NCBI GenBank assembly: GCA_018402665.1 | Contig: JAGYIN010000005.1 | Coordinates: 62,001 to 126,000, forward strand | Source of the DNA: Schleiferiaceae bacterium | GTDB lineage: Bacteria > Bacteroidota > Bacteroidia > Flavobacteriales > Schleiferiaceae | Reading direction: 5' to 3' | Length of the DNA stretch: 64,000 nt | Shown here: positions 1 through 64,000 of the stretch, one piece after another | Position numbering within the stretch: position 1 is the first letter of the stretch | Layout: every line of letters starts with the position of its first letter | The notes under the pieces: model-generated | Seen by the model: only the letters and a program-made list of their open reading frames with translations | What the model was told of the DNA's origin: nothing | The model's database searches: none | Program-made: the position numbers and the translations under genes

Positions 1-3000
1 ACATCTGCAATAAACCGTTGAAATGACCAATTGAACCAACAATACGAACTTCATCACCTTCTGTTACAACATAAGAAGCAACAGTAGCTACCGAAGAATA
101 GGTTCCAAGTCCTTCAGTTCCATCATGAACAGTAAACGATACTGCAGTGGCAGAACCTTGCATGTCCACACCGTGAACAACACCTACTACCTTACAATAA
201 ACGTTTAATGAATCCGGCACCCCATCAGCGTCCGTGTTATCCACTTGGTCGATAGTATAGGTTGGGATGAATGGGTAAACGAAGATATCCGTTAATTGGC
301 GTGGGAAAATCTGGTAGCCTTCATCGTAAGGTGAAGAGCTATCGTATTGTGACCCGATACCAGTAACGTCAAATGTACCCGCTGGGGCTGTTGAGCCGTC
401 GATATCCGTATCGCTATCAATACGCATGGTCAAAGTATCCGTACCGTTGGTGATGTCTACGTTTGCAGATCCAGAGGCTGGCCACTGGTTTGCATCTGCA
501 AGGGTAAATCCAACCAATTGGATCAATTCACTTTCAGTAGATTCATCCAATGCAGTCACAACAGCTGGTGCTGGCAATGTATTTCCGCTATTCGCTAGGT
601 AGATTGAATCTACAAACAGTTCAGTTAAACCATTGAATTGGTCCACCTCGCCGTGCAAGAATAAACTGTCTCCCATCATTGGAGTAGTGTAACCACTTTG
701 ATCTGCGAAGTTGTAAATATTGATTCCGTCCGTACCATCAGTTACATAGAAGCTGTAACCGCCGTTGCCATCAAAATCAATAGAAGTCACAATACCCTTG
801 ATCCATTTCATTGTACCTAATGAATCTGCGACACCGTTTGCATCAACTCCTGTAATAGTGTTGATCGCGACTACAGAATCAAAGGTTGGTGCGGGTGGCG
901 CACAGTTACTGTTGTGACCTCCTAAATAAGTATCTGTATTTGAAGGATAAACATCCCATTCGGTAGCGCCTATAGTCCAATCTTTTTGACCTGTACTAAC
1001 TGAAGCCTTGCGCACCAATGTATTATCTGCTGTCGCACCAGTACCAACAGTCCAAGATAATCCAGGATCAACTCCAACAACTCCGATAATATCAACTGAA
1101 TCTGTACCGTTCATTAAAACGATGGCGTCATCTCCGTTGAAATAGGTAATCGTTGAGGTAGTATCGGCTGAAGCTAAAATAGTAGATGCTGAACTAGGGT
1201 TCGCTATAACATAAGTACCATACGCAGGAATACTTAACGATGACGGGAATGTCATTGTACTTGGAGAAGTTCCCCCATTATTAAATCTTAGTATTTCGTA
1301 AGTACTCAAAGAAATGGCACTAGATGTTGGATTGTATAACTCTAATACCTTGTTATTACCTGAACCTTCGAGGTATTCGCTAAAGAACAATTCCGTACAT
1401 CCCGTTGTCGTCGTCGCACAAGACACACACTCTTCCCAACATACTACTGGAAGCGTGGTATCGGAAGCACCGATAGTAATGTAACGGTTGGTAAACGAAC
1501 CTGTAGTTAATGTACATGCGCTATCTAGTGTCGGATCAAGTGATTCCTGTCCTACCCAGTTGTCGTAGGTGAACTTGAATTCATAATTGCCTGCGGCAAG
1601 ATTAATATCTGCTTCGTACACGCCGTCACCATCAGGATCAGTCAATTGATTTGCATTACCGCTCCAGCTGTTCAGCGTTCCACTCACATAGACATTAGTA
1701 AATGACGCTGAAACATTGCTCATGTCCACACGGAAAGTCACATCAGGGTTCGTTGAAGTTACTGTACAAGAGGTATCTATTGAACAAGTACCGTAACAGA
1801 ACATCAAAGTAGTATCCTGCGTAAACGTTGGAAGAATACGATCGTTATAGTTTGCTGCATCGGCACAAGAAAGTCCTGCTAGGTTTTCTTTCGCGTTCCA
1901 GTCTGAAGCATTTGCAGGGCTATTGAGGAAGATGAAATTTCCTCCATTTGAACCGTTCAAAGTATCCGTACCTACATATATACCATCACCATCAGGATCT
2001 GCTAGTTGGACGGCATTAGCACCTCCAATAATGCCACCACCGAGGTAGATTCCGTTGGCTCCAACTGTAATATTCGCGGTATTCACCATGAAGGTCACTA
2101 CGAAATTTGTCTGAGCAGCACACGCCGTACATTCTTCCCAACATACTACTGGAAGCGTGGTATCGGCGTTGCTAATGGTAGAGTAACGGTTCGTAAACGT
2201 ACCTGTTGTTAGCGTACAAGTCGCATCAGCTACTGGGTCCAAAGTTTCTTGCCCCGTCCAGTTATCGTACGTGAATTTATATTCGTACGAACCTGGCATT
2301 AGTGATAAAGTACCTTCGTAGACACCGTCACCATCAGCATCAGTCAACTGGTTGGCATTACCACTCCAGTTGTTTACGGTCCCACTTACATATACGTTCG
2401 TGTATGAAGCAGTAACGTTGTTCATATCAACCTGGAAAGTAACATCAACAGGAGTTACGATACATGTACTGGCATGCGCACCGGCGTAAGACCATGTATT
2501 TTGAGCGTAGACCTCCCATTCTAAGGCACCCGTAGTCCAATCCGTAGAGCCACCAGAAACAGCGTGCTTACGAACCAGGGTATAGTTTGCAGTAGAACCT
2601 GTTCCTACCGTCCATGATGAACCGGGATCTACCCCAGGAACACCAATGACATCAATGGTATCAGTTCCGTTAGTCAAGATCAATGCATCGTCACCATTGA
2701 AGTGTGCAACAGAAGGGAATGCCATCGCTGTATCTGCCAATGCTTGCGTTGCGCTGTCCAATTGGTTCGTCGAAATCATGTAGACATCGCCTGAAGCAAT
2801 CGTTGCATTTGATGTGAATGAATTTGTAAATGAACCACCGTTACCGCTTAAATAAACCGTGTAACCACTCAAGGAAACCGCTGCGCTTGTTGGGTTGTAA
2901 ATTTCGAAGTATTTATTGTTCGAAGAGCCTTCTGAATATTCACTAAAGAATAGTTCCGTACATGGAGCTACGTAAGCACAAGAAAAACAAGATTCCCAAC

Positions 3001-3877
3001 ATACCTCTGGCAGTGTGGTATCCGCCGTTCCAATAGTCATGAAACGGTTTGTGAATCCTGCTGTCGTTAATGTACAGTTTGCATCAGCAACCGCATCCAA
3101 AGATTCTTGTCCCGTCCAGTTATCGTAGGTAAATTTGTATTCGTAAGACCCAGCAGATAAAGCAACCGTACCTTCATATATACCGTCACCGTCTGCATCA
3201 GTCAACTGATTCGCGTTTCCGCTCCAACTGTTTAGGGTTCCAGAGACATAAACGTTCGTGTAAGAGGCAGATACGTTATTCATGTCCACCTTGAAGGTCA
3301 CATCAAATGTGGAACAGTTGCTAATGTGCGAACCGAAGTATGAATAGGTATTCTGTGCGTAAACATCCCATTCTCCTGCACCGGTAGTCCAATCTGTTGA
3401 ACCACCCGTAACAGTCGTTTTACGAACGAGCGTATAATTCGCAGTAGAACCAGTACCCACAGTCCATGACGACCCTGGGTCAACTCCCGGAACGCCTATG
3501 ACATCAACGGTATCGGTTCCGCCGACAAGAATGAGAGCATCGTCACCATTAAAATGGGAAACCGATGGGAATCCTAAAATGGTGTCCGCTTCGTACTGCA
3601 TCAAGCTATCTGCTTGATTTGTACAAACTACAAAAACATCACCAGGTGCAATAGATGCTGAGCTGGTTAGTGTGTTGGTAAACGACCCGCCATTACCACT
3701 GAGGTAAATGGTGTAGCCGCTTAAAGAAACGGCTGAGCTTGTAGGGTTATAAATTTCGAAGCCCTTGTTGTTCGAAGAGCCTTCTATGTACTCGGAGAAG
3801 TACAATTCCGTACAGTTCTGACTGTATCCAGCAAAGGACAGCAAAACAGCAAAGAGCATAAGAGTAATCTTGCGCAT
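1..3877 (-). CDS. Giant exported lamin-tail / carbohydrate-binding-like repeat protein (C-terminus beyond window)
   Basis: An open frame runs from an ATG at 3877 to the left edge, giving 1292 codons with no stop in the stretches I translated. The N-terminus is a signal peptide (MRKITLMLFAVLLSFAGYSQ). Then come, by approximate residue: lamin-tail domain 1 (21-190), Ig-like carbohydrate-binding-like domain 1 (190-292), lamin-tail 2 (305-466), binding-like domains 2 (475-582), 3 (divergent, 590-692) and 4 (702-815), lamin-tail 3 (824-985), and two OB-fold-like modules (about 995-1092 and 1200-1292). Lamin-tail repeats carry the motif FSEYxEGSxNNK, as in ExeM-type secreted nucleases. The binding-like repeats carry VDMxN, SGTLNSW, DxDGDGxYE and KFTYDNW, and each ends in a CWExC cysteine cluster. 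It is the last visible gene of the run starting at 15817, 54 bases after the previous stop. A T9SS tail would be expected further left but is not visible. Function unknown; a surface adhesin or nucleic-acid/glycan-binding scaffold is inferred. Confidence 0.8.
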   Translation of the reverse strand, partial: MRKITLMLFAVLLSFAGYSQNCTELYFSEYIEGSSNNKGFEIYNPTSSAVSLSGYTIYLSGNGGSFTNTLTSSASIAPGDVFVVCTNQADSLMQYEADTILGFPSVSHFNGDDALILVGGTDTVDVIGVPGVDPGSSWTVGTGSTANYTLVRKTTVTGGSTDWTTGAGEWDVYAQNTYSYFGSHISNCSTFDVTFKVDMNNVSASYTNVYVSGTLNSWSGNANQLTDADGDGIYEGTVALSAGSYEYKFTYDNWTGQESLDAVADANCTLTTAGFTNRFMTIGTADTTLPEVCWESCFSCAYVAPCTELFFSEYSEGSSNNKYFEIYNPTSAAVSLSGYTVYLSGNGGSFTNSFTSNATIASGDVYMISTNQLDSATQALADTAMAFPSVAHFNGDDALILTNGTDTIDVIGVPGVDPGSSWTVGTGSTANYTLVRKHAVSGGSTDWTTGALEWEVYAQNTWSYAGAHASTCIVTPVDVTFQVDMNNVTASYTNVYVSGTVNNWSGNANQLTDADGDGVYEGTLSLMPGSYEYKFTYDNWTGQETLDPVADATCTLTTGTFTNRYSTISNADTTLPVVCWEECTACAAQTNFVVTFMVNTANITVGANGIYLGGGIIGGANAVQLADPDGDGIYVGTDTLNGSNGGNFIFLNSPANASDWNAKENLAGLSCADAANYNDRILPTFTQDTTLMFCYGTCSIDTSCTVTSTNPDVTFRVDMSNVSASFTNVYVSGTLNSWSGNANQLTDPDGDGVYEADINLAAGNYEFKFTYDNWVGQESLDPTLDSACTLTTGSFTNRYITIGASDTTLPVVCWEECVSCATTTTGCTELFFSEYLEGSGNNKVLELYNPTSSAISLSTYEILRFNNGGTSPSTMTFPSSLSIPAYGTYVIANPSSASTILASADTTSTITYFNGDDAIVLMNGTDSVDIIGVVGVDPGLSWTVGTGATADNTLVRKASVSTGQKDWTIGATEWDVYPSNTDTYLGGHNSNCAPPAPTFDSVVAINTITGVDANGVADSLGTMKWIKGIVTSIDFDGNGGYSFYVTDGTDGINIYNFADQSGYTTPMMGDSLFLHGEVDQFNGLTELFVDSIYLANSGNTLPAPAVVTALDESTESELIQLVGFTLADANQWPASGSANVDITNGTDTLTMRIDSDTDIDGSTAPAGTFDVTGIGSQYDSSSPYDEGYQIFPRQLTDIFVYPFIPTYTIDQVDNTDADGVPDSLNVYCKVVGVVHGVDMQGSATAVSFTVHDGTEGLGTYSSVATVASYVVTEGDEVRIVGSIGHFNGLLQM

Positions 3878-3901
3878 GAGAGTTGTTGTTTTATTTGGTG
3901 T

Positions 3902-3909
3902 TAAAGTTA
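3902..3909 (-). promoter_or_regulatory. Possible -7 element before the giant repeat gene
   Basis: The minus strand reads TAACTTTA, one mismatch from the Bacteroidota -7 element TAnnTTTG, 25 bases upstream of the ATG at 3877. It would let the last gene of the run be transcribed independently. No clear TTG -33 element is visible, so the call is weak. Confidence 0.25.
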
Positions 3910-3931
3910 TGGTTTTCACGTTATTAAATCG

Positions 3932-5116
3932 TTAATCGAAATCGAGTGTAAGTTTAAATCGTTGAACGGTTCCATTTTTGGAATCGGCTACATATAAAAT
4001 CTTGTCATAATACCCGATGGCACTCACGTTGCCAAATCCCCCTAAAGTCGCAAGCGCATTGAACTCAGCAGCTGATGCAGGTGGTGGTGGAACGCCTTCT
4101 AATCCGGAAGAAGTAAACTGATATACACTATCTACACCGGCATCTGCAACGAATAAAAACCGAGAACCGTCGCCAGCTAGACATAAATCAACAGGATCTA
4201 CGAATCGCTTTGGCGTTTGCAAATAGCGTTTTGCGGCAGGATCTAGTGTGCTGTAAAAGATAGGTTGGTAGAGCGCGCCGAAAGGTCCTTCTGTGAATTG
4301 GATGTGTTGCACTTGGATTTCCTGATCTTCATCCTGATTTAGCACCCAAAAGTCTGGGCTATTGCTCGCTGTGAGTTGCGGCGCTTGAGTAAAACCTTGA
4401 AGCGCTAATGGGTTTTTGAAGTAGTCGTTATAGGTAGCCCCTGATGCCGTAATAGGCAGTGCACTGATCCACTGGTGGTTTTTTGTGAATTTAAGTACAG
4501 CATTATCCGGTCCAAACCCTGCATTATTCGCACTTACTCCTGTTCTGCTTAAGTAATAGCTATTGTTTTCGGATTGAATATTGGAGCCAATAATCGCAAT
4601 ATCTGTAAACTTCACTTTTGCGTCCGAAGATGAGAAGCTGTTTTTAAAATAGAATGGGTGCACAATAACCGCTTCAGCTGTAGCCCCTTGCATGGACAGT
4701 ACATTGTCGCTGCCAATCATTTCTATTTCATAAAGCGCCGTTAGGCTGTAGTCAACTCCAGTGATGGTGGTATCGTAGGTTCCTATTGCGAGAAGATCAA
4801 AACTCCGAGTTTGTGTGACCTTACGAACGCCTGGTACATAAATGCTGCCCTGTAGATTTAAGGCGATATCGTACCGCAGTATGAGGTCTTGCGCACTATC
4901 TACAACATAAATAAATTCATCGTAACCTATGTAAACGTCCACTGGTGCAATGGCATCCTGAATGTTTGGTGCGATCGGTACGTAGCTGATTTCGCGTACG
5001 TCGTAGGTAGGAATTTCTATGAAATCTAAATTGGTCCGTTCTCCGAAGTAGTTGTCGCAACTGCTTAGTAGTACCCCTATACTTAGGATGAAAAATATGC
5101 CTAAGGTTCTTACCAT
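3932..5116 (-). CDS. Beta-propeller (NHL-like) lipoprotein
   Basis: 394 residues. The N-terminus is a lipoprotein signal (lipobox LLSSC, Cys20) followed by DNYFGE, so the protein should sit in the outer or inner membrane. The body contains repeated blade-like segments of the type IYVVDSAQDLILRYD (near residue 90), FLFVADAGVDSVYQF (near 325) and ILYVADSKNGTVQRF (C-terminus), typical of NHL/six-bladed propellers. No catalytic motif is recognised. Its start overlaps the end of the upstream PorV-like gene by 7 bases, so it is translationally coupled to it. A role as a periplasm-facing or surface partner of the barrel and TonB receptor in the same run is inferred from context only. Confidence 0.75.
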   Translation of the reverse strand: MVRTLGIFFILSIGVLLSSCDNYFGERTNLDFIEIPTYDVREISYVPIAPNIQDAIAPVDVYIGYDEFIYVVDSAQDLILRYDIALNLQGSIYVPGVRKVTQTRSFDLLAIGTYDTTITGVDYSLTALYEIEMIGSDNVLSMQGATAEAVIVHPFYFKNSFSSSDAKVKFTDIAIIGSNIQSENNSYYLSRTGVSANNAGFGPDNAVLKFTKNHQWISALPITASGATYNDYFKNPLALQGFTQAPQLTASNSPDFWVLNQDEDQEIQVQHIQFTEGPFGALYQPIFYSTLDPAAKRYLQTPKRFVDPVDLCLAGDGSRFLFVADAGVDSVYQFTSSGLEGVPPPPASAAEFNALATLGGFGNVSAIGYYDKILYVADSKNGTVQRFKLTLDFD

Positions 5117-6087
5117 GTGAGTGGTTTTATTTTAATTCCTATCGTGCCTTGGTACTGGTTGTACGGTGTAGGTTGTGCCCCTACACCCCATGCTACAGGC
5201 CATCCTTTTACAATGGTTTTCATTCCGAAACCCATCCAAGGAAGCGCTTTTTGACTTCCGATCTGGTAACCGACTGCTCCCCACAATTGTGAACGCCATT
5301 GGTATTTTAGCCCGCCTGCGTAGAATTCAGCATTGTCTGTTGGGTGGTTCAGTTGCAGGCTCGGGGTAAGGCTGTGGTCGCCCTTTTTCCAAGCCGTCCA
5401 TTGAATGCCCATAGAGAACATTTGAGGCGTAGCCGCTAAAGCCGATTCTTGACCTACAGGCAGGTTGCTCAACGGGGTGTTGGGGCCAAAATTGGTCAGG
5501 GCAGCTGCGAATTGAAGGTCTGCGATGTCCAATTTATATAAGAAGCCTAAGTCGAGGTACACGTTATGTGCTCTATATACACCTAGTTGTTCTAGGCCGT
5601 ATTTGAGTTGAACTCCAGCATGGAAGTATTCACTGAAGGCTTGGCTTACTCCTAATCCTACACAGGTAAGTGCAGCAGAGGTAGTGGCACCGGTGCCTTC
5701 CGGTTGCCAAACCGTTCTTTCGGGGATGGATCCTGTGCTAAGACTGTTGAGCGTGAGGGCAATATGCTGGCCGTTTTCTCGTGCTTTGGTGAGTGCTACA
5801 AAATCGTGATTGATGCCACCGCCTAAAGCTCTGTTCGCAGAAAAAACACCTTGCTGATTGCCACCGCTGATCAGCGCAGGGTTGATTAGGGCACCGAAGC
5901 TGTGATCGGTCATGGCTAAGCTTGCACCGCCAACTCCTGTGCTCGCCGGGTCGATGGGAAGTTTTAAGAAGGTGAAGGCGCTAAGTCCAGCACGCTCCTC
6001 GCCGTAGGTAGGTAATAATTGGGCCGTAGCACCAAAACTCAAGAGCAAACCAATGGCCAGCGGTATGTAAAAGTGACGTCTTACCAT
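5110..6087 (-). CDS. PorV/PorQ-family outer-membrane beta-barrel protein
   Basis: 325 residues with a signal peptide ending near GATAQ (residue 23). The start of the mature protein, with FLKLPIDPASTGVGGASLAM and then a short NPALIS motif, is characteristic of the FadL-like PorV/PorQ group. There PorV shuttles T9SS cargo to the surface attachment complex. The rest alternates short amphipathic strands, consistent with a barrel. It overlaps the TonB receptor gene upstream by 7 bases and the propeller lipoprotein downstream by 7 bases. Since several genes in the run encode T9SS-tailed proteins, a dedicated cargo-handling barrel is plausible. It is not the housekeeping porV as far as sequence alone can tell. 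Confidence 0.72.
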   Translation of the reverse strand: MVRRHFYIPLAIGLLLSFGATAQLLPTYGEERAGLSAFTFLKLPIDPASTGVGGASLAMTDHSFGALINPALISGGNQQGVFSANRALGGGINHDFVALTKARENGQHIALTLNSLSTGSIPERTVWQPEGTGATTSAALTCVGLGVSQAFSEYFHAGVQLKYGLEQLGVYRAHNVYLDLGFLYKLDIADLQFAAALTNFGPNTPLSNLPVGQESALAATPQMFSMGIQWTAWKKGDHSLTPSLQLNHPTDNAEFYAGGLKYQWRSQLWGAVGYQIGSQKALPWMGFGMKTIVKGWPVAWGVGAQPTPYNQYQGTIGIKIKPLTW

Positions 6088-8879
6088 TTGATTTGAATTC
6101 CTGCTAAAATTTGTGTCGGAGCGGAGTATCGTGCCGGATTTCTCGGATCAGTACCGGTCTCTTGTGGGCCATTAAATTCCGGACGTGGGTCGCGCCAAGT
6201 CAATGGAACATCGTCGCCATATTCATAGGCGCGGCCTGTAATAGGGTTGACCAATTGAGCATTTCTACGTCCAGTAATGTTCATCACCTCAAGGTTCAAT
6301 AGAATGCCGCCTGTGCCAAATTTAACGAGCGCGTAGGAGGCCTTTCCGTTTATTCCGAACCAGTAGGCACCACGTTCCCTCAGGTAATTTGCATTATCGA
6401 CGCGGTATTGCGGACGACCCAGGTCGTTGTATCCTTCTAAAATTTGAGGAGTGTAACGGTATCCAGAGGTGTATTGGGCATTGAGCGAAGCGCGGAACTT
6501 ACTGCTGTCGTTTTGAAAGCTGATTCCTGCGTTGAATTTCCACGGCCTATCCCAAGCTAAGAACTGCTCTTGAGTTAACGGTACTTCACCGGTTTGAGCG
6601 ATCTGAAGTGCACTTTCTCGCGCACTGTTTGACTTGCCTCGTGCTTGCTGGTACGAGCCGTTGAAGAATGAGGTGAAGGAGTTGTTTATCCGCGCATTCA
6701 ATTGGGTTTCTACACCAATTATTTTAGCATAGTCTTGATTGATATACATGGTTTTAGTCACCGGACGACCGGTGGCATCCGTCGTAATAACGCGACGCGA
6801 AACGATGTAATCGAAGCGGTTGTTATTGAACGCGTTGATGGTCCAGCCAATGCGACTCCCTACTAAAGTTTTGTACCCGACTTCATAGGAGATGTTCACC
6901 TCAGGATTGAGGTTCGGGTTACCTAGGGAAGATAAGAAACTGCGGTCCTGGTATTGCGGATCAAGACCCGCATACATGAAACGTGGGTGTGGCATCCGCA
7001 TGCTGTGCCCGTAATTAAAGTAGAGAACATTATTCTCAGTGACGGGGAAACTCACATTTAAACGTGGAAGTAGACGAACTTTCCAGCTCAAACCTCCGGC
7101 ATTGAACGAGTTTTCGTTGTATGCTTCGCGAATGGCGGGGAGGACGGGCGAGGAGGAATCGGCCACCGCGTTATCTGCAAATTTTCCGGGGGCCCAATAG
7201 TTGAATCGCATCCCTAAAGTGGCTTTTACGCCTTTGTATTCTATGCGGTCTTGCGCAAAGAGTCCTCCTTTTTGTGGACGTACTTTCCAGATATCGTTGC
7301 TGGAACCAATGGATACTGACGGGGTGGTAGTACTGTCGTTCAAAACGATGGGTGCACCTACCCAGGGACGGTACACGTCGACCCACTGGTATTCTGTCAA
7401 TGCGTGCTCTAGTCCACCACTAATGGTGTGAATGGAATTGGGCTGGAAGGTCAATTTCCCTTTGAATGTATTTTCTGCAGCGTAATGGTCGTGCCATATG
7501 GGCGTTATACCACCGTTGTTAACCAATCCGTTTCCTGGGATGAGGTAATAATTACCGTAGGGATCGTTTGGATTAAAGACAGTAAGGTCACCGGTGAAGA
7601 TGTAGGCTTCATCATAAATCTGATCGACCGTTTCTGCCCGGAATGGACGACCGTTGGCATCTGCTCTAAGATTGGTGAAGAGTCTACCCGCACTGACGGT
7701 TAGGCCAGTTTTTGCGTTGATGCGTTTGTTCCAGCCCAGTACGGTGAGGTTACTGTGGTGGGTGTAGGTCGTTGCGTTATCTAGATTGTTGCTTCTGTCG
7801 TATTGAAAACCGGGCGTAAGTAGGGCATCGAATCCAACGATTTGTAACGTTCGTGAATTTTGATTCACCTTGAGGCTGTGGCTGTTGGTTAACGTAAACT
7901 TTCCTACGGTTTTATTCGCATAACTCAGCTTCACGGTGTGGGTATAATCATTGCTTTGACGCGGTGCCCAAAACTCGGGTTGATCCGGGAATAAACTGGA
8001 TTTTAATTGAGTGGCAGTGGACCCAAAATAATGATCCGTCCATTGACCGCGCGCCGTAGTAAATAGGCGAAGTTTTTTCTTTGTGAAAGGTACGGGTGTG
8101 CTCAAGGTGACTTCCAATTCATCGGTATTGAAAGACGTCGCATCTGCGATTTGATCCGTTTGATAATTCAAACCCCAGCTGAATTTTTCACCGCCCTCTT
8201 TAATACGAGTATTAATAATACCGGCTGAACCACCACCGTATTCGGCGCTTGCACCACCGGTCATCAGATTAAGTGAGCCTACGGAAGAGGAACTGACACT
8301 CACTCCGCCTCCTGTTCCAGCGAGGGGATCTTGTGCTGAAATTCCGTCAATAAGATATTCTGTTTCGTAAACGCGCGCTCCACGAATTTGTAACCCGTCA
8401 GTAGTACGTTGTACACCGGCTTGCTGGGCCAAAACGTCTTCAACGCCTTTTGCAACCAACTTTCCAATTTCATTCCCTGTGAGTGTAATGGCAGAAGAAG
8501 CTTTTTCAAGATCCACCTGGTTCTTTCGTCCAACAACAGTTACAGCATTGAGCATTTCGCTCTGCTCCTGCATTTCTGCGGTAATAGTCGCCGGTTTTTT
8601 ACTCGTGATTTTAATATCATTGAAGAGGATAGGTTGGTAGCCTATGAACTGAAATTTGACGCTGTAGGTTCCGGGTTTAATGTCGCGTATTTCGAAGTTT
8701 CCATCAAAATCTGTGAGCGTTTGATAGAACGTACCCACAATACTTACTGCGGCATTAGGCAGCGGTTCTTTAGTACCTTTCTCGAGGGCTTGCCCACGCA
8801 AGACGCCTTTTTCCTGTGCTGCAACTAGGAATTGGCACAAGATGAAGGTTAGGGTAAATAGGGCTTTAGAATACCGCAT
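6081..8879 (-). CDS. TonB-dependent receptor with carboxypeptidase-regulatory-like N-domain
   Basis: 932 residues from the ATG at 8879; an ATG nine bases upstream (8888) adds three residues but gives a poorer signal peptide. After the signal peptide (ending VAAQ) lies a CarboxypepD-reg-like domain (about 25-110, with the DFDGNFEI and FIGYQ motifs), a plug domain (about 120-240, with QQAGVQRTTDGLQIRGAR and YLIDGI), and a long 22-strand-type barrel. It imports a ligand across the outer membrane using TonB energy. There is no SusD gene beside it, so it is not an ordinary glycan SusCD pair. Its partners are the Ig-like lipoprotein upstream (14-base overlap) and the PorV-like barrel downstream (7-base overlap). 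Substrate unknown; a nuclease product such as oligonucleotides or phosphate is an inference from the EEP gene in the run. Confidence 0.85.
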   Translation of the reverse strand: MRYSKALFTLTFILCQFLVAAQEKGVLRGQALEKGTKEPLPNAAVSIVGTFYQTLTDFDGNFEIRDIKPGTYSVKFQFIGYQPILFNDIKITSKKPATITAEMQEQSEMLNAVTVVGRKNQVDLEKASSAITLTGNEIGKLVAKGVEDVLAQQAGVQRTTDGLQIRGARVYETEYLIDGISAQDPLAGTGGGVSVSSSSVGSLNLMTGGASAEYGGGSAGIINTRIKEGGEKFSWGLNYQTDQIADATSFNTDELEVTLSTPVPFTKKKLRLFTTARGQWTDHYFGSTATQLKSSLFPDQPEFWAPRQSNDYTHTVKLSYANKTVGKFTLTNSHSLKVNQNSRTLQIVGFDALLTPGFQYDRSNNLDNATTYTHHSNLTVLGWNKRINAKTGLTVSAGRLFTNLRADANGRPFRAETVDQIYDEAYIFTGDLTVFNPNDPYGNYYLIPGNGLVNNGGITPIWHDHYAAENTFKGKLTFQPNSIHTISGGLEHALTEYQWVDVYRPWVGAPIVLNDSTTTPSVSIGSSNDIWKVRPQKGGLFAQDRIEYKGVKATLGMRFNYWAPGKFADNAVADSSSPVLPAIREAYNENSFNAGGLSWKVRLLPRLNVSFPVTENNVLYFNYGHSMRMPHPRFMYAGLDPQYQDRSFLSSLGNPNLNPEVNISYEVGYKTLVGSRIGWTINAFNNNRFDYIVSRRVITTDATGRPVTKTMYINQDYAKIIGVETQLNARINNSFTSFFNGSYQQARGKSNSARESALQIAQTGEVPLTQEQFLAWDRPWKFNAGISFQNDSSKFRASLNAQYTSGYRYTPQILEGYNDLGRPQYRVDNANYLRERGAYWFGINGKASYALVKFGTGGILLNLEVMNITGRRNAQLVNPITGRAYEYGDDVPLTWRDPRPEFNGPQETGTDPRNPARYSAPTQILAGIQIKW

Positions 8880-10254
8880 TGAATACATGGTCTAGGAGTA
8901 GGCCTCCGTGGTTGGTTGGCCGATTAAAAACGTGCAATGGCAAAGCCACAAACACCTGATTAATACTGCCGTTTTGTGTCCGGGTCGCGCCCATCGTGGT
9001 CGCACCGTTCCATCCTGCAATTTTTGTAATCTGCCCGTCATAGAGCGCCGTTGCATCTGCAGAGGGGACAATGGGTGTAATACCCAAGACAATATTTTGA
9101 GGCTGGAGCGATGGAAATCCGGGTTGTAGAGGAGCTAGGGTACTGTCGTTGGTCAAACGCGCTTGTCCACTACTAAAAACCAAACTCTCGACAGGAAAAA
9201 CATCTAAAAAGGCACCGCCGGCCATATTCGATGAAAACTGCGATGCGGTAAATAGTTTCCCGCCTTTTTGAAGGAATTTTTGTGTGCTTAATGCGAGAAT
9301 ATTGAGGAGGTAGTCGTCGCCTGATTTTGTTGGAAATACCGTGGCATCTGTGAAAAGTGCAATTTTAGAATAGCTCGACATGATGATTTCAAAGGTGGGG
9401 TCCCAATAAGCAGGAATTCCTGCACCGCTGACCGCATCCATTTGTAAGTAGTCATAAAGAACATTTGCACTGTCCATCCACGATTTGTACGTACTTCCGA
9501 TGTATTCCGGTTGTCCGTTTATAACGAGGGTAGCACTATTTGCAGCTTTCCAATAGAATCCTGCCGTAGTATCCACAGCGGAGTACACCCCTGCGCGGTC
9601 TCTAGCACGGAGGAAAATGAAATTTTCACCCTGCAAATCGGCACCAGGTATGGAATCAATAAAGCCCGCGTTTTTGTAATAAGCGACGTTGCCTTGAGGA
9701 TCCGTTGCAAAGGACAATAAAGAAACGGAGGAGCCTATTTCCACCCAATTTCCGGTATTCAATTTGAACTCTACACTTTCAATGGTTTCATCTCCATCGG
9801 CATCCGTTGCCCGCCAATCCACCGTAGCTACAATGAATGCACTATCTGATAACAGTCCGTCCGGATCAATGGCTACCTCAGGTGCAGCATTCTTTATAGG
9901 TACAATAAGCGTAGCAGGGGATGGGTCGATCAGTCCTTCGTTATCTTCTGCCGCCACCGTGAGTAGAATGTCAGTGGTATCTTGACCGGCTTCAATACTA
10001 AAGCTGAAGGTGCTGTCTGTACGTTCGGTAAAGCTTGTGCTTTCATCTACAGTGATGTGGTATCCTTTTATAAAGCCGTCTACATCCATACCGTACCAAT
10101 GCAGGGTAACGTTTGTTCCCAATCGCAGGTCACCTGAACGCACAATGCTGTCTACTTGAAGCAGTGTTTCAGGCGCCTTGTTTGCCACGGGATTGTCCGT
10201 CCCGCGGCAACTAAAGACAAGTACCGCTAACGCGAAGTACAGTAGGTATTTCAT
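8866..10254 (-). CDS. Ig-like-domain lipoprotein of unknown function
   Basis: 462 residues. The lipoprotein signal peptide has lipobox VFSC (Cys16). Residues about 28-215 form two fibronectin/Ig-like units with DGFIKGYHITVD, DTTDILLTVAAEDNEG and a second unit with TDADGDETIESVEFKLN. The C-terminal half (about 235-462) includes SATLVINGQPEYIGSTYKSW and a region rich in short hydrophobic strands that resembles GATase/ThuA-like folds only loosely, so I give it no name. Its stop overlaps the TonB receptor start. Three bases separate it from the OB-fold protein upstream. Position suggests a surface lipoprotein acting with the receptor, in place of a SusD. Confidence 0.65.
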   Translation of the reverse strand: MKYLLYFALAVLVFSCRGTDNPVANKAPETLLQVDSIVRSGDLRLGTNVTLHWYGMDVDGFIKGYHITVDESTSFTERTDSTFSFSIEAGQDTTDILLTVAAEDNEGLIDPSPATLIVPIKNAAPEVAIDPDGLLSDSAFIVATVDWRATDADGDETIESVEFKLNTGNWVEIGSSVSLLSFATDPQGNVAYYKNAGFIDSIPGADLQGENFIFLRARDRAGVYSAVDTTAGFYWKAANSATLVINGQPEYIGSTYKSWMDSANVLYDYLQMDAVSGAGIPAYWDPTFEIIMSSYSKIALFTDATVFPTKSGDDYLLNILALSTQKFLQKGGKLFTASQFSSNMAGGAFLDVFPVESLVFSSGQARLTNDSTLAPLQPGFPSLQPQNIVLGITPIVPSADATALYDGQITKIAGWNGATTMGATRTQNGSINQVFVALPLHVFNRPTNHGGLLLDHVFNAVF

Positions 10255-10257
10255 GAA

Positions 10258-12459
10258 TTAGTGTTGTACAGAAATTCGAGTAAAGAATTGGCCTGTTGAT
10301 CCTTCGAGACTTAGTAAGTACAAACCATTAGGTAATGCACTTACATCTACATTTGACTCTTGCGAGAAACGCTCACCTAACACTCGTTTTCCCGCGCTAT
10401 TGTAAATCGCTAATACACCATCCATAGGTGCTTTAACGGTCAACTGATTATTTACAGGGTTCGGGTAATAGGCAACATTCATTTGGCCCAATTCTACGAC
10501 GCTGATCGGTGAATTCGCCACAGTTATGCTGTCCAACGTTACGTTTGCACCGATAAAGTCATTGTTGTTACGCGGTACCAAACGGTAGTTGCTAAATCCA
10601 TAGAACAGGATGCCTTCGATGGCATCAAAAGTCATGGTATCACTAACAACGATTGGCGTTACATTCATCTCACCGTCTAAACTGCTGTATGACGTGTCAG
10701 TGACCAATTGTACATCTAATGAACTGTATGCAGTAGTGCTTTGACGTCCTGCAAGAACGCGACCACTGTGGCTTACTGCGGCAGTATTAGAGCTGCTTAC
10801 AGCAAAATCACCAAAACCTAAATTCGTTTGGCTAATGTGTAGTTTACCGTTCGGCTGCTCGTAGCGGATAAACATACTCTCGTACGGCTCCCAGCCAAAG
10901 TTTGCATAAGATGCAGAATCGGAAGGATCAAGCACGGTAGCGCTTACGTTACCTAAGTTGCCCGTTTTGTTTGCAGAAGTAACATTGAGGCGGGTCATTC
11001 CGTAGTATTCTTCTACCACGCCAGTTACTTCAACTTCTTCGTTGCGGTAAAATTGGTTCAGTCCAATACCCACACACCAAATCCCACTCCATGCAGAACC
11101 GGTTTCATCTTGAATGTAGAGGTACCCTAAATCGCCAATTTTAGTAGAAGCGGTTACTACCCCTTTGACGGTCACCTCTTGCGTTTCTAAAGGACTGTCT
11201 CCAAATGGATCCATGGTGTATTGAATGTCATAGACGAGCATTCCATTATCACGGACCGTGTAGAATTCAATATTGGGTGAGGCTTGCGTCGTCGGTTTTG
11301 TTGGATACCAACTTTCGTTCCCGTCGTTATCCGCAGCGTAGATGTAGTAACGTACGGTGCTGCCGTCGGTTTGTGCAGGAATTTCGTATTCGTATTCATC
11401 CGTTGTACCTGCACTCAAAGGGAAGGTATATTTAGGCATGTTCGCAATACTCACTGCATTATCTGCAGTCCAAGCGATACAAACGCTATCGACAGTACCG
11501 TCGTAATCTGTGATGTTACAGATAATTTCAACGTCTTGATTAGAAGTAGGTACGGATGGATCACGCTCGAAGTTTGCGATGTATGGCGGCGCATAGCCTA
11601 CATCATAATGTGTGCTGTCAAATGGATTGATTTCATAGCCACGTCCGTTATCACCGGTACATCCGTTGGCGTCGTGACGAACTACACCACTCAATGAGTT
11701 TAGGAATGTTCCAGGGACTGGAGGTACAAAAGAACCCTGCGACTGCGGCGAGTTCGGATTCACTGTACTGTACGACGAGAGTTTTTGAGCTAAGAATCGG
11801 TCACTCACGTTGATCACGTTTCCATTGGCATCGGCTACGTTGAAACTGACGCGGTTACCGGAAAACTGAATTACGGTAGTCACCGTGAGGTTCTCTAAGG
11901 TTACGAAAGAACCTTCGTATGGTTCACCGGTGGTGAGTTGGTTGACCTGTTGGTTGTCGTTAAGATCCCCTAAGGAAATCGTATCGCTGATCACAGGATC
12001 TGTGGTTGTTGAGATGATGCTGAAGCTGTTGGCATCGACCAGACTTAATTGGTTCGAACCGTTGTATTCGCCCACCAAACCTTTGACCTCCACGATGTCT
12101 CCAGGAAGAACTTGGGTAAAGGTGGAAGGCACTTGAAGCGATCCGTTTGAGGCTGAATACACGCCCATAACTTCAATTCCTGCCCAAGGCGAACTTTGTC
12201 CACCAACTGCAGTGTCTTGTATAAAAATAAAAGGGCGAAGTCCTCCGGTTACCGAACCGGAAGCTACTTCTGTTGCCCAACCGGGGGTAACCACAACTCC
12301 ACGGGTGATGATAGTCTGCCCGAGGTAGGCGGAGGTATCATTACAAGCAGCTAGATCTGAAGCCGAAACGTTATTAATTGCACTGATGCTGACGTAGGAT
12401 TGGCCAAAAGCAGTTGATGCGAATGCAGCAACTAAAAGGGTGAGTAGATGTTTTCTCAT
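10258..12459 (-). CDS. Secreted OB-fold protein with T9SS type A sorting domain
   Basis: 733 residues with a signal peptide ending TAFGQ. An OB-fold-like module (about 30-215) contains IITRGVVVTP, FIFIQDTA and GDIVEVKGLVGEYNG. An Ig-like domain follows (about 290-400, with IYAADNDGNESWYP). A second OB-fold-like module (about 420-520) contains VTVKGVVTAS and YIQDETGSAWSGIW. The last 75 residues are a type A T9SS tail (YPNPVNNQLTVKAP, YNSAGK, LPNGLYLLSL). Tandem modules of this kind accompany ExeM-type secreted nucleases and bind nucleic acid or shape the active site. The start codon shares one base with the stop of the upstream gene (TAATG), so translation is coupled. Probably cell-surface anchored. 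Confidence 0.75.
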   Translation of the reverse strand: MRKHLLTLLVAAFASTAFGQSYVSISAINNVSASDLAACNDTSAYLGQTIITRGVVVTPGWATEVASGSVTGGLRPFIFIQDTAVGGQSSPWAGIEVMGVYSASNGSLQVPSTFTQVLPGDIVEVKGLVGEYNGSNQLSLVDANSFSIISTTTDPVISDTISLGDLNDNQQVNQLTTGEPYEGSFVTLENLTVTTVIQFSGNRVSFNVADANGNVINVSDRFLAQKLSSYSTVNPNSPQSQGSFVPPVPGTFLNSLSGVVRHDANGCTGDNGRGYEINPFDSTHYDVGYAPPYIANFERDPSVPTSNQDVEIICNITDYDGTVDSVCIAWTADNAVSIANMPKYTFPLSAGTTDEYEYEIPAQTDGSTVRYYIYAADNDGNESWYPTKPTTQASPNIEFYTVRDNGMLVYDIQYTMDPFGDSPLETQEVTVKGVVTASTKIGDLGYLYIQDETGSAWSGIWCVGIGLNQFYRNEEVEVTGVVEEYYGMTRLNVTSANKTGNLGNVSATVLDPSDSASYANFGWEPYESMFIRYEQPNGKLHISQTNLGFGDFAVSSSNTAAVSHSGRVLAGRQSTTAYSSLDVQLVTDTSYSSLDGEMNVTPIVVSDTMTFDAIEGILFYGFSNYRLVPRNNNDFIGANVTLDSITVANSPISVVELGQMNVAYYPNPVNNQLTVKAPMDGVLAIYNSAGKRVLGERFSQESNVDVSALPNGLYLLSLEGSTGQFFTRISVQH

Positions 12460-14579
12460 TACTTAACTATTATGAAGGGTTCTGTTGTTCGTTTTCCAGT
12501 TTCTAAATCTTGTACATGTAATAGGTAGGTGCCTCGAGCGATGATTTGACTCTCTTTTGATAATAAATCCCAGGCATGCTCTCCGCCTGAGAAGGTGTTT
12601 TGATCTGTATTTTCTGATCCGAAGGTTCTAAACCAACGGGTATCGGAGCCATTGTAATTAGGGGTGTGTTCAAACGTATCGATCAAATCGCCTGCCGCTG
12701 TGGTGATTGTGATTTGACAATGTGCAGGAAGGTTGGCAAAAATGATTTTACGACTTTCTTCCTGGAAGTTACTCTGTCCCTCCCATCCTGCACTCAGGTA
12801 ATAGGGGTTGGGATAAGCATACGGCCGATCTTCGTCATCCGCAGCTTCTGTACCGGGGAAGACGCGTGTTACGTTTGCGAGGGCGGAGCTTTCAAGACTT
12901 TCAAGACCCGCATTTAGATCGCCTTTATCAAAAGCGGTAACGGCCATTGCGGTTTGCCATCCGTTGGGAAGGGGTGAAAGCCTGTAGGCATATTCATAAA
13001 CCACTGTATCGTTTTCGAACTGTTTAGGTGTAGAAAGCAATACCGGCGTAAATCCGTTGTTCATTCCATAATCGTTTCCGGTGCTGTCAAAAGAGGCAAC
13101 TAAGCTTAAATCTTCAGCAAGGTTTGGGGTACCGAACACATCAAAGCCCGTGCTAGTAGCGTAGATGTTGAACCCTTCGAAATCTTGTTTTTTGGAGATG
13201 GGGTCAACGCTTGTGACACTATTGCTGGCCCAGTAGATGGTTGCGCTATTTTCTCCGGCCTCCACTCTAGAATAGGGAATGGAGGGTGGTGTAGGAAGGA
13301 TGAAGCGTGTAATTTCCCCATTACCGTCTTTATCTTCTCCTGGATCTAAAATACCGTTGAAGTTGCCATCTTCTCCATTGTAAGTGGTTTGTGCCCAATT
13401 CGCTGCGCTGAGCAATCCACTGCGTTGAACTGCATTGTTTTGGGCATTTGGGTTTCCGTCTTCCATTTTCTTTGCCACCACAAAGGCAAAAGCGATGTTG
13501 ATGGTATCTCCTGGCGCGAAGGTGCTGAACGGACCGGCCGAAATGAGATCAGATCGGTTTCCACTCTTATTGAGCTCCTCTTGAAGATCTACGTCTAGCG
13601 TACTCACACAGCCTGCAGATGAAGGGTTGGTCCAGCAAGGATTGTGGTTAAAGCCGTCCACCATTTTTTGATAGCGCTGCTGGTCTGTGGTCGGGAAAAA
13701 GAAGGTGCTTTGCCCGCTGTTATTGAATATCCAGGCGTTGTAGTTTACTCTAAAACTAGAATCCGTTCTGGGGTGGCGGAAGCCCTGTTTGTCTTCTCCA
13801 CCTAAAAATACCTGGCCCACGTAGCTGTCGGTAAATCCTTCGTCACCAGTGGCATCGTAACAATAGGCGAGATTCAAACTGTCCACAAAGCCATTTCCGC
13901 CTTGAGAATAGAAGGTAGCGCCACCCGCTCCTGCAGGCGTAATGTTCACATTTCGTACCACTGTATTGTTCCACAAGCCTATGTAAAGATCTTCAAAGGT
14001 TTGGTCCCCCGTGTTGTAGAGGGTTAATGAACACATGGCCATGAAATCCGAAAAGCTGTAGTTCCAATTCAATAGGCGCATTTCTGCAACAATATCCATC
14101 GGGTTAATGTGATTGTTGATTGGGATAGAGGTTCCCGGCACCAATAAAGTAGAATCAGAAAAATGAGCAATAAAATCTTGATGGGAAATGGCCGCGGAAT
14201 TAAACTTCGGAGAAGTTCTTAAACTGCTCATTTCTTTGACGGGCATTCCTGGGACCGGATTGAATTCAAATCCTCCACGGCCAGGAGCATAGCCCTGTGG
14301 CGAATCGTATGCAGAAGTGCTGACACGAATAACACCATTAGCTGTGCCGCCAATCCAAATACCGCCTTCAAATAAGTGTTCAATTCCCGAACCAGCAGGG
14401 TACTCTAATGAAGGAGTGCCTGAACCGTCTTTATATCCTCTGAAGGCGTTCCCAAAAGTACCGGCATTCGTCGCGGACAGTCGAATGTTCGCCTGCGTTG
14501 TTTGGAACTCTTCAAAGTTTTGTGCTTGCGTAAAAAGGCTACACAAAAGGGCGAAAAGAAGGAGGATTCTGTGTTGCAT
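12459..14579 (-). CDS. Large exported protein of unknown function with T9SS-like C-terminus
   Basis: 706 residues; signal peptide MQHRILLLFALLCSLFTQAQ. I recognise no enzyme family. Visible features are an N-terminal region with GGIWIGGTANGVIRVST (about 72-88), an EF-hand/dockerin-like calcium loop at about 402-423 (DGNFNGILDPGEDKDGNG), a fibronectin-like segment after it with SATIYWAS, and a C-terminal sorting-like domain from about 590 (YAYPNPYYLSAG to GTYLLHVQD and EPFIIVK). The last is FlgD/T9SS-like and less canonical than those of its neighbours. Both its start and its stop use one-base TAATG junctions with the flanking genes. It is probably a structural or carrier protein on the surface. 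Confidence 0.6.
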   Translation of the reverse strand: MQHRILLLFALLCSLFTQAQNFEEFQTTQANIRLSATNAGTFGNAFRGYKDGSGTPSLEYPAGSGIEHLFEGGIWIGGTANGVIRVSTSAYDSPQGYAPGRGGFEFNPVPGMPVKEMSSLRTSPKFNSAAISHQDFIAHFSDSTLLVPGTSIPINNHINPMDIVAEMRLLNWNYSFSDFMAMCSLTLYNTGDQTFEDLYIGLWNNTVVRNVNITPAGAGGATFYSQGGNGFVDSLNLAYCYDATGDEGFTDSYVGQVFLGGEDKQGFRHPRTDSSFRVNYNAWIFNNSGQSTFFFPTTDQQRYQKMVDGFNHNPCWTNPSSAGCVSTLDVDLQEELNKSGNRSDLISAGPFSTFAPGDTINIAFAFVVAKKMEDGNPNAQNNAVQRSGLLSAANWAQTTYNGEDGNFNGILDPGEDKDGNGEITRFILPTPPSIPYSRVEAGENSATIYWASNSVTSVDPISKKQDFEGFNIYATSTGFDVFGTPNLAEDLSLVASFDSTGNDYGMNNGFTPVLLSTPKQFENDTVVYEYAYRLSPLPNGWQTAMAVTAFDKGDLNAGLESLESSALANVTRVFPGTEAADDEDRPYAYPNPYYLSAGWEGQSNFQEESRKIIFANLPAHCQITITTAAGDLIDTFEHTPNYNGSDTRWFRTFGSENTDQNTFSGGEHAWDLLSKESQIIARGTYLLHVQDLETGKRTTEPFIIVK

Positions 14580-15817
14580 TAAAAAATGATTTTACGCGTG
14601 GTGTGACCATTCATGGTCTCTAAACGAAGAAGGTACGTGCCCTTTGGTAGTACGGGAACGGTAAAGGTTGTTTCGGAGGTTTCGAACAATTCTTGCCCTG
14701 CCAACGTGCTGATGTGTAATCTACTCTGCTTCGGTAGTGTTAGTGAAGCACCTGTAGGCATGGGATTCGGTAGGGTCCAATTCCCTTCATGCGAGGCTAT
14801 GGCCAACTGTTGTCCTTCAATTTCGATATCTACAATCACAGGCAGGTGATCGCTCAATGCATATAAGGCGCTCAATACAGCACTGCTCACACTGTAATTA
14901 GTCCCAGAATTAATAGCATTGTTAAAATGATTTCCGTCATTTCCTACGGCAAAATAGCTGTTTGGGGCGTAGGTGATTTGTTCGTCGCCTTCAATAATGG
15001 CCTCCGAGCAGAGAATGTGGTCAAAGCGATCATCTAAACCGCCGCCTGAATGACAATTCCCTGAAGTACGAGTACTCTGGGTGTGTATGGAAGCAAAACT
15101 GCTGTTATTGTGCCAGTTTCCATTAGAGGTAATGGGATCTTCAAAGCGAAAGGTATTTCCTCCGATCAAGCTCTGAAAAGAAGCTTCGTTGCTGGAATAG
15201 GTATTGAGATCGCCCAATAAGAAAACGTTATCAAAGTTGCGCGCGTCGACCCAGTCGATGATTGCTGTAGCCGCTTTGTTGCGTTCTGCACCGTCAGAAG
15301 AGGTATTTCCTGCTTTAAAATGTGCGCCAATAACAACGAATGTTGCAGTATCACTATTGCCTTGCAACAACGCGTCTTTGTAGTAGAAGCGAACGATGTC
15401 GATGGCTCGAACTAAAGCATTGTTATCTGCATCTTTAGTGATTGCCCACTGGTTTGTGATGCCTAAAATATCACTGCGGTATGCAACGCCATTGACCAGC
15501 GAGGAAAAACCGTTGTGTACATGGTTCGCCATGGACCAGTGTGTAGTTGAACCGGTATTAAAAGCGTTGTTAAGAAGGTAGGTAAGATTGTTTGGGTTAC
15601 TGCCTATTTCGTTCATGACCACCACATGCGGTTCTATTTCGCTAAGGATGGTTTCTAAATGTCCTTCTTTGCTGCTGGAGTTGTTGTTTGAACCCGTACA
15701 ATAGGTAGTCGTATTGCGGTAATTCAAAAGATTGTAAGTCATGAGACGTACGGTACGGTCCTGTGCAACACTATTTAGCGTTAAAATGCTCAATACCAAA
15801 AGAAAGGATCGTCTCAC
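14579..15817 (-). CDS. Secreted endonuclease/exonuclease/phosphatase (EEP) family enzyme with T9SS tail
   Basis: 412 residues, signal peptide ending NSVAQ. The EEP fold is shown by TYNLLNYRN near residue 30, VVVMNEIGSN (metal-binding Glu, near 70), IGAHFKAG (catalytic His region), LLGDLNTYSSNE (the GDxN motif, near 200), DRFDHILCS and ALSDHLPVIVDI (the SDH motif, near 325). All catalytic motifs appear intact, so it should cleave phosphodiesters, most likely extracellular DNA or RNA. The last 65 residues are a T9SS tail (LPNPMPTGASLTL, STLAGQELF, LPKGTYLLRL). It is the first gene of the minus-strand run, preceded by a terminator and a candidate promoter. Confidence 0.85.
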   Translation of the reverse strand: MRRSFLLVLSILTLNSVAQDRTVRLMTYNLLNYRNTTTYCTGSNNNSSSKEGHLETILSEIEPHVVVMNEIGSNPNNLTYLLNNAFNTGSTTHWSMANHVHNGFSSLVNGVAYRSDILGITNQWAITKDADNNALVRAIDIVRFYYKDALLQGNSDTATFVVIGAHFKAGNTSSDGAERNKAATAIIDWVDARNFDNVFLLGDLNTYSSNEASFQSLIGGNTFRFEDPITSNGNWHNNSSFASIHTQSTRTSGNCHSGGGLDDRFDHILCSEAIIEGDEQITYAPNSYFAVGNDGNHFNNAINSGTNYSVSSAVLSALYALSDHLPVIVDIEIEGQQLAIASHEGNWTLPNPMPTGASLTLPKQSRLHISTLAGQELFETSETTFTVPVLPKGTYLLRLETMNGHTTRKIIF

Positions 15818-15838
15818 ATCTGTAGTTTTTGATGGTCA

Positions 15839-15846
15839 CAAATTTA
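15839..15846 (-). promoter_or_regulatory. Candidate -7 element for the exported-protein run
   Basis: The minus strand reads TAAATTTG, a perfect match to the Bacteroidota -7 consensus TAnnTTTG, ending 22 bases before the nuclease ATG at 15817. The -33 region would fall inside the upstream terminator hairpin and shows no clean TTG. This promoter would drive the whole run from 15817 leftwards. Confidence 0.45.
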
Positions 15847-15851
15847 ACGAA

Positions 15852-15877
15852 AAAAGCCCGGCGAAGGCCGGGCTTTT
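15852..15877 (-). terminator. Rho-independent terminator at the end of the dcw cluster
   Basis: Arms AAAAGCCCGGC (15852-15862) and GCCGGGCTTTT (15867-15877) are perfect complements around a four-base loop. On the minus strand the hairpin is followed by a T run. It lies 20 bases after the stop of the YqeY-type gene and separates the dcw cluster from the exported-protein run. Confidence 0.9.
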
Positions 15878-15897
15878 ACTATTAACTGAATGTGAAT

Positions 15898-16344
15898 TTA
15901 AGCGAGGAGTTTACGCACTATTCCACTAATCACTTTACCATCTGCCTGACCCGCCATCGCAACAGACGCCTGGCCCATAACTTTCCCCATATCTGCTACA
16001 GATGTCGCGCCTACGGCTGCAATGATGTCCTTAACTTTTGATTCGATCACTGTCTCGGAGAGCATTTCGGGTAAGTAGCGTTCGATAATCGCGAGCTGAT
16101 CTTCTTCCGGTTCAGCAAGATCCGCTCTGTTTTGTGCTCTAAAAATGGTGGCGCTTTCTACGCGTTGCTTTCGCAACTTTGTCAGAAGCTTCATTTCGTC
16201 GGCCGTTGTCATTTCTCCTGCTCCTGCTGCCGTTTTCTCATTGAGAATCGCAGTTTTTATTGCGCGAAGGGTTTCAAGAGCGATGCGGTCTTTTGCTTTC
16301 ATTGCCGATTTTAAATCGGTCATTATTTGTGCTTCTAGTGACAT
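15898..16344 (-). CDS. GatB/YqeY domain protein
   Basis: 148 residues, the full length of a YqeY protein. The sequence shows the family hallmarks: SLEAQIMTDLKSAMKAKD at the start, LETLRAIKTAILNEKTA, a LRKQRVESATIF helix, ERYLPEMLSE, and the C-terminal MGKVMGQASVAMAGQADGK followed by the VSGIVRKLL-like end. The domain is shared with the tRNA-binding tail of GatB, the amidotransferase subunit. The stand-alone protein may act on misacylated or tRNA-bound substrates, but its role is not settled. It starts 2 bases after the ftsZ stop and is the last gene of the dcw transcript, an arrangement common in flavobacteria. Confidence 0.88.
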   Translation of the reverse strand: MSLEAQIMTDLKSAMKAKDRIALETLRAIKTAILNEKTAAGAGEMTTADEMKLLTKLRKQRVESATIFRAQNRADLAEPEEDQLAIIERYLPEMLSETVIESKVKDIIAAVGATSVADMGKVMGQASVAMAGQADGKVISGIVRKLLA

Positions 16345-16346
16345 AA

Positions 16347-18701
16347 TTAATCTACGTTATCGTGCAAAAATGAATTATTTGTTCTGATGTTTCCATCGTT
16401 GTCAACGCCTATGTTAGAAGGTTGTTCACTGCTTTTATGATCTAAATCGACGTCCATTCCTTGGCGCATATATGCAGGAACGCGTTCCGCTTCGTTCAGG
16501 TTTTGCAGGTTGGCTTTGAATTGGTATTGGAACGATTGCAAGCGTGACATACGGTCTTGGATTTTCGACGGCAATTCACTGAGCGGGCGCTTAGGCATCT
16601 GGCTCAGGGGTTGATCCATGTCAAAATTAGTTGCTTCTTCTGGTGTTTCCTTTACCGCTGGAGTCTCACTTTCTTTGATTTGAAAATGCAATGCTGGGTC
16701 CTCCTCATCAAGCGTTTCAACTTCAGATATGGTGTTGTGCGCTTGAGGCGCTAAATCAAATTCTTTATTGGCCAGAGTAAAACTGCGCTCCACACTTTCT
16801 TGTTCCGCCTTCTGCTTGAGTTCAGGCATCTCACTCAAGCTAAGGTCAAAAGGGGTGTATTGGGTATCTTCTATAGTGTCGTTGGTGTTGCGCGGTTCTT
16901 GCGACGTATCCAAGTCTTCTATCTCAAGCGTAAAACCATCACCATCGATATCTTCAAGGGTAAACCTGCGCTCTTCACCGATCGCTTTTGCGTCCTCGTT
17001 GGGAATGTGAGCGTTCTCAAAGGATTCAGTAGGTGTTTCAAGAGAGGAGAACGGGGCAATAACTTCTTCCTCCTTTTCCTCTTGCGAATCCAGCGTGTTA
17101 CGCTCCATTTGAGGCGGGGCGGGTGCATCAAAGTCAGCTTCAGAATGTGCCTCAACTGCGGTCTCCTCTTCAGCAAGTACTGCATCAGATTCATCCTCGT
17201 CAACAAAGGTCAATTCCATTTCTTCTTCAATCAATTCATCTTGCGAGAACAGATCCCATCCTCCAGATAAGACCGATGATTCATTGGAGTCCTTTTCGTC
17301 ATTCAGGTCGTAGTCCGATTCGTCTACTACTTCTTCCTTCACGACGGCCTCCTCGGAGTCCTCTTCCATGTCCCACTCAAGGACGTGAACTGTAGGAGCT
17401 TCCTCCTCGGTGATTTGCGCGTCGTTATGGAGTGTCGCTTCAAAGGTGGCGTCAATATCATCCTCAGGTAGCTGCGGGAAGCCTTCGGTTTCTGCGTCCA
17501 ATTCATGCGTATCCTCAGTGGTTGCTGGGGCAGCTTCTGAATACACCTCTGCTTCCGGTTCTACCACTTCTTCAAAGGTTTCAAGATCCATCACAACGCG
17601 TTCTGAAGACGCCGCACTAGGAACTTCTTCTAAGGCGTTTTGTAGCGTGGATACATCCCCCGTTTCGTTGGTATCGAGGTCGTATTTCACCACTTCCGGC
17701 TTGTCTGAAGGGAGTACTTGGGTGCCTGTTGGGAAGCCCGTTGCGATGATGGTACATGTAATGCGGCTGCCTGTTTCTTCACTGGAGCCAATTCCCATAA
17801 TCACATTCGCATTTCCACCTGCCTCGCGTTGAATATGGTCGGTAATCTCGCCAATTTCATCGATGGTTACTTCCTGTTCACCGTCCCCTGAAGTCAACAA
17901 CAACAAGACGTTTTTAGCACCTTTAATGTGGTTGTCATTCAGTAATGGCGAGTCTAATGCTGCACCTACGGCTGCTGCTGCACGGCCTGGACCTTCGCCC
18001 TCGCCAGTTCCAAACAAAGCGGACCCGCTGTTTTCCAGGACGGTTTTGGCATCACGCAGGTCAATGTTCTGCGTGTAGTGGTTCGTGATGACTTCGGCAA
18101 TGCCTTTAGCTGCTCCAGCTAAAACCTCATCGGCTTTGCTAAACGCATTTCTAAACCCTAAATCACCATAGACCTGGCGCAGTTTGTCGTTGTTGATGAC
18201 AATGAGGCTGTCCACTGCATCGCGCATCGCTTTGATGCCTTCCTCTGCCTGATCTGCTCTCATTTTCCCTTCGAAAGAGAAGGGGGCCGTTACAATTCCC
18301 ACGGTGAGTATGCCCATTTCACGTGCCGCTTTAGCGATAATGGGAGCAGCTCCTGTACCCGTGCCACCGCCCATGCCGGCCGTGATGAAACACATCTTAG
18401 TACCGGTTTCAAGAATGCTTTGAATCTCTTGAATACTTTCTTCCGCAGCACTGCGACCAATCTCAGGATCTGCTCCAGCACCAAGTCCTTCGGTGAGTGA
18501 AGCGCCTAATTGGACCTTATTCGCGACGGGACTATGGTAAAGTGCCTGCGCATCTGTGTTACAGATAATAAAATCCACGCCATTCACACCCACAGTTTTC
18601 ATGTGGTTAACTGCGTTAGATCCTCCGCCTCCTACACCAATAACTTTGATGACTGAGCTTCTGTTTTTAGGAAGGTTGAATTGAATTCCGTCTTCTATCA
18701 T
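16347..18701 (-). CDS. ftsZ: Cell division GTPase FtsZ with very long acidic linker
   Basis: 784 residues. The tubulin-like GTPase core (about 1-330) has the nucleotide-binding GVGGGGSNAV near residue 22 and the tubulin signature GGGTGTGAAP at 111-120, plus the T7 loop NNDKLRQ region. FtsZ polymerises at midcell and recruits the divisome. The remaining 450 residues are mostly a Glu/Asp-rich low-complexity linker, ending in a conserved tip that includes VPAYMRQG and then a short tail. Escherichia coli FtsZ is 383 residues, so the linker is about eight times longer; long linkers are known in this phylum. It lies 10 bases after ftsA. Confidence 0.97.
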   Translation of the reverse strand: MIEDGIQFNLPKNRSSVIKVIGVGGGGSNAVNHMKTVGVNGVDFIICNTDAQALYHSPVANKVQLGASLTEGLGAGADPEIGRSAAEESIQEIQSILETGTKMCFITAGMGGGTGTGAAPIIAKAAREMGILTVGIVTAPFSFEGKMRADQAEEGIKAMRDAVDSLIVINNDKLRQVYGDLGFRNAFSKADEVLAGAAKGIAEVITNHYTQNIDLRDAKTVLENSGSALFGTGEGEGPGRAAAAVGAALDSPLLNDNHIKGAKNVLLLLTSGDGEQEVTIDEIGEITDHIQREAGGNANVIMGIGSSEETGSRITCTIIATGFPTGTQVLPSDKPEVVKYDLDTNETGDVSTLQNALEEVPSAASSERVVMDLETFEEVVEPEAEVYSEAAPATTEDTHELDAETEGFPQLPEDDIDATFEATLHNDAQITEEEAPTVHVLEWDMEEDSEEAVVKEEVVDESDYDLNDEKDSNESSVLSGGWDLFSQDELIEEEMELTFVDEDESDAVLAEEETAVEAHSEADFDAPAPPQMERNTLDSQEEKEEEVIAPFSSLETPTESFENAHIPNEDAKAIGEERRFTLEDIDGDGFTLEIEDLDTSQEPRNTNDTIEDTQYTPFDLSLSEMPELKQKAEQESVERSFTLANKEFDLAPQAHNTISEVETLDEEDPALHFQIKESETPAVKETPEEATNFDMDQPLSQMPKRPLSELPSKIQDRMSRLQSFQYQFKANLQNLNEAERVPAYMRQGMDVDLDHKSSEQPSNIGVDNDGNIRTNNSFLHDNVD

Positions 18702-18711
18702 GGTTGTTCGG

Positions 18712-20085
18712 TTATTCGATGTCTTCGTCGTTTTCTAGCCACTCTCTGATGTTGTTCATAAAGCCTTTCCAGAAAGGATCTTTACGCGGCGCTGCCTGTG
18801 TACTGCCCGTTTGATCCGGTGCGCCTTCAACTTCTTCGGTTTGTTCTTCTTCTTGTGCAATGGGAGTTTCAGGAACGATGGGCTGCTCGGTTTCTCTAGG
18901 GTCGTAAGCCATAGGATGGTCCTGCGATTCTAACGCCATGCTCAATAAACCAATGGAGGTTGCATAAACGGGTGAGGCCAATTCCTTGACGTATCCACTC
19001 GCTAAATGCTCGTTCGGGTAACCAATACGTGTCGGCATGCCGGTGAGGTATTCGACCAATTGGCTCATGTGCTTCAACTGCGAACCTCCTCCGGTCAGAA
19101 CAATACCGCCGATCAGTCGCTTTCGCGGGTCGTTTTGTTGGTAATTGCGGATTTCTGCAATGACACTTTCCATGATTTCACGAACGCGTGCATTGATAAT
19201 CTTCGACAATGTTTTTAAGCTGATTTCCTTTGGCGGTCTACCGCGGAGTCCAGGGATGCTCACGATCTCATTGTCTTTGTTCTCTCCTGGCCACGCAGAG
19301 CCAAACTTCACTTTCAAGGTTTCCGCTTGTTTCTCGATAATTTCGCACCCTTCTTTGATGTCTTCGGTAATGACTTTGCCACCAAAAGGTATAACTGCGG
19401 TATGACGAATGATTTGGTCTTTAAAAATGGCAATGTCGGTCGTTCCACCGCCGATATCGACGAGGACTACACCCGCATCTTTTTCTTCTTCTGCGAGAAC
19501 GGCTGCTGCTGAAGCCAATGGTTCAAGCGTTATGTCGCCTACTTTCAGTTCACTCTGTTCGACACAGCGTGCGATGTTTTTAATGGAGGCAATTTGACCA
19601 ACGACGATGTGGAAATTGGCTTCCAATCGCGATCCATACATTCCTTGTGGGTTGATAATGTTGGCATCCCCATCCACCTTGTATTCTTGAGGCAATGCAT
19701 GTAAGATTTGCTCCCCAGGCATCATAACGAGATTGTGGACGTTTTTTTGCAAAGAAGCGAGATCTTCCACATTGATAATGGCCTCTGCATCTTCGCGCAT
19801 GATGTAGTCTGAATGTTGCATCGAGCGAATGTGTTGCCCGGCAATACCCACCATGACCTCAGTAATTTTCAAGCCAGAATTTTCTTCGGCCATTTTTACC
19901 GCGGCTTGAATACTCTCGATGGTGAGCGTAATGTTTGCTACCACCCCGCGTTGGACACCGAGGCTTTTGCTTTTTCCGATACCCAAGACTTCAATCTTGC
20001 GGTGCTCGTTTAATCGGCCCACCACGGCTACAATTTTAGTGGTTCCGATGTCCAGACCTACTGCTAAAGGGGCGTTCTGTATCAT
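18712..20085 (-). CDS. ftsA: Cell division protein FtsA
   Basis: 457 residues. An actin-like ATPase that tethers FtsZ to the membrane. Visible motifs are the phosphate-1 loop VGLDIGTTKIVAVV near the start, the 1C domain after it, VVLVDIGGGTTDIAIF (phosphate-2) in the middle, and GGIVLTGGGSQL (adenosine motif) near 335. The end, DPFWKGFMNNIREWLEN, can form the amphipathic membrane-targeting helix. It overlaps ftsQ by 4 bases (ATGA). Confidence 0.96.
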   Translation of the reverse strand: MIQNAPLAVGLDIGTTKIVAVVGRLNEHRKIEVLGIGKSKSLGVQRGVVANITLTIESIQAAVKMAEENSGLKITEVMVGIAGQHIRSMQHSDYIMREDAEAIINVEDLASLQKNVHNLVMMPGEQILHALPQEYKVDGDANIINPQGMYGSRLEANFHIVVGQIASIKNIARCVEQSELKVGDITLEPLASAAAVLAEEEKDAGVVLVDIGGGTTDIAIFKDQIIRHTAVIPFGGKVITEDIKEGCEIIEKQAETLKVKFGSAWPGENKDNEIVSIPGLRGRPPKEISLKTLSKIINARVREIMESVIAEIRNYQQNDPRKRLIGGIVLTGGGSQLKHMSQLVEYLTGMPTRIGYPNEHLASGYVKELASPVYATSIGLLSMALESQDHPMAYDPRETEQPIVPETPIAQEEEQTEEVEGAPDQTGSTQAAPRKDPFWKGFMNNIREWLENDEDIE

Positions 20086-20810
20086 CTCGTCGTGCTTACT
20101 ACTTGGTTTTTATATCGCAAGTCAATGCTTCTTATTTCTTCTAAATCCTGCGTCGGCGTAGCGGCATAATAAGCGCTCAACTTTCGCAAGTCACCTGCCA
20201 ATTCATTTCCGGTATTTGCCGTGATGCGGTGCGTATATCCTTGAGGAATGAGCACAACATTCGAAGCGTTTACCTCCATCTGCGCGAGGCCGTCTGAGGT
20301 GAATGCCGGACTGGCAAACACTACATCTAATAACGTACCGGCTCTAGCGGCAGTAGTGCTGTCATTTACCCCCGTGATGATGGGCAAGTCTAGCGGTGTT
20401 TGTCTCGGTGCGGGCAACAGCTCGTGGGTTTGGGTGAGCAAAAACTGTTGGTCGTTCATAAAGACCTTTGCTTTTGCTTGCTTTGAAACCACCGTTACCA
20501 CTAGAGACTCATTTAAATTCCAATATACCTGCGCATCGGCCACGTACGGCAGTGCTTCCAAAGAGGTTTCTAACAAAAATGCAGGTGTTTTAAGCGCAAT
20601 GGAATCGGGCTGTGCGGCCAAAAAAGAAGTAATCAGCGGTTCTACTTCGGAGCTAACTACAAGTGCTTGATTATCAGGGTAGTAAAACTTCACTTCCACG
20701 GTGCTGAACGCTGCGTTTTTCCAGTGCTGCATACTCAGCACTGCACTGAAAATCAGTCCTGTACCGAAGATGATGCTCAATGCGGTATATAAAAGTCGCT
20801 TCTTTTTCAT
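20082..20810 (-). CDS. ftsQ: Cell division protein FtsQ
   Basis: 242 residues. A short cytoplasmic start (MKKKR), one membrane segment (about 7-26), then a periplasmic part with a POTRA-like region that includes ALPYVADAQVYWNLNESLVVTV, the usual FtsQ/DivIB strand-turn. It links early and late divisome proteins. Sequence similarity within this family is low, so the assignment rests on topology and position between murC and ftsA, with 4-base overlaps on both sides. Confidence 0.88.
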   Translation of the reverse strand: MKKKRLLYTALSIIFGTGLIFSAVLSMQHWKNAAFSTVEVKFYYPDNQALVVSSEVEPLITSFLAAQPDSIALKTPAFLLETSLEALPYVADAQVYWNLNESLVVTVVSKQAKAKVFMNDQQFLLTQTHELLPAPRQTPLDLPIITGVNDSTTAARAGTLLDVVFASPAFTSDGLAQMEVNASNVVLIPQGYTHRITANTGNELAGDLRKLSAYYAATPTQDLEEIRSIDLRYKNQVVSTTR

Positions 20811-22111
20811 CGTAAAACGGCTTTTAAGTGGGGTACGGTATCGCCTATATCGCCGGCACCCACAACGAGTACCACATCACATTGTAAGTGGGCCACTAGT
20901 TCTGGGAGCGCGGCTGCTGTGCACGTTTTTGCACCAGGAATTTGTAGGGCCAGGGCTTCGGAATTTATACCGTCGATAGGCTGTTCACGTGCAGCGTAAA
21001 TGGGCAGTAGAATGCATTGATGTACGCGTTTGAGCTGCTGTACAAATCCTTCAAAGAAATCTCTAGTACGACTGAACAAATGGGGTTGAAAGCACAGTAG
21101 AATAGTGTTCTCTGGATACATTTCGTGTACACTATCGATCATTGCCTCTAGCTCAGTAGGGTGGTGCGCGTAATCTTCGATGAGCGTCGTAGCTCCCTTT
21201 AGGTGGTATTCAAATCTGCGTTTTATTCCACCAAAAGTTGGAAGGGCGGTGGCGATTTGTGCTAAAGAAACGCCTGCATAATGTGCAAGGGCTGCAGCGA
21301 GGACAGCATTGTAGACGTTGTGTTTACCCGGCATGAAAAGCTTTGTCTCTGCCGTATGTGCGCCCAATTGAAGGGTAAAAGAATAGGCCCCCTGGTTGGA
21401 TTGAATATTCGTAGCAAAGGCAAAATCCTCGGGATTGCCAACAGCCGTAGTTTCTTCTAAGGTAGTTCCAGAAAAAGTTGGTCCTTCAACTTGTTGAATG
21501 AAGGCATCGAAGGTGTTGGTTAAATCGGTTTCGTCGGCGTAAATATCCAAATGGTCTGCATCTGCGGTGGTTATTGCCGCTGCTGCAGGATGAAGATGCA
21601 GGAAGGAGCGGTCAAATTCATCTGCTTCTACAATCATCCACGGGCCGTTACCCAATCTGTAGTTGGTACCGGATGCACTTAAGATGCCGCCAATAAAAGC
21701 GGTAGGATCTAGTCCTGCCGCTGTTAAGAGGTGCGTGAGCATTGCACTCGTGGTGGTTTTGCCGTGGGTGCCAGCAACCGCTAGTGTCTTATGGCCATTC
21801 GTGATGAGTCCCAGTGCAGCTGCACGTTTGATGGGTTCATAGGCCTCAAAAAATATGCGCCATGGGTGCGTTGGGGCAATTGCAGGGGTGTAAATAACCG
21901 TGGTTTCTGCCGCAGGCCAACCTGGATAGGCGTCGAGATCTTCGGTGTAGCAAAGTAGTGCACCTTCCTTTACTAAGGCTTCCGTAAGCGCCGTTTTGGT
22001 GCGGTCAAAGCCGAAAACAGGAATGTTTTGATGCAGAAAATGACGCGCCAATGCGCTCATGCCGATCCCGCCGATCCCAATAAATACGATATGTGAATGT
22101 TTCTTTATCAC
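20807..22111 (-). CDS. murC: UDP-N-acetylmuramate--L-alanine ligase MurC
   Basis: 434 residues. It adds the first amino acid of the peptidoglycan stem peptide in the cytoplasm. Motifs are the N-terminal GIGGIGMSALA nucleotide-sugar loop, the ATP-binding AGTHGKTTTSAM (about 108-119), EADEFDRSFLHL, and the Mur-ligase C-domain GIKRRFEYHLKG with EDYAHHPTEL. It overlaps both ftsQ and murG by 4 bases. Confidence 0.97.
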   Translation of the reverse strand: MIKKHSHIVFIGIGGIGMSALARHFLHQNIPVFGFDRTKTALTEALVKEGALLCYTEDLDAYPGWPAAETTVIYTPAIAPTHPWRIFFEAYEPIKRAAALGLITNGHKTLAVAGTHGKTTTSAMLTHLLTAAGLDPTAFIGGILSASGTNYRLGNGPWMIVEADEFDRSFLHLHPAAAAITTADADHLDIYADETDLTNTFDAFIQQVEGPTFSGTTLEETTAVGNPEDFAFATNIQSNQGAYSFTLQLGAHTAETKLFMPGKHNVYNAVLAAALAHYAGVSLAQIATALPTFGGIKRRFEYHLKGATTLIEDYAHHPTELEAMIDSVHEMYPENTILLCFQPHLFSRTRDFFEGFVQQLKRVHQCILLPIYAAREQPIDGINSEALALQIPGAKTCTAAALPELVAHLQCDVVLVVGAGDIGDTVPHLKAVLR

Positions 22112-23193
22112 GCAATTAATTCGCTAATCAGGGTACATATATCTTGGGTTGCATTGGGGAGGGCAAGTTTTTTAATATTCTCGCCTAATCGGTCCCTGCG
22201 CTTGGTGTTTTGATACAGCGCTTCAAGCTCAATGGTAAAGCGCTGGTCCAATTCTATTTCAGGAATGAGCACTGCTGCACCTTTTTCGCTCAATGCACGC
22301 GCATTATGTGTTTGATGGTCTTCCGCGACGTTAGGGCTAGGAATGAGCACTGCAGCTTTACCAATCAAACAGAGTTCGCTTAAGGTGCCGGCTCCAGCGC
22401 GACTTACCATCGCATCTGCAGCGGCATAAGCAGTAGCCATATCGTCAATAAATGCATGCACTTTTACCGTTTCCGAGGTAAGCGATACGTATTCTTTTTC
22501 GTACAGTTTCCCGCATTGCCAATAGATTTGCCAGCCTTGTTGCAGTAGGATAGGAAGACACTTTTCCATCTGCTGATTCACGGCTCTTGCCCCTAAACTT
22601 CCGCCTAAAATGAGCAGTGTCGGTCGTTTCGGGTCGAGGCCCAATGTCTTTTTACACTCACTTTGTTTCGGTAGCGGATTGGTAAACGCTTCTCGCACGG
22701 GGTTGCCCGTAAGGTGTACTTTATCGGTTGGGAAGAACCGCTCCGCGTTTTTATATGCCGTGCAGATGGCTTTCGCCTTGGCGCCTAATTTGATATTCGT
22801 TACCCCGGCGAAGCTGTTTTGCTCTTGAACGACTGTGGGAATACCCATCCGTTGTGCCATAAGCAACGCCGGTCCACTGGCATAGCCGCCCGTCCCAATC
22901 ACTGCATCGGGTTTACGGGCTTTTAAAATCTTGCGGCACAGCCATAGTGCATAAACCAGTTTGAACGGAACGCTCCAGCTTTTCCATGGTTTTTGACGAT
23001 TAATTCCCGCGATGGGTACCCCCGTAATGTTAAATCCAGCGGCAGGTACGCTGGTCATTTCCATTTTGCCTTTAGCGCCTATGAAATGAATCTCAGCATC
23101 TGGATAGCGTGCTTTGAGGCCATTAGCAATGCTTAATGCTGGGAATATATGACCCCCGGTTCCGCCTCCGCTGATGATAAAACTTTTAGACAT
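22108..23193 (-). CDS. murG: UDP-GlcNAc transferase MurG (lipid II synthesis)
   Basis: 361 residues from the ATG at 23193. It converts lipid I to lipid II on the inner membrane face. I chose this start because SKSFIISGGGTGGHIFPAL matches the conserved N-terminus. A longer frame from 23256 would overlap ftsW by 71 bases and adds no family sequence. Other motifs are AVIGTGGYASGPALL, LILGGSLGARAVN and SRAGAGTLSEL with VLIPSPNVAEDHQ near the C-terminal donor site. It overlaps ftsW by 8 bases and murC by 4. Confidence 0.95.
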   Translation of the reverse strand: MSKSFIISGGGTGGHIFPALSIANGLKARYPDAEIHFIGAKGKMEMTSVPAAGFNITGVPIAGINRQKPWKSWSVPFKLVYALWLCRKILKARKPDAVIGTGGYASGPALLMAQRMGIPTVVQEQNSFAGVTNIKLGAKAKAICTAYKNAERFFPTDKVHLTGNPVREAFTNPLPKQSECKKTLGLDPKRPTLLILGGSLGARAVNQQMEKCLPILLQQGWQIYWQCGKLYEKEYVSLTSETVKVHAFIDDMATAYAAADAMVSRAGAGTLSELCLIGKAAVLIPSPNVAEDHQTHNARALSEKGAAVLIPEIELDQRFTIELEALYQNTKRRDRLGENIKKLALPNATQDICTLISELIA

Positions 23194-24367
23194 GGGCTTC
23201 GGCGTTTTCGTGTTCTTCTTGACTTTGTACACTTTCACCCACCACCTTCTCGACATCGGTATGACTGACGCTTAAGATGATGCCTAATGCAATACAAGTC
23301 ATCCAGATGGAGGATCCACCTGCGCTCAAGAAGGGCAGGGTCTGTCCCGTGACCGGCATGAGGTTGGTTGCTACACCCATATTCACTAGGGTTTGTAAGA
23401 TCATACCGGAGGCCGCAGCTAACACGAGTAGTGTACCAAACTTAGTGTGTGCACGACGGGCGATTCGGACAAAACGTCGAAACAGTGCCATATATAAGAG
23501 TACTACACCGCTTGCGCCTATAAGGCCATACTCTTCCGTGATAACGGCGAATACAAAATCCGAATTCGATTGCGGTAGGAAGTTTTTCTGAACGCTTTTC
23601 CCCGGTCCTTTGCCGAAGAGTTGTCCTTCTGCAATGGCCATTTTCGCAAGGTCCGTTTGGTAAGAGGCGTCAGAATCCGTTACGCCGAAGTTTACGATCC
23701 GTGATTTCCAGGTATCGACCCGGTTTGAAATTCCAGGGAAGGCAAGGACGATTAAGATGAAAAGGGTGAGAAAGGCCGCTCCAATACCTATGATTTTGCC
23801 TAGATGTTTCCAAGGGACACCGGCGGCAATCATTAGAATGAAGGTCATCCCGAAGATGATGGCGGTTGTAGAAAAATCGGCAGGTAAAATAAAAATAAGC
23901 GTGAGCGCAATAGCTAGCGGGTAATACAAGCTCTTAAACAAGGTGAAGTCTCGAGGTTTTGCTAACCACCGGGCGAGCCAAACCAGCAGCGCTAACGAAG
24001 CAAAAGCTGAGGTTTGAAAACTCATATTTAAAACCGGTATACGCACCCAGCGTGCTGCATTTGCACCGCCCATAGTAGTTCCTTGAAGTAAGGTTACCAC
24101 AAGTAGGACGATGGCTACGGGCAGAATGATAATCGAGAATTTACCGATGATTCTGAAGTTTAATCGGTGTACGCTATATAAAAAGAAGCCGCCGAGGACT
24201 AAGTGTATCAGGTGTCTGGTCAAAAATCTAAACGTGTTCCCACCGCTGAATTTGTACGCAAGGGAGCTGCTCGCACTGTAAATAGGCAAGAAGCTCACGA
24301 GCATGAGCAGTAGGATGAGGCCCCAAAGGAATTGGTCCCCTTTTAGATATTTATGGACTGTATTCAC
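23186..24367 (-). CDS. ftsW: SEDS peptidoglycan polymerase FtsW
   Basis: 393 residues with about ten membrane segments. SEDS proteins polymerise glycan strands from lipid II together with a class B PBP, here FtsI from the same cluster. Family motifs include the HRLNFRIIGKFS loop region, the RVDTWKSR-type loop after membrane helix 6, AIAEGQLFGKGPGKSVQ with NFLPQSNSDFVFAVITEEYG, and MPVTGQTLPFLSAGGSS near the C-terminus. Position between murD and murG favours FtsW over RodA. Confidence 0.95.
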   Translation of the reverse strand: MNTVHKYLKGDQFLWGLILLLMLVSFLPIYSASSSLAYKFSGGNTFRFLTRHLIHLVLGGFFLYSVHRLNFRIIGKFSIIILPVAIVLLVVTLLQGTTMGGANAARWVRIPVLNMSFQTSAFASLALLVWLARWLAKPRDFTLFKSLYYPLAIALTLIFILPADFSTTAIIFGMTFILMIAAGVPWKHLGKIIGIGAAFLTLFILIVLAFPGISNRVDTWKSRIVNFGVTDSDASYQTDLAKMAIAEGQLFGKGPGKSVQKNFLPQSNSDFVFAVITEEYGLIGASGVVLLYMALFRRFVRIARRAHTKFGTLLVLAAASGMILQTLVNMGVATNLMPVTGQTLPFLSAGGSSIWMTCIALGIILSVSHTDVEKVVGESVQSQEEHENAEAHV

Positions 24368-24378
24368 CGTCTTCTGTC

Positions 24379-25743
24379 TTAAAGCATGCGAACTGCATTT
24401 TTGAATTGGCGTCCGCGGTCTTCATAGTTTTCGAAGAGATCGAATGAAGCGCAGCAAGGGCTGAGTAATACTACATCTCCTTTGTCTGCCATCTTTGATG
24501 CTGCGCGAACGGCATCTTTCATCGTATCTGCTTCGGCGAAGGCCGGAACGGTTCCAAAAGCTGCTTTGATTTTTTCATTGTCTAAGCCCAATGCTACAAT
24601 GCCCTTCACTTTGCCTTGAACGAGCTGGAGTAATTCCGCGTAATCGTTTCCTTTGTCCACACCGCCAACGATCCAAACCACAGGTTTGCTTTGGCATTCT
24701 AAGGCGTAATACGTGGCGTTCACATTGGTTGCCTTGCTGTCGTTGATGTATTCAACACCGCTAATGTTCAATACACTTTCTAAGCGATGTTCGAGCGAGT
24801 CGAAGGTCGAAAGTTGTTTGCGAATGGTTTCTTTTCTGATGTTCATCAATCGGCTGCTCAATCCTGCGGCCATGCTGTTGTACATGTTGTGCTTTCCTTG
24901 TAAAGCGAGTTCTTCAATAGTCATTGCTTCGTTATTTAATTGAATGGTTATTGTGTTGTTTTCTTTCGTTGTTATTCTGTGCGGACCTGCAGGTGCGTCT
25001 GTTCCGTAGGCCAATAGCGTTGGCGGGTTAGGATGGTCTTGCAACCACTGCTCTAGCGCTGATTTTGTGATCGGATCATCATCGCAGTAGATGAATTGCC
25101 CTGAGGTATAGGTGGCCAATTGCATTTTACTCGCCGCATATTTTTTTAAATCGTAGTCGTACCGATCGAGGTGATCCGGGGTGATATTAGTCAGTATACC
25201 TTGGTCCAATTTTAATCGGAAGACATCGTCCAATTGGAAACTGCTCAACTCCAAAACCACCACTTCAGGATCCGGCTGTCCCTGCTGCATTCGCTCGGCG
25301 AGCTTGCCCGCTAAACTTTGACCAACATTTCCAGCTAAAACAGCATCTTTTTCCGCAGCAATAATGTGGTGGCACAACGTAGCGGTTGTTGTTTTTCCAT
25401 TACTACCGGTGATGCCAATCAGCTTGGCCGCAGTATAGTTGGCCGCCCAGTCCACTTCACCCAAAACGACTGCACCGCCGGCTTTCAGTGCCTTAATAAT
25501 TGCTGCCGTGTGCGGAATGCCGGGACTTTTTATGATGGCTGCTGCGGCTTTTAGTCGGTCCACATCGTGACCATTTTCCTCATAGTCGATACCCCAATGG
25601 TTGAGCCGTTCCTTGTCTTTCTCAGAAAGCGCTTTTGCGTCGCTAAGAAATGCAGGAATACCCAGTACATGCGCTAATTGCGCTGCACCCATGCCGCTAA
25701 TGCCGGCACCAAGTATGGCGATATTTGAGTAAGGATGGTTCAA
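24379..25743 (-). CDS. murD: UDP-N-acetylmuramoylalanine--D-glutamate ligase MurD
   Basis: 454 residues. It adds D-glutamate to the stem peptide. Motifs: ILGAGISGMGAAQLA at the N-terminus (UDP-binding loop), GITGSNGKTTTATL (ATP site, about 110), LELSSFQLDD, NITPDHLDRY, and the C-terminal domain with INDSKATNVNAT and VWIVGGVDKGNDY. It sits one base after mraY and 11 bases before ftsW. Confidence 0.97.
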   Translation of the reverse strand: MNHPYSNIAILGAGISGMGAAQLAHVLGIPAFLSDAKALSEKDKERLNHWGIDYEENGHDVDRLKAAAAIIKSPGIPHTAAIIKALKAGGAVVLGEVDWAANYTAAKLIGITGSNGKTTTATLCHHIIAAEKDAVLAGNVGQSLAGKLAERMQQGQPDPEVVVLELSSFQLDDVFRLKLDQGILTNITPDHLDRYDYDLKKYAASKMQLATYTSGQFIYCDDDPITKSALEQWLQDHPNPPTLLAYGTDAPAGPHRITTKENNTITIQLNNEAMTIEELALQGKHNMYNSMAAGLSSRLMNIRKETIRKQLSTFDSLEHRLESVLNISGVEYINDSKATNVNATYYALECQSKPVVWIVGGVDKGNDYAELLQLVQGKVKGIVALGLDNEKIKAAFGTVPAFAEADTMKDAVRAASKMADKGDVVLLSPCCASFDLFENYEDRGRQFKNAVRML

Positions 25744-25744
25744 C

Positions 25745-26980
25745 TTATCTCAGCTTCAAGGTTGCGATGGCCAATACTGCGAGCATGATGCCCACAATCC
25801 AGAATCGAGTCACAATTTTAGTTTCCGGGTACCCCTTCTTTTGGTAGTGGTGGTGCAGCGGACTCATCAAGAAAATTCGACGGCCTTCACCGTATTTTTT
25901 CTTTGTGTATTTGAAGTAGCTCACTTGTAAAATGACACTAACATTCTCTGCTAGGAATACTCCTGCTATGATGGGTAATAGGAACTCTTTTCGAACAGCG
26001 AGTGCGATGACGGCCACGATGGCGCCGATCGCTAGTGATCCTGTATCGCCCATGAAGACTTGCGCTGGGAAACTGTTGTACCATAAGAATCCTATGGCGG
26101 CTCCAATAAATGCGGCAGTGAAAATCACAAGTTCTCCTGAATTAGGGATGTACATAATGTTGAGGTAGCTCGAGAAGACGATCGAGCCACTGACGTAAGC
26201 CAGAACTAATAAGGCTGTTCCGGCAATGGCGGTGGTGCCGGTGGCTAATCCGTCCAATCCGTCGGTTAAATTGGCTCCATTCGAGACGGCTGTAATGATA
26301 AAGATGACCGCGAAAATGTACACCAACCAAGTCCAATTTGACCCTGTAGGTCCTATCCAACGGGTGAAAATATCGTAGTCAAATTCGTTGTCCTTTAAGA
26401 AGGGAAGGGTAGTTTTTGAGCTCTTTACGGCATCGCCGTAGGTTGCCGCAGGCGCATCATCACTGGCTACCCAAGAGGCGCTTTCCACCACCGGTTGCTT
26501 TTCTTTGATGGTGACTTCAGGGTGGAAATACAACGTGCTGCCCACAATGATACCGAGCACAATTTGACCGATCACCTTGAAAATGCCACGCAGACCTTTT
26601 TTATCCTTTTTGAAGACCTTGATATAGTCGTCTAAAAAGCCAATCGCGCCCATCCAAAGGGTCGAAATGAGCATCAACAAAATGTAGATGTTGTCCAATT
26701 TTGCCCAAAGCAGGGTAGGTACCACAATAGCCAAAATGATAATCACACCACCCATAGTTGGTGTTCCCGCTTTCTGGTTCTGTCCCTCCAGGCCTAGATC
26801 GCGAACGGTTTCACCGACCTGTAATCGTTGTAACCGGTCAATCAATCGTTTTCCAAACAACATGGAGATGATTAATGAGGTAATCACTGCCATTGCGGCT
26901 CTGAACGTGATGTACTGAAATACACCGGCTCCTGGAATGTCGTAGGCTTGGTCTAAATAAGTAAAAAGGTAGTACAGCAT
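25745..26980 (-). CDS. mraY: Phospho-MurNAc-pentapeptide transferase MraY
   Basis: 411 residues, about ten membrane segments. It makes lipid I from UDP-MurNAc-pentapeptide and undecaprenyl phosphate. Motifs: [11 protein letters not shown] near 74, [18 protein letters not shown] (the DDxxK site), [10 protein letters not shown], and [11 protein letters not shown] plus the [15 protein letters not shown] motif. Relative to the 360-residue E. coli enzyme there is a roughly 45-residue insertion (about 155-205, with the acidic [12 protein letters not shown] segment), which is usual in Bacteroidota. Confidence 0.96.
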
Positions 26981-26984
26981 AATA

Positions 26985-28439
26985 TTAGTGGTTTAGGAAG
27001 TTTTGTACCTCTTCGACATCATCGAAATGGGTTCGTACTCCTTTGATCTCCTGGTATTTTTCATGCCCTTTTCCTGCGATGAGGACAATGTCACCCGCTT
27101 GGGCTAGCATAAGTGCGCTTTTTATAGCTTGGGCACGGTCCGCTATGGTCAAGACCCGAGCTTTTTGATCGGGACTGAGCCCAGCCTCCATTTCGGTAAG
27201 GATGGTAGCGGGTTCTTCATCGCGCGGATTGTCGCTTGTGAGTATCACTTTATTGCTTTCTTTTGCTGCGATTGCTGCCATTTGAGGACGTTTTCCTTTG
27301 TCTCTATTTCCCCCGCAGCCCACTACGGTTATGACTTTTCCTTTTCCTTGATTCAGGTCATTGATCGTTCCTAGCACATTTTGAAGTGCATCTGGTGTGT
27401 GCGCATAATCCACTACGGCCGTGATGTCCTTTCCTTGAAGGGTTTGGAAACGACCGTCCACAGGCTTGAGTAGACTAATAGCGGTAAGGAGTTGAAGCGG
27501 ATCCTTACCCAATTCTATTCCAACCGCATAAAGGGCACATAAATTATAGGCGTTGAAATCCCCTAGAATGCGCGACCAGCATTCCTGGTCGTTTAGAGTT
27601 AATAGCATTCCGTCAAACCGACGCTCTAATAGTTTGACCTTATAATCTGCCGGGAATTTCAAAGCATAGCTCTTCACCTTAGCTTTCGTAGAGCTAATCA
27701 TGGTAGGGCCGTGTTTGGCATCCTCGTTATAAAGTGCAATAGCGTCCGATTTGAGTCCATCAAAGAGCAGTTTCTTCGCTGCTATATACCCGTTCATATC
27801 TCCATGGTAATCCAAATGGTCGCGCGTGATATTCGTGAATACGGCAACGTCAAAATCTACATGCGCTGTACGGTGCTGTACGAGGGCATGAGAGCTTACC
27901 TCCATGAAGCAGTATTTTACGCCAGCATCTACCATCGCGCGCATATGCTCTTGAACAGCCAATGCATCAGGTGTGGTGTGCGTCGCTGGTACGGTTGTTC
28001 TTCCAATACGAACTGAAATGGTACTCAAGAGTCCACAAAGCTCCCCTTCAAGTGTGCTGAACAGATCAAAAAGAAGGGTGGCAACTGTAGTTTTACCGTT
28101 GGTGCCGGTAACGCCGATAACTTTCATTTCCTCGCTCGGATTACCGAACCAATTCGCCGCAACTGCGCTCAATGCATAAGCACTGTCCTTGGTTTGGATA
28201 TAATGAATGCCTTCTCTGGTTTTCGCAGGTATATTTTCACAAACTATTGCAATAGCACCTGCATCTAGCGCGGTTTCGATGTAATCGTGCCCATCGACTT
28301 GGGTACCGGAAATGGCCACAAACAATGCATTCTTCCCGGACTTTCTACTATCATAACAAATGCGCTCAATAGCGATTTGTGTATTCCCTATGATTTCTTG
28401 GATGCGAACGCCGTAAAGCAAGTCTTTAAGTAGTTTCAT
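26985..28439 (-). CDS. murE: UDP-MurNAc-tripeptide ligase MurE (meso-DAP type)
   Basis: 484 residues from the ATG at 28439. This start gives an ATGA overlap with ftsI, and [11 protein letters not shown] fits the family; the ORF could be extended nine codons to 28466 but would run further into ftsI. Motifs: [37 protein letters not shown], and [10 protein letters not shown]. The DNPR motif in MurE selects meso-diaminopimelate, so peptidoglycan is expected to be of the DAP type. Confidence 0.95.
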
Positions 28440-30415
28440 CGCAGTACTAGTTTTACGGTGGAACATTGGTGGAGTGGGGTACCTAAAGCCGGTTCTTGTC
28501 GTACTACGCGACCTGTACCTATAAGCGAAACAGCAATTCCTTGTCCCTCTAATATTCGTGTCGCTGTGCGCGCATCTAATCCACTAAGGCTGGGTAGGAA
28601 GTTCTTTTGGAACGCTTGTTCAAAGCGGTCTTCGCCGACGGCAGTAGTACGCGCGGCGATGAGTTGTTCGCTGTTTAAGGTGGTCGGGGGTTCAGGCAAC
28701 TGGCTGTACACTTCGTCTGCGATGGCCTTAAATACTGGTCCTGCGACGATGTTTCCATAATAGCCCTTGTAGTAGTCCGGCTTATTGATCACTACGATGC
28801 AGCTGTATTTAGGGTCATTGGCTGGAAAATAGCCTGCAAATGAGCTTTGGTAATCTTTTCCGCCACGCCAGTAGTTCAGCTGACACGTACCGGTTTTTCC
28901 TGCGACGGGAACCCGCTGGTCATAAATATTTTTAGCGGTACCATATTGTACGGCGCCTTCCAACATAACCTGGAGTTTTTTAACCACCTCTTGTGAGCAT
29001 ATGGCTGGATTGAGAATGGCGGTTTCAAAATCCTCAACGATCCGACCGTGGTCCATGATGCGTTCAACAATCTGAGGTTTTACCATGGTCCCGTTGTTCG
29101 CCACAGCATTGTAGATGGTCAATAGTTGAAGCGGAGTGAACTCGACACCGTAACCGTAGGCCATCCACGGAAGTGAAATCCCGGACCAGCGATCATCATT
29201 GGGTTTTGGTATGTTTGGAGCGCTTTCGCCTTTAATGGTAATGCCAGTAGTTTCGTGAAAACCGCGGCTGTAGAGGAAATCGACATAGTCGTCTGGATGC
29301 TGTTCGAAATGCTTCTGGACCAATTTCACAATGCCCGTATTCGAGCTAACCTCGAAAGCCTTACGCAATGAAATAGTGCCGTAACCGCCCTTGCGCGAAT
29401 CCCTAACCTTCTTCCCGTAAATTGTAACTACTCCATCTTCTGTATCAACCTGATCACTGGTGTCGGCTACCCCAGTTTCAAGCAGCGCCATGGCGCTGAG
29501 AAGTTTAATGGTGGAGCCTGGCTCAGTGCGCTCCCAAACCGCGTAGTTGCGTAGCTCACTGTAAACACTGTCTTCATTGCGACCGAGGTTAGCCATAGCA
29601 ACGATGCGTCCTGTGGCAACTTCCATGACTACTGCTGTTCCGTGATCAGCATCGTATTTTTTTAATTGGGCAAGAAGACTCTGCTGGGCAACATCTTGAA
29701 TGCGCGTATCTATAGTGGTAAACAGATCGAATCCATCCACGGGCTCTACGGCTTGCGGATCATCCAGCGGTTTCCAGTCGTTCCCGGTGATTTTTTGCAT
29801 CAGTCGGTTGCCCGGTTTGCCTTGCAAGTAATTACTGTAATAACCCTCAAGACCGGCTTGCGCACCATCTTTATCGCGACCTATAGTTCTAGATCGAACG
29901 TCGGTAGCCATTTGAATGCGCTCGAGCTTTTCTTGAATAATCAAGCCGCCTTGAAACGCCCCGCGAGAGAGAATGGGGTAGGTTTTAATCCGCTGCAATT
30001 GGCTGTAATTCAAATCTGCCGCCAACGGAATGTAGCGGTGTTTTTTATCTCGCTCACTACGGAGATAAAGTTCCCATTGCGCTTCGTTCCGCTTAGGATT
30101 AAGGATGGCTAATTTTTCGCTTAGCCCAGCAACCTCTTCAGTGAAGACAGTGGCATCCACCGTTAGAGCGTCGAAATGAATGTTGTAAACGGGTTTAGTC
30201 GTCGCCAGGGTTTTGCCGTCTGCACTGTAGATGTCGCCTCGTTTTGCTTCAATGGGTCGGCGCTCAATCACCCGCTCTTGACTCTGTGCTCTAAGCTCAG
30301 GTCCCATGACAAGTGAGACATAGAATAATCGGACAAGGATGATTAGGAAGAACGCATACACTGCTGCGCTGATCCAAGTAATCCTTTTCTTTATTTGTCC
30401 AATTTCGAGGCTCAT
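28436..30415 (-). CDS. ftsI: Division-specific class B penicillin-binding protein FtsI (PBP3-like)
   Basis: 659 residues. One N-terminal membrane anchor (about 14-33), the dimerisation domain with RRPIEAKRGDIYSADGKTLA, then the transpeptidase domain with the active-site serine in EPGSTIKL (SxxK), SSNTG (SxN) and KTGT. A PASTA domain closes the protein (about 600-659). It crosslinks septal peptidoglycan with FtsW. The gene overlaps ftsL and murE by 4 bases each. Confidence 0.95.
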   Translation of the reverse strand: MSLEIGQIKKRITWISAAVYAFFLIILVRLFYVSLVMGPELRAQSQERVIERRPIEAKRGDIYSADGKTLATTKPVYNIHFDALTVDATVFTEEVAGLSEKLAILNPKRNEAQWELYLRSERDKKHRYIPLAADLNYSQLQRIKTYPILSRGAFQGGLIIQEKLERIQMATDVRSRTIGRDKDGAQAGLEGYYSNYLQGKPGNRLMQKITGNDWKPLDDPQAVEPVDGFDLFTTIDTRIQDVAQQSLLAQLKKYDADHGTAVVMEVATGRIVAMANLGRNEDSVYSELRNYAVWERTEPGSTIKLLSAMALLETGVADTSDQVDTEDGVVTIYGKKVRDSRKGGYGTISLRKAFEVSSNTGIVKLVQKHFEQHPDDYVDFLYSRGFHETTGITIKGESAPNIPKPNDDRWSGISLPWMAYGYGVEFTPLQLLTIYNAVANNGTMVKPQIVERIMDHGRIVEDFETAILNPAICSQEVVKKLQVMLEGAVQYGTAKNIYDQRVPVAGKTGTCQLNYWRGGKDYQSSFAGYFPANDPKYSCIVVINKPDYYKGYYGNIVAGPVFKAIADEVYSQLPEPPTTLNSEQLIAARTTAVGEDRFEQAFQKNFLPSLSGLDARTATRILEGQGIAVSLIGTGRVVRQEPALGTPLHQCSTVKLVLR

Positions 30416-30732
30416 TCTTCCACAACAATTTTATTCGGGCGTTCTGTAGGCGCGTTGAGTCCCAGTTCTTTTGCCTTGCGCAAGACTTTGCTCTCCAAAG
30501 AGAGATCCGTTAGTTTTTCCTTCGTTTCCGTGTATTCCGCTTCTAGTTCTTGTCGGGCTTCACTTAGCTGCTCTATCTCATGCACCTTGCGGTCTGCACT
30601 GTGACTGGTGTATATTGAGATCAGTGCCAAAAAGCTTAGCCAGGCTGCAAAAGGGAGTGCACGTAGTATGCCTTCGTCACTAATTCGCAGTGTTGCCCCA
30701 ATTTTTGACGATATGTTGTTCCACTTACTCAT
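30412..30732 (-). CDS. ftsL: FtsL-like cell division protein
   Basis: 106 residues. A short cytoplasmic start, one membrane helix (about 23-43), then an extracytoplasmic coiled coil (about 50-90) with heptad-like leucines and charged residues (IEQLSEARQELEAEYTE). This topology and the position between rsmH and ftsI identify it, since FtsL sequences are poorly conserved. It would form the FtsQLB-type complex with FtsQ. It overlaps rsmH by 8 bases. Confidence 0.82.
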   Translation of the reverse strand: MSKWNNISSKIGATLRISDEGILRALPFAAWLSFLALISIYTSHSADRKVHEIEQLSEARQELEAEYTETKEKLTDLSLESKVLRKAKELGLNAPTERPNKIVVEE

Positions 30733-31645
30733 CGCGGTTCCATTCGTGTTCTGAGCGCTCCGCGATACGTAGTTTTGCGCTCGTAGCCCTTGGATTTCTT
30801 GCGTTTTCCTCTGCGGTTGCGACCACAGGTTTTCTAGTGATGGCTTTAAACGGGAGTCGCTTCACGCCAAAAAAGTCCGATTCTGTTTGTCCCGTGGCCT
30901 TGCCCTCTTTGATAAAGTTTTTGACCATTCGGTCTTCAAGGCTGTGGTAACTCATTACTACGAGTCTGCCGCCGGGAGCTAGAACGTCAATACAACCGTT
31001 TAACAGGTCTTCTAGTACTTCAAGCTCCTTATTGACTTCCATGCGTAAGCCTTGAAAAACTTGGGCTACGTATTTGTGCCATCCGCCACGCGGTGCTAAC
31101 GGTTCACACAATTCACGCAGTTCCGCAGTAGTCTTCAGCGGTGCTTGAACACGTGCCAGCAAAAGCGCATGAACGAGCGGTTTAAGGCTTTTAAGATCGG
31201 TGTGTTTTCTGAATAAATCGTAGAGCGCTTGTTCCTCGTAAGTGGTTAGCACCTCCTCTGCTGAAATGCCTATTGCGGGGTTCATCCGCATATCTAATGG
31301 TCCATCAAAGCGAATGGAGAATCCACGCGACCCTTCATCGAACTGATGAGAGCTCACGCCGAGGTCTGCAAGAATGCCATCTACTTTTTTAGCGCCATGT
31401 AGTCGGAGATGGTTTTTTATGTAGCGGAAATTCGCTGCAATAAAGACCAGATTCGGATGGTCGGGAAGGTTGTTTTTAGCGTCTGGATCCTGGTCAAATG
31501 CGTACAGGGTACCGGTCGTTAATTGGTCTAAAATAGCCTTGCTATGACCGCCGCCGCCAAAGGTCACATCGACATACGATCCGGCAGGATCGATGCGTAA
31601 ACCTTCAAGGCATTCCGTTAAGAGAACTGGATCATGATAGCTCAT
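30725..31645 (-). CDS. rsmH: 16S rRNA (cytosine1402-N4)-methyltransferase RsmH
   Basis: 306 residues. It methylates C1402 of 16S rRNA with S-adenosylmethionine. Diagnostic motifs: YHDPVLLTECLEGL at the N-terminus, VDVTFGGGGHSKAIL (SAM-binding), ADLGVSSHQFDEGSRGFS, MRMNPA, and VMSYHSLEDRMVKNF. It overlaps mraZ by 14 bases. Confidence 0.97.
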   Translation of the reverse strand: MSYHDPVLLTECLEGLRIDPAGSYVDVTFGGGGHSKAILDQLTTGTLYAFDQDPDAKNNLPDHPNLVFIAANFRYIKNHLRLHGAKKVDGILADLGVSSHQFDEGSRGFSIRFDGPLDMRMNPAIGISAEEVLTTYEEQALYDLFRKHTDLKSLKPLVHALLLARVQAPLKTTAELRELCEPLAPRGGWHKYVAQVFQGLRMEVNKELEVLEDLLNGCIDVLAPGGRLVVMSYHSLEDRMVKNFIKEGKATGQTESDFFGVKRLPFKAITRKPVVATAEENARNPRATSAKLRIAERSEHEWNRDE

Positions 31646-32105
31646 TCTGACTTGGATTTATTCCGCCCATTACTTCTTCAGCGAGCAATCCAAAGTCATC
31701 ACTATCCACATTTACGGCGTTTTCGTACGCGTCCTTATCCCAAATCTCGATGATGCCGCTATGGGCGCTCAATACGATTTGACTACTAAGGTTGGCAAAT
31801 GCCTTCAGGTCGGGACTGATCCCCACCCTAGATGCACCGTCCAATTCTACAAGCTTTACGCCTGCCGTAAAAAGTCGAATAAAATCATTGTGTTTTTTGA
31901 CAAAACGGTTCAAGGTGTTGACCTTGTTCATGACCGTATTCCACTCCTGCATAGGATACAACTCCAAACAACTGTTAAATACACTTCTTTTAAGTACAAA
32001 TGCATCATGCATCTCCGGCGCCAGCTGCTTCTTCAGCGCTGCCGGGAGACTGATGCGACCCTTCGCATCCATCTTGCATTCGTGTACTCCAATGAGGTTT
32101 AACAT
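31632..32105 (-). CDS. mraZ: Transcriptional regulator MraZ
   Basis: 157 residues. The double AbrB-like fold is visible in two MraZ repeats: MDAKGRISLPAALKKQL (about 14-30) and VELDGASRVGISPDLKAF (about 90-108). MraZ forms a ring that binds tandem TGGG repeats ahead of its own operon and represses it. Such repeats are present directly upstream. First gene of the dcw cluster. Confidence 0.94.
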   Translation of the reverse strand: MLNLIGVHECKMDAKGRISLPAALKKQLAPEMHDAFVLKRSVFNSCLELYPMQEWNTVMNKVNTLNRFVKKHNDFIRLFTAGVKLVELDGASRVGISPDLKAFANLSSQIVLSAHSGIIEIWDKDAYENAVNVDSDDFGLLAEEVMGGINPSQNELS

Positions 32106-32126
32106 CTGTTTTTAACTGCTCTCTTA

Positions 32127-32161
32127 CAAAAGTAGAATTCTTGTCCCACGATTTCCCACAA
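32127..32161 (-). promoter_or_regulatory. Candidate mraZ promoter
   Basis: On the minus strand, TACTTTTG (32134 down to 32127) is a perfect TAnnTTTG -7 element, 21 bases before the mraZ ATG. TTG at 32161-32159 can serve as the -33 element with a 24-base spacer, slightly longer than usual. The MraZ-type boxes lie inside this spacer, so a bound MraZ ring would block the polymerase. Confidence 0.55.
32142..32160 (-). promoter_or_regulatory. MraZ-type operator, mraZ-facing pair
   Basis: The minus strand carries TGGGA at 32158-32154 and again at 32148-32144, a direct repeat with exactly 10-base period. This matches the known MraZ box layout (TGGGN repeated every 10 bases). A degenerate third copy, TGTA, lies one period upstream. 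Confidence 0.65.
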
Positions 32162-32171
32162 AGATACACAT

Positions 32172-32180
32172 TGTGGATAA
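32172..32180. promoter_or_regulatory. Perfect DnaA box
   Basis: TGTGGATAA on the plus strand is the reverse complement of TTATCCACA, the strongest DnaA box. A single box lies in the mraZ-engB control region, between the two sets of MraZ-type repeats. By chance roughly half a match would be expected in a window this size, so location is the only further support. Confidence 0.45.
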
Positions 32181-32230
32181 CTTTTGGAAGTAAAAACGCC
32201 AGACTTCCTTTTAAGCCTTGTAAATAGTGG

Positions 32231-32260
32231 TGGGAAGAAGTGGGAAGAAGTGAAAACAGT
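32231..32260 (+). promoter_or_regulatory. Second MraZ-type repeat set, engB-facing
   Basis: Two identical decamers TGGGAAGAAG (32231-32240 and 32241-32250) are followed in register by TGAAAACAGT. The 10-base period and TGGG core are those of MraZ boxes, but on the opposite strand to the mraZ-proximal pair. Confidence 0.5.
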
Positions 32261-32288
32261 GTGTGAATAAGATTGTGAATAGCGATTC

Positions 32289-32320
32289 TTGAGGTGCCTC
32301 GATAAATTGGTCTAACTTTA
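32289..32320 (+). promoter_or_regulatory. Candidate engB promoter
   Basis: TTG (32289-32291), a 21-base spacer and TAACTTTA (32313-32320) match the Bacteroidota -33/-7 pattern with one mismatch in the last base. The engB ATG follows 17 bases later. Confidence 0.5.
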
Positions 32321-32337
32321 CGTCAATCCTAGGAACT

Positions 32338-32958
32338 ATGAAGATTAACAGCGCTGAATTCGTAAAATCATCTGCAGAGCTTAAAGAGTGCCCTGCGCCA
32401 ACTAAAAATGAATTTGCCTTCATCGGAAGGTCGAATGTTGGGAAGAGCTCGTTGATCAACATGTTGATGCAACGCAAAGACCTCGCAAAGACCTCTGGGC
32501 GACCTGGGAAAACACAACTAATTAATCACTTCGAAATCAATGAGGATTGGTACCTCGTCGATTTACCGGGTTACGGTTATGCGAAAACTTCAAAGAAGAA
32601 TCGCGCCATCTTCCAGGAGATGATCACTAACTATATCAAGAAGCGCGATAACTTAATCAACACTTTCGTCTTGATTGATTGTCGTCACGATCCACAGAAA
32701 ATAGATCTGGAATTTATGGAGTGGTGTGGTATAGAGGGGATACCTTTTTCGATCGTCTTCACGAAAATTGATAAACTGGGTTCATCGTCTCTCATGAAGC
32801 AAATCGCCCAGTACAAAAAGAAGCTTTTATTGCAATGGGAGGCGCTGCCGCCCGTATTTATGACTTCGGCTGAAGGTAAATCCGGCCGTGAGGAAGTGCT
32901 GCGTTACATTGATGAGGTGAACAAGAGTATCACCACTGAAATGTATCGTAAACTATAA
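32338..32958 (+). CDS. engB: Ribosome biogenesis GTPase EngB (YihA/YsxC)
   Basis: 206 residues. TRAFAC-class GTPase needed for 50S subunit assembly. Motifs: G1 GRSNVGKSSLI (about 31-41), G2 in SGRPGKTQ, G3 DLPGYGYAK, G4 TKIDK and G5 TSAEGKSG. The ATG at 32338 gives the expected family start. Its stop is 11 bases from the convergent gldC stop, and no terminator lies between them. Confidence 0.96.
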   Translation: MKINSAEFVKSSAELKECPAPTKNEFAFIGRSNVGKSSLINMLMQRKDLAKTSGRPGKTQLINHFEINEDWYLVDLPGYGYAKTSKKNRAIFQEMITNYIKKRDNLINTFVLIDCRHDPQKIDLEFMEWCGIEGIPFSIVFTKIDKLGSSSLMKQIAQYKKKLLLQWEALPPVFMTSAEGKSGREEVLRYIDEVNKSITTEMYRKL

Positions 32959-32969
32959 CTGTACGGTTC

Positions 32970-33314
32970 TTATTTCTCCGGCGAAATCAAACCTGATTTT
33001 TCTCCAAAGTAACGTGCGAAGTCACGCATATCTGCCGCTAAGGCGGTATCTTCTGTCGCACGCTCATAGCCGTCTGCCATAGAAATAAAGGTCTGGTGGT
33101 ACATGCGTTTCATGTCGTCCATGAGCATGTCCTTTGTCCATAAATCAATGCGGAGACATTCGGAATTTTTATCGTCCCAAACTCCCATCATCAGGGCTTT
33201 TGCCTGCTCATTCGATACGCCCCCGTCCGTGGCATCCCATGTAATGGTCTCAGGGATTTTATTTTCATCTAATCCAACGGTGATTCTGATTTCACTTTCT
33301 TTCTGTACAGCCAT
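32970..33314 (-). CDS. gldC: Gliding motility protein GldC
   Basis: 114 residues, no signal peptide and soluble. It resembles flavobacterial GldC from SEIRITVGLDENKIPETITWDATD through LRIDLWTKDMLMDDMKRMYHQTF. The family has no known biochemical activity but supports gliding. The ATG shares one base with the gldB stop (TAATG), so the two are translated together. Confidence 0.9.
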   Translation of the reverse strand: MAVQKESEIRITVGLDENKIPETITWDATDGGVSNEQAKALMMGVWDDKNSECLRIDLWTKDMLMDDMKRMYHQTFISMADGYERATEDTALAADMRDFARYFGEKSGLISPEK

Positions 33315-34324
33315 TACGGTTTGTATTGTGCGTCGCGCAAAAATTTCTGTGCGTCGCGAATTTTAATGATTTCTTTTAAACTTAGTTCGCGGTGGTGCTC
33401 CGCATAGCTTTTGACCAATTTATACCCAATATATCGAGCCACTCTTCCCGGTATATCTCCGTCCATCGCGGTTCCAAGCTTTGAAAATGGTGCCGGTTCC
33501 GACAGACGTTGGCGAACCATCATATCCGTAGAAAAAAGCAATTTTTCACGTACCAATACCTCCCATATATTGGATTCATTTGCTTCTAAAAAGTCCCATT
33601 CCTCTGGTCCATAACCCAAAACTTCGCTATCAGCTACAGTGTATCCCGTAAGGGCTTCGGTGGCCAGTGCAATTTTTCCATGATAGACCATTTGACCGAT
33701 TAAGGTAGGGTCGTTGAAGTTTTCTAAGGATAGGGTTGCTAATAACGCATGGGCATAAGCAACGGGCAGTTGACTTTGACGTAATAATACGTTTTGATAG
33801 GCAGGAATTCCTGCGTATCCGGGGTAGCCAGCGCCCAAGAAATTATCTAAACCTACAAAAGCATACGACGTGTCGTTTGCCGTCATTCCAGGAAAATAGA
33901 TACAGGGCGATTCTAGATCGATCCCGCTGATATAAAAGAACAGTTGGTTCGGTAGCGGCAGTCCTAAAAGATCATTTGCACGTACACTTATTGCATTTAA
34001 ATCTTTGGCGATCGCATCCTTGTCCATAAGATTTTGGACGTTGGTATAATGATCGCGCAACGTCGGGTTAGCGCGCTCTTGTTCCCAAAAATTAGGAAGC
34101 GGGTTAGATGCGAAAAAGGGATGAAAGTGTGCGGTTAATTCTTTTATGTTGAGCGAATCACCGCCAAAAAGCACTTCATCAAAACTACGCGCATCCCAAG
34201 GGTGATATTCAACATTTTCTATGGGATACAATGAACCCGAACCGTTAAAACTCCGTTGAATAAAGAAGCCGATAGCGACAACGAAGGTGAGCGCGAAGAG
34301 GTATATTTGGTAGGTGCCTTTCAT
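33314..34324 (-). CDS. gldB: Gliding motility protein GldB
   Basis: 336 residues. Needed for gliding in flavobacteria, and its body matches the family (for example FHPFFASNPLPNFWEQER, YFPGMTANDTSYAF, and MVRQRLSEPAPFSKLGTAMDGDIPGRVARYIGYKLVKSY). The usual GldB is a lipoprotein; this one has a hydrophobic N-terminal segment (about 6-22) and no lipobox cysteine, so it is predicted to be anchored by a membrane helix. TAATTTTG on the minus strand at 34337-34330 is a perfect -7 element, but so near the ATG that the transcript would be almost leaderless. Confidence 0.85.
   Translation of the reverse strand: MKGTYQIYLFALTFVVAIGFFIQRSFNGSGSLYPIENVEYHPWDARSFDEVLFGGDSLNIKELTAHFHPFFASNPLPNFWEQERANPTLRDHYTNVQNLMDKDAIAKDLNAISVRANDLLGLPLPNQLFFYISGIDLESPCIYFPGMTANDTSYAFVGLDNFLGAGYPGYAGIPAYQNVLLRQSQLPVAYAHALLATLSLENFNDPTLIGQMVYHGKIALATEALTGYTVADSEVLGYGPEEWDFLEANESNIWEVLVREKLLFSTDMMVRQRLSEPAPFSKLGTAMDGDIPGRVARYIGYKLVKSYAEHHRELSLKEIIKIRDAQKFLRDAQYKP
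34302..34309 (+). promoter_or_regulatory. Candidate -7 element for nadE, inside gldB
   Basis: TATATTTG is a perfect TAnnTTTG match 39 bases before the nadE ATG, and it lies within the 5' coding part of the divergent gldB. No clear TTG is visible at -33. Confidence 0.35.
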
Positions 34325-34348
34325 GGGGCCAAAATTAAGGGGAAAGCA

Positions 34349-35131
34349 ATGAAATTACAGGAAACAGCGGATCATATTATAAACTGGTTAAAAAGCTATG
34401 CCGAGAACGCAGGTGTCAAAGGTTTTGTTGTAGGTGTTAGCGGCGGAATAGATTCGGCGCTCACTTCCACACTTTGTGCACGTACTGGGCTTGAAGTACT
34501 CACTCTAGAAATGCCCATCCATCAGCATCCGGACCAAGCCTCGCGTGGTCAGGAGCATCAAAATTGGCTCGCTGCTAACTTTTCCAATACAAGGCACACT
34601 CAAGTAGACCTTACCCCTGTATACGACCACTTTGTTGCTGCCATGCAACCGGGAGGCGCGGAACACGAACTTTCCCTTGCCAACTCCCGCGCGCGTTTGC
34701 GCATGTCCACACTTTACTACCACGGTCAGGCGAATGGACTTTTAGTTGCCGGTACGGGAAACAAGGTCGAAGATTTCGGAGTGGGATTCTATACGAAATA
34801 CGGTGATGGCGGGGTAGACCTTAGCCCCATTGCTGATCTGTACAAAACTGAAGTTTTTGCACTGGCACGTCATTTAGGAATTGTTGAAAGCATACTTACC
34901 GCGCAACCCACAGACGGTTTGTGGGGCGATGATAGAACGGACGAAGACCAGCTCGGCGCGTCTTACGCTGAACTTGAATGGGCGATGGAGCAGCAAGAAG
35001 CGGGAAAATCTCCAAAAGAGTTCTCAGGCCGCGAAGCCGAAGTAATGACTATTTATAACCGATTCAACACAGCGAACAAGCACAAAATGTTGCCCATTCC
35101 GGTCTGTGAGATTCCCGCAGAATTCAAATAG
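34349..35131 (+). CDS. nadE: NAD+ synthetase NadE (short, ammonia-type)
   Basis: 260 residues from the ATG at 34349, preceded by the purine-rich AAGGGGAAAG. It is the last step in NAD synthesis, amidating deamido-NAD. Motifs: GVSGGIDSALTSTL (ATP-pyrophosphatase loop, about 33-46), AGTGNKVEDFGVGFYTKYGDGG, and PADGLW-like PTDGLWGDDRTDE. There is no N-terminal glutaminase domain, so free ammonia would be the nitrogen donor. A longer frame from 34256 would run antisense through gldB and adds nothing recognisable. It abuts the convergent GH92 gene with no spacer. Confidence 0.95.
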   Translation: MKLQETADHIINWLKSYAENAGVKGFVVGVSGGIDSALTSTLCARTGLEVLTLEMPIHQHPDQASRGQEHQNWLAANFSNTRHTQVDLTPVYDHFVAAMQPGGAEHELSLANSRARLRMSTLYYHGQANGLLVAGTGNKVEDFGVGFYTKYGDGGVDLSPIADLYKTEVFALARHLGIVESILTAQPTDGLWGDDRTDEDQLGASYAELEWAMEQQEAGKSPKEFSGREAEVMTIYNRFNTANKHKMLPIPVCEIPAEFK

Positions 35132-38065
35132 TTACTCCAATCTTACCTCATCGGTAAAGAAATAGCTCTGGTATCCAGCACCTGGATGCCAATCTTCGAG
35201 TCGTCCTGCATTGGTATAAGTGATGCGGATGGCTCTTACTAAATCTGTTCGAGGATTGCTCAACACCACATCGGAACGAATGGCCTCTTCTTGTCCCAAC
35301 GGATTGTCCATTTCCATGGCACCGAAGAAGTGCCACTTTTCGTCCCCTTCGTACACTATTTGAACTTCCACCTTTTGCGGAGCAGCAATCCACGCACGTA
35401 TATCTTTCAGAATCCCTACCTGTATGGTTTGAACCTGCTTTGACTTTTTTAAGTTGATTTCCAAAGTAGCATCGTGGCCTTGTATACCGACCCAATGTCC
35501 CTTGCGCCAATCCGTATCTCCAGTAATTCCGTCTACCATAGCCTCGGGGCCTCCAGCTGAATACTGACCTGAGGGATGTCCCACAATCCATTGGGCCTCC
35601 AAATTTTCATCGCGTTTGCTGAAGACCGCACGAGCCACATGGTTGCCGTATCCGAAATGCGGCGTGATGGCAGTAACGAATCCATCATCATAAGCGGTTC
35701 CAATGCGAAGCCGGCCTTTACGGTCCATTTTCCATTTCACATTTTCGTAACGGTCGTAGCGCCACAAATCATATTGTCCTGTTGGGATAATTTCAACTTG
35801 TGCGGTTCCGGTAAATGTGCGAGGCACTCTGACAATAGGCGCCGGCGGCGTTGGGTTTTTCATCTTCGTCGAATAGCGGTAAACCTTGCCCCAATCCGAA
35901 GGTTCGTCGCCACGCTTCACCTGCCAGTGGCCGCCCATGAGGAGTTCGTCATGGGTAAAGAAGCGCTTCTGAAACGGAATCTGTACGCTATCTCCACGGT
36001 CGTAATCCATAATATAGGTACCCACATCCTCTACCGTGATGTCCAATTCCTTTCCGTTTGGTAATTCAAGATGAATAGCATCCCACCACGGTGTCGAAAT
36101 CTGATATTCCGGCTTGCCAGGTACCAACGGATACATACCCATAGAGGCCATAACATACCACGCGCTCATTTGACCACAATCTTCATTTCCACTAAGCCCA
36201 TCCGGAGTATTCTGGTACTGTGACCCTAAGATGCGGTGCGTCCAATAACTGGTTCGGCGTGGGTTATTGGTGGCGTTGTAGAGGTAGGCGATGTGGTGCG
36301 AAGGTTCGTTGCCGTGTGCGTATTGGCCTATGAGGCCCGTGATGTCCGCTTGCTCGCGTCCTGTGGTGTGAGAGCTGGCATAGAACAGCCCGTCGAGGAG
36401 GTCTTCGAGGACATCATGTCGGGGTTTGATAAAGTCGATTTGCTTTTTGCGGGGCAAGTGGTTCCAATTTTCTCGTGCGCCACGATAATTGGTCAATACT
36501 TCCATCCATCCCTCAATATCATGAACGGGCGAAAAGCTGTATTGAAAAGCGTTGGCTTCAGTGAAGTGGTTGTTGACCTCACGGGGATTGTACGGGCTGT
36601 AAAAATCCCCATTAGTGCGCGGTCGAACGTACCCGCTTTTCGGATCGATCAACGAACGGTAGGCGGATGAGCGTTGGTCGTAGTCCATATAGGTGCTCCA
36701 GTTTTCAAAGCGCTGGGCGGTCCATGCGATACACGCATCGTCGTACGCATATTCCATGGTTTTACTGACCGATTCACTTTCGTCCTCAATGCTAAGAAAG
36801 CCATATTCCTTGTATGCGTCTAGCCCAAAGACATCCATCTCCGCTGTGGCTCGCATAGCTTCAATAGTGAGGGCCGTATCTGTATGATAGCCCTTTGCAA
36901 TAGCATCCGCTAAAACGCTAACACTGTGGTAGCCGATCATACAATCCGTCTCATTTCCGGCCAATTCCCATATCGGCAATCGTCCGCGCTGCTTGTACAT
37001 ATCCAGCATACCGTACACAAACTCCTGCGTACGCTCGGGTTGGGTAATAGTGTATAAAGGATGTGCCGTTCTATAGGTATCCCAAAGGCTGAACACGGTG
37101 TAGTGGCGGTTTACAGTATCGCGGTAAATGACATTGTCCTGTCCTCGGTAACTGCCGTCCACGTCGCTCCATAAATTGGGCACAGAATAGGCATGATATA
37201 GCGCAGTGGCAAAGATGGCGCGTTGATCAGGCAGCGCACTTTTTACTTTGCTTTTGGCCAATTCTTTTTGCCATTTTTCTTGAGTTTCGGTAAACACGTC
37301 CTCAAATGGACGAAAGGCTTCTTCTCCGAAAAAATTCGTCCAAGCACCTTTTTCCGAAGTACCACTCATACCTATACTAACCTCAGCATCTACAGTGCCT
37401 TCAGGCAAGGACAGCCAATACACCCCGGGCGAGAGTTTCCAAACAGAATCCGGTGCCGGACTTACCTCAAAACCAAAGTAAAAATGTTGCTCGCGCGCCC
37501 AGCCTTCAGAAATGCGACGGCCCTCAAACTTTCCATCCCCCAGTGCGCTGAAATCTTGTTTCAATACCCGGTCACGAAAATTCAAATCAACCATTATTCC
37601 AGGCGAGCTGTTTCGAGGAAAGTGGAGGCGCAATTTTCCTATACGATCACCTGCGGTAGCTTCAATACGCGTCCCGTCGTCAAGAACACAAGCGTAATAA
37701 CCGGCCCGAGCATGTTCGTCTTCTTTGAAGAATTTAATATGATCTCCTTCTTTAGTAGGAGAGGAATAGGGTAGCATCAACAAATCGCCATAATCGCTCA
37801 CGCCCGTGCCGCTGAGGTGCGTGCAAGTGAAGCCATACATTGCGCTATCGGTGTAGTGGTAGCCGCTGCACCCGTCCCAACCGTCGTAACGGGTATTTGG
37901 GCCTAATTGGATCATACCAAAAGGTGCCTGTGCACTGGGATGTGTGTGGCCGTGACCGCCAGTACCGATGAAGGGATTGATGTCTTTAATAGAAGTCCAC
38001 TCTGCATCTTGAGCGGAAAGTTGTAGCCCGATGAATAAGGCAAGTAATGGGGTCCAATTTCGCAT
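35132..38065 (-). CDS. GH92 family alpha-mannosidase, exported
   Basis: 977 residues with a signal peptide ending LSAQ. GH92 exo-alpha-mannosidases are calcium-dependent and trim N-glycans. Family motifs: VNPFIGTGGxGHTxPSA-like start (NPFIGTGGHGHTHPSAQAPF), LGPNTRYDGWDGCSGYHY, FSLWDTYRTAHPL, and GNEDCGQMSAWYVMASMGMYPLVPG in the catalytic region. A C-terminal F5/8 (discoidin-like) module follows at about 850-977. It is divergent from the aspartylglucosaminidase with only 46 bases between them, so they are probably co-regulated. Confidence 0.95.
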   Translation of the reverse strand: MRNWTPLLALFIGLQLSAQDAEWTSIKDINPFIGTGGHGHTHPSAQAPFGMIQLGPNTRYDGWDGCSGYHYTDSAMYGFTCTHLSGTGVSDYGDLLMLPYSSPTKEGDHIKFFKEDEHARAGYYACVLDDGTRIEATAGDRIGKLRLHFPRNSSPGIMVDLNFRDRVLKQDFSALGDGKFEGRRISEGWAREQHFYFGFEVSPAPDSVWKLSPGVYWLSLPEGTVDAEVSIGMSGTSEKGAWTNFFGEEAFRPFEDVFTETQEKWQKELAKSKVKSALPDQRAIFATALYHAYSVPNLWSDVDGSYRGQDNVIYRDTVNRHYTVFSLWDTYRTAHPLYTITQPERTQEFVYGMLDMYKQRGRLPIWELAGNETDCMIGYHSVSVLADAIAKGYHTDTALTIEAMRATAEMDVFGLDAYKEYGFLSIEDESESVSKTMEYAYDDACIAWTAQRFENWSTYMDYDQRSSAYRSLIDPKSGYVRPRTNGDFYSPYNPREVNNHFTEANAFQYSFSPVHDIEGWMEVLTNYRGARENWNHLPRKKQIDFIKPRHDVLEDLLDGLFYASSHTTGREQADITGLIGQYAHGNEPSHHIAYLYNATNNPRRTSYWTHRILGSQYQNTPDGLSGNEDCGQMSAWYVMASMGMYPLVPGKPEYQISTPWWDAIHLELPNGKELDITVEDVGTYIMDYDRGDSVQIPFQKRFFTHDELLMGGHWQVKRGDEPSDWGKVYRYSTKMKNPTPPAPIVRVPRTFTGTAQVEIIPTGQYDLWRYDRYENVKWKMDRKGRLRIGTAYDDGFVTAITPHFGYGNHVARAVFSKRDENLEAQWIVGHPSGQYSAGGPEAMVDGITGDTDWRKGHWVGIQGHDATLEINLKKSKQVQTIQVGILKDIRAWIAAPQKVEVQIVYEGDEKWHFFGAMEMDNPLGQEEAIRSDVVLSNPRTDLVRAIRITYTNAGRLEDWHPGAGYQSYFFTDEVRLE

Positions 38066-38111
38066 GTCTACAAATTAGGAATAATGCGTAAGTTTAAGGA
38101 AACACAAAAGC

Positions 38112-39101
38112 ATGTCTAGACGAAGATTTTTAAAAAATCTCAGCTTGGCAAGCGCGGGCCTAGCTATAAACCCCTTGAAATCAGCCGCGCAACCCTTAAA
38201 TCTAGGTCCTTCCATTAAAGATAATCCGTTAGTGATTAGTACATGGATTCATGGTATGGAAGCAAATGCAGGCGCGTGGTCAATCTTAGAATCCGGTGGG
38301 GACGCGCTAGATGCAGTCCAAAAAGGTGTTGCAGTTACGGAAAATGATTTGAATAATAGAAGTGTAGGTTTGGGCGGTCGACCCGATCGCGATGGCCACG
38401 TTACTCTAGATGCGTGTATTATGGATCACGACAGTCGATGTGGTTCTGTGGCCTTTTTGGAAGATATCATTCACCCCATAGATGTGGCTCGAGCGGTCAT
38501 GGAAAAAACTCCTCACGTCATGCTTGTTGGCGAGGGCGCACAGAAATGGGCGCTTGAGAATGGTTTCTCCAAAGCCACGTTCGAGGTGCCCGTTCCACCA
38601 GTTCAAAAAGACTATGAAGAGTGGCTCATTAAATCGGAATATAAAACCGGCGTAAATGTTGAAAATCACGATACCATCGGCATGTTGGCATTGGATGCCA
38701 GTGGACGTATGGCGGGGGCTTGTACCACCTCTGGAATGGCCTATAAAATCAGAGGCCGGGTTGGGGACAGTCCCATAATCGGGGCAGGACTTTTCATTGA
38801 TGGTGATGTCGGAGGAGCTACTGCCACAGGCGTGGGTGAAGCCATGATCAGAACAGCTGGTTGTGCGTCCGTAGTTGAATCTATGCGCCGCGGAGCCTCG
38901 CCAGAGGAAGCGTGCTACGATATTGTACAGCGCATATTGAAAAAGCATCCAGGCGTAAACGGAATGCAGGTGGGATTCCTGGCGATGAACATGCAAGGGG
39001 AATACGGCGGATATAGTGTCTACAATGGATTTAACTATGCCTTGCGCGCCAAAGACCGCAATGAAATGGTCGATGCGAAATACATGAGAACATGGGGGTA
39101 A
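38112..39101 (+). CDS. N4-(beta-N-acetylglucosaminyl)-L-asparaginase (aspartylglucosaminidase)
   Basis: 329 residues. It cleaves the GlcNAc-Asn bond of N-glycans, leaving aspartate. The N-terminus is a perfect twin-arginine signal (SRRRFLK then a hydrophobic stretch), so it is exported folded. The Ntn-hydrolase nucleophile is Thr188 in NHDTIGM, with the processing site just before it; GGDALDAVQKGVAV and VGLGGRPDRDGHVTLDA are typical. It ends with a 10-base overlap with the GH20 gene. Confidence 0.95.
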   Translation: MSRRRFLKNLSLASAGLAINPLKSAAQPLNLGPSIKDNPLVISTWIHGMEANAGAWSILESGGDALDAVQKGVAVTENDLNNRSVGLGGRPDRDGHVTLDACIMDHDSRCGSVAFLEDIIHPIDVARAVMEKTPHVMLVGEGAQKWALENGFSKATFEVPVPPVQKDYEEWLIKSEYKTGVNVENHDTIGMLALDASGRMAGACTTSGMAYKIRGRVGDSPIIGAGLFIDGDVGGATATGVGEAMIRTAGCASVVESMRRGASPEEACYDIVQRILKKHPGVNGMQVGFLAMNMQGEYGGYSVYNGFNYALRAKDRNEMVDAKYMRTWG

Positions 39102-41269
39102 AGAAGAAAGAAGTGCAACGCAGATGGTGGCGTATTTTCATTGGTACTGGAATTGTACTAGTGATCGGGGCTTTATTCACGACGAAAACGAAATCCTTGA
39201 GTGGTGCTCAAGATTGTCGTGATTGGGCATCTGTGGAATCGTTGATACCTCCTGTTCAATCCTACGCATTCGATAGTACGGAGTGGAATACGTTGGATGT
39301 TGTGGAGTTTGAATTGGATCCAAACTTATCTGAAGAAGCCTACCGTATTGTTTCGAACGAGGATGGTATTAAAGTCTATCATGGTTTGGAAGGAGATCAC
39401 CGTGCTCAAAGCACCTTGGGTCAATTGGGTTTGATGGGTACTGAGGTTGCACTTCCTTGGGGCGAGATTACTGACGAACCGGTTTTTAGCCACCGTGGTG
39501 TGCTACTTGATGTTTGCCGTCATTTTTTCACGGTTGATGAAGTCAAGCGACACCTCGATATTATGGCGCTTTATAAATTCAATGTATTGCATTGGCATTT
39601 GACTGAAGACCAGGGTTGGCGTATTGCAATGGATCAATACCCGAGATTAGCAGCTATTGCTGCTTTTCGAATGCATGGAGACAGTGCCTATGGTGGGTCG
39701 TACAGTCGAGAGGATTTAGTCGAAGTGGTAAACTATGCCGCGGAATTAGGCATTGAGGTCATTCCTGAAATTGAATTACCGGGGCACAGTCAATCGGCCT
39801 TGGCTGCTTATCCAGCGTTGGGTTGCACGGGCGATCCGGTAGAAGTAGCAACGGAATGGGGAGTTTTTAAAGAAATCTACTGTGCCGGAGATGAGCAGAC
39901 CTTTGAATTTCTAGAGGATGTGCTCGACTATGTCTGTGAGGTCTTCCCCTCAAAATACATACACATTGGCGGCGATGAAGCCCCAAAATTCCGATGGGCG
40001 CATTGTCCAAAATGTCAGCAACGCATTAAGGCAGAAGGCCTTCATGATGAAGAGGCTTTGCAAGGTTGGTTCAATACAAGAATTGAAAATTATGTAGCCA
40101 CTAAGGGCAAGCAAATCATCGGATGGGATGAAATCTTGGAGGGCGGCTTGAGCCCGAATGCCACGGTACAGAGCTGGCGGGGTTTTGAAGGAGGAATTGA
40201 AGCGGTAGAGCAAGGTCATGACGCCATTATGAGTCCGACTTCACACGCCTATTTTGATTATCCGGTGAGCAGTATTGATGTACCGAAAGTCTATAGTTAC
40301 AGTCCTATTCCAAATGATTTAGATCCGCTTTTGGCAGGACATATTTTGGGCGGCGAATGTAATTTATGGTCGGAACATATTGCGGATATAGAAACTTTAG
40401 ATCGCCGATTTCTTCCTCGCGGAATCGCTATGGCTGAGGTTTTATGGTCACACCCGCTTGATCGTGATTACCATGCTTTTGGGGAGCGACTTCAAAATCA
40501 TTATCCCATGCTTGATGCATTAGGCTATAGCTATGATGTGGAGCAGGTACCCGTGAAATTGGCTACTAAAAATGATTCCTTCAAAGAGGAGCTAAAGGTC
40601 ATTGTTACTGCAGAGCCGGCTTTTGAGAATCTAGAACTTACCGTAGATGCCCCAACGGGTGCGATCATGGACAGTGCGACTACCTTCACAACGCGTGGAG
40701 TGCATCAAATGAAGGTGCAACCCACACGTGACGGTCATGCCACGGGTAAGGTGCTGAACTACGGATTTGCAGTGCACGAAGGTCTTGTGACGCACAGTTG
40801 TTTGACCAGTCCGCCGACCGAGCCGTATACGGGCACGAAGGATATCCCTTTGGCCAACGGGGTGTTGGGATCGGAGAATTATAGAGATGGAAATTGGGTA
40901 GGGTATTTCGGGCCCGATTATTTCAGCGGCCATTTCGATTTCAATACGTTCTATCAGATCGACTCCATCAAAATTAATTTTCTTCAAAGCAGGTTGAGTT
41001 GGATACTTATTCCAGAATTGGTTTATACTGACATCTATGTCGAAAGCGATGTGATTGAACGTTATGAGTGGCGAAGAACGAGTTCAACCGCAGAAGAGGG
41101 GACCTTTATTGAAACTATGGTTTTAGTACCTGATGCTTCCTTGCATGCCACCAAAGTCATTGATATAAAAATTCCTAATACTGAGCGATTGCCGGCTAAT
41201 CACCCGTCAGCGGGACAGCCCATTTGGCATTTCTTAGATGAAGTACAGATTTATGGCCGACCAATTTGA
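39092..41269 (+). CDS. GH20 beta-N-acetylhexosaminidase
   Basis: 725 residues. An N-terminal membrane anchor (about 14-30) makes it an envelope-bound exo-enzyme that removes terminal GlcNAc or GalNAc. The catalytic barrel begins near 135 with HRGVLLDVCRHFF and WHLTEDQGWRI, and the catalytic pair is Asp295-Glu296 in YIHIGGDEAPK. The C-terminal 150 residues form a discoidin-like module (SENYRDGNWVGYF, then INFLQSR). Overlaps the aspartylglucosaminidase by 10 bases and cutC by 17. Confidence 0.95.
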   Translation: MGVKKKEVQRRWWRIFIGTGIVLVIGALFTTKTKSLSGAQDCRDWASVESLIPPVQSYAFDSTEWNTLDVVEFELDPNLSEEAYRIVSNEDGIKVYHGLEGDHRAQSTLGQLGLMGTEVALPWGEITDEPVFSHRGVLLDVCRHFFTVDEVKRHLDIMALYKFNVLHWHLTEDQGWRIAMDQYPRLAAIAAFRMHGDSAYGGSYSREDLVEVVNYAAELGIEVIPEIELPGHSQSALAAYPALGCTGDPVEVATEWGVFKEIYCAGDEQTFEFLEDVLDYVCEVFPSKYIHIGGDEAPKFRWAHCPKCQQRIKAEGLHDEEALQGWFNTRIENYVATKGKQIIGWDEILEGGLSPNATVQSWRGFEGGIEAVEQGHDAIMSPTSHAYFDYPVSSIDVPKVYSYSPIPNDLDPLLAGHILGGECNLWSEHIADIETLDRRFLPRGIAMAEVLWSHPLDRDYHAFGERLQNHYPMLDALGYSYDVEQVPVKLATKNDSFKEELKVIVTAEPAFENLELTVDAPTGAIMDSATTFTTRGVHQMKVQPTRDGHATGKVLNYGFAVHEGLVTHSCLTSPPTEPYTGTKDIPLANGVLGSENYRDGNWVGYFGPDYFSGHFDFNTFYQIDSIKINFLQSRLSWILIPELVYTDIYVESDVIERYEWRRTSSTAEEGTFIETMVLVPDASLHATKVIDIKIPNTERLPANHPSAGQPIWHFLDEVQIYGRPI

Positions 41270-41990
41270 AATAGAAATAGCGATTGAGGAGCCTGGGCAT
41301 GCCGCTCAACTCATCGACTTAGGTGTGCATAGGATAGAGCTGTGCAGTAATCTCAATGAAGGGGGATTGACTCCTTCAGCCGCTCAGATTGAAATGACTG
41401 TGGATGTCAGTGACCTTCCGGTGTATGTTATGTTGCGCCCGCGTGCGGGGGATTTCATTTACAACAGATTGGAAAAACACATGATGCTCGAGGAACTAAA
41501 AATCGTGAGCGATTGTGGCGCATCCGGAATAGTCTTTGGGGCGTTGGATGGAGGTCGTAATTTGGATGCGGAATTCGTGGAATTGGTCGCGCAATTTGCG
41601 CAGGACTATGGATTGGGGATGACCTTTCACCGGGCCTTTGATGCGTGCGCTCGACCCGATGTGGCGATGGAGTTATTGGTTGAGTTGGGTGTAGAGCGCA
41701 TATTAACCAGTGGTTTTGCACCTAGAGTAAATGAAGGTTTACCCGCATTAAAACGCCTGTGTGAGCAAGCAGCTGGAAGAATTGAAATTCAAGCTGGATC
41801 GGGCGTTAGTGCTGAATTTGTAGATGATTTATGGTCTGCGGGAATACGTGCTTATCATTGTACGGCACGCATGAAAATGCAGGCACGTGAAGATAGTGTC
41901 GAAGCGAAGTTAGGCTTTGGAGATTACTGGTCGCTTGACCGTAAAAAAGTAGAACAACTGGGTGATGCGCTCTGGCGCAAATTGGCATAA
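41253..41990 (+). CDS. cutC: CutC family TIM-barrel protein
   Basis: 245 residues from the ATG at 41253; an ATG at 41238 is also possible but extends the overlap with GH20 to 32 bases. The family signature is clear: GVHRIELCSNLNEGGLTPS, VMLRPRAGDFIYN, ASGIVFGALDGGRNLD, MTFHRAFDAC, and RILTSGFAPRVNEGL plus a late GSGV loop. CutC was named for copper homeostasis in E. coli, but that role is disputed. Here it is the last gene of an N-glycan degradation operon, pointing to sugar metabolism. Confidence 0.93.
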   Translation: MADQFEIEIAIEEPGHAAQLIDLGVHRIELCSNLNEGGLTPSAAQIEMTVDVSDLPVYVMLRPRAGDFIYNRLEKHMMLEELKIVSDCGASGIVFGALDGGRNLDAEFVELVAQFAQDYGLGMTFHRAFDACARPDVAMELLVELGVERILTSGFAPRVNEGLPALKRLCEQAAGRIEIQAGSGVSAEFVDDLWSAGIRAYHCTARMKMQAREDSVEAKLGFGDYWSLDRKKVEQLGDALWRKLA

Positions 41991-41992
41991 AA

Positions 41993-42013
41993 AAACCCGC
42001 ACGAGGCGGGTTT
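41993..42013. terminator. Bidirectional terminator after cutC and the small lipoprotein
   Basis: Arms AAACCCGC (41993-42000) and GCGGGTTT (42006-42013) flank a 5-base loop. The minus-strand side is followed by a long T run (up to 41989), so it is strongest for the convergent lipoprotein/ribF transcript, and serves cutC from the other side. Confidence 0.85.
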
Positions 42014-42033
42014 CATTTAGAAGTAGCAGAGGG

Positions 42034-42507
42034 TTATTTACCCCAACGCTGAATTTGTGCAATATCAATAGATAAAGGAATGGGCAAACCTGGAACCGTA
42101 ACGGTAAGGTTTGTATCCGTTCTGAAGGTGAAAGCGTCTTGCTCCAATGTCTTAATGATAAAGCTCATGTCTGAAGCGCCAACGCCACCACCGCCTCCTG
42201 GGAGTTCAATGCCAAGGTCGAGTCCTTTCAGTACAAGAATCGTGTCGTTTTTGATTGCCCAACCCAATGAATCCATGCGGGCGCCCGCTGAGTCGATGGT
42301 TAGACCACCGTTTTCCATGAAATTGGCTTCCATGAAAGCAGTGTTTTGAACATCCGAAGAATCAAAGAATGGCAATGCCTGAATGTTCACCTGTGTGTTG
42401 ATTCCGGTCCAAACGCCTGTCACCTTAAATTCGGTGCTTTTGTTTTCCCATTTCGTACAAGCGGCTAATGAAGCAGCAGCTACGATGAATAATGCAATTT
42501 TTTTCAT
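42034..42507 (-). CDS. Small lipoprotein of unknown function
   Basis: 157 residues with signal peptide and lipobox LAAC (Cys17). The body has strands reminiscent of lipocalin-like proteins (GVWTGINTQ, INIQAL, ILVLKGLDLG), and a Gly-rich turn (LPGGGGGVGASD). I cannot assign a function. It follows ribF by 35 bases on the same strand and is followed by a terminator. Confidence 0.6.
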   Translation of the reverse strand: MKKIALFIVAAASLAACTKWENKSTEFKVTGVWTGINTQVNIQALPFFDSSDVQNTAFMEANFMENGGLTIDSAGARMDSLGWAIKNDTILVLKGLDLGIELPGGGGGVGASDMSFIIKTLEQDAFTFRTDTNLTVTVPGLPIPLSIDIAQIQRWGK

Positions 42508-42542
42508 GATTGGTTTTTTAAGTAGTGTAAATATGCCAAATT

Positions 42543-43466
42543 TTATGCCAATTCCGTTTGTGCCGCCTCTCGATCTTTTGCCAACTGATGTTTTAAATCT
42601 TCGAGAGTATTGAAATGAAGTACTTCTCTATGTTTTTTTATCACTTCAAAACAAATGCGCTTTCCGTATAAATCTCCATCAAAGTTGAGAATATGCACTT
42701 CGACGGAGCGTTGCGCGGCACCTACCGTTGGGCGGCGACCGATGTTCGCCATGGCTTTGAAGGGTTGTCCGTCGATATGAAGAAACCCTAAATAGACGCC
42801 ATCAGAGGGCACGAGTTTTCTTGCAAAATCGAGACCTATATTGGCGGTTGGAAAGCCAATGGTACGCCCTATCTGATCCCCTTTTACAACGGTGCCGCTC
42901 AAGGTGAATGGATGGCCTAAATATTCTGCCGCTAATCCAACGTCACCGCGATGTAAGGCCTGACGAATTTTGGTGCTACTTACATTTACATTTTCCACAT
43001 CGAGCGCTGAAATTTCCTGGACTTCAAACCCGTATATGGGTCCAAATTCTTTGAGATGCTCGAAGCTGCCCTCTCTGTTTCGTCCGAAATGGTGATCGTA
43101 ACCGATCACTAAGTGCTTCACACCTACGGTATTCACTAAAATCTCACGGACAAACTCTAAAGACGGTGTACGTGAGAACTCTTTCGAGAACGGGTGAATA
43201 ATCAAATGATCTAATCCGGTTTTTTCAAGCAGTTCAATTTTTTCTTCAATACTTGAGAGTAATTTAAGCTCGACATCCGGTTGCAAAACTACCCGTGGAT
43301 GGGGATCAAAAGTGAGTAAAACGCTTTCACCACCTACTTTATGAGCGGTTTGAACCAATTGGTTCAATATTTTCTGATGGCCTAAGTGTACTCCGTCAAA
43401 AGTCCCAGTGGTAGCGACAGCGTATTCTAACGTATTAAATTCGGCTAAGGAGCGGTATACTTTCAA
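42543..43466 (-). CDS. ribF: Bifunctional riboflavin kinase / FAD synthetase RibF
   Basis: 307 residues with a TTG start at 43466, giving (M)KVYRSLAEF, the family N-terminus and normal length. The only upstream ATG (43571) would add 35 unrelated residues and run into the divergent membrane-protein gene. FAD synthetase domain: TTGTFDGVHLGHQKIL and YDHHFGRNREGSFEHL, then SSTKIRQALHRGDV; riboflavin kinase domain: GRTIGFPTANI and DGVYLGFLHIDGQPFKAMANIG. It makes FMN and FAD, used by the flavin reductase downstream of the repeat region. Confidence 0.9.
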   Translation of the reverse strand: MKVYRSLAEFNTLEYAVATTGTFDGVHLGHQKILNQLVQTAHKVGGESVLLTFDPHPRVVLQPDVELKLLSSIEEKIELLEKTGLDHLIIHPFSKEFSRTPSLEFVREILVNTVGVKHLVIGYDHHFGRNREGSFEHLKEFGPIYGFEVQEISALDVENVNVSSTKIRQALHRGDVGLAAEYLGHPFTLSGTVVKGDQIGRTIGFPTANIGLDFARKLVPSDGVYLGFLHIDGQPFKAMANIGRRPTVGAAQRSVEVHILNFDGDLYGKRICFEVIKKHREVLHFNTLEDLKHQLAKDREAAQTELA

Positions 43467-43511
43467 CGTGTGTTGTATTTTTCCACAAATTAAGCATAGA
43501 AACTGAAAACC

Positions 43512-44303
43512 ATGAAGAAAATTAGTCCAGGACAAGCCATCCAAGCAGGATGGATGCGATTTAAGAATCAAGCAGCACTCTATGTTGCCTTTACCGTAGT
43601 CTACTTTATTATGCTCACACTCATTTCTTCCGTGGGCAATGGCGTAGGGACCATGTTTGGGTTCTTAGGTGGCGCGAAGGTTTCGTTGGCCATTTCTTCC
43701 ATCATCTCAGGTGTAGCAGCGAGCTTTCTTACCTTGGGCTATGCGCATGTAGCACGTAAGGACCAATTAGGCGAACCCGTAGAATTTGGCACCTTTTTCG
43801 ATGCCTTTCGTGTAAACCAAAAACCGCTGCTTCAAGTCAGCGTAGTGAGCAGTTTAGTTGGCCTTATTTCAGTCATCATGTTCCCAGATGAATTCTTTAA
43901 CATGGCTTCTGGACAGATTCAAGATCCGGATGAAATTCTCATGATGATTCAAGACATGGGTATCGATCTGCGTGAAAGTAGTGGGACGCTTATTGCTGTA
44001 GGTTTAATTCAGTTGGTCTTCAGCATCGGACTCATGTTCTCTACTTATAAGGCATCCATTGAGGGTAGTGATCTATTCGAGAGCATTACTTGGAGTTTTA
44101 GAGTGAGCATGCCGAATTTCCTTAGAATTTTCATTACGTTTTTCTTTGTTGGTATTCTGACGATAATTTTCACGGTATTAACGTTATTTATAGGACTTCT
44201 CGCTATTATTCCGATCATCACGCTTGTCTATTATGATATGTATGATCAGGTTTCTGACGATCCGGTTTTGGGGGTTCCTTTAGATGAAGAGAATTCGTTC
44301 TAA
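43512..44303 (+). CDS. Integral membrane protein of unknown function
   Basis: 263 residues with several predicted membrane segments (about 22-45, 52-78, 115-135, 155-178, 205-245). The N-terminus (AIQAGWMRFKNQAALYVAF) resembles the start of DUF975/glycerophosphoryl-diester-phosphodiesterase-type membrane domains, but no signature is strong enough to name. Divergent from ribF with 45 bases between starts. Downstream lies the tandem repeat region. Confidence 0.7.
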   Translation: MKKISPGQAIQAGWMRFKNQAALYVAFTVVYFIMLTLISSVGNGVGTMFGFLGGAKVSLAISSIISGVAASFLTLGYAHVARKDQLGEPVEFGTFFDAFRVNQKPLLQVSVVSSLVGLISVIMFPDEFFNMASGQIQDPDEILMMIQDMGIDLRESSGTLIAVGLIQLVFSIGLMFSTYKASIEGSDLFESITWSFRVSMPNFLRIFITFFFVGILTIIFTVLTLFIGLLAIIPIITLVYYDMYDQVSDDPVLGVPLDEENSF

Positions 44304-44323
44304 GAAGTTTTAGGGTAACCATC

Positions 44324-44848
44324 TCGAAGGATTGCCACCCATGCGTTGCATGTGTGGCGGACCTTGTGGGGTTGCATTCATTCAAATCCCTTCCATGCTG
44401 TGCATGGCTGGTCTTTTTTGTTTCCACTCTTCACTCAAGCAAGCTTGGGTTTTTCAAAGTCGAAGGATTGCCACCCATGCGTTGCATGTGTGGCGGACCT
44501 TGTGGGGTTGCATTCATTCAAATCCCTTCCATGCTGTGCATGGCTGGTCTTTTTTGTTTCCACTCTTCACTCAAGCAAGCTTGGGTTTCAAAGTCAGTTG
44601 CCACCCATACGTTGCATGTGTGGCAGACCTTGTGGGGTTGCATTCATTCAAATCCCTTCCATGCTGTGCATGGCTGGTCTTTGTTTCCACTCTTCCTCAA
44701 CCAAAGCCGGTTTTCAAAGTCGAAGGATTGCCACCCATGCGTTGCATGTGTGGCGGACCTTGTGGGGTTGCATTCCAACGAAAAGCTCGGTCTCGGCACG
44801 AGAACCCCTGGTCTTTGTTTTTCCCTTCCGCTAAGCAAGCTTGGTCGG
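44324..44848. repeat. Four-unit tandem palindromic repeat region, non-coding
   Basis: Four units begin at about 44324, 44460, 44590 and 44720, with periods 136, 130 and 130 bases. Each has a long imperfect hairpin, for example 44334-44358, where arms GCCACCCATGC and GCATGTGTGGC pair with one mismatch around GTT. Units 1 to 3 have a second, perfect one, CCATGC-TGT-GCATGG (44393-44407 in unit 1). Units 1, 2 and 4 also share the AAGCAAGCTTGG motif near the end. Unit 4 keeps its first 50 bases, then diverges. Two hairpins per unit is the layout of BIME/REP-type elements. Open frames across it are only repeat translations on either strand, so I call no gene. Confidence 0.85.
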
Positions 44849-44861
44849 GTTAAAAACAAAA

Positions 44862-44890
44862 AAGCCCGGTTTTACATTACAACCAGGCTT
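44862..44890 (-). terminator. Terminator of the tRNA-Leu transcript
   Basis: On the minus strand AAGCCTGGTT and AACCGGGCTT pair with one T-G wobble (arms 44890-44881 and 44871-44862) and are followed by TTTTGTTTTT. It lies 12 bases past the tRNA 3' end. Confidence 0.85.
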
Positions 44891-44902
44891 TCTTTTGTTG
44901 AA

Positions 44903-44984
44903 TGCGGATGAAAGGACTCGAACCTTCACGCGATAAAGCACTAGTGCCTAAAACTAGCGTGTCTACCAATTTCACCACATCCGC
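44903..44984 (-). tRNA. tRNA-Leu (anticodon UAG)
   Basis: 82 bases. Acceptor arms GCGGATG and CATCCGC pair fully, with an A discriminator. The anticodon stem is CTAGT/ACTAG with loop TTTAGGC, so positions 34-36 read TAG, decoding CUA and other CUN codons. A long variable arm (TGCTTTATCGCG region) and a TTCGAGT T-loop fit a class II leucine tRNA. CCA is not encoded. Confidence 0.96.
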
Positions 44985-44998
44985 TTCCATTGGGACGG

Positions 44999-45006
44999 CA
45001 AATATA
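44999..45006 (-). promoter_or_regulatory. -7 element of the tRNA-Leu promoter
   Basis: The minus strand reads TATATTTG, a perfect TAnnTTTG, 15 bases before the mature tRNA 5' end. That spacing gives a short leader, as expected for a tRNA gene. No clear TTG at -33. Confidence 0.6.
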
Positions 45007-45055
45007 GATAGAAAAATTACTTTGAGGGAAAAAATGATTGGGTGGCTTGAAAAAT

Positions 45056-45063
45056 TAACTTTG
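45056..45063 (+). promoter_or_regulatory. -7 element before the flavin reductase gene
   Basis: TAACTTTG is a perfect -7 match 17 bases before the ATG at 45080. A TTG lies only 15 bases upstream of it, a short spacer for this promoter class. Confidence 0.5.
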
Positions 45064-45079
45064 CTCAAAATCCTTATAC

Positions 45080-45973
45080 ATGGCAAGTTTTGATCCCAAC
45101 GAGCTCGGAACCAAAGAGCGTCACAGTTTATTGCTTGGAGCTATAGCCCCCAGGCCGATCGCGTTAGTGAGTACTGTAGATGAGTTTGGCAACAACAACC
45201 TGAGTCCGTTCAGCTTCTTCAATATATTCAGTTCCAACCCTCCCGTGGTTATTTTTTCTGCGGCAAGAAGGGTAAGAGACAATACCACAAAGGATACGCT
45301 GCACAACGCGATGCAGCAAAAAGAAGTGGTGATTAACGTGGTTAATTATGCCATCACGCAACAGGTGAATTTAAGTTCTGCCGAATATTCGTCGGACGTA
45401 GATGAGTTTGTGAAAAGCGGTTTGACGCCGATAGCTTCCGATCTTGTTGCGCCGAAAAGAGTAAAGGAAAGCCCTGTAAGCTTGGAATGTGAAGTGCGCG
45501 ATGTGCTTCATATGGGCGATGAGGGCGGAGCAGGCAACCTTGTGTTGTGTGTGGTTAAAAAAATGCACATTGCTGATGAGGTTTTGTCGGAGAACGGAGG
45601 TATTGATCAGGATGCGATTGATTTAGTCGGTAGATTGGGCAAAGCCTGGTGGGTGAGAGCCTCAGGCGATGCGTTGTTCGAATTGGCACCCCCAAAGTTG
45701 GGCATAGGTGTGGATCAAATTCCAGCTGTTATTCGCCGTTCGACTATATTGACTGGAAATAATTTGGGCCAATTGGGTTCAGAAATTACACTTCCAACCG
45801 CCGAAGAGGTAGAAGCAAAGAAAAATGATTTTGATGTCCGTCGCATTTTGCAAAATTTTGCAGACGGAATAGAATTGCGTGAGCAATTGCATGAAATGGC
45901 CAAAGACTTATTAGACAATGGTCAAGTGAAGGAAGCTTGGAAAGTATTATTAATAGATAAATCGGCCCGATAA
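45080..45973 (+). CDS. Flavin reductase family protein
   Basis: 297 residues. The FMN-binding split-barrel fold is shown by RHSLLLGAIAPRPIALVSTVDEFGNNNLSPFSFFN at the start, PPVVIFSAARR, and the EVVINVVNY strand. Such proteins bind FMN and reduce flavin with NAD(P)H or serve a partner oxygenase. The C-terminal 90 residues (about 205-297, with IPAVIRRSTILTGNNLGQLG) are an extension common in Bacteroidota members. The physiological partner is unknown. A DUF3127 gene follows 12 bases later, so the two may share a transcript with aat. Confidence 0.88.
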   Translation: MASFDPNELGTKERHSLLLGAIAPRPIALVSTVDEFGNNNLSPFSFFNIFSSNPPVVIFSAARRVRDNTTKDTLHNAMQQKEVVINVVNYAITQQVNLSSAEYSSDVDEFVKSGLTPIASDLVAPKRVKESPVSLECEVRDVLHMGDEGGAGNLVLCVVKKMHIADEVLSENGGIDQDAIDLVGRLGKAWWVRASGDALFELAPPKLGIGVDQIPAVIRRSTILTGNNLGQLGSEITLPTAEEVEAKKNDFDVRRILQNFADGIELREQLHEMAKDLLDNGQVKEAWKVLLIDKSAR

Positions 45974-45985
45974 GCGGGTATACAG

Positions 45986-46363
45986 ATGCAGTTAGAAGCG
46001 AGAATCCAGCGTATTATGGATGAGCAGGTCATTTCAGACCGATTCAGAAAAAGAGAATTCGTAGTTCAAACCAAAGACCAGTACCCACAAACTTTATTGT
46101 TTGAGTTTACACAAGACAAAACGGGTGTACTGAATAATTTCAAGGAAGGGCAAGAAGTCACTATTGAATTTAATATTCGTGGACGTGAGTGGACGCCTCC
46201 TCAAGGTGGTGATACTCGTTACTACACGACGCTTCAAGCTTGGAGAATGAACGCCGTAGAAGCGGCGGCAGGTCCTGGGCCATCGGATTTACCTCCGGCC
46301 GGTCAGCCATTCACTCCTTCTGGTGCAGATAATTCGGTTTTAGAAGACGACTTACCGTTCTAA
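45986..46363 (+). CDS. DUF3127 protein with SSB-like C-terminal tip
   Basis: 125 residues. The first 85 residues match the DUF3127 family (GRIQRIMDEQ-like start, RKREFVVQT, YPQTLLFEFTQDK, TIEFNIRGREW), a single OB-fold similar to single-stranded-DNA-binding protein. A flexible Pro/Gly-rich linker leads to a C-terminal EDDLPF, very like the acidic tip (DDDIPF) by which SSB recruits repair proteins. That resemblance is seen directly; a role in DNA metabolism is inferred. It lies between the flavin reductase and aat. Confidence 0.82.
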   Translation: MQLEARIQRIMDEQVISDRFRKREFVVQTKDQYPQTLLFEFTQDKTGVLNNFKEGQEVTIEFNIRGREWTPPQGGDTRYYTTLQAWRMNAVEAAAGPGPSDLPPAGQPFTPSGADNSVLEDDLPF

Positions 46364-46373
46364 GAAGGGCAAC

Positions 46374-47102
46374 GTGTTTTCATCTACAAACAATCCATTA
46401 TACTTCATTGGGCAAGGGGACTGGGAAGTTCCCGACCCTAATGATGTCTCCAACGATGAGGGCTTAATTGCCCTTTCTTGGGAGCTCAGCCCGGAGATGT
46501 ACGATCGGCTCTATCCGTTGGGAATCTTTCCTTGGTTTGAGCAAGAAGGGGTTGTTTTTTGGTTTTCTCCCGAGGTACGGAGCATTACTCCAACGGACCA
46601 GGTGAAAATTTCTAAGAGCATGCGCCCTTATATCAATGGCAGAAAGTGGCGTTTTTCCGTGAATACGGCATTTGAACAAGTCTTAGAGAAGTGCAGCGCC
46701 GTAGAGCGCCCTGGTCAAGCGGGCACGTGGATTACAGAAAAATTCCGTGAAAATTTTCTCGCGCTGCATCACGAAGGAAAGGGTTTCAGCTTTGAAGTTT
46801 GGGACGGTGAGGAATTAGTTGGTGGCACTTTTGGTGTGATTACCGGCGCGGTTTTCGTCGGTGAGAGTATGTTTCACACTCAAACAAACGCCTCTAAATT
46901 CGCCTATATTGGCATGTGTCAATACTTGCATGCCCAGGGTGTTGTTGCTGTCGATAATCAATTGCCAACAGAACATTTAGAGAGTCTCGGTGCTGTAAAT
47001 ATCGAGCGCGAAGAATTTCTTGAAATCATGCTGCATCATGCAGGAGTAGTGGCAGAAGATGCGGTGATTCCCCCCGCTGAGCACTTCCGTTTGTCGTACT
47101 AA
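46374..47102 (+). CDS. aat: Leucyl/phenylalanyl-tRNA--protein transferase Aat
   Basis: 242 residues. It adds leucine or phenylalanine to proteins with N-terminal Arg or Lys, marking them for ClpS/ClpAP. Conserved blocks: GLIALSWELSPEMYDRLYPLGIFPWF, WFSPEVRSI, ISKSMRPYI, GTWITEKF, VGGTFGVITGAVFVGESMF and DNQLPTEHLESLGA. The canonical GLLALGG is changed to GLIALSW, a minor variation. Its end overlaps the convergent permease by 4 bases. Confidence 0.93.
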   Translation: MFSSTNNPLYFIGQGDWEVPDPNDVSNDEGLIALSWELSPEMYDRLYPLGIFPWFEQEGVVFWFSPEVRSITPTDQVKISKSMRPYINGRKWRFSVNTAFEQVLEKCSAVERPGQAGTWITEKFRENFLALHHEGKGFSFEVWDGEELVGGTFGVITGAVFVGESMFHTQTNASKFAYIGMCQYLHAQGVVAVDNQLPTEHLESLGAVNIEREEFLEIMLHHAGVVAEDAVIPPAEHFRLSY

Positions 47103-47938
47103 TCGTGCTCTCGCCATACGGTGCTTAGCGTATTCAAACTCAATACACTACCCGCAATGAGTGCCCCTGGAATGAGGCTTAAATACGCCTTTCCGGTAAT
47201 GAGATAGGGATAGTATTCCCGAATCATACCGCCCCATGAAGGAACGGGCGGTTGTGCACCAATTCCCAAAAAGCTCAGCCCACTTTCGATCAGAAGGGCA
47301 CTTGCAAAATTAGTGGCGCAAATAACTACTAAAGGACCCCAAGTATTGGGGAGTATTTCTTTGAAAATGATGTGTGAAGTAGAGAAGCCAAGAACTTTAG
47401 CTGCTTCGACGTATTCCTTCGATTTTTCACCTAAAAATTGGCCCCGGATCACACGCGCTACTTCCACCCACATGGTGAGTCCTACTGCGATGAAGACTTG
47501 CACAATGCCTTTTCCTAGGACAAAAGTTAATGCGATCACCAAAAGCAGTGTAGGAATGGACCAGAGTACGGACATTGCCCAGGTGAGGAATTGGTCCAAT
47601 TTTCCTCCGTAGTAACCGGCAAAGGCGCCTACAGGAATTCCAATGAGTAGGGAGATGCCTACAGCAATGAAGCCCACAGTGAGGCTGATTCTACTGCCCA
47701 AAATGATTCGAGAAAAATGATCTCTTCCGTATTTATCCGTTCCGAATAAATGCAATCCCATGTCCGTACGACTGCCCGGGCCTAAAAGCGCTCTGCCCAG
47801 TTGCATGTCGTTGGCGTTGGTGCTAGGGTCTAATACCACTAGCGGGGCGGCTATGGCCATAACGACAATGAGCGTTAAAAAGCCTAAAGCAATTTTTTGC
47901 CCCAATGCCAATTGTCGTATACTACTTCGCCAATTCAC
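47099..47938 (-). CDS. DppC/OppC-type ABC transporter permease
   Basis: 279 residues with about six membrane segments. Inner-membrane half of a peptide or nickel importer: LFGTDKYGRDHFSRIILGSRISL (N-terminal signature), the EAA-like loop EYVEAAKVLGFSTSHIIFKEILPN, and GLSFLGIGAQPPVPSWGGMI. No DppB, ATPase or binding-protein gene is adjacent. The C-terminus NTLSTVWREHD departs from the usual NLLGDxLRDxLDP ending. The start overlaps prc by 17 bases. Confidence 0.9.
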   Translation of the reverse strand: MNWRSSIRQLALGQKIALGFLTLIVVMAIAAPLVVLDPSTNANDMQLGRALLGPGSRTDMGLHLFGTDKYGRDHFSRIILGSRISLTVGFIAVGISLLIGIPVGAFAGYYGGKLDQFLTWAMSVLWSIPTLLLVIALTFVLGKGIVQVFIAVGLTMWVEVARVIRGQFLGEKSKEYVEAAKVLGFSTSHIIFKEILPNTWGPLVVICATNFASALLIESGLSFLGIGAQPPVPSWGGMIREYYPYLITGKAYLSLIPGALIAGSVLSLNTLSTVWREHD

Positions 47939-50060
47939 TTACAATGGTGTTCGCTTCGCGCAATACGAGGTCTTTCGAAAGTCCTTTGTACCATTTTTGG
48001 TAAATCTCAGCCTGTGCGCTGTCCGTTGCAGCGGTGGGATGGTGGTTGAGCGGAACAATCCCTAAACTGTCGTTGAGTTTTGAAAGGTTTTTGTACGCTT
48101 CACTCGCAGCTTTTATGGAATCCTGAAAAGCCAAGTAGTTCGTGTAATTTAAAGGTATCCATTGGTCTTTATCGCCTTCTGCAATCCAATCCGCGTACTC
48201 CTCATATTTTGCAAAGGCGGGGTTCCCTGCGACGCGCTTTTGTGCCGATTTTTTAGCTTTCGCGAATTGCTTTTCCCATTGCGTTAGGGGCATGTAATTT
48301 GCCTTTTCTACAAAGTCAATGGCCAATGCGTTTTCGTACTCCTTTTCTCCAATGTCAATACCGTCGTATGCTCCTGGTAATGATATATCAGGGGTAACGC
48401 CTTGAAGTTGAGTGGTTCCTCCAGAGATGCGGTAAAACTTCTCCGTAGTTATTTTGATGGCCCCTAGGGGTTTTAATTGGTTCAATGAAGCAGGAACGGC
48501 GTGATCAAAGTCAAACATGTTTTGTACCGTACCTTTTCCATAGGTGGATTTTGAAGGGCCCACAATCAAAGCGCGTCCGCGATCTTGGAGGGCCGCACTC
48601 ACGATTTCCGAGGCTGATGCACTGTATTCATTGACCAGAACCACAAGCGGTCCATCCCAATACACGGTTGAGCTGCGGTTGTTTTTTGCACGTGTTCCGC
48701 TTTGGAAATTTTTCACCTGAACCATCGGGCCATTTCCAGTAAAGAGCCCTGCGATTTCAATGGCTGCTTGCAATGAGCCACCACCGTTTCCTCGAAGGTC
48801 TAAAATCATTCCTTCTACGCCGGCTTCTTTGAGCTTGATGATTTCATTTTTGACATCTTCGGCTGCATTGTGGTTGTTTTTATCGTAGAAGTCAACGTAA
48901 AATTTAGGCAACCTGATGTAGCCCGTTTTTCCAGTACTTTCTTGAAGGCGTTCACCGGTTTTTTTATCATAAACGGCACCGTCTAGGACGGTACTGCGGG
49001 CAAAAGTGCTTTCAATTTCTACGATATCACGAATGATTGGGATGACTTGTCGAGCGCCGTCTTTCTTTTTTACCGTAAGACGCACTTCACTGCCTTTTTT
49101 GCCACGAATGAGTTTGATGCCATCGCGCACTTTAAAGCCAACCACGTCTACGGGCTCTTCTTCGCCCTGGGCAACGGCTAAAATTTTATCACCGGCTTCG
49201 AGATCGCCTTGTCTCCAGCAAGCGGAGCCGACGATGATTCGTTCTATGGTAATGTAATCGCCGTCTTGTTTTAATTGGGCCCCGATTCCTTCAAACTGAC
49301 CGGTCATGCTTAGTTCGAAATCTTCATTTTGTTGCGGTGCGAGATACGAAGTGTGGGGGTCAAATGCCTCGCAATACGCATTCATATACATGCCAAACCA
49401 CTCCAGTCGACTGACATCCATGAGGTCATCGTGCCATTCGTTTTGTAATTCCAATTCCTTCTTTCGGGCTTCACTTTCGAGCGTTTCGAAAGACTTTAAC
49501 TCCACGGTTTCGTCGGTTTCTGCATCCTCCTTTTGCGCACGGTCCTTTTCGTAAATGCGGTTCAGCACGCGCCATTTTAGGTGTTTGCGCCAAAACTCCA
49601 CATGCTCCTCTTTATTTTGAGCGAAGGTTCGCGATTCAGGATTCTTGCCAATGCGTTCTTCTACCGTGTAGTCGAAAGGCTCAGAAAGCAGTTGCGTGTA
49701 GATGTCCTTTGAAGCATCAATAGCATAGGTGATTAATGCGTAGCTGAGCGTGAAGAATTTTGTATCCCCTAACTGAAAGAGGTTGTCCAATTCCGTTTTA
49801 TAAGCAGCCAATTGGCCCACCTCATTCTGCGTCAAAAACAGTTTGTTGTAATCTAAGGTGTTCAGGTAATTCTCGTACACTTCTTCACTTAGCGCATCGT
49901 CTACCTCCTTAGGTTGTAAATGCACATTCGTCAATGCATCGCGCACTAACGAAAAGATCACGGCCTCTTTTTCTTCCTCTGGCCCAAACCATTTGAACCC
50001 TAAAACAACCAAAGCCCCCACGACGAGCGGGAGTAAATATTTGAGATTTTTACGCTGCAT
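47922..50060 (-). CDS. prc: Carboxy-terminal processing protease Prc (S41A)
   Basis: 712 residues from the ATG at 50060 (MQRKNLKYLLPLVVGAL gives a proper membrane anchor); upstream ATGs at 50075 and 50105 are less likely. It degrades misfolded or tagged periplasmic proteins. An N-terminal domain of about 230 residues, PDZ domain at about 250-330 (FEGIGAQL, AGDKILAVAQG), S41 core with the DLRGNGGGSL and NEYSASASEI motifs (Ser482) and catalytic Lys509 in TYGKGTVQ, then a helical tail. Intact catalytic dyad. Confidence 0.94.
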   Translation of the reverse strand: MQRKNLKYLLPLVVGALVVLGFKWFGPEEEKEAVIFSLVRDALTNVHLQPKEVDDALSEEVYENYLNTLDYNKLFLTQNEVGQLAAYKTELDNLFQLGDTKFFTLSYALITYAIDASKDIYTQLLSEPFDYTVEERIGKNPESRTFAQNKEEHVEFWRKHLKWRVLNRIYEKDRAQKEDAETDETVELKSFETLESEARKKELELQNEWHDDLMDVSRLEWFGMYMNAYCEAFDPHTSYLAPQQNEDFELSMTGQFEGIGAQLKQDGDYITIERIIVGSACWRQGDLEAGDKILAVAQGEEEPVDVVGFKVRDGIKLIRGKKGSEVRLTVKKKDGARQVIPIIRDIVEIESTFARSTVLDGAVYDKKTGERLQESTGKTGYIRLPKFYVDFYDKNNHNAAEDVKNEIIKLKEAGVEGMILDLRGNGGGSLQAAIEIAGLFTGNGPMVQVKNFQSGTRAKNNRSSTVYWDGPLVVLVNEYSASASEIVSAALQDRGRALIVGPSKSTYGKGTVQNMFDFDHAVPASLNQLKPLGAIKITTEKFYRISGGTTQLQGVTPDISLPGAYDGIDIGEKEYENALAIDFVEKANYMPLTQWEKQFAKAKKSAQKRVAGNPAFAKYEEYADWIAEGDKDQWIPLNYTNYLAFQDSIKAASEAYKNLSKLNDSLGIVPLNHHPTAATDSAQAEIYQKWYKGLSKDLVLREANTIVSELAK

Positions 50061-50181
50061 AAGTCTCTGAATCATAGAATAGGCAAGGTACAATCTTTGT
50101 TCCAAGCTTCAGCAATTCGAACGTTAAAGGAATGCAAACGCGAAGGGTCTCGCATAAGTCCGTAAAAGGCAAAATGTTACT

Positions 50182-50189
50182 TACCTTTG
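50182..50189 (+). promoter_or_regulatory. -7 element of the tig promoter
   Basis: TACCTTTG matches TAnnTTTG exactly. It lies 44 bases before the tig ATG at 50234, leaving a leader of about 40 bases. The -33 TTG is not obvious. Confidence 0.5.
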
Positions 50190-50233
50190 CACCCCCTTTT
50201 GAAGGGAGTTTTGCAACATTTAATTCTACAGTA

Positions 50234-51589
50234 ATGAACATCAGCAAGAACGAAGTAGACGCACTAAACCTATTAGTGAACATTGAGATCACCCCAGAAG
50301 ATTACCAAACGAAGGTGAGCGATGTATTGGAAAATTACCGCAAGCGTGCGAATATTCCGGGATTCCGTCCAGGGAAAGTGCCTATGGGCCTGATCAAAAA
50401 ACAGTACGGTAAAGGCGTATTGATTGAAGAAATCAATAACCTCTTGCAAGACAGTATTTACAAATATATTACTGATGAAAAGTTGAATATCCTTGGAAAT
50501 CCTATGCCGATCGAGCAGCCGGATTTAGATTTTGACACGCCAGGGTCCTACAACTTCCAGTTCGAATTGGGCCTTAGTCCAGAATTTGAGGTAAGCATCT
50601 CGAAGAAAAACAAGGTCAAAGCAGTTAAAGTTGTTGCAGATAAAAAGGTTTTGGACACGTATGTTGAAGACATTCGTAACCGTTATGGAAAAATGTCTGC
50701 GCCGGAAAGTCCAGAGGTCACTGATATGTTCCACGGTACATTCACAGAAGTGGATGCAGACGGCGCGGCTGTAGACGGCGGTATCGTGAAAGCGGATACT
50801 CAAATCATGGGTTCCAACTTGAAAACCAAAAAAGCGCAAGGCGAATGGTGTAAGGCTGCAACGGGAGATGTACTTCCTGTTGAAGCGACCAAGAGTTTTG
50901 TAAAAGGCTACAATGTTGCAGGTCTTTTGGGCGTAACTGATGCCCAATTAGAAGCTTCTACGGGTCTTTTCCAATTCGAGCTAAAGAGCGTTGCACGTAT
51001 GGAGCCGGCTGAAATGAACCAGGAGTTCTTCGACAAGGTATATGGCGAGGGCGTTGTGTCAAGCGAAGCGGAAATGCGCGAAAAAATGAAGGAAGAAGCA
51101 GAACGCATGTACATGAACGAAGCGGATCAGTACTTCCTGAACAATGTGGCAGAATACCTTTTAGATAAAACCAAATTTGATCTGCCTGTAACATTCCTCA
51201 AAAAATGGATGCAAACAGCGGGTGAAAAGCCGGTTTCAGCGGAAGAGATTGAGGCAGATTGGGAGAAAACAGAACGTGGATTGCGTTACCAATTGATTGA
51301 GAATAAAGTCATTCAAATGGGCGAGATTTCAGTTTCTCAAGAAGAGCTCGTAGACCATACAGTAGGTATGGTTAAAGCCCAATTCCAACAGTACGGGCAG
51401 CAAGTCATGGACGACGAAATGCTGAAAGGCATCGCTGAAAACGCGTTGAAGAACGAAGAAGAAGCACGTCGTATCAATGATCAGGTGTACAACGCCAAAC
51501 TGTTGAGCTACTACAAAGAAAACTTTAAGGTGGATGAGAAGGAAGTTACCTACGATGAATTCATTAAATTGGTAACGGAAAACGCTTAA
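50234..51589 (+). CDS. tig: Trigger factor
   Basis: 451 residues from the ATG at 50234. The longer frame beginning at 50132 has 34 extra codons that cover the promoter and match nothing. Ribosome-binding signature: NIPGFRPGKVPMGLIKKQYG near residue 40. A middle domain stands where FKBP-type isomerase domains sit (about 145-245), but its FKBP consensus is hard to see. A helical chaperone C-domain follows. It binds nascent chains at the exit tunnel. clpP and clpX follow in the usual order. Confidence 0.93.
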   Translation: MNISKNEVDALNLLVNIEITPEDYQTKVSDVLENYRKRANIPGFRPGKVPMGLIKKQYGKGVLIEEINNLLQDSIYKYITDEKLNILGNPMPIEQPDLDFDTPGSYNFQFELGLSPEFEVSISKKNKVKAVKVVADKKVLDTYVEDIRNRYGKMSAPESPEVTDMFHGTFTEVDADGAAVDGGIVKADTQIMGSNLKTKKAQGEWCKAATGDVLPVEATKSFVKGYNVAGLLGVTDAQLEASTGLFQFELKSVARMEPAEMNQEFFDKVYGEGVVSSEAEMREKMKEEAERMYMNEADQYFLNNVAEYLLDKTKFDLPVTFLKKWMQTAGEKPVSAEEIEADWEKTERGLRYQLIENKVIQMGEISVSQEELVDHTVGMVKAQFQQYGQQVMDDEMLKGIAENALKNEEEARRINDQVYNAKLLSYYKENFKVDEKEVTYDEFIKLVTENA

Positions 51590-51620
51590 TCAACCTTTCA
51601 CTTTAGAAAAATTAGACTTC

Positions 51621-52295
51621 ATGGATTTCGGAAAAGAATTCAAAAAATACGCTACAAAGCACGTTGGAATTAACAGCATGTACGTAGATCAATACGTTGA
51701 TGCTTCATTGACGCCTTACATTATCGAAGAGCGCCAAATGAATGTTGCACAGATGGATGTCTTTTCACGTTTGATGATGGACCGCATTATCTTTTTGGGT
51801 ACCGGAATTAATGATCAAGTTGCAAATATCGTTCAGGCCCAGTTGCTCTTTTTAGAAAGCGCAGATGCGAAGAAAGACATACAGATTTACATCAACTCAC
51901 CAGGCGGTTCTGTTTATGCGGGATTGGGTATTTATGATACTATGCAGGTTGTAAATCCGGATGTAGCCACAATCTGTACAGGTATGGCAGCATCTATGGG
52001 TGCAGTTTTGATGTGCGCGGGTACTGCTGGAAAGCGTTCCGCACTGAAGCACAGCCGCATCATGATTCACCAGCCTATGGGTGGTGCGCAAGGTCAGGCT
52101 TCAGATATGGAGATCACATTGACTGAGATCCTCAAGCTGAAAAAAGAATTGTACAGCATCATTGCCCATCACAGCGGACAGCCTTTTGACAAAGTCGAAG
52201 CAGATTCTGACCGTGATTATTGGATGACCTCTGGTGAGGCCAAAGAATACGGTATGGTAGATGAAATTCTATTAGGGAAGAGTCAAGCTAAATAA
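51621..52295 (+). CDS. clpP: ATP-dependent Clp protease subunit ClpP
   Basis: 224 residues. Catalytic Ser125 in GMAASMGAVLM and His150 in MIHQPMGGAQG; the Asp is in the DRDYWMTSGEAKEYG segment. ClpP rings degrade proteins fed by ClpX. The extended N-terminus before EERQMNVAQMDVFSRLMMDRI may include a propeptide. The stop shares one base with the clpX ATG (TAATG). Confidence 0.97.
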   Translation: MDFGKEFKKYATKHVGINSMYVDQYVDASLTPYIIEERQMNVAQMDVFSRLMMDRIIFLGTGINDQVANIVQAQLLFLESADAKKDIQIYINSPGGSVYAGLGIYDTMQVVNPDVATICTGMAASMGAVLMCAGTAGKRSALKHSRIMIHQPMGGAQGQASDMEITLTEILKLKKELYSIIAHHSGQPFDKVEADSDRDYWMTSGEAKEYGMVDEILLGKSQAK

Positions 52296-53530
52296 TGAGC
52301 GAAGAAAACAACATACATTGTTCTTTCTGTGGACGCAGTAAGAACGAAGCAGAAATGATGATCGCAGGTGTGGATGCCCACATCTGCGATCGTTGTGTTG
52401 AGCAAGCTGGAGGCATCCTTCATACGGAGCTCGGTGAAGCGCCGCAAAGCAGTCCTTTGGATGTTGCTGGAAAAGCAGAATTTGACTTTACACCGGCTCA
52501 GATTAAGGCACACTTAGACGAATACATTATCGGACAAGATCAGGCCAAACGAACGATGGCTGTTGCGGTATACAATCACTATAAGAGAATTGGTTTAGTT
52601 CCGGTAAAGGACGCCCCCGAGGTAGATAAATCTAACATCGTCATTGTAGGTAATACCGGTACAGGGAAAACCTTAATGGCTCGTACGATCGCTAAACTGC
52701 TCAATGTACCGTTTACTATTGTAGATGCTACTGTACTTACAGAGGCAGGCTACGTAGGGGAGGACGTTGAAAGTATTTTAACCCGTTTGCTTCAAGCGGC
52801 AGATTACGATTTGCCAAAGGCACAGGTGGGTATTGTTTTTATCGATGAGATAGATAAAATCGCACGAAAGGGAGATAACCCATCCATTACTCGTGATGTA
52901 AGTGGAGAAGGTGTGCAACAGGGTTTGCTGAAGCTTTTAGAAGGATCGAAAGTGAATGTGCCGCCAAAAGGTGGCCGTAAACACCCGGATCAAAAGTACA
53001 TTGAGGTCGATACGACAAATATCTTGTTTGTTGCAGGAGGCGCTTTTGTAGGTATAGAAAAGAAAATTGGTTCTCGATTGAATTCAGCTTCTTTGGGCTA
53101 TTCAAAGGAGACGCGTCAGCATGTCGAAGAAGATGAAGTCTTGAGCTATATCACTCCCTCAGATTTGAAGAGTTTTGGGTTGATCCCGGAATTGATCGGC
53201 CGTATGCCTATTGTCACGTTCATGTCTCCGTTGGATAAAAAAGCCCTTCGTGCTATTTTAACCTTACCGAAGAATGCATTAGTTAAACAGTACCAGCATT
53301 TGTTCCACATGGACGATATTGCTTTATCGTTTGACGAAGAGGTATACGACTATATTGTTGAAATAGCACTTGAATACAGCCTAGGCGCACGCGGATTGCG
53401 CAGTGTTTGTGAGGCCATTCTTACGGATCATATGTTTGATGCACCGGGATTGGATGCCAAGGAAATTCATATTACACTTGAATACGCGAAATTGCAGATT
53501 GAGCGAAGCTCGCTTCGAAAAGCCATTTAA
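52295..53530 (+). CDS. clpX: ATP-dependent Clp protease ATP-binding subunit ClpX
   Basis: 411 residues. N-terminal zinc-binding domain with Cys9, Cys12, Cys31 and Cys34; AAA+ domain with Walker [12 protein letters not shown] and Walker [11 protein letters not shown], sensor motifs and LIGRMPI, plus the [17 protein letters not shown] loop. It unfolds substrates for ClpP. Its N-terminal part is shorter than in E. coli only by linker residues. Confidence 0.97.
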
Positions 53531-53533
53531 AAG

Positions 53534-53570
53534 CAATAAAAAAGCCGCTCATTGAGCGGCTTTTTTATTG
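53534..53570. terminator. Bidirectional terminator between clpX and yebC
   Basis: A perfect 17-base-pair dyad (53534-53550 with 53554-53570) around loop ATT. Centre GCCGCTC/GAGCGGC, with A and T runs on both sides, so it ends transcription from either strand. It sits 3 bases past the clpX stop and 14 before the yebC stop. Confidence 0.95.
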
Positions 53571-53583
53571 CTGTGTGTTCTTC

Positions 53584-54315
53584 TTAACGCATCGTGGTGT
53601 AGACGTTTTGAACGTCATCATCTTCTTCAAGCTTTTCGATGAGCTTTTCGAGATCTTTAGTTTGTTCATCGCTAACCTCTTTCGTCGTGGTTGGGATGTA
53701 TTCGAAGCCAGATTCTATAATTTCGTGTCCCAATTCTTCGAGTCCCTTTGTGATGTTCCCGTAATCGGCGAATTGACCGTAAACCATGATGATTTCCGTT
53801 TCTACCCCGTCTTTTTCTTCGACGTCTTTGAAAACATCTTCTGCGCCATGGTCAATCATTTCAAACTCGAGCTCTTCTACATCGGTATTACCCGCAGCAA
53901 TTTTCACATGGCATTTGTGCTCGAACATAAACTCAACGGAACCTGAAGTTCCTAAGGACCCTTCGCATTTGTTGAAATACGAACGAACATTAGCAACTGT
54001 ACGGGTATTATTGTCTGTTGCCGTCTCTACAAGTACAGCGATACCGTGTGGACCGTAACCTTCATAGATGATGGTTTTATAGTCTCCTTGGTCCTTTGAC
54101 ATGGCCTTTTTTATCGCACGCTCAACATTGTCTTTTGGCATGTTGGCTGCTTTTGCATTCTGTAAAAGCATGCGAAGTCTGTAGTTGGAGTCGGGATTAT
54201 CGCCACCTTCCTTAACAGCCATGATGATGTCCTTGGTGATGCGAGAGAAGGTTTTTGCCATCCCTGCCCAACGCTTAAACTTCCGTTCTTTTCTAAATTC
54301 AAATGCGCGACCCAT
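53584..54315 (-). CDS. YebC/PmpR family regulator or translation factor
   Basis: 243 residues. The family start is GRAFEFRKERKFKRWAGMAKTFSRI, with NMPKDNVERAIKKA, YEGYGPHGIAVLVE and DNNTRTVANVRSYFNKCEGSLG, and the acidic C-domain. Members bind DNA, and some resolve ribosome stalling at proline runs. Which of these applies here is not visible. Confidence 0.93.
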   Translation of the reverse strand: MGRAFEFRKERKFKRWAGMAKTFSRITKDIIMAVKEGGDNPDSNYRLRMLLQNAKAANMPKDNVERAIKKAMSKDQGDYKTIIYEGYGPHGIAVLVETATDNNTRTVANVRSYFNKCEGSLGTSGSVEFMFEHKCHVKIAAGNTDVEELEFEMIDHGAEDVFKDVEEKDGVETEIIMVYGQFADYGNITKGLEELGHEIIESGFEYIPTTTKEVSDEQTKDLEKLIEKLEEDDDVQNVYTTMR

Positions 54316-54356
54316 AAAGAGGAATTTTCATTTTTTTCGTTGCTCAAAAATAGGAA

Positions 54357-55055
54357 CTATCTACGAGCTTTCTTACTCGTACCGCTCTTCTTAAGTTTCC
54401 TTTCTTGTGCTTTATACCAATTTTGAATTTCACTCTTTCTACCAATGGTCTTACTAATGAAATCCTTCTCTAAATCCCAGCCTCTTGCGGGGCTATATTC
54501 TCTTCCGTAAAAAATAATTTGTAGATGCAGTTTGTTCCATAACGCTTTCGGAAACAACCGCTTAGCATCTCTTTCCGTTTGTGCTACGGATTTTCCGTTC
54601 GAGAAGCCCCAACGGTACATTAGTCGTTGAATATGTGTGTCTACTGGAAACGCGGGTATACCAAAGGCCTGGCTCATAACTACACTAGCAGTCTTGTGGC
54701 CAACGCTCGGCATAGCTTCTAGTGCCTCAAAGCTTGCGGGCACTTTGCCGTCGTATTCATTAACGATGGTAGTACTGAATGCGTGAATTCCCTTACTCTT
54801 CATTGGGACTAAACCACAGGGTCGGATGATTTCTGCAATCTGATCTACGGTCAATTTCGCCATATCGTAAGGATTATCAGCAACCGCAAAGAGTTTAGGC
54901 GTAATCTTGTTTACGCGTTCATCGGTGCATTGTGCGCTGAGTACTACTGCAACGAGCAACGTAAATGGATCTTGATGATCCAATGGAACTGGCGTTTCTG
55001 GATACAGTCGCTCGAGCGCATCTAGGGTGAATTGGACTTTCTCCGCTTTGGTCAT
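54357..55055 (-). CDS. nth: Endonuclease III (Nth) lacking the iron-sulfur cluster
   Basis: 232 residues. Base-excision DNA glycosylase/AP lyase for oxidised pyrimidines. The helix-hairpin-helix ALEAMPSVGHKTASVV holds catalytic Lys121, and Asp139 lies in FPVDTHIQR; SAQCTDERVNKIT is also conserved. The C-terminus, where E. coli Nth has four cysteines for a [4Fe-4S] cluster, reads GREYSPARGWDLEK with no cysteine at all. Only two cysteines exist (Cys43, Cys80), neither in the cluster region. The rest ends in a Lys/Arg-rich tail. Confidence 0.93.
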   Translation of the reverse strand: MTKAEKVQFTLDALERLYPETPVPLDHQDPFTLLVAVVLSAQCTDERVNKITPKLFAVADNPYDMAKLTVDQIAEIIRPCGLVPMKSKGIHAFSTTIVNEYDGKVPASFEALEAMPSVGHKTASVVMSQAFGIPAFPVDTHIQRLMYRWGFSNGKSVAQTERDAKRLFPKALWNKLHLQIIFYGREYSPARGWDLEKDFISKTIGRKSEIQNWYKAQERKLKKSGTSKKARR

Positions 55056-55098
55056 GTGTAAAACTATTTAGTACTAACAACGTCACTTTGGAATGAAA

Positions 55099-55106
55099 CA
55101 AAGCTA
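55099..55106 (-). promoter_or_regulatory. -7 element upstream of nth
   Basis: The minus strand reads TAGCTTTG, a perfect TAnnTTTG, 43 bases before the nth ATG at 55055. The -33 position shows only a T-rich stretch. Confidence 0.4.
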
Positions 55107-55140
55107 ACTTGGAGTTGTTGAGAAATAAAATGAATTAACA

Positions 55141-55606
55141 ATGGCATTAAAAATCGGACAACAAGCGCCTGCGTGGAGCGGGATAAATCAACACGGCGAA
55201 CACATTAAATCAAGCAAGTTCTTAGGAAAAAAAGTCATCCTCTTTTTCTACCCAAAAGCCAGTACGCCCGGGTGTACTGTTGAGGCGTGTAATTTTAGAG
55301 ATCACTATGCGGATTTAGCAGAAAAAGGTTTTGAAGTAGTTGGCGTAAGCGCAGACTCAGTAAAGCGTCAGCTTAATTTCGCGTCCAAACAAGAATTGAA
55401 TTATAATTTGATCGCCGACGAAGAGAAATCCATTATTCTCGCCTTCGAAGCTTGGGGGTGGAAGAAGTTTATGGGTAAAGAATACGAGGGGATCTATAGA
55501 CATACTTATGTCATCGATGTCTTTAGAACACAACCCTCCCTTTGAACAGGTTTTAGAAAAAGTGAAAACCAAAGAAGCGACGGAACAAATCCTCGCCCAT
55601 TATTAA
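55141..55606 (+). pseudogene. bcp: Thioredoxin-dependent peroxiredoxin (BCP type) with apparent C-terminal frameshift
   Basis: The first frame (55141-55545, 134 residues) is a BCP-type Prx: FFYPKASTPGCTVEACNFRD holds the peroxidatic Cys45 and the second Cys50, and YEGIYRHTYVID ends the core. It then reads six odd residues and stops. In the +1 frame from 55544 the sequence continues EQVLEKVKTKEATEQILAHY to a TAA at 55604-55606, which is the normal BCP C-terminus. A net 1-base shift between about 55515 and 55543 explains this. The core active site is intact, so the short product might still work. Sequencing error or a real decaying gene cannot be separated here. Confidence 0.75.
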
Positions 55607-55642
55607 AATTTAAAATCTTCGTGTAAATTATTAGAAAGGGCT

Positions 55643-55671
55643 TTGTCGTTTGAAACAAAGTTCTACATTTG
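55643..55671 (+). promoter_or_regulatory. recA promoter
   Basis: TTG (55643-55645), an 18-base spacer and TACATTTG (55664-55671) form a textbook Bacteroidota promoter, 33 bases before the recA ATG. A dyad CTTTGT...ACAAAG (55641-55646 with 55655-55660) overlaps the -33 element and spacer. Confidence 0.8.
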
Positions 55672-55704
55672 TATAAATTCTAATATTTTTAGCATTCTAA
55701 GATT

Positions 55705-56706
55705 ATGAGCGCAGACAAAGACGCCAAACTCAAGGCACTCAAACTAACTATGGACCGTATGGATAAAGCATACGGCAAAGGAACCGTAATGAAGATGGGC
55801 GATGCGCCTGTTATAGAGGTAGAGTCCATACCTACGGGATCATTAACTTTAGATATCGCCTTGGGCGTTGGAGGCTATCCTACCGGGCGCGTGGTTGAAA
55901 TTTATGGACCAGAGAGTTCAGGTAAGACAACCCTCACATTGCATGCTATTGCGGAATGTCAAAGAAAAGGTGGAATCGCGGCATTTATTGACGCGGAGCA
56001 TGCCTTTGACAGAACCTATGCAGAGAGTTTAGGCGTAAATACTGATGAACTTATTGTTTCGCAGCCAGATAATGGTGAGCAAGCATTGGAGATTGCAGAT
56101 AATCTAGTTCGTTCTGGGGCCATCGATATATTGATTGTTGATTCTGTCGCAGCACTTACCCCAAAGGCGGAAATCGAGGGTGAAATGGGGGATGCCCGTG
56201 TGGGTCTTCAAGCGCGACTTATGTCTCAGGCGTTAAGAAAATTAACAGGGACAATCAGTAAAACGAATTGTTGTGTGATTTTCATTAATCAGTTGCGCGA
56301 GAAGATCGGTGTGATGTTCGGAAGCCCTGAAACGACAACTGGTGGTAATGCACTTAAGTTTTACAGCTCAGTCCGTTTAGACATTCGCCGTTCAACGCAG
56401 ATTAAGGATGGCGATAGAGTTATGGGTAACCGTACTCGCGTAAAAGTGGTAAAGAATAAGGTTGCTCCGCCTTTCCGTCTTGCTGAATTCGACATTATGT
56501 ACGGACAGGGCATCTCAAAAGCAGGTGAGTTGATTGACTTAGGTGTTGAGCACGATATATTGACTAAAAGCGGTTCTTGGTTCAGTTATGGAGAAACTCG
56601 TTTAGGACAAGGGCGTGATACAGTTAAACAACTTTTTGTCGATAATCCAGAGCTCGCTGAGGAAGTGGAAGTTAAGATAAAGGCTGTTTTAGCTGCTGCA
56701 GAGTAG
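55705..56706 (+). CDS. recA: Recombinase RecA
   Basis: 333 residues. Walker [10 protein letters not shown] (about 72-80), the [11 protein letters not shown] segment, [39 protein letters not shown]2-loop [27 protein letters not shown], and ATP-cap region are all present. It catalyses homologous pairing and the SOS coprotease reaction. Codon use is like its neighbours. Confidence 0.98.
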
Positions 56707-56729
56707 CCAAAAGCTCGATATATACTTAC

Positions 56730-56758
56730 AATAAGGCGCTGTTTTACAGCGCCTTATT
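56730..56758 (+). terminator. recA terminator
   Basis: Perfect 12-base arms AATAAGGCGCTG (56730-56741) and CAGCGCCTTATT (56747-56758) around a five-base loop, followed by TTGTTT. It lies 24 bases after the recA stop. Confidence 0.88.
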
Positions 56759-56793
56759 TTGTTTGAAAATGGTTGAAAAAAGTTCAACATTAC

Positions 56794-56822
56794 TTAACAT
56801 TCAATAGTTAAAGCGATGTTAA
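56794..56822. promoter_or_regulatory. Inverted repeat upstream of the TonB receptor, possible operator
   Basis: TTAACAT (56794-56800) and ATGTTAA (56816-56822) are perfect complements around a 15-base spacer, just upstream of a near-consensus -7 element TACTTTTA (56830-56837). The placement suits a repressor or activator site, but no regulator is known. Confidence 0.3.
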
Positions 56823-56864
56823 AGCTTTTTACTTTTACAGGGAATAACCATTTTAGAAAACAAA

Positions 56865-59435
56865 ATGAAAAAGGCTTTACTAATTGTAAGTGCTCTGTTT
56901 GCAGGTTTCACTGCTTCAGCGCAAGATGCAGCTGCTTCGGCAGATTCTTTGTTCAACATGTTGGACGAGATCACAGTGACTTCAGATGTGATTGATATTG
57001 CAAAGGTGCGCGAAACACCAGTAGCAGTTTCAACGATATCACCTTCTGATATTTCGTTAAAAGTGGGTAACCTTGAGTTCCCTGAAATCATGAACAATAC
57101 GCCGGGGGTGTACGCCACAAAACAAGGTGGTGGTTACGGTGATTCTCGTATTTCATTGCGTGGTTTTGACCAAAGAAACACTTCTTTCCTAATTAACGGT
57201 CAACCGGTTAACGACATGGAGAACGGTTGGGTGTACTGGTCGAACTGGCAAGGACTTACTGATGTTGCTTCTGGTATTCAGATTCAGCGTGGTTTAGGTG
57301 CTTCTCGTTTGGCAGTTCCTTCTGTGGGTGGTACGGTAAGTATCTTCACGAAAGTTGCTCAAAACAAAGAAGGTGGAACAGTTACCGCTGGTGTAGGTAA
57401 TGATGGCTACTTGAAAACAGGTGTTTCTTACAACACGGGCCGTGATGAAAAAGGATGGGCTTCTTCATTCTTGATTAGTCGTTGGATGGGTAACGGATAC
57501 GTATATAATACTCAGGGTGAAGGATATACCTACTTCGCTGCTGTAGCTTACGATCCTAAAGGTTCAAGCCACAGCTTGAATTTCTCTTTCTTAGGTGCAG
57601 GACAATGGCACCACCAACGTGATGCTTGGGTGAGCTTACGTGATTACGACTACTTTGGTGAAGGCGGTATGGCTTTGAATGATGGAGCTATTGATCCACG
57701 CTGGAATTCTAATGGCGGTACGATGACTATCGATGGCGAGAAGCAAGAATTCTCTATGCGTCGTAACTTCTACAACAAGCCTTTGGCTACTTTGAACTGG
57801 GATTGGGACATCAACAGTGATCTTAAACTTGCTACCTCTGTATACGGTTCTGCCGGTCGTGGTGGTGGTACAGGTCCTCGTGGAAATAACTTCCGTAATT
57901 CAACTTTGGATATTCTTCCTTACCAGAAAGATTTGTACCAGCATTTGGATATTGAAAATGGTGGTGCTGATGGTCGTGGTGCTCGTGATGCAGACGGTTT
58001 TATCGATTTCGACGCTTTGGTTGCAGAAAACCAAGCTTCAACTTCTGGATATACCGGTGATATCTCTGCTTTCTCTGGAATGAGAATTGGTTCAAACGGA
58101 TTCCGTGATAGCAACGTAAACCGTGCCGTATTAGTACGTCGCGCTTCAATGAACTCTCACAACTGGTATGGTGTAATCTCTAACTTAGAGTACACTACTG
58201 GTAACTTTAAGATGAGTGCCGGTATTGATCTACGTGATTACACGGGTTACCACTATCGTGTATTGAACAATTTGATGGGTCTTGACGGGTACTATTCAAC
58301 GGGTAATAAAAACTCTAACGGTCAAATCATTGAGACTGAAATTGCAGCGAATCCTTTTGCTAATACAGGTTTAGCTGGTCCTAAAATGGATTACTACAAC
58401 ATTGGCCGCGTACAATGGGCCGGTGTTAATGGTATGGTTGAATACAATGACAAGGATAAGTTGACTGCCGTATTACAAGGTGGATGGTCTCAGCAAAACT
58501 ACCGTCGTATTGACTACTTCGATCAACCAACGAACCCTATCTCAGATTGGGCACCATTAACTGGTGGTTACCTTAAAGGTGGTGCGAACTACAACTTGAA
58601 CGAAGAAATGAACGTTTTCGTAAATGCGGGTCTTATTGCACGTCAACCATTGTTTGATGCGGTTTTCCCTGGATACGCGAATAACATCAACCCTGACTTA
58701 CAAAACGAAATTATTCAGTCGTTTGAATTAGGATACGCTTATATCACGAACAACTTGCAAGTCAACGTAAACGTATACAATACAAATTGGGGTAACCGCT
58801 TTATCTCTCGTGGTGTTGATTTGAATGGAATCGACGGTACTGCTCAGTTTAAGGATATTGATGTAAATCACAGAGGTCTTGAACTAGAAGCGCGTTACAA
58901 TGCTACAAGCAAACTTCGTTTGAATGCTATGGCTTCATTGGGCGATTGGAAATATTTGAACAACTTCGAAGCTGAAGTTTACGACGACAACAACGCATTG
59001 ATCGGGTCAACTACGTTGTATACTGAAGGTGCTAAAGTGGGTGACGCTGCACAAACGACCATGTTTGTAGGTGCAGATTATAAAATCAACAAGGTGTTTG
59101 CTGCGGATTTAGGTCTACGTTACGTGGATGGATTGTACGCAGATTACTCAATCAACAATTCTGATTTCGAAAACCCTGATAACTTGGGTGCATTGCAACT
59201 GCCATCTTTCAGCTTGATTGACTTAGGTCTTACTTCAAGATTTGAGCTTGCTGGTAATATGGCTTCATTGCGTTTGAACGTTAATAACCTGTTGAACACA
59301 ATGTACATTGCAGAGTCTAATACGAATATTCATGCTGCTGACGGTGATGCTACATGGAATGGCATCAGCACAGCAAACTACGTATGGATGGGATTTGGCC
59401 GTACTTGGAATGCAACTTTCCGTTACAACTTCTAA
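56865..59435 (+). CDS. TonB-dependent receptor, likely highly expressed
   Basis: 856 residues, signal peptide ending TASAQ. The plug domain begins almost at once (LDEITVTSDVIDIAKVRETPVAVSTIS, NNTPGVYATKQGGGYGDSRISLRGFDQRNTSFLING), then a barrel ends in the conserved aromatic TWNATFRYNF. It lacks the carboxypeptidase-like N-domain seen in the receptor at 6081-8879. Frequent use of a few codons (GGT, GCT, AAC, CGT) differs from many neighbours and suggests strong expression. No SusD follows. Substrate is unknown; an iron complex is one possibility. It has its own terminator. Confidence 0.9.
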   Translation: MKKALLIVSALFAGFTASAQDAAASADSLFNMLDEITVTSDVIDIAKVRETPVAVSTISPSDISLKVGNLEFPEIMNNTPGVYATKQGGGYGDSRISLRGFDQRNTSFLINGQPVNDMENGWVYWSNWQGLTDVASGIQIQRGLGASRLAVPSVGGTVSIFTKVAQNKEGGTVTAGVGNDGYLKTGVSYNTGRDEKGWASSFLISRWMGNGYVYNTQGEGYTYFAAVAYDPKGSSHSLNFSFLGAGQWHHQRDAWVSLRDYDYFGEGGMALNDGAIDPRWNSNGGTMTIDGEKQEFSMRRNFYNKPLATLNWDWDINSDLKLATSVYGSAGRGGGTGPRGNNFRNSTLDILPYQKDLYQHLDIENGGADGRGARDADGFIDFDALVAENQASTSGYTGDISAFSGMRIGSNGFRDSNVNRAVLVRRASMNSHNWYGVISNLEYTTGNFKMSAGIDLRDYTGYHYRVLNNLMGLDGYYSTGNKNSNGQIIETEIAANPFANTGLAGPKMDYYNIGRVQWAGVNGMVEYNDKDKLTAVLQGGWSQQNYRRIDYFDQPTNPISDWAPLTGGYLKGGANYNLNEEMNVFVNAGLIARQPLFDAVFPGYANNINPDLQNEIIQSFELGYAYITNNLQVNVNVYNTNWGNRFISRGVDLNGIDGTAQFKDIDVNHRGLELEARYNATSKLRLNAMASLGDWKYLNNFEAEVYDDNNALIGSTTLYTEGAKVGDAAQTTMFVGADYKINKVFAADLGLRYVDGLYADYSINNSDFENPDNLGALQLPSFSLIDLGLTSRFELAGNMASLRLNVNNLLNTMYIAESNTNIHAADGDATWNGISTANYVWMGFGRTWNATFRYNF

Positions 59436-59461
59436 TAAGAACAATCTTATTTGATAAGAAG

Positions 59462-59490
59462 GCCCCGCCACTTGGCGGGGCTTTTTTTTT
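59462..59490 (+). terminator. Terminator of the TonB receptor gene
   Basis: GC-rich arms GCCCCGCC (59462-59469) and GGCGGGGC (59474-59481) with a T run of nine. It lies 27 bases past the stop and only 17 bases before the next ATG. Confidence 0.92.
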
Positions 59491-59506
59491 GGTGCATTTT
59501 TGAGGT

Positions 59507-60550
59507 ATGAAAAACTTAGTCCTATTTGCGTTTACACTACTGGTACTCACGCGTTGTGGTACTCCTGAAGAATCCTCGGTTTCACCTGAAGTAGATGTGG
59601 CGGAATCCATAGCCATAAGTGTTAAGGATCCTATCGACAGCATCAATGCTGTTTTGCGTGAAGCGCCAAATAATTTAGCGGCATTGGAGTACCGTGCCTC
59701 CATGTATTTGAAACGACAGAATTTGAAATACGCGGCAGCGGATGTAGCGGCCGTTCTAGAATTGGACAGCAGTAGGACGAGAGCACTGGAATTGTGGGGC
59801 GATATCAGTTTTGCGACGAACCAAACGAGACAGAGTCGAGATGCATGGGTGCGTTGCATGAAGGAAGACCCGAGTTATGTACCGTGTCGACTGAAGATGG
59901 CTCAATTGTACCACGTGGTTACAGAATTTGAAAAAAGTGCGGCCTTAGTAGACGAGGTACTGGAAATGGAGCCGAAAAATGCGGAGGCGACCTATTTAAA
60001 AGGTTTACTCATGCGAGATGCCATCGAGGATACAACGCGGGCATTGGACTGGTTCCAGAAAGCCATCGATCTTAAGCCAGACTACATTGAAGCTTTGGAT
60101 ATGTCTGGAGTGTTGTACAGCAGTTTAGGCAACCCCCTTGCATTGGGCTATTTTAATAGATTGATTGACTTGCAACCTGAGGTTCGGGCGCACTTTTACA
60201 ACAGAGGGATGTTTTATTTAGGCCAGCAGAATTGGAACGGCGCATTGGAAGATTTTACAAAATGTACCCAATTGGACCCTCAGGATTTGGAGTCTTTCTT
60301 CAATATTGGATACGTTCATTTGCAATTGCAATTGTACGCTGAGGCGCGTCAATACTTCACTCAAGCCCTAGTTATCCAGCCGGTTAATCATCGAGCTCTT
60401 TATGGACGAGGTTACTGTTTTGAATTGCTGGGCGATTTACCTAATGCCGAAGCGGATTACCGTCAGGCCTTGAGCTTTAACCCACAACACAGCGGTTCGC
60501 AAGAAGGATTGGGAAGAATAGCGCGCGCAAAAACTAAACTGGGTCAATAA
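59507..60550 (+). CDS. Tetratricopeptide-repeat lipoprotein
   Basis: 347 residues. Signal peptide with lipobox VLTRC (Cys17). From about residue 45 on, TPR helices follow one another: INAVLREAPNNLAALEYRASMYLKRQN, AAAVLELDSSRTRALELWGDI, VLEMEPKNAEATYLKGLL, AIDLKPDYIEALDMSGVL, and FTKCTQLDPQDLESFFNIGYVHL. About eight repeats fill the protein. It is a scaffold for protein contacts in the envelope; partners are unknown. It converges with the phosphodiesterase gene with a 7-base overlap. Confidence 0.85.
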   Translation: MKNLVLFAFTLLVLTRCGTPEESSVSPEVDVAESIAISVKDPIDSINAVLREAPNNLAALEYRASMYLKRQNLKYAAADVAAVLELDSSRTRALELWGDISFATNQTRQSRDAWVRCMKEDPSYVPCRLKMAQLYHVVTEFEKSAALVDEVLEMEPKNAEATYLKGLLMRDAIEDTTRALDWFQKAIDLKPDYIEALDMSGVLYSSLGNPLALGYFNRLIDLQPEVRAHFYNRGMFYLGQQNWNGALEDFTKCTQLDPQDLESFFNIGYVHLQLQLYAEARQYFTQALVIQPVNHRALYGRGYCFELLGDLPNAEADYRQALSFNPQHSGSQEGLGRIARAKTKLGQ

Positions 60551-61428
60551 ACCAGTAAGTTGAAGCGGTCTGGATAGTCTGAGATAAGCCCGTCCACACC
60601 CATATCGACTAATTCTTGCATTTCTTCCAGATCATTGATAGTCCATGGGATAACCGCAATTTGTCTAAAGTGGCACCACGCGATGAGCTCTGGTGTTACT
60701 AGTTCGAAGTTGGGACTGTAGATGTCAACAGGAAAGCCTAGGTTGTCCATTTGTTTTCCAGGATCGGCAGTGTTTTCTACTAAGAGGCACAATTTTACTT
60801 GAAGAGCCGTTTTGCGAACCTCACGAAGTGCGCGAAGATCGAAGCTTTGAATACTTACTTTATTCAGTACATCCGCCTCAGGATAAGCTTCGTTTAATTC
60901 ATTGAGTGTTTCCACTACCAACGCAGCAAATTTCTTTGGCCCGGGATGGTACACATGATCTCCTTTGCGGTGCGATTTGATTTCAATATTGAAGTTGGGC
61001 CAGCGCAATCCCTTTTCGTCAATCATCGCAAACAACTCCTTGAGTAGCGGCTTGCTTATTGAAGCGAGTTGCTGTTCAGGAAAGTCGGGATGCCCCTTTG
61101 AACCGCAGTCAAATTGCAGAATACTGTCGTAGGTCATTTTATAGAGACTGTAGGTGCTGCCTTCTTTTGAGGTATCGTTTATCATGCAAATTTGCTCGTT
61201 TAGCCAGGGCTCATGCGAAATGATGAGTTGATCATCTGCAGTAACACAAAGGTCCAATTCCAGCGTGCTTACCTCAGGAATCTCTAACGCCTTTTCAAAT
61301 CCGAGCAATGAGTTTTCAGGAAAGAGTCCTCTTGCGCCGCGGTGTCCTTGCAAGTCAAGACTGCGTTCCGGGCGGGTACAATTCAATAGTAAAATGGAAC
61401 CGATCAGGACTAGGATAGAATGCTTCAT
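60544..61428 (-). CDS. Glycerophosphodiester phosphodiesterase family lipoprotein
   Basis: 294 residues, lipobox LLLNC (Cys17). GDPD motifs: LQGHRGARGLFPENSLLGFEKAL (His-Arg and the Glu of the HRGxxxxxPENT region), TLELDLCVTADDQLIISHEP (metal-binding Glu-Asp and His), and WTINDLEEMQELVDMGVDGLISDYPDRF at the end. It hydrolyses glycerophosphodiesters to glycerol 3-phosphate and an alcohol in the envelope. Confidence 0.93.
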   Translation of the reverse strand: MKHSILVLIGSILLLNCTRPERSLDLQGHRGARGLFPENSLLGFEKALEIPEVSTLELDLCVTADDQLIISHEPWLNEQICMINDTSKEGSTYSLYKMTYDSILQFDCGSKGHPDFPEQQLASISKPLLKELFAMIDEKGLRWPNFNIEIKSHRKGDHVYHPGPKKFAALVVETLNELNEAYPEADVLNKVSIQSFDLRALREVRKTALQVKLCLLVENTADPGKQMDNLGFPVDIYSPNFELVTPELIAWCHFRQIAVIPWTINDLEEMQELVDMGVDGLISDYPDRFNLLVY

Positions 61429-61477
61429 ATTGTGTACTTTGAGAACCTATTTGGTAAACCTCTAAAATACTGACCCC

Positions 61478-63595
61478 ATGCGACAAAAGGCACTACTAAG
61501 CCTTAGTTTTGTGGTCATTTTGACCCAATGTACTATGACTGATCAAAACCCTGCTGGCGAACCTTTGGCTAAATCGGTTCCATTCGAGATGACAGCACAC
61601 GGTGACACGCGTGTGGATGAATATTATTGGATGCGTGATCGTGAAAACCCTGAAGTGATTGACTACCTCAATGCTGAGAATGCATATCGAGAAAAGATCA
61701 TGAAGGCAACTGAGCCATTGCAGGAGCGGCTTTACGAGGAGATTGTGGGACGGATCAAAAAAGACGACAGTTCAGTTCCTTATGAGCTGGACGGTTTTTT
61801 CTACTATACCCGATTCAATGCAGACTCTGAATATCCCATATATTGCCGCAAAGAAGGCTCATTGGAGGCTGAGGAAGAAGTTCTTTTAGACGTCAACGAA
61901 TTGGCAAAAGGACACGACTACTATCAGGTCACGGGACTCAGTATGCACCCCAACAATCAGAAGATTTCGTTCGGTGTGGATACGGTGAGTAGACGAATTT
62001 ACACGCTCTACACAAAAGACCTCGTTACTGGAGCCATTGATCGTATTTCCGAAACTGAATGTACGGGTGGGTCAACGTGGAGTGCAGACGGCAACTTCCT
62101 TTTTTATACCGTAAAGGATTTAGAGACCTTGCGCAGTTGTCGAATCAAACGCTGGAATGCAGAAACATTCGCCCACAGTACGGTCTTCGAGGAGAAGGAC
62201 GAGACGTTCAGCACCTTCGTTTACAAGAGTAAAAGCAAGAAATACATTTTCATTGGCAGCGGCTCTACCATGGCCGATGAACACAGATTTATTCCAGCGG
62301 ATCAGCCTGAGGCAACCTTTGCGTTGATCCATCCGCGTACACGTGGATTGGAATATGGGTTAAGCCACTTTGGTGATCATTTTTACATTCGCACAAATGC
62401 GGATGGTGCGACGAATTTTAAATTGGTCCGTACACCCGTGACTGCACCGTCGATAGAAAACTGGGAAGATGTTATTCCACATCGCGAATCCACGTATCTC
62501 GAGGACATAGCACTTTTTAGCGATTACCTCGTTACGGAGGAGCGCTCCAACGGTTTAACGAACATTCGAATTCAACCTTGGGGTGGCGAACCTACCTATT
62601 TGCCATTCGAAGAAGAAACCTATACCGCCTATCTAGGTAATAATCCAGGCTTTGATCAAACGCATTTGCGCTTTGGATACACAAGCTTGACGACCCCGGG
62701 TAGTGTCATTGATTACGATTTTACGACCGGAGCAAAAACCGTTCAAAAAGAACAAGAAGTGGTGGGTGGTTATGATAAGTCACTTTACGAAACGAAACGA
62801 ATTTGGGCCACGGCTTTAGACGGAACGCAAGTGCCGATGTCTGTCGTGTATCGAAAAGATAAACTTCGTTCTGACGGTCCTAATCCCACCATGCTTTATG
62901 GATACGGAAGTTATGGTATCACCGTTGATCCGCAATTCTCTAGTGTCCGATTAAGCCTTCTAGACCGCGGTTTTGTTTACGTCATCGCCCACATTCGCGG
63001 ATCACAATACCTCGGCAGACCGTGGTATGAGAACGGTAAAATGTTTGATAAGATGAACACCTTTACGGATTTCATCAGTTGTGCGGAGACCCTTATCGAA
63101 CAGGGCTATGCTTCTCCAGAGACCTTAATGGCTTCTGGAGGAAGTGCCGGTGGCTTATTAATGGGAACAGTGGTAAATCTTCGTCCCGATCTTTTTAGAG
63201 GGGTGCTCGCAGCGGTGCCTTTTGTTGATGTAGTGACGACCATGTTGGATGAAACTATTCCGCTCACAACGGGGGAATATGACGAATGGGGCAATCCAAA
63301 TAATGAAGACAGCTACAACTACATGAAAAGTTACAGTCCATACGACAATGTAACCGCACAAGACTACCCGGCCATGCTCATTACCACCGGCTTGCACGAC
63401 AGTCAGGTACAGTATTGGGAGCCAGCTAAGTGGGTGGCGCGCTTGCGTAAATTAAGAACAAATAGGAGGGAACCTTTGCTGATGTATTGTAATATGGAAA
63501 CCGGTCATGGCGGTGCCTCAGGCCGTTTTGAAAGTTTAAAGGAGACTGCGATGGAATACGCCTTCTTCTTAGATTTGATGGGTATTAAGTCATGA
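61478..63595 (+). CDS. S9A oligopeptidase (PtrB-like) lipoprotein
   Basis: 705 residues. Lipobox ILTQC (Cys18) directs it to the envelope, unlike cytosolic PtrB. A seven-bladed propeller-like N-domain (about 60-420) precedes the hydrolase domain, where Ser556 lies in ASGGSAGGLLMG, Asp641 in LHDSQVQYWEPAKW and His677 in ETGHGGASG. It cleaves short peptides after basic or proline residues. Its stop overlaps gldA by 4 bases (ATGA). Confidence 0.93.
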   Translation: MRQKALLSLSFVVILTQCTMTDQNPAGEPLAKSVPFEMTAHGDTRVDEYYWMRDRENPEVIDYLNAENAYREKIMKATEPLQERLYEEIVGRIKKDDSSVPYELDGFFYYTRFNADSEYPIYCRKEGSLEAEEEVLLDVNELAKGHDYYQVTGLSMHPNNQKISFGVDTVSRRIYTLYTKDLVTGAIDRISETECTGGSTWSADGNFLFYTVKDLETLRSCRIKRWNAETFAHSTVFEEKDETFSTFVYKSKSKKYIFIGSGSTMADEHRFIPADQPEATFALIHPRTRGLEYGLSHFGDHFYIRTNADGATNFKLVRTPVTAPSIENWEDVIPHRESTYLEDIALFSDYLVTEERSNGLTNIRIQPWGGEPTYLPFEEETYTAYLGNNPGFDQTHLRFGYTSLTTPGSVIDYDFTTGAKTVQKEQEVVGGYDKSLYETKRIWATALDGTQVPMSVVYRKDKLRSDGPNPTMLYGYGSYGITVDPQFSSVRLSLLDRGFVYVIAHIRGSQYLGRPWYENGKMFDKMNTFTDFISCAETLIEQGYASPETLMASGGSAGGLLMGTVVNLRPDLFRGVLAAVPFVDVVTTMLDETIPLTTGEYDEWGNPNNEDSYNYMKSYSPYDNVTAQDYPAMLITTGLHDSQVQYWEPAKWVARLRKLRTNRREPLLMYCNMETGHGGASGRFESLKETAMEYAFFLDLMGIKS

Positions 63596-64000
63596 GCATA
63601 CGGCTAGAAAATATTTCGAAGAACTACGGTGCTCAAAAGGCGCTGAACGAAGTGACTTTGACCATTGAGAAAGGCCAAATTACAGGACTTTTAGGTCCCA
63701 ACGGTGCTGGGAAGAGTACCCTGATGAAAATCATTACTGGTGCAATCTTACCTACCTCTGGAACTGCTGTGGTGAATGGAGTAGATGTAGTTGCGTCGCC
63801 TCTTCAGGTGCAGCAGTCCTTAGGTTACTTGCCGGAACACAATCCACAATATCTCGAGCTTTATGTGCGCGAGTATTTGGAATATGTGGCCCAATTGTAC
63901 AAAGTTGATAAGAAACGAATCCCAACCGTGATTGAGCAAACAGTCTTAGGACCTGAACAGCATAAGAAAATTGGTTCTTTATCGAAGGGCTATAGACAGC
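63592..64000 (+). CDS. gldA: Gliding motility ABC transporter ATPase GldA (partial)
   Basis: 136 codons from the ATG at 63592 to the right edge. ABC ATPase with Walker A GLLGPNGAGKST and the signature LSKGYRQ at the window's end. LGYLPEHNPQYLELYVREYL is typical of flavobacterial GldA, which works with GldF and GldG. Translationally coupled to the oligopeptidase gene. Walker B and the rest lie outside the window. Confidence 0.88.
   Translation, partial: MSIRLENISKNYGAQKALNEVTLTIEKGQITGLLGPNGAGKSTLMKIITGAILPTSGTAVVNGVDVVASPLQVQQSLGYLPEHNPQYLELYVREYLEYVAQLYKVDKKRIPTVIEQTVLGPEQHKKIGSLSKGYRQ

Follow-up and report, generated by a model that had tools for sequence, protein, structure and literature searches.

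Natural transformation in Riemerella anatipestifer requires a DUF5689 protein and an adjacent CarboxypepD_reg outer-membrane protein, the pair RA0C_RS04915/RS04920 (PMC8459023). The genetics yielded the outer-membrane and DUF5689 proteins, with no mechanism reported (PMC8459023). How DNA passes the outer membrane in Bacteroidota was not found described in the literature searched. Another related system is the nuclease ExeM. Its OB-like and EEP domains are both required and its lamin tail is dispensable (PMC6085458). A gene run with counterparts to parts of both systems was examined in a 64,000-nucleotide stretch of a Schleiferiaceae bacterium contig (the window). Judged from sequence comparison, this run is a real, conserved module of predicted surface proteins. 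No description of the gene set was found among the papers that the literature searches listed, which does not prove absence.

The gene run and its proteins

All genes named in the first-pass annotation are present in the open reading frames of the window and, as it had it, lie on one strand, here the minus strand (Table 1). That annotation also described most junctions as overlapping or within 3 bases. From EEP to Prop, the gene coordinates give overlaps of 1, 1, 23, 7, and 7 bases and one 3-base gap, which bears this out. The junction between Prop and the giant is 12 bases when counted from GTG and about 54 from the likelier ATG. Missing from the annotation was any protein at 12459-14579. FN706 is located there, between EEP and OB.

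Table 1. Genes of the run and the neighboring giant, in window positions.
Feature	Positions	Strand	Remark
EEP, predicted DNase-I-like secreted nuclease with T9SS tail, 412 aa	14579..15817	-	exchangeable
FN706, 706 aa, no Pfam family	12459..14579	-	most conserved member of the run
OB, 733-aa T9SS cargo (predicted), two ExeM-type OB modules flanking an Ig-like domain	10258..12459	-	
LipIg, lipoprotein with two Ig/PKD-like domains and a GATase1-like domain	8866..10254	-	
TonB-dependent receptor, 935 aa, with CarbopepD_reg_2 domain, plug, and barrel	6081..8888	-	Pfam
PorV/PorQ-family outer-membrane barrel, 325 aa	5110..6087	-	NF033709, 91.5 bits
Prop, 394-aa lipoprotein, final core gene	3932..5116	-	place kept in relatives
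Lamin-tail/OB/CBM-like giant, outside the conserved core	2..3919	-	partial in window; LTD, AMPK1_CBM, DUF5689

EEP had been called a nuclease with a T9SS tail. The tail is supported by TIGR04183 (28.9 bits, cut-off 23), and two Pfam profiles fall below their cut-offs, Exo_endo_phos slightly (22.2 against 24.5 bits) and the Pfam tail by more (17.6 against 27). Residues N29, E70, H166, D203, N205, D323, and H324 of EEP are invariant across 33 alignment rows. This Asn, Glu, His, Asp-Asn, Asp-His set is what we take to be the catalytic motif of EEP (DNase-I-like) nucleases.

The claims that OB is a T9SS protein with two OB-fold-like modules, and that the parts of an ExeM-type nuclease are split over the run, both stand. 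OB matched Por_Secre_tail of Pfam and TIGR04183 (39.4 bits, cut-off 23), and the second module was also found. The ExeM/NucH profile NF033681 covers OB with its positions 1-246 (63.8 bits) and EEP with its positions 232-545 (36.1 bits), both far below the cut-off of 300. OB-like and EEP domains were not found in one polypeptide over 300 bits; they are two separate proteins here. The ExeM/NucH profile matches 53 of 54 OB orthologues, as does the T9SS tail profile, and it matches 14 of 33 EEP orthologues. Among solved proteins, the OB-fold region of OB matches the N-terminus of the EEP proteins 9sf8/9sf9, and its Ig-like region matches that of peptidylarginine deiminase chains. No match to PF18942 (DUF5689) was found in OB with Pfam.

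FN706 is beta-rich and matched no Pfam family at E 0.05. Among the folds listed, its nearest are the sandwich domains of carbohydrate enzymes (GH94-GH116), where the Foldseek and VIA-align rows suggest at most a likeness of fold. A weak PorZ-tail match was found in 24 of 65 FN706 proteins and a TIGR04183 match in 8 of 65. LipIg, the Ig-like lipoprotein of the annotation, is present and may resemble the GATase1-like fold, again as a likeness of fold only. There is no invariant Cys outside its lipobox across relatives, so it is probably not a glutaminase. Prop, called a propeller, has no Pfam or NCBIfam match.

The TonB receptor was listed as lacking a SusD partner, and this agrees with the domains found and with the absence of a SusD family among the Pfam and NCBIfam matches of the run's proteins. 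It is 33-59% identical to 24 relatives. Against the SusC profile TIGR04056 it scores 59.7 bits (cut-off 368) and, with no SusD match either, a SusC/SusD utilisation locus was rejected. Among 15 FN706-free relatives, no receptor orthologue was full-length in one piece. One of them, from the window's own family (G116), has a match in two pieces, of 163 and 98 bits, within a single frame of 1,242 aa. The remaining 14 genomes (families f3 and f6) have no match or one within the first 291 positions (best 106 bits). The barrel belongs to the PorV/PorQ family, as proposed, by NF033709 (PorV_fam, cut-off 90), and reaches 58.2 bits against the PorQ profile NF033711, below its cut-off of 220.

The giant runs past the window, and its complete open reading frame in the contig is 1,676 aa from GTG. 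In the window part, Pfam identified LTD in three stretches, AMPK1_CBM, and DUF5689 (36.8 bits), and no nuclease domain. The annotation included the giant in the machine. Its lamin-tail domains are there, but a tblastn match was found in 4 of the 19 own-family loci fetched (L010, L016, L025, and L026), and it was rejected as a core member.

Distribution of the core, its phosphodiesterase slot, and DUF5689 loci

The core order FN706-OB-LipIg-TonB-PorV-Prop was kept in 17/17 testable own-family loci. It was complete in 13/47 class loci and in 19/20 loci from outside the class (the kinship class "same phylum"; 20 fetched of 90 positives and picked for family spread). The loci that bear organism names are the top 80 among at least 549, and they include those of two environmental isolates with all seven genes, Salibacter halophilus KCTC 52047 (L120) and Thermaurantimonas aggregans (L091). 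FN706 and OB were adjacent in 38/56 class loci, and relatives of Prop kept their position after PorV in 16/17, 13/14, and 19/19 testable loci.

FN706 was found in 62 of 295 genomes of the class sample, a count that includes two fragments (G314 and G316) and uses a cut of at least 130 bits chosen after the list was seen, which leaves out 47 of 109 genomes with a match at E 1e-3, the strongest of the 47 at 36.5 bits. The 26 of 148 genomes in the order sample consist of 19 strong matches, all from the own family (19/20), and seven at 28.2 bits or less. In the phylum sample, 91/296 genomes were positive at E 1e-30, with fragments such as G505 and G545 included. LipIg (threshold 1e-10) follows FN706 closely. 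Both are present in 60 class genomes, FN706 alone in 2, LipIg alone in 2, and neither in 231. The two co-occur even in genomes where they are unlinked; the 20 loci read were chosen because LipIg lay apart from FN706. SprA is present in 286/295 genomes, which makes co-occurrence uninformative as to T9SS dependence.

Whether EEP lies next to its partners in relatives was the test named earlier against the proposal, and the outcome is mixed. EEP adjoins FN706 in 17/19 own-family loci (17/18 genomes; one is spread over two contigs). Among class loci it does so in only 9/58. EEP is thus exchangeable and not a core gene. The slot can contain EEP upstream of the core, or EEP, a PLD-type protein (PF13091), or NPP (PF01663) downstream of it. 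Among the PLD-type slot proteins, some match a DUF5689 or an OB-fold profile as well. A nuclease was in a slot in 9/20 loci from outside the class, and none was detected in the slot of 49/58 class loci and 11/20 outside-class loci; slot genes were the source of the PLD, NPP, and far-EEP profiles, which biases these counts toward slots, and the Pfam scan in loci covered some slot-side genes only. As predicted from these genes, a secreted phosphodiesterase is the exchangeable seventh gene of the proposed machine.

In the class sample, the EEP family (threshold 1e-15) occurs in 39/62 FN706 genomes against 60/233 others; the latter comprise 18/62 genomes with DUF5689 and 42/171 with neither. No EEP-family match was found in 23/62 FN706 genomes, with at most five candidates scored per genome. 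Where EEP lies away from FN706 (19 loci, 16 of them from FN706 genomes), Prop was found in none and a PorV-family match in one, weakly (57 bits, L220).

FN706 and strong DUF5689 matches (threshold 1e-20, set following a 15-genome trial) each occur in 62 of the 295 genomes. Their overlap is 0 where 13 would be expected, and 171 genomes have neither. By family the exclusion is weaker, with 17 and 17 of about 73 families, one shared (f48), and P 0.046. EEP and DUF5689 are close together in only 7 of the 18 genomes that have both. These seven FN706-negative loci, each on one contig, all carry barrel-DUF5689-OB plus EEP. With hhalign, their OB protein aligns to columns 402-730 (of 732) of the OB profile (probability 100, E 5.6e-51) and their DUF5689 protein to columns 12-271 (probability 97.7, E 2.4e-12). 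By these profile alignments, the DUF5689 proteins are related to the N-half of OB. The five loci nearest the Riemerella pair (L253-L257) are from a family, f3, that we infer to be of Flavobacteriaceae type, and neither OB nor window-type EEP was found within 10 kb in them. FN706, LipIg, PorV-like, and Prop had no match in 12 DUF5689-type loci. The run's receptor matched the Riemerella-type barrel weakly, in the barrel only (hhalign probability 18.5).

Proposed uptake of nucleic acid and other readings

The run appears somewhat more probably than otherwise to be an outer-membrane machine for capture and import of nucleic acid, a counterpart of the Riemerella-type locus. It would be the counterpart of the barrel and DUF5689 type because no sampled genome has both and because the surface proteins are related to OB. 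The first-pass annotation had likewise proposed a surface machine for nucleic acid. The conserved surface module, in which ExeM-type OB folds go together with a predicted nuclease and a TonB-dependent receptor, agrees with it; the giant drops out. That the substrate is nucleic acid seems likely. Weighing against the proposal are the many loci in which no nuclease was detected in a slot, the EEP-family matches in genomes that lack FN706, the five Flavobacteriaceae-type loci in which neither OB nor window-type EEP was found, and the carbohydrate-enzyme folds nearest to FN706. In such a machine, OB would bind extracellular DNA or RNA and EEP would cut what is bound. FN706, LipIg, and Prop could hold the nucleic acid over the receptor. 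The PorV-like barrel may anchor FN706 or OB, as PorV and PorQ do with T9SS cargo. The receptor would pass the nucleic acid to the periplasm using TonB energy, and imported DNA could then go to ComEC for transformation or be used as food. ComEC itself was found in 14/14 genomes and in 10/14 controls. It is near-universal and uninformative as a test of competence.

A plausible sub-case of capture and import, although one we do not favor, is purely nutritional. DNA or RNA would be degraded and oligonucleotides or nucleosides imported as sources of carbon, nitrogen, and phosphate, and the machine would play no part in transformation. This fits the predicted secreted nucleases found next to the core and the enzyme of nucleotide-phosphodiesterase type found there in three loci. 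However, typical nutrient loci are patchy in distribution, whereas FN706 is strongly conserved and most positive genomes have one strong match each. Bacteroidota are named among sediment DNA degraders (PMC8289736), but the related DUF5689 pair is one that transformation requires (PMC8459023).

A bolder form of the proposal is tentative and rather doubtful. In many Bacteroidota, the six-gene core could be what moves DNA across the outer membrane in natural competence. It would be TonB-driven and T9SS-assembled, and would do what the type IV pilus and secretin do in other Gram-negative bacteria. The exchangeable surface nuclease would make the entering ends, and Riemerella and related bacteria would have an alternative form in their barrel and DUF5689 pair.

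That the substrate is another phosphodiester polymer or lipid, such as a teichoic-acid-like glycan or a phospholipid head group, is clearly unlikely. EEP, PLD, and NPP would then be other phosphodiesterases, and all of these families also hold non-nuclease members. FN706 and LipIg may also have folds that occur in carbohydrate enzymes. Against this, the OB modules match ExeM/NucH in nearly all orthologues, DUF5689 or OB-fold matches occur among the PLD-type slot proteins, and DNA uptake depends on the related type of locus (PMC8459023). It is still less probable that the run is a module that assembles or anchors T9SS proteins at the surface, as PorQ/PorZ do, and that the nuclease is only one of its passengers. 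The barrel and the weak PorZ-tail matches of FN706 would suit such a module, but a TonB receptor and an OB protein are not expected there, and most T9SS genomes, as counted by SprA, are without FN706. Chance clustering of unrelated surface genes can practically be dismissed: the core is dispersed in many class families, but its order is kept outside the class and FN706 and LipIg co-occur where unlinked.

If nucleic acid capture and import is the function, the run would be to nucleic acids what polysaccharide utilisation loci are to polysaccharides, and would bear on extracellular DNA turnover and on the exchange of genes between microbes in the environment. Should it be the counterpart of the Riemerella pair in other parts of the phylum, the question of outer-membrane DNA passage becomes testable, since the seven genes form a defined operon that is present in named isolates.

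Comparison with known systems

The run shares a PorV/PorQ-family barrel and T9SS-tailed proteins with the PorV/PorU and PorQ/PorZ attachment complex. It differs in that its barrel is below the PorQ equivalog cut-off and FN706 resembles PorZ at the tail only. A likeness to the Bacteroidota BAM, compared by description, was dropped, as BamG is a FadL-family barrel (PMC12611786). As in SusC/SusD loci, a TonB-dependent receptor with CarbopepD_reg_2, surface lipoproteins, and a secreted hydrolase are found in one run. Unlike them, it has no SusD match, a receptor below the SusC cut-off, and a nuclease instead of a glycosidase.

Both OB and EEP have relatives in the ExeM/NucH nucleases, namely the OB-like and EEP domains described for Shewanella ExeM (PMC6085458). 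ExeM is a single polypeptide with LTD, whereas the run has two proteins with FN706 between them, joined to a TonB receptor, a barrel, and lipoproteins.

The Riemerella-type loci differ in never sharing a genome with FN706 among the 295 sampled and in having no match to the core partners in the 12 loci. The run's receptor is flanked by no DUF5689 surface protein, and the DUF5689 match is instead in the giant. The Riemerella pair, compared by description through loci of similar type, likewise places a CarboxypepD_reg outer-membrane protein beside a surface protein, one of DUF5689. These DUF5689 proteins resemble the N-half of OB, and seven loci of similar type carry relatives of both OB and EEP.

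The gene run and its proteins

Seven minus-strand genes lie in the order EEP, FN706, OB, LipIg, TonB, PorV, and Prop in an assembly of 1.95 Mb. Their junctions overlap by 1, 1, 23, 7, and 7 bases, with a single 3-base gap. A lamin-tail giant comes after Prop, at the end of the run. The first-pass annotation named the members, although it left out FN706 and counted in the giant. A YqeY gene (Pfam) adjoins the run, as do ORFs that read by inspection as ftsZ and ftsA. The FtsZ-like ORF encodes 784 aa with an acidic C-terminal extension, and beyond it are ORFs reading as ftsA, ftsQ, murC, murG, and ftsW (by inspection). Among the best 80 of at least 549 loci, MAG Sum29DL08_bin30 is the closest that bears a name, at 95% in FN706, and the next are MAGs with Cryomorphaceae or Schleiferiaceae in their titles.

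Coordinates of the run and of single features in loci of relatives (L-numbers)
Feature	Sequence	Coordinates	Strand	Description
EEP	window	14579-15817	minus	DNase-I-like secreted nuclease
FN706	window	12459-14579	minus	706-aa protein
OB	window	10258-12459	minus	T9SS cargo with ExeM-type OB modules
LipIg	window	8866-10254	minus	lipoprotein
TonB	window	6081-8888	minus	receptor
PorV	window	5110-6087	minus	PorV/PorQ-family barrel
Prop	window	3932-5116	minus	lipoprotein
Giant	window	2-3919	minus	lamin-tail protein
FtsZ-like ORF region	window	16347-24367		
Second EEP	L226	1417-2457		PF19580 family
Patatin-POTRA-Omp85 protein	L229	1800-4568		
Far-EEP match	L240	17362-19998		T9SS-like tail

The run's parts are largely known families, and no description of the six- or seven-gene set was found in the literature searched. 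FN706, LipIg, and Prop matched no Pfam family at E 0.05. In NCBIfam, FN706 has a PorZ-tail match only, plus a T9SS-tail match in 8 of 65 relatives, and LipIg has no match better than E 0.024. The FN706 model (pLDDT 87.6) appears to start with a beta-sandwich resembling the one in GH94/GH116 enzymes, and more beta domains come after it; its secondary structure contains no helical catalytic barrel. The LipIg model (pLDDT 90.1) has two predicted Ig/PKD-like domains and a GATase1-like domain. These modelled likenesses are of folds, not functions. The carbohydrate-enzyme likeness nevertheless speaks somewhat against a role limited to nucleic acid.

Conservation of the core and the nuclease slot

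The run's parts exist and belong together. In the sequence fetched around FN706, at most 20 kb per locus, the order FN706-OB-LipIg-TonB-PorV-Prop was found in 17 of 17 testable Schleiferiaceae loci, 13 of 47 class-sample loci, and 19 of 20 loci outside the class. It also occurs in named Ignavibacteria loci (e.g., L138, L140, L143, L156, L158, and L162). The operon is broken up in many class families. Among 20 genomes selected for LipIg lying away from FN706, two (L181 and L187) keep LipIg beside a TonB match. Across 295 class genomes, 60 have both FN706 and LipIg, 2 and 2 have either alone, and 231 have neither (raw counts, uncorrected for phylogeny). Genomes G184 and G287 belong to family f53, in which the two genes are unlinked, and have neither of them. 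G116 (4.0 Mb, one contig) is the sole Schleiferiaceae genome of 20 without FN706; it has no DUF5689 match either, and its best match to the run's receptor is a 1,242-aa receptor. The full six-gene order is also present at L157, in a MAG titled Candidatus Fermentibacteria and so by title outside Bacteroidota, which may reflect horizontal transfer, misnaming, or contamination.

The EEP gene had been expected to lie beside the others in relatives. This holds in Schleiferiaceae, where it is directly upstream of FN706 in 17 of 19 loci, and fails in the class (9 of 58 loci). The slot, or nuclease-gene place beside the core, is at the other end, downstream of Prop, in Ignavibacteria and in loci from outside the class. 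There it can hold an EEP with a T9SS tail (L146, L161, and L237; by profile, L238 and L244), a different EEP subfamily (L228, L235, and L241), or a PF01663 nucleotide-phosphodiesterase-type protein (L231 and L232; one gene further on in L233). PLD-type proteins occupy it in L245 and eight genomes of the named set. In six of these (L189, L190, L192, L194, L196, and L197) the Prop end was read on the same stretch; in L140 and L162 coordinates suggest a place after Prop.

Nucleases make up 17/57, 9/47, and 10/46 of slot genes in the three sets of loci (Schleiferiaceae, class, and outside the class), against 0/79, 0/565, and 2/109 outside slots (the two being L233 and L240). This count leans towards slots because slot genes served as seeds for the PLD, NPP, and far-EEP profiles. 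Pfam bears out what most of the scanned slot genes are, and gave no match for the two truncated ends in L140 and L162. The tree built from 53 EEP proteins intermingles those of the 5' slot, stand-alone ones, and those of DUF5689 loci; its well-supported branches require the 5'-slot label to change at least twice, and the far subfamily is separate (support 99/97). The nuclease has thus moved or been exchanged more than once. The far-EEP match in L240 (280 bits) is on the strand opposite to Prop, some 1.5 kb beyond it. In L229, a patatin-POTRA-Omp85 protein follows Prop after a 4-base gap.

ExeM parts and DUF5689 loci

As first proposed, the ExeM parts are split over separate genes: the NCBIfam ExeM/NucH profile matches with positions 1-246 on OB and 232-545 on EEP. 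ExeM/NucH and T9SS-tail matches were each found in 53 of 54 OB proteins. Among 33 EEP proteins, in which catalytic residues are invariant, 14 match ExeM/NucH, 16 MnuA, and 24 a T9SS tail. In the OB family, the OB region aligns with the N-terminus of the solved EEP proteins 9sf8 and 9sf9. According to the accessible text of PMC6085458, deletion of the OB-like or EEP domain abolishes activity of Shewanella ExeM, while some is kept without the lamin tail.

Natural transformation of R. anatipestifer requires two adjacent genes, for a CarboxypepD_reg outer-membrane protein and a DUF5689/DUF5017 surface protein (PMC8459023, accessible text). Of the 295 class genomes, 62 have a strong DUF5689 match, 62 have FN706, and none has both (expected 13; hypergeometric 5.8e-8); the other 171 lack the two. 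The exclusion weakens when families are counted, with 17 and 17 of about 73 and a single family in common (P 0.046); in that family, f48, the two systems are in different genera. EEP and DUF5689 are close together in 7 of 18 genomes carrying both. All seven loci (L226 and L247-L252) have a barrel, a DUF5689 lipoprotein, and an OB-type protein (an 88-bit match in L250) in one run, with EEP beside it; L247 and L248 have the lipoprotein twice. Next to their barrel is a second EEP, PF19580 by Pfam in the two scanned and by likeness in the rest. It is oriented divergently beside the barrel in 7/7 of these loci and in 4/5 (L254-L257) of those from f3 genomes, which are taken for Flavobacteriaceae. 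In the five f3 loci (L253-L257) the DUF5689 protein directly follows the barrel, and neither OB protein nor window-type EEP was found within 10 kb.

By profile comparison, the run's OB family matches the OB protein of the seven loci through its C-half (probability 100, E 5.6e-51) and their DUF5689 lipoprotein through its N-half (97.7, E 2.4e-12). The run's receptor and the barrel of the DUF5689 loci show no convincing homology (18.5).

Proposed mechanism and purpose

We infer that the run binds, cuts, and imports nucleic acid. Most likely, nucleic acid would be held at the surface by the OB protein and FN706, cut by the nuclease, and passed inward by the TonB receptor, lipoproteins, and PorV-like barrel. 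Some evidence favors transformation as the purpose, namely the Riemerella genetics (PMC8459023, accessible text) and the fact that one main copy is strongly conserved. ComEC was present in each of the 14 genomes tested, which agrees with transformation, but the protein is near-universal. Some also favors feeding, to which the secreted nucleases and phosphodiesterases point. The link between the Riemerella pair and the DUF5689 loci is drawn from the domain description in the accessible text of PMC8459023. The layout of the run resembles that of TonB-dependent utilisation loci.
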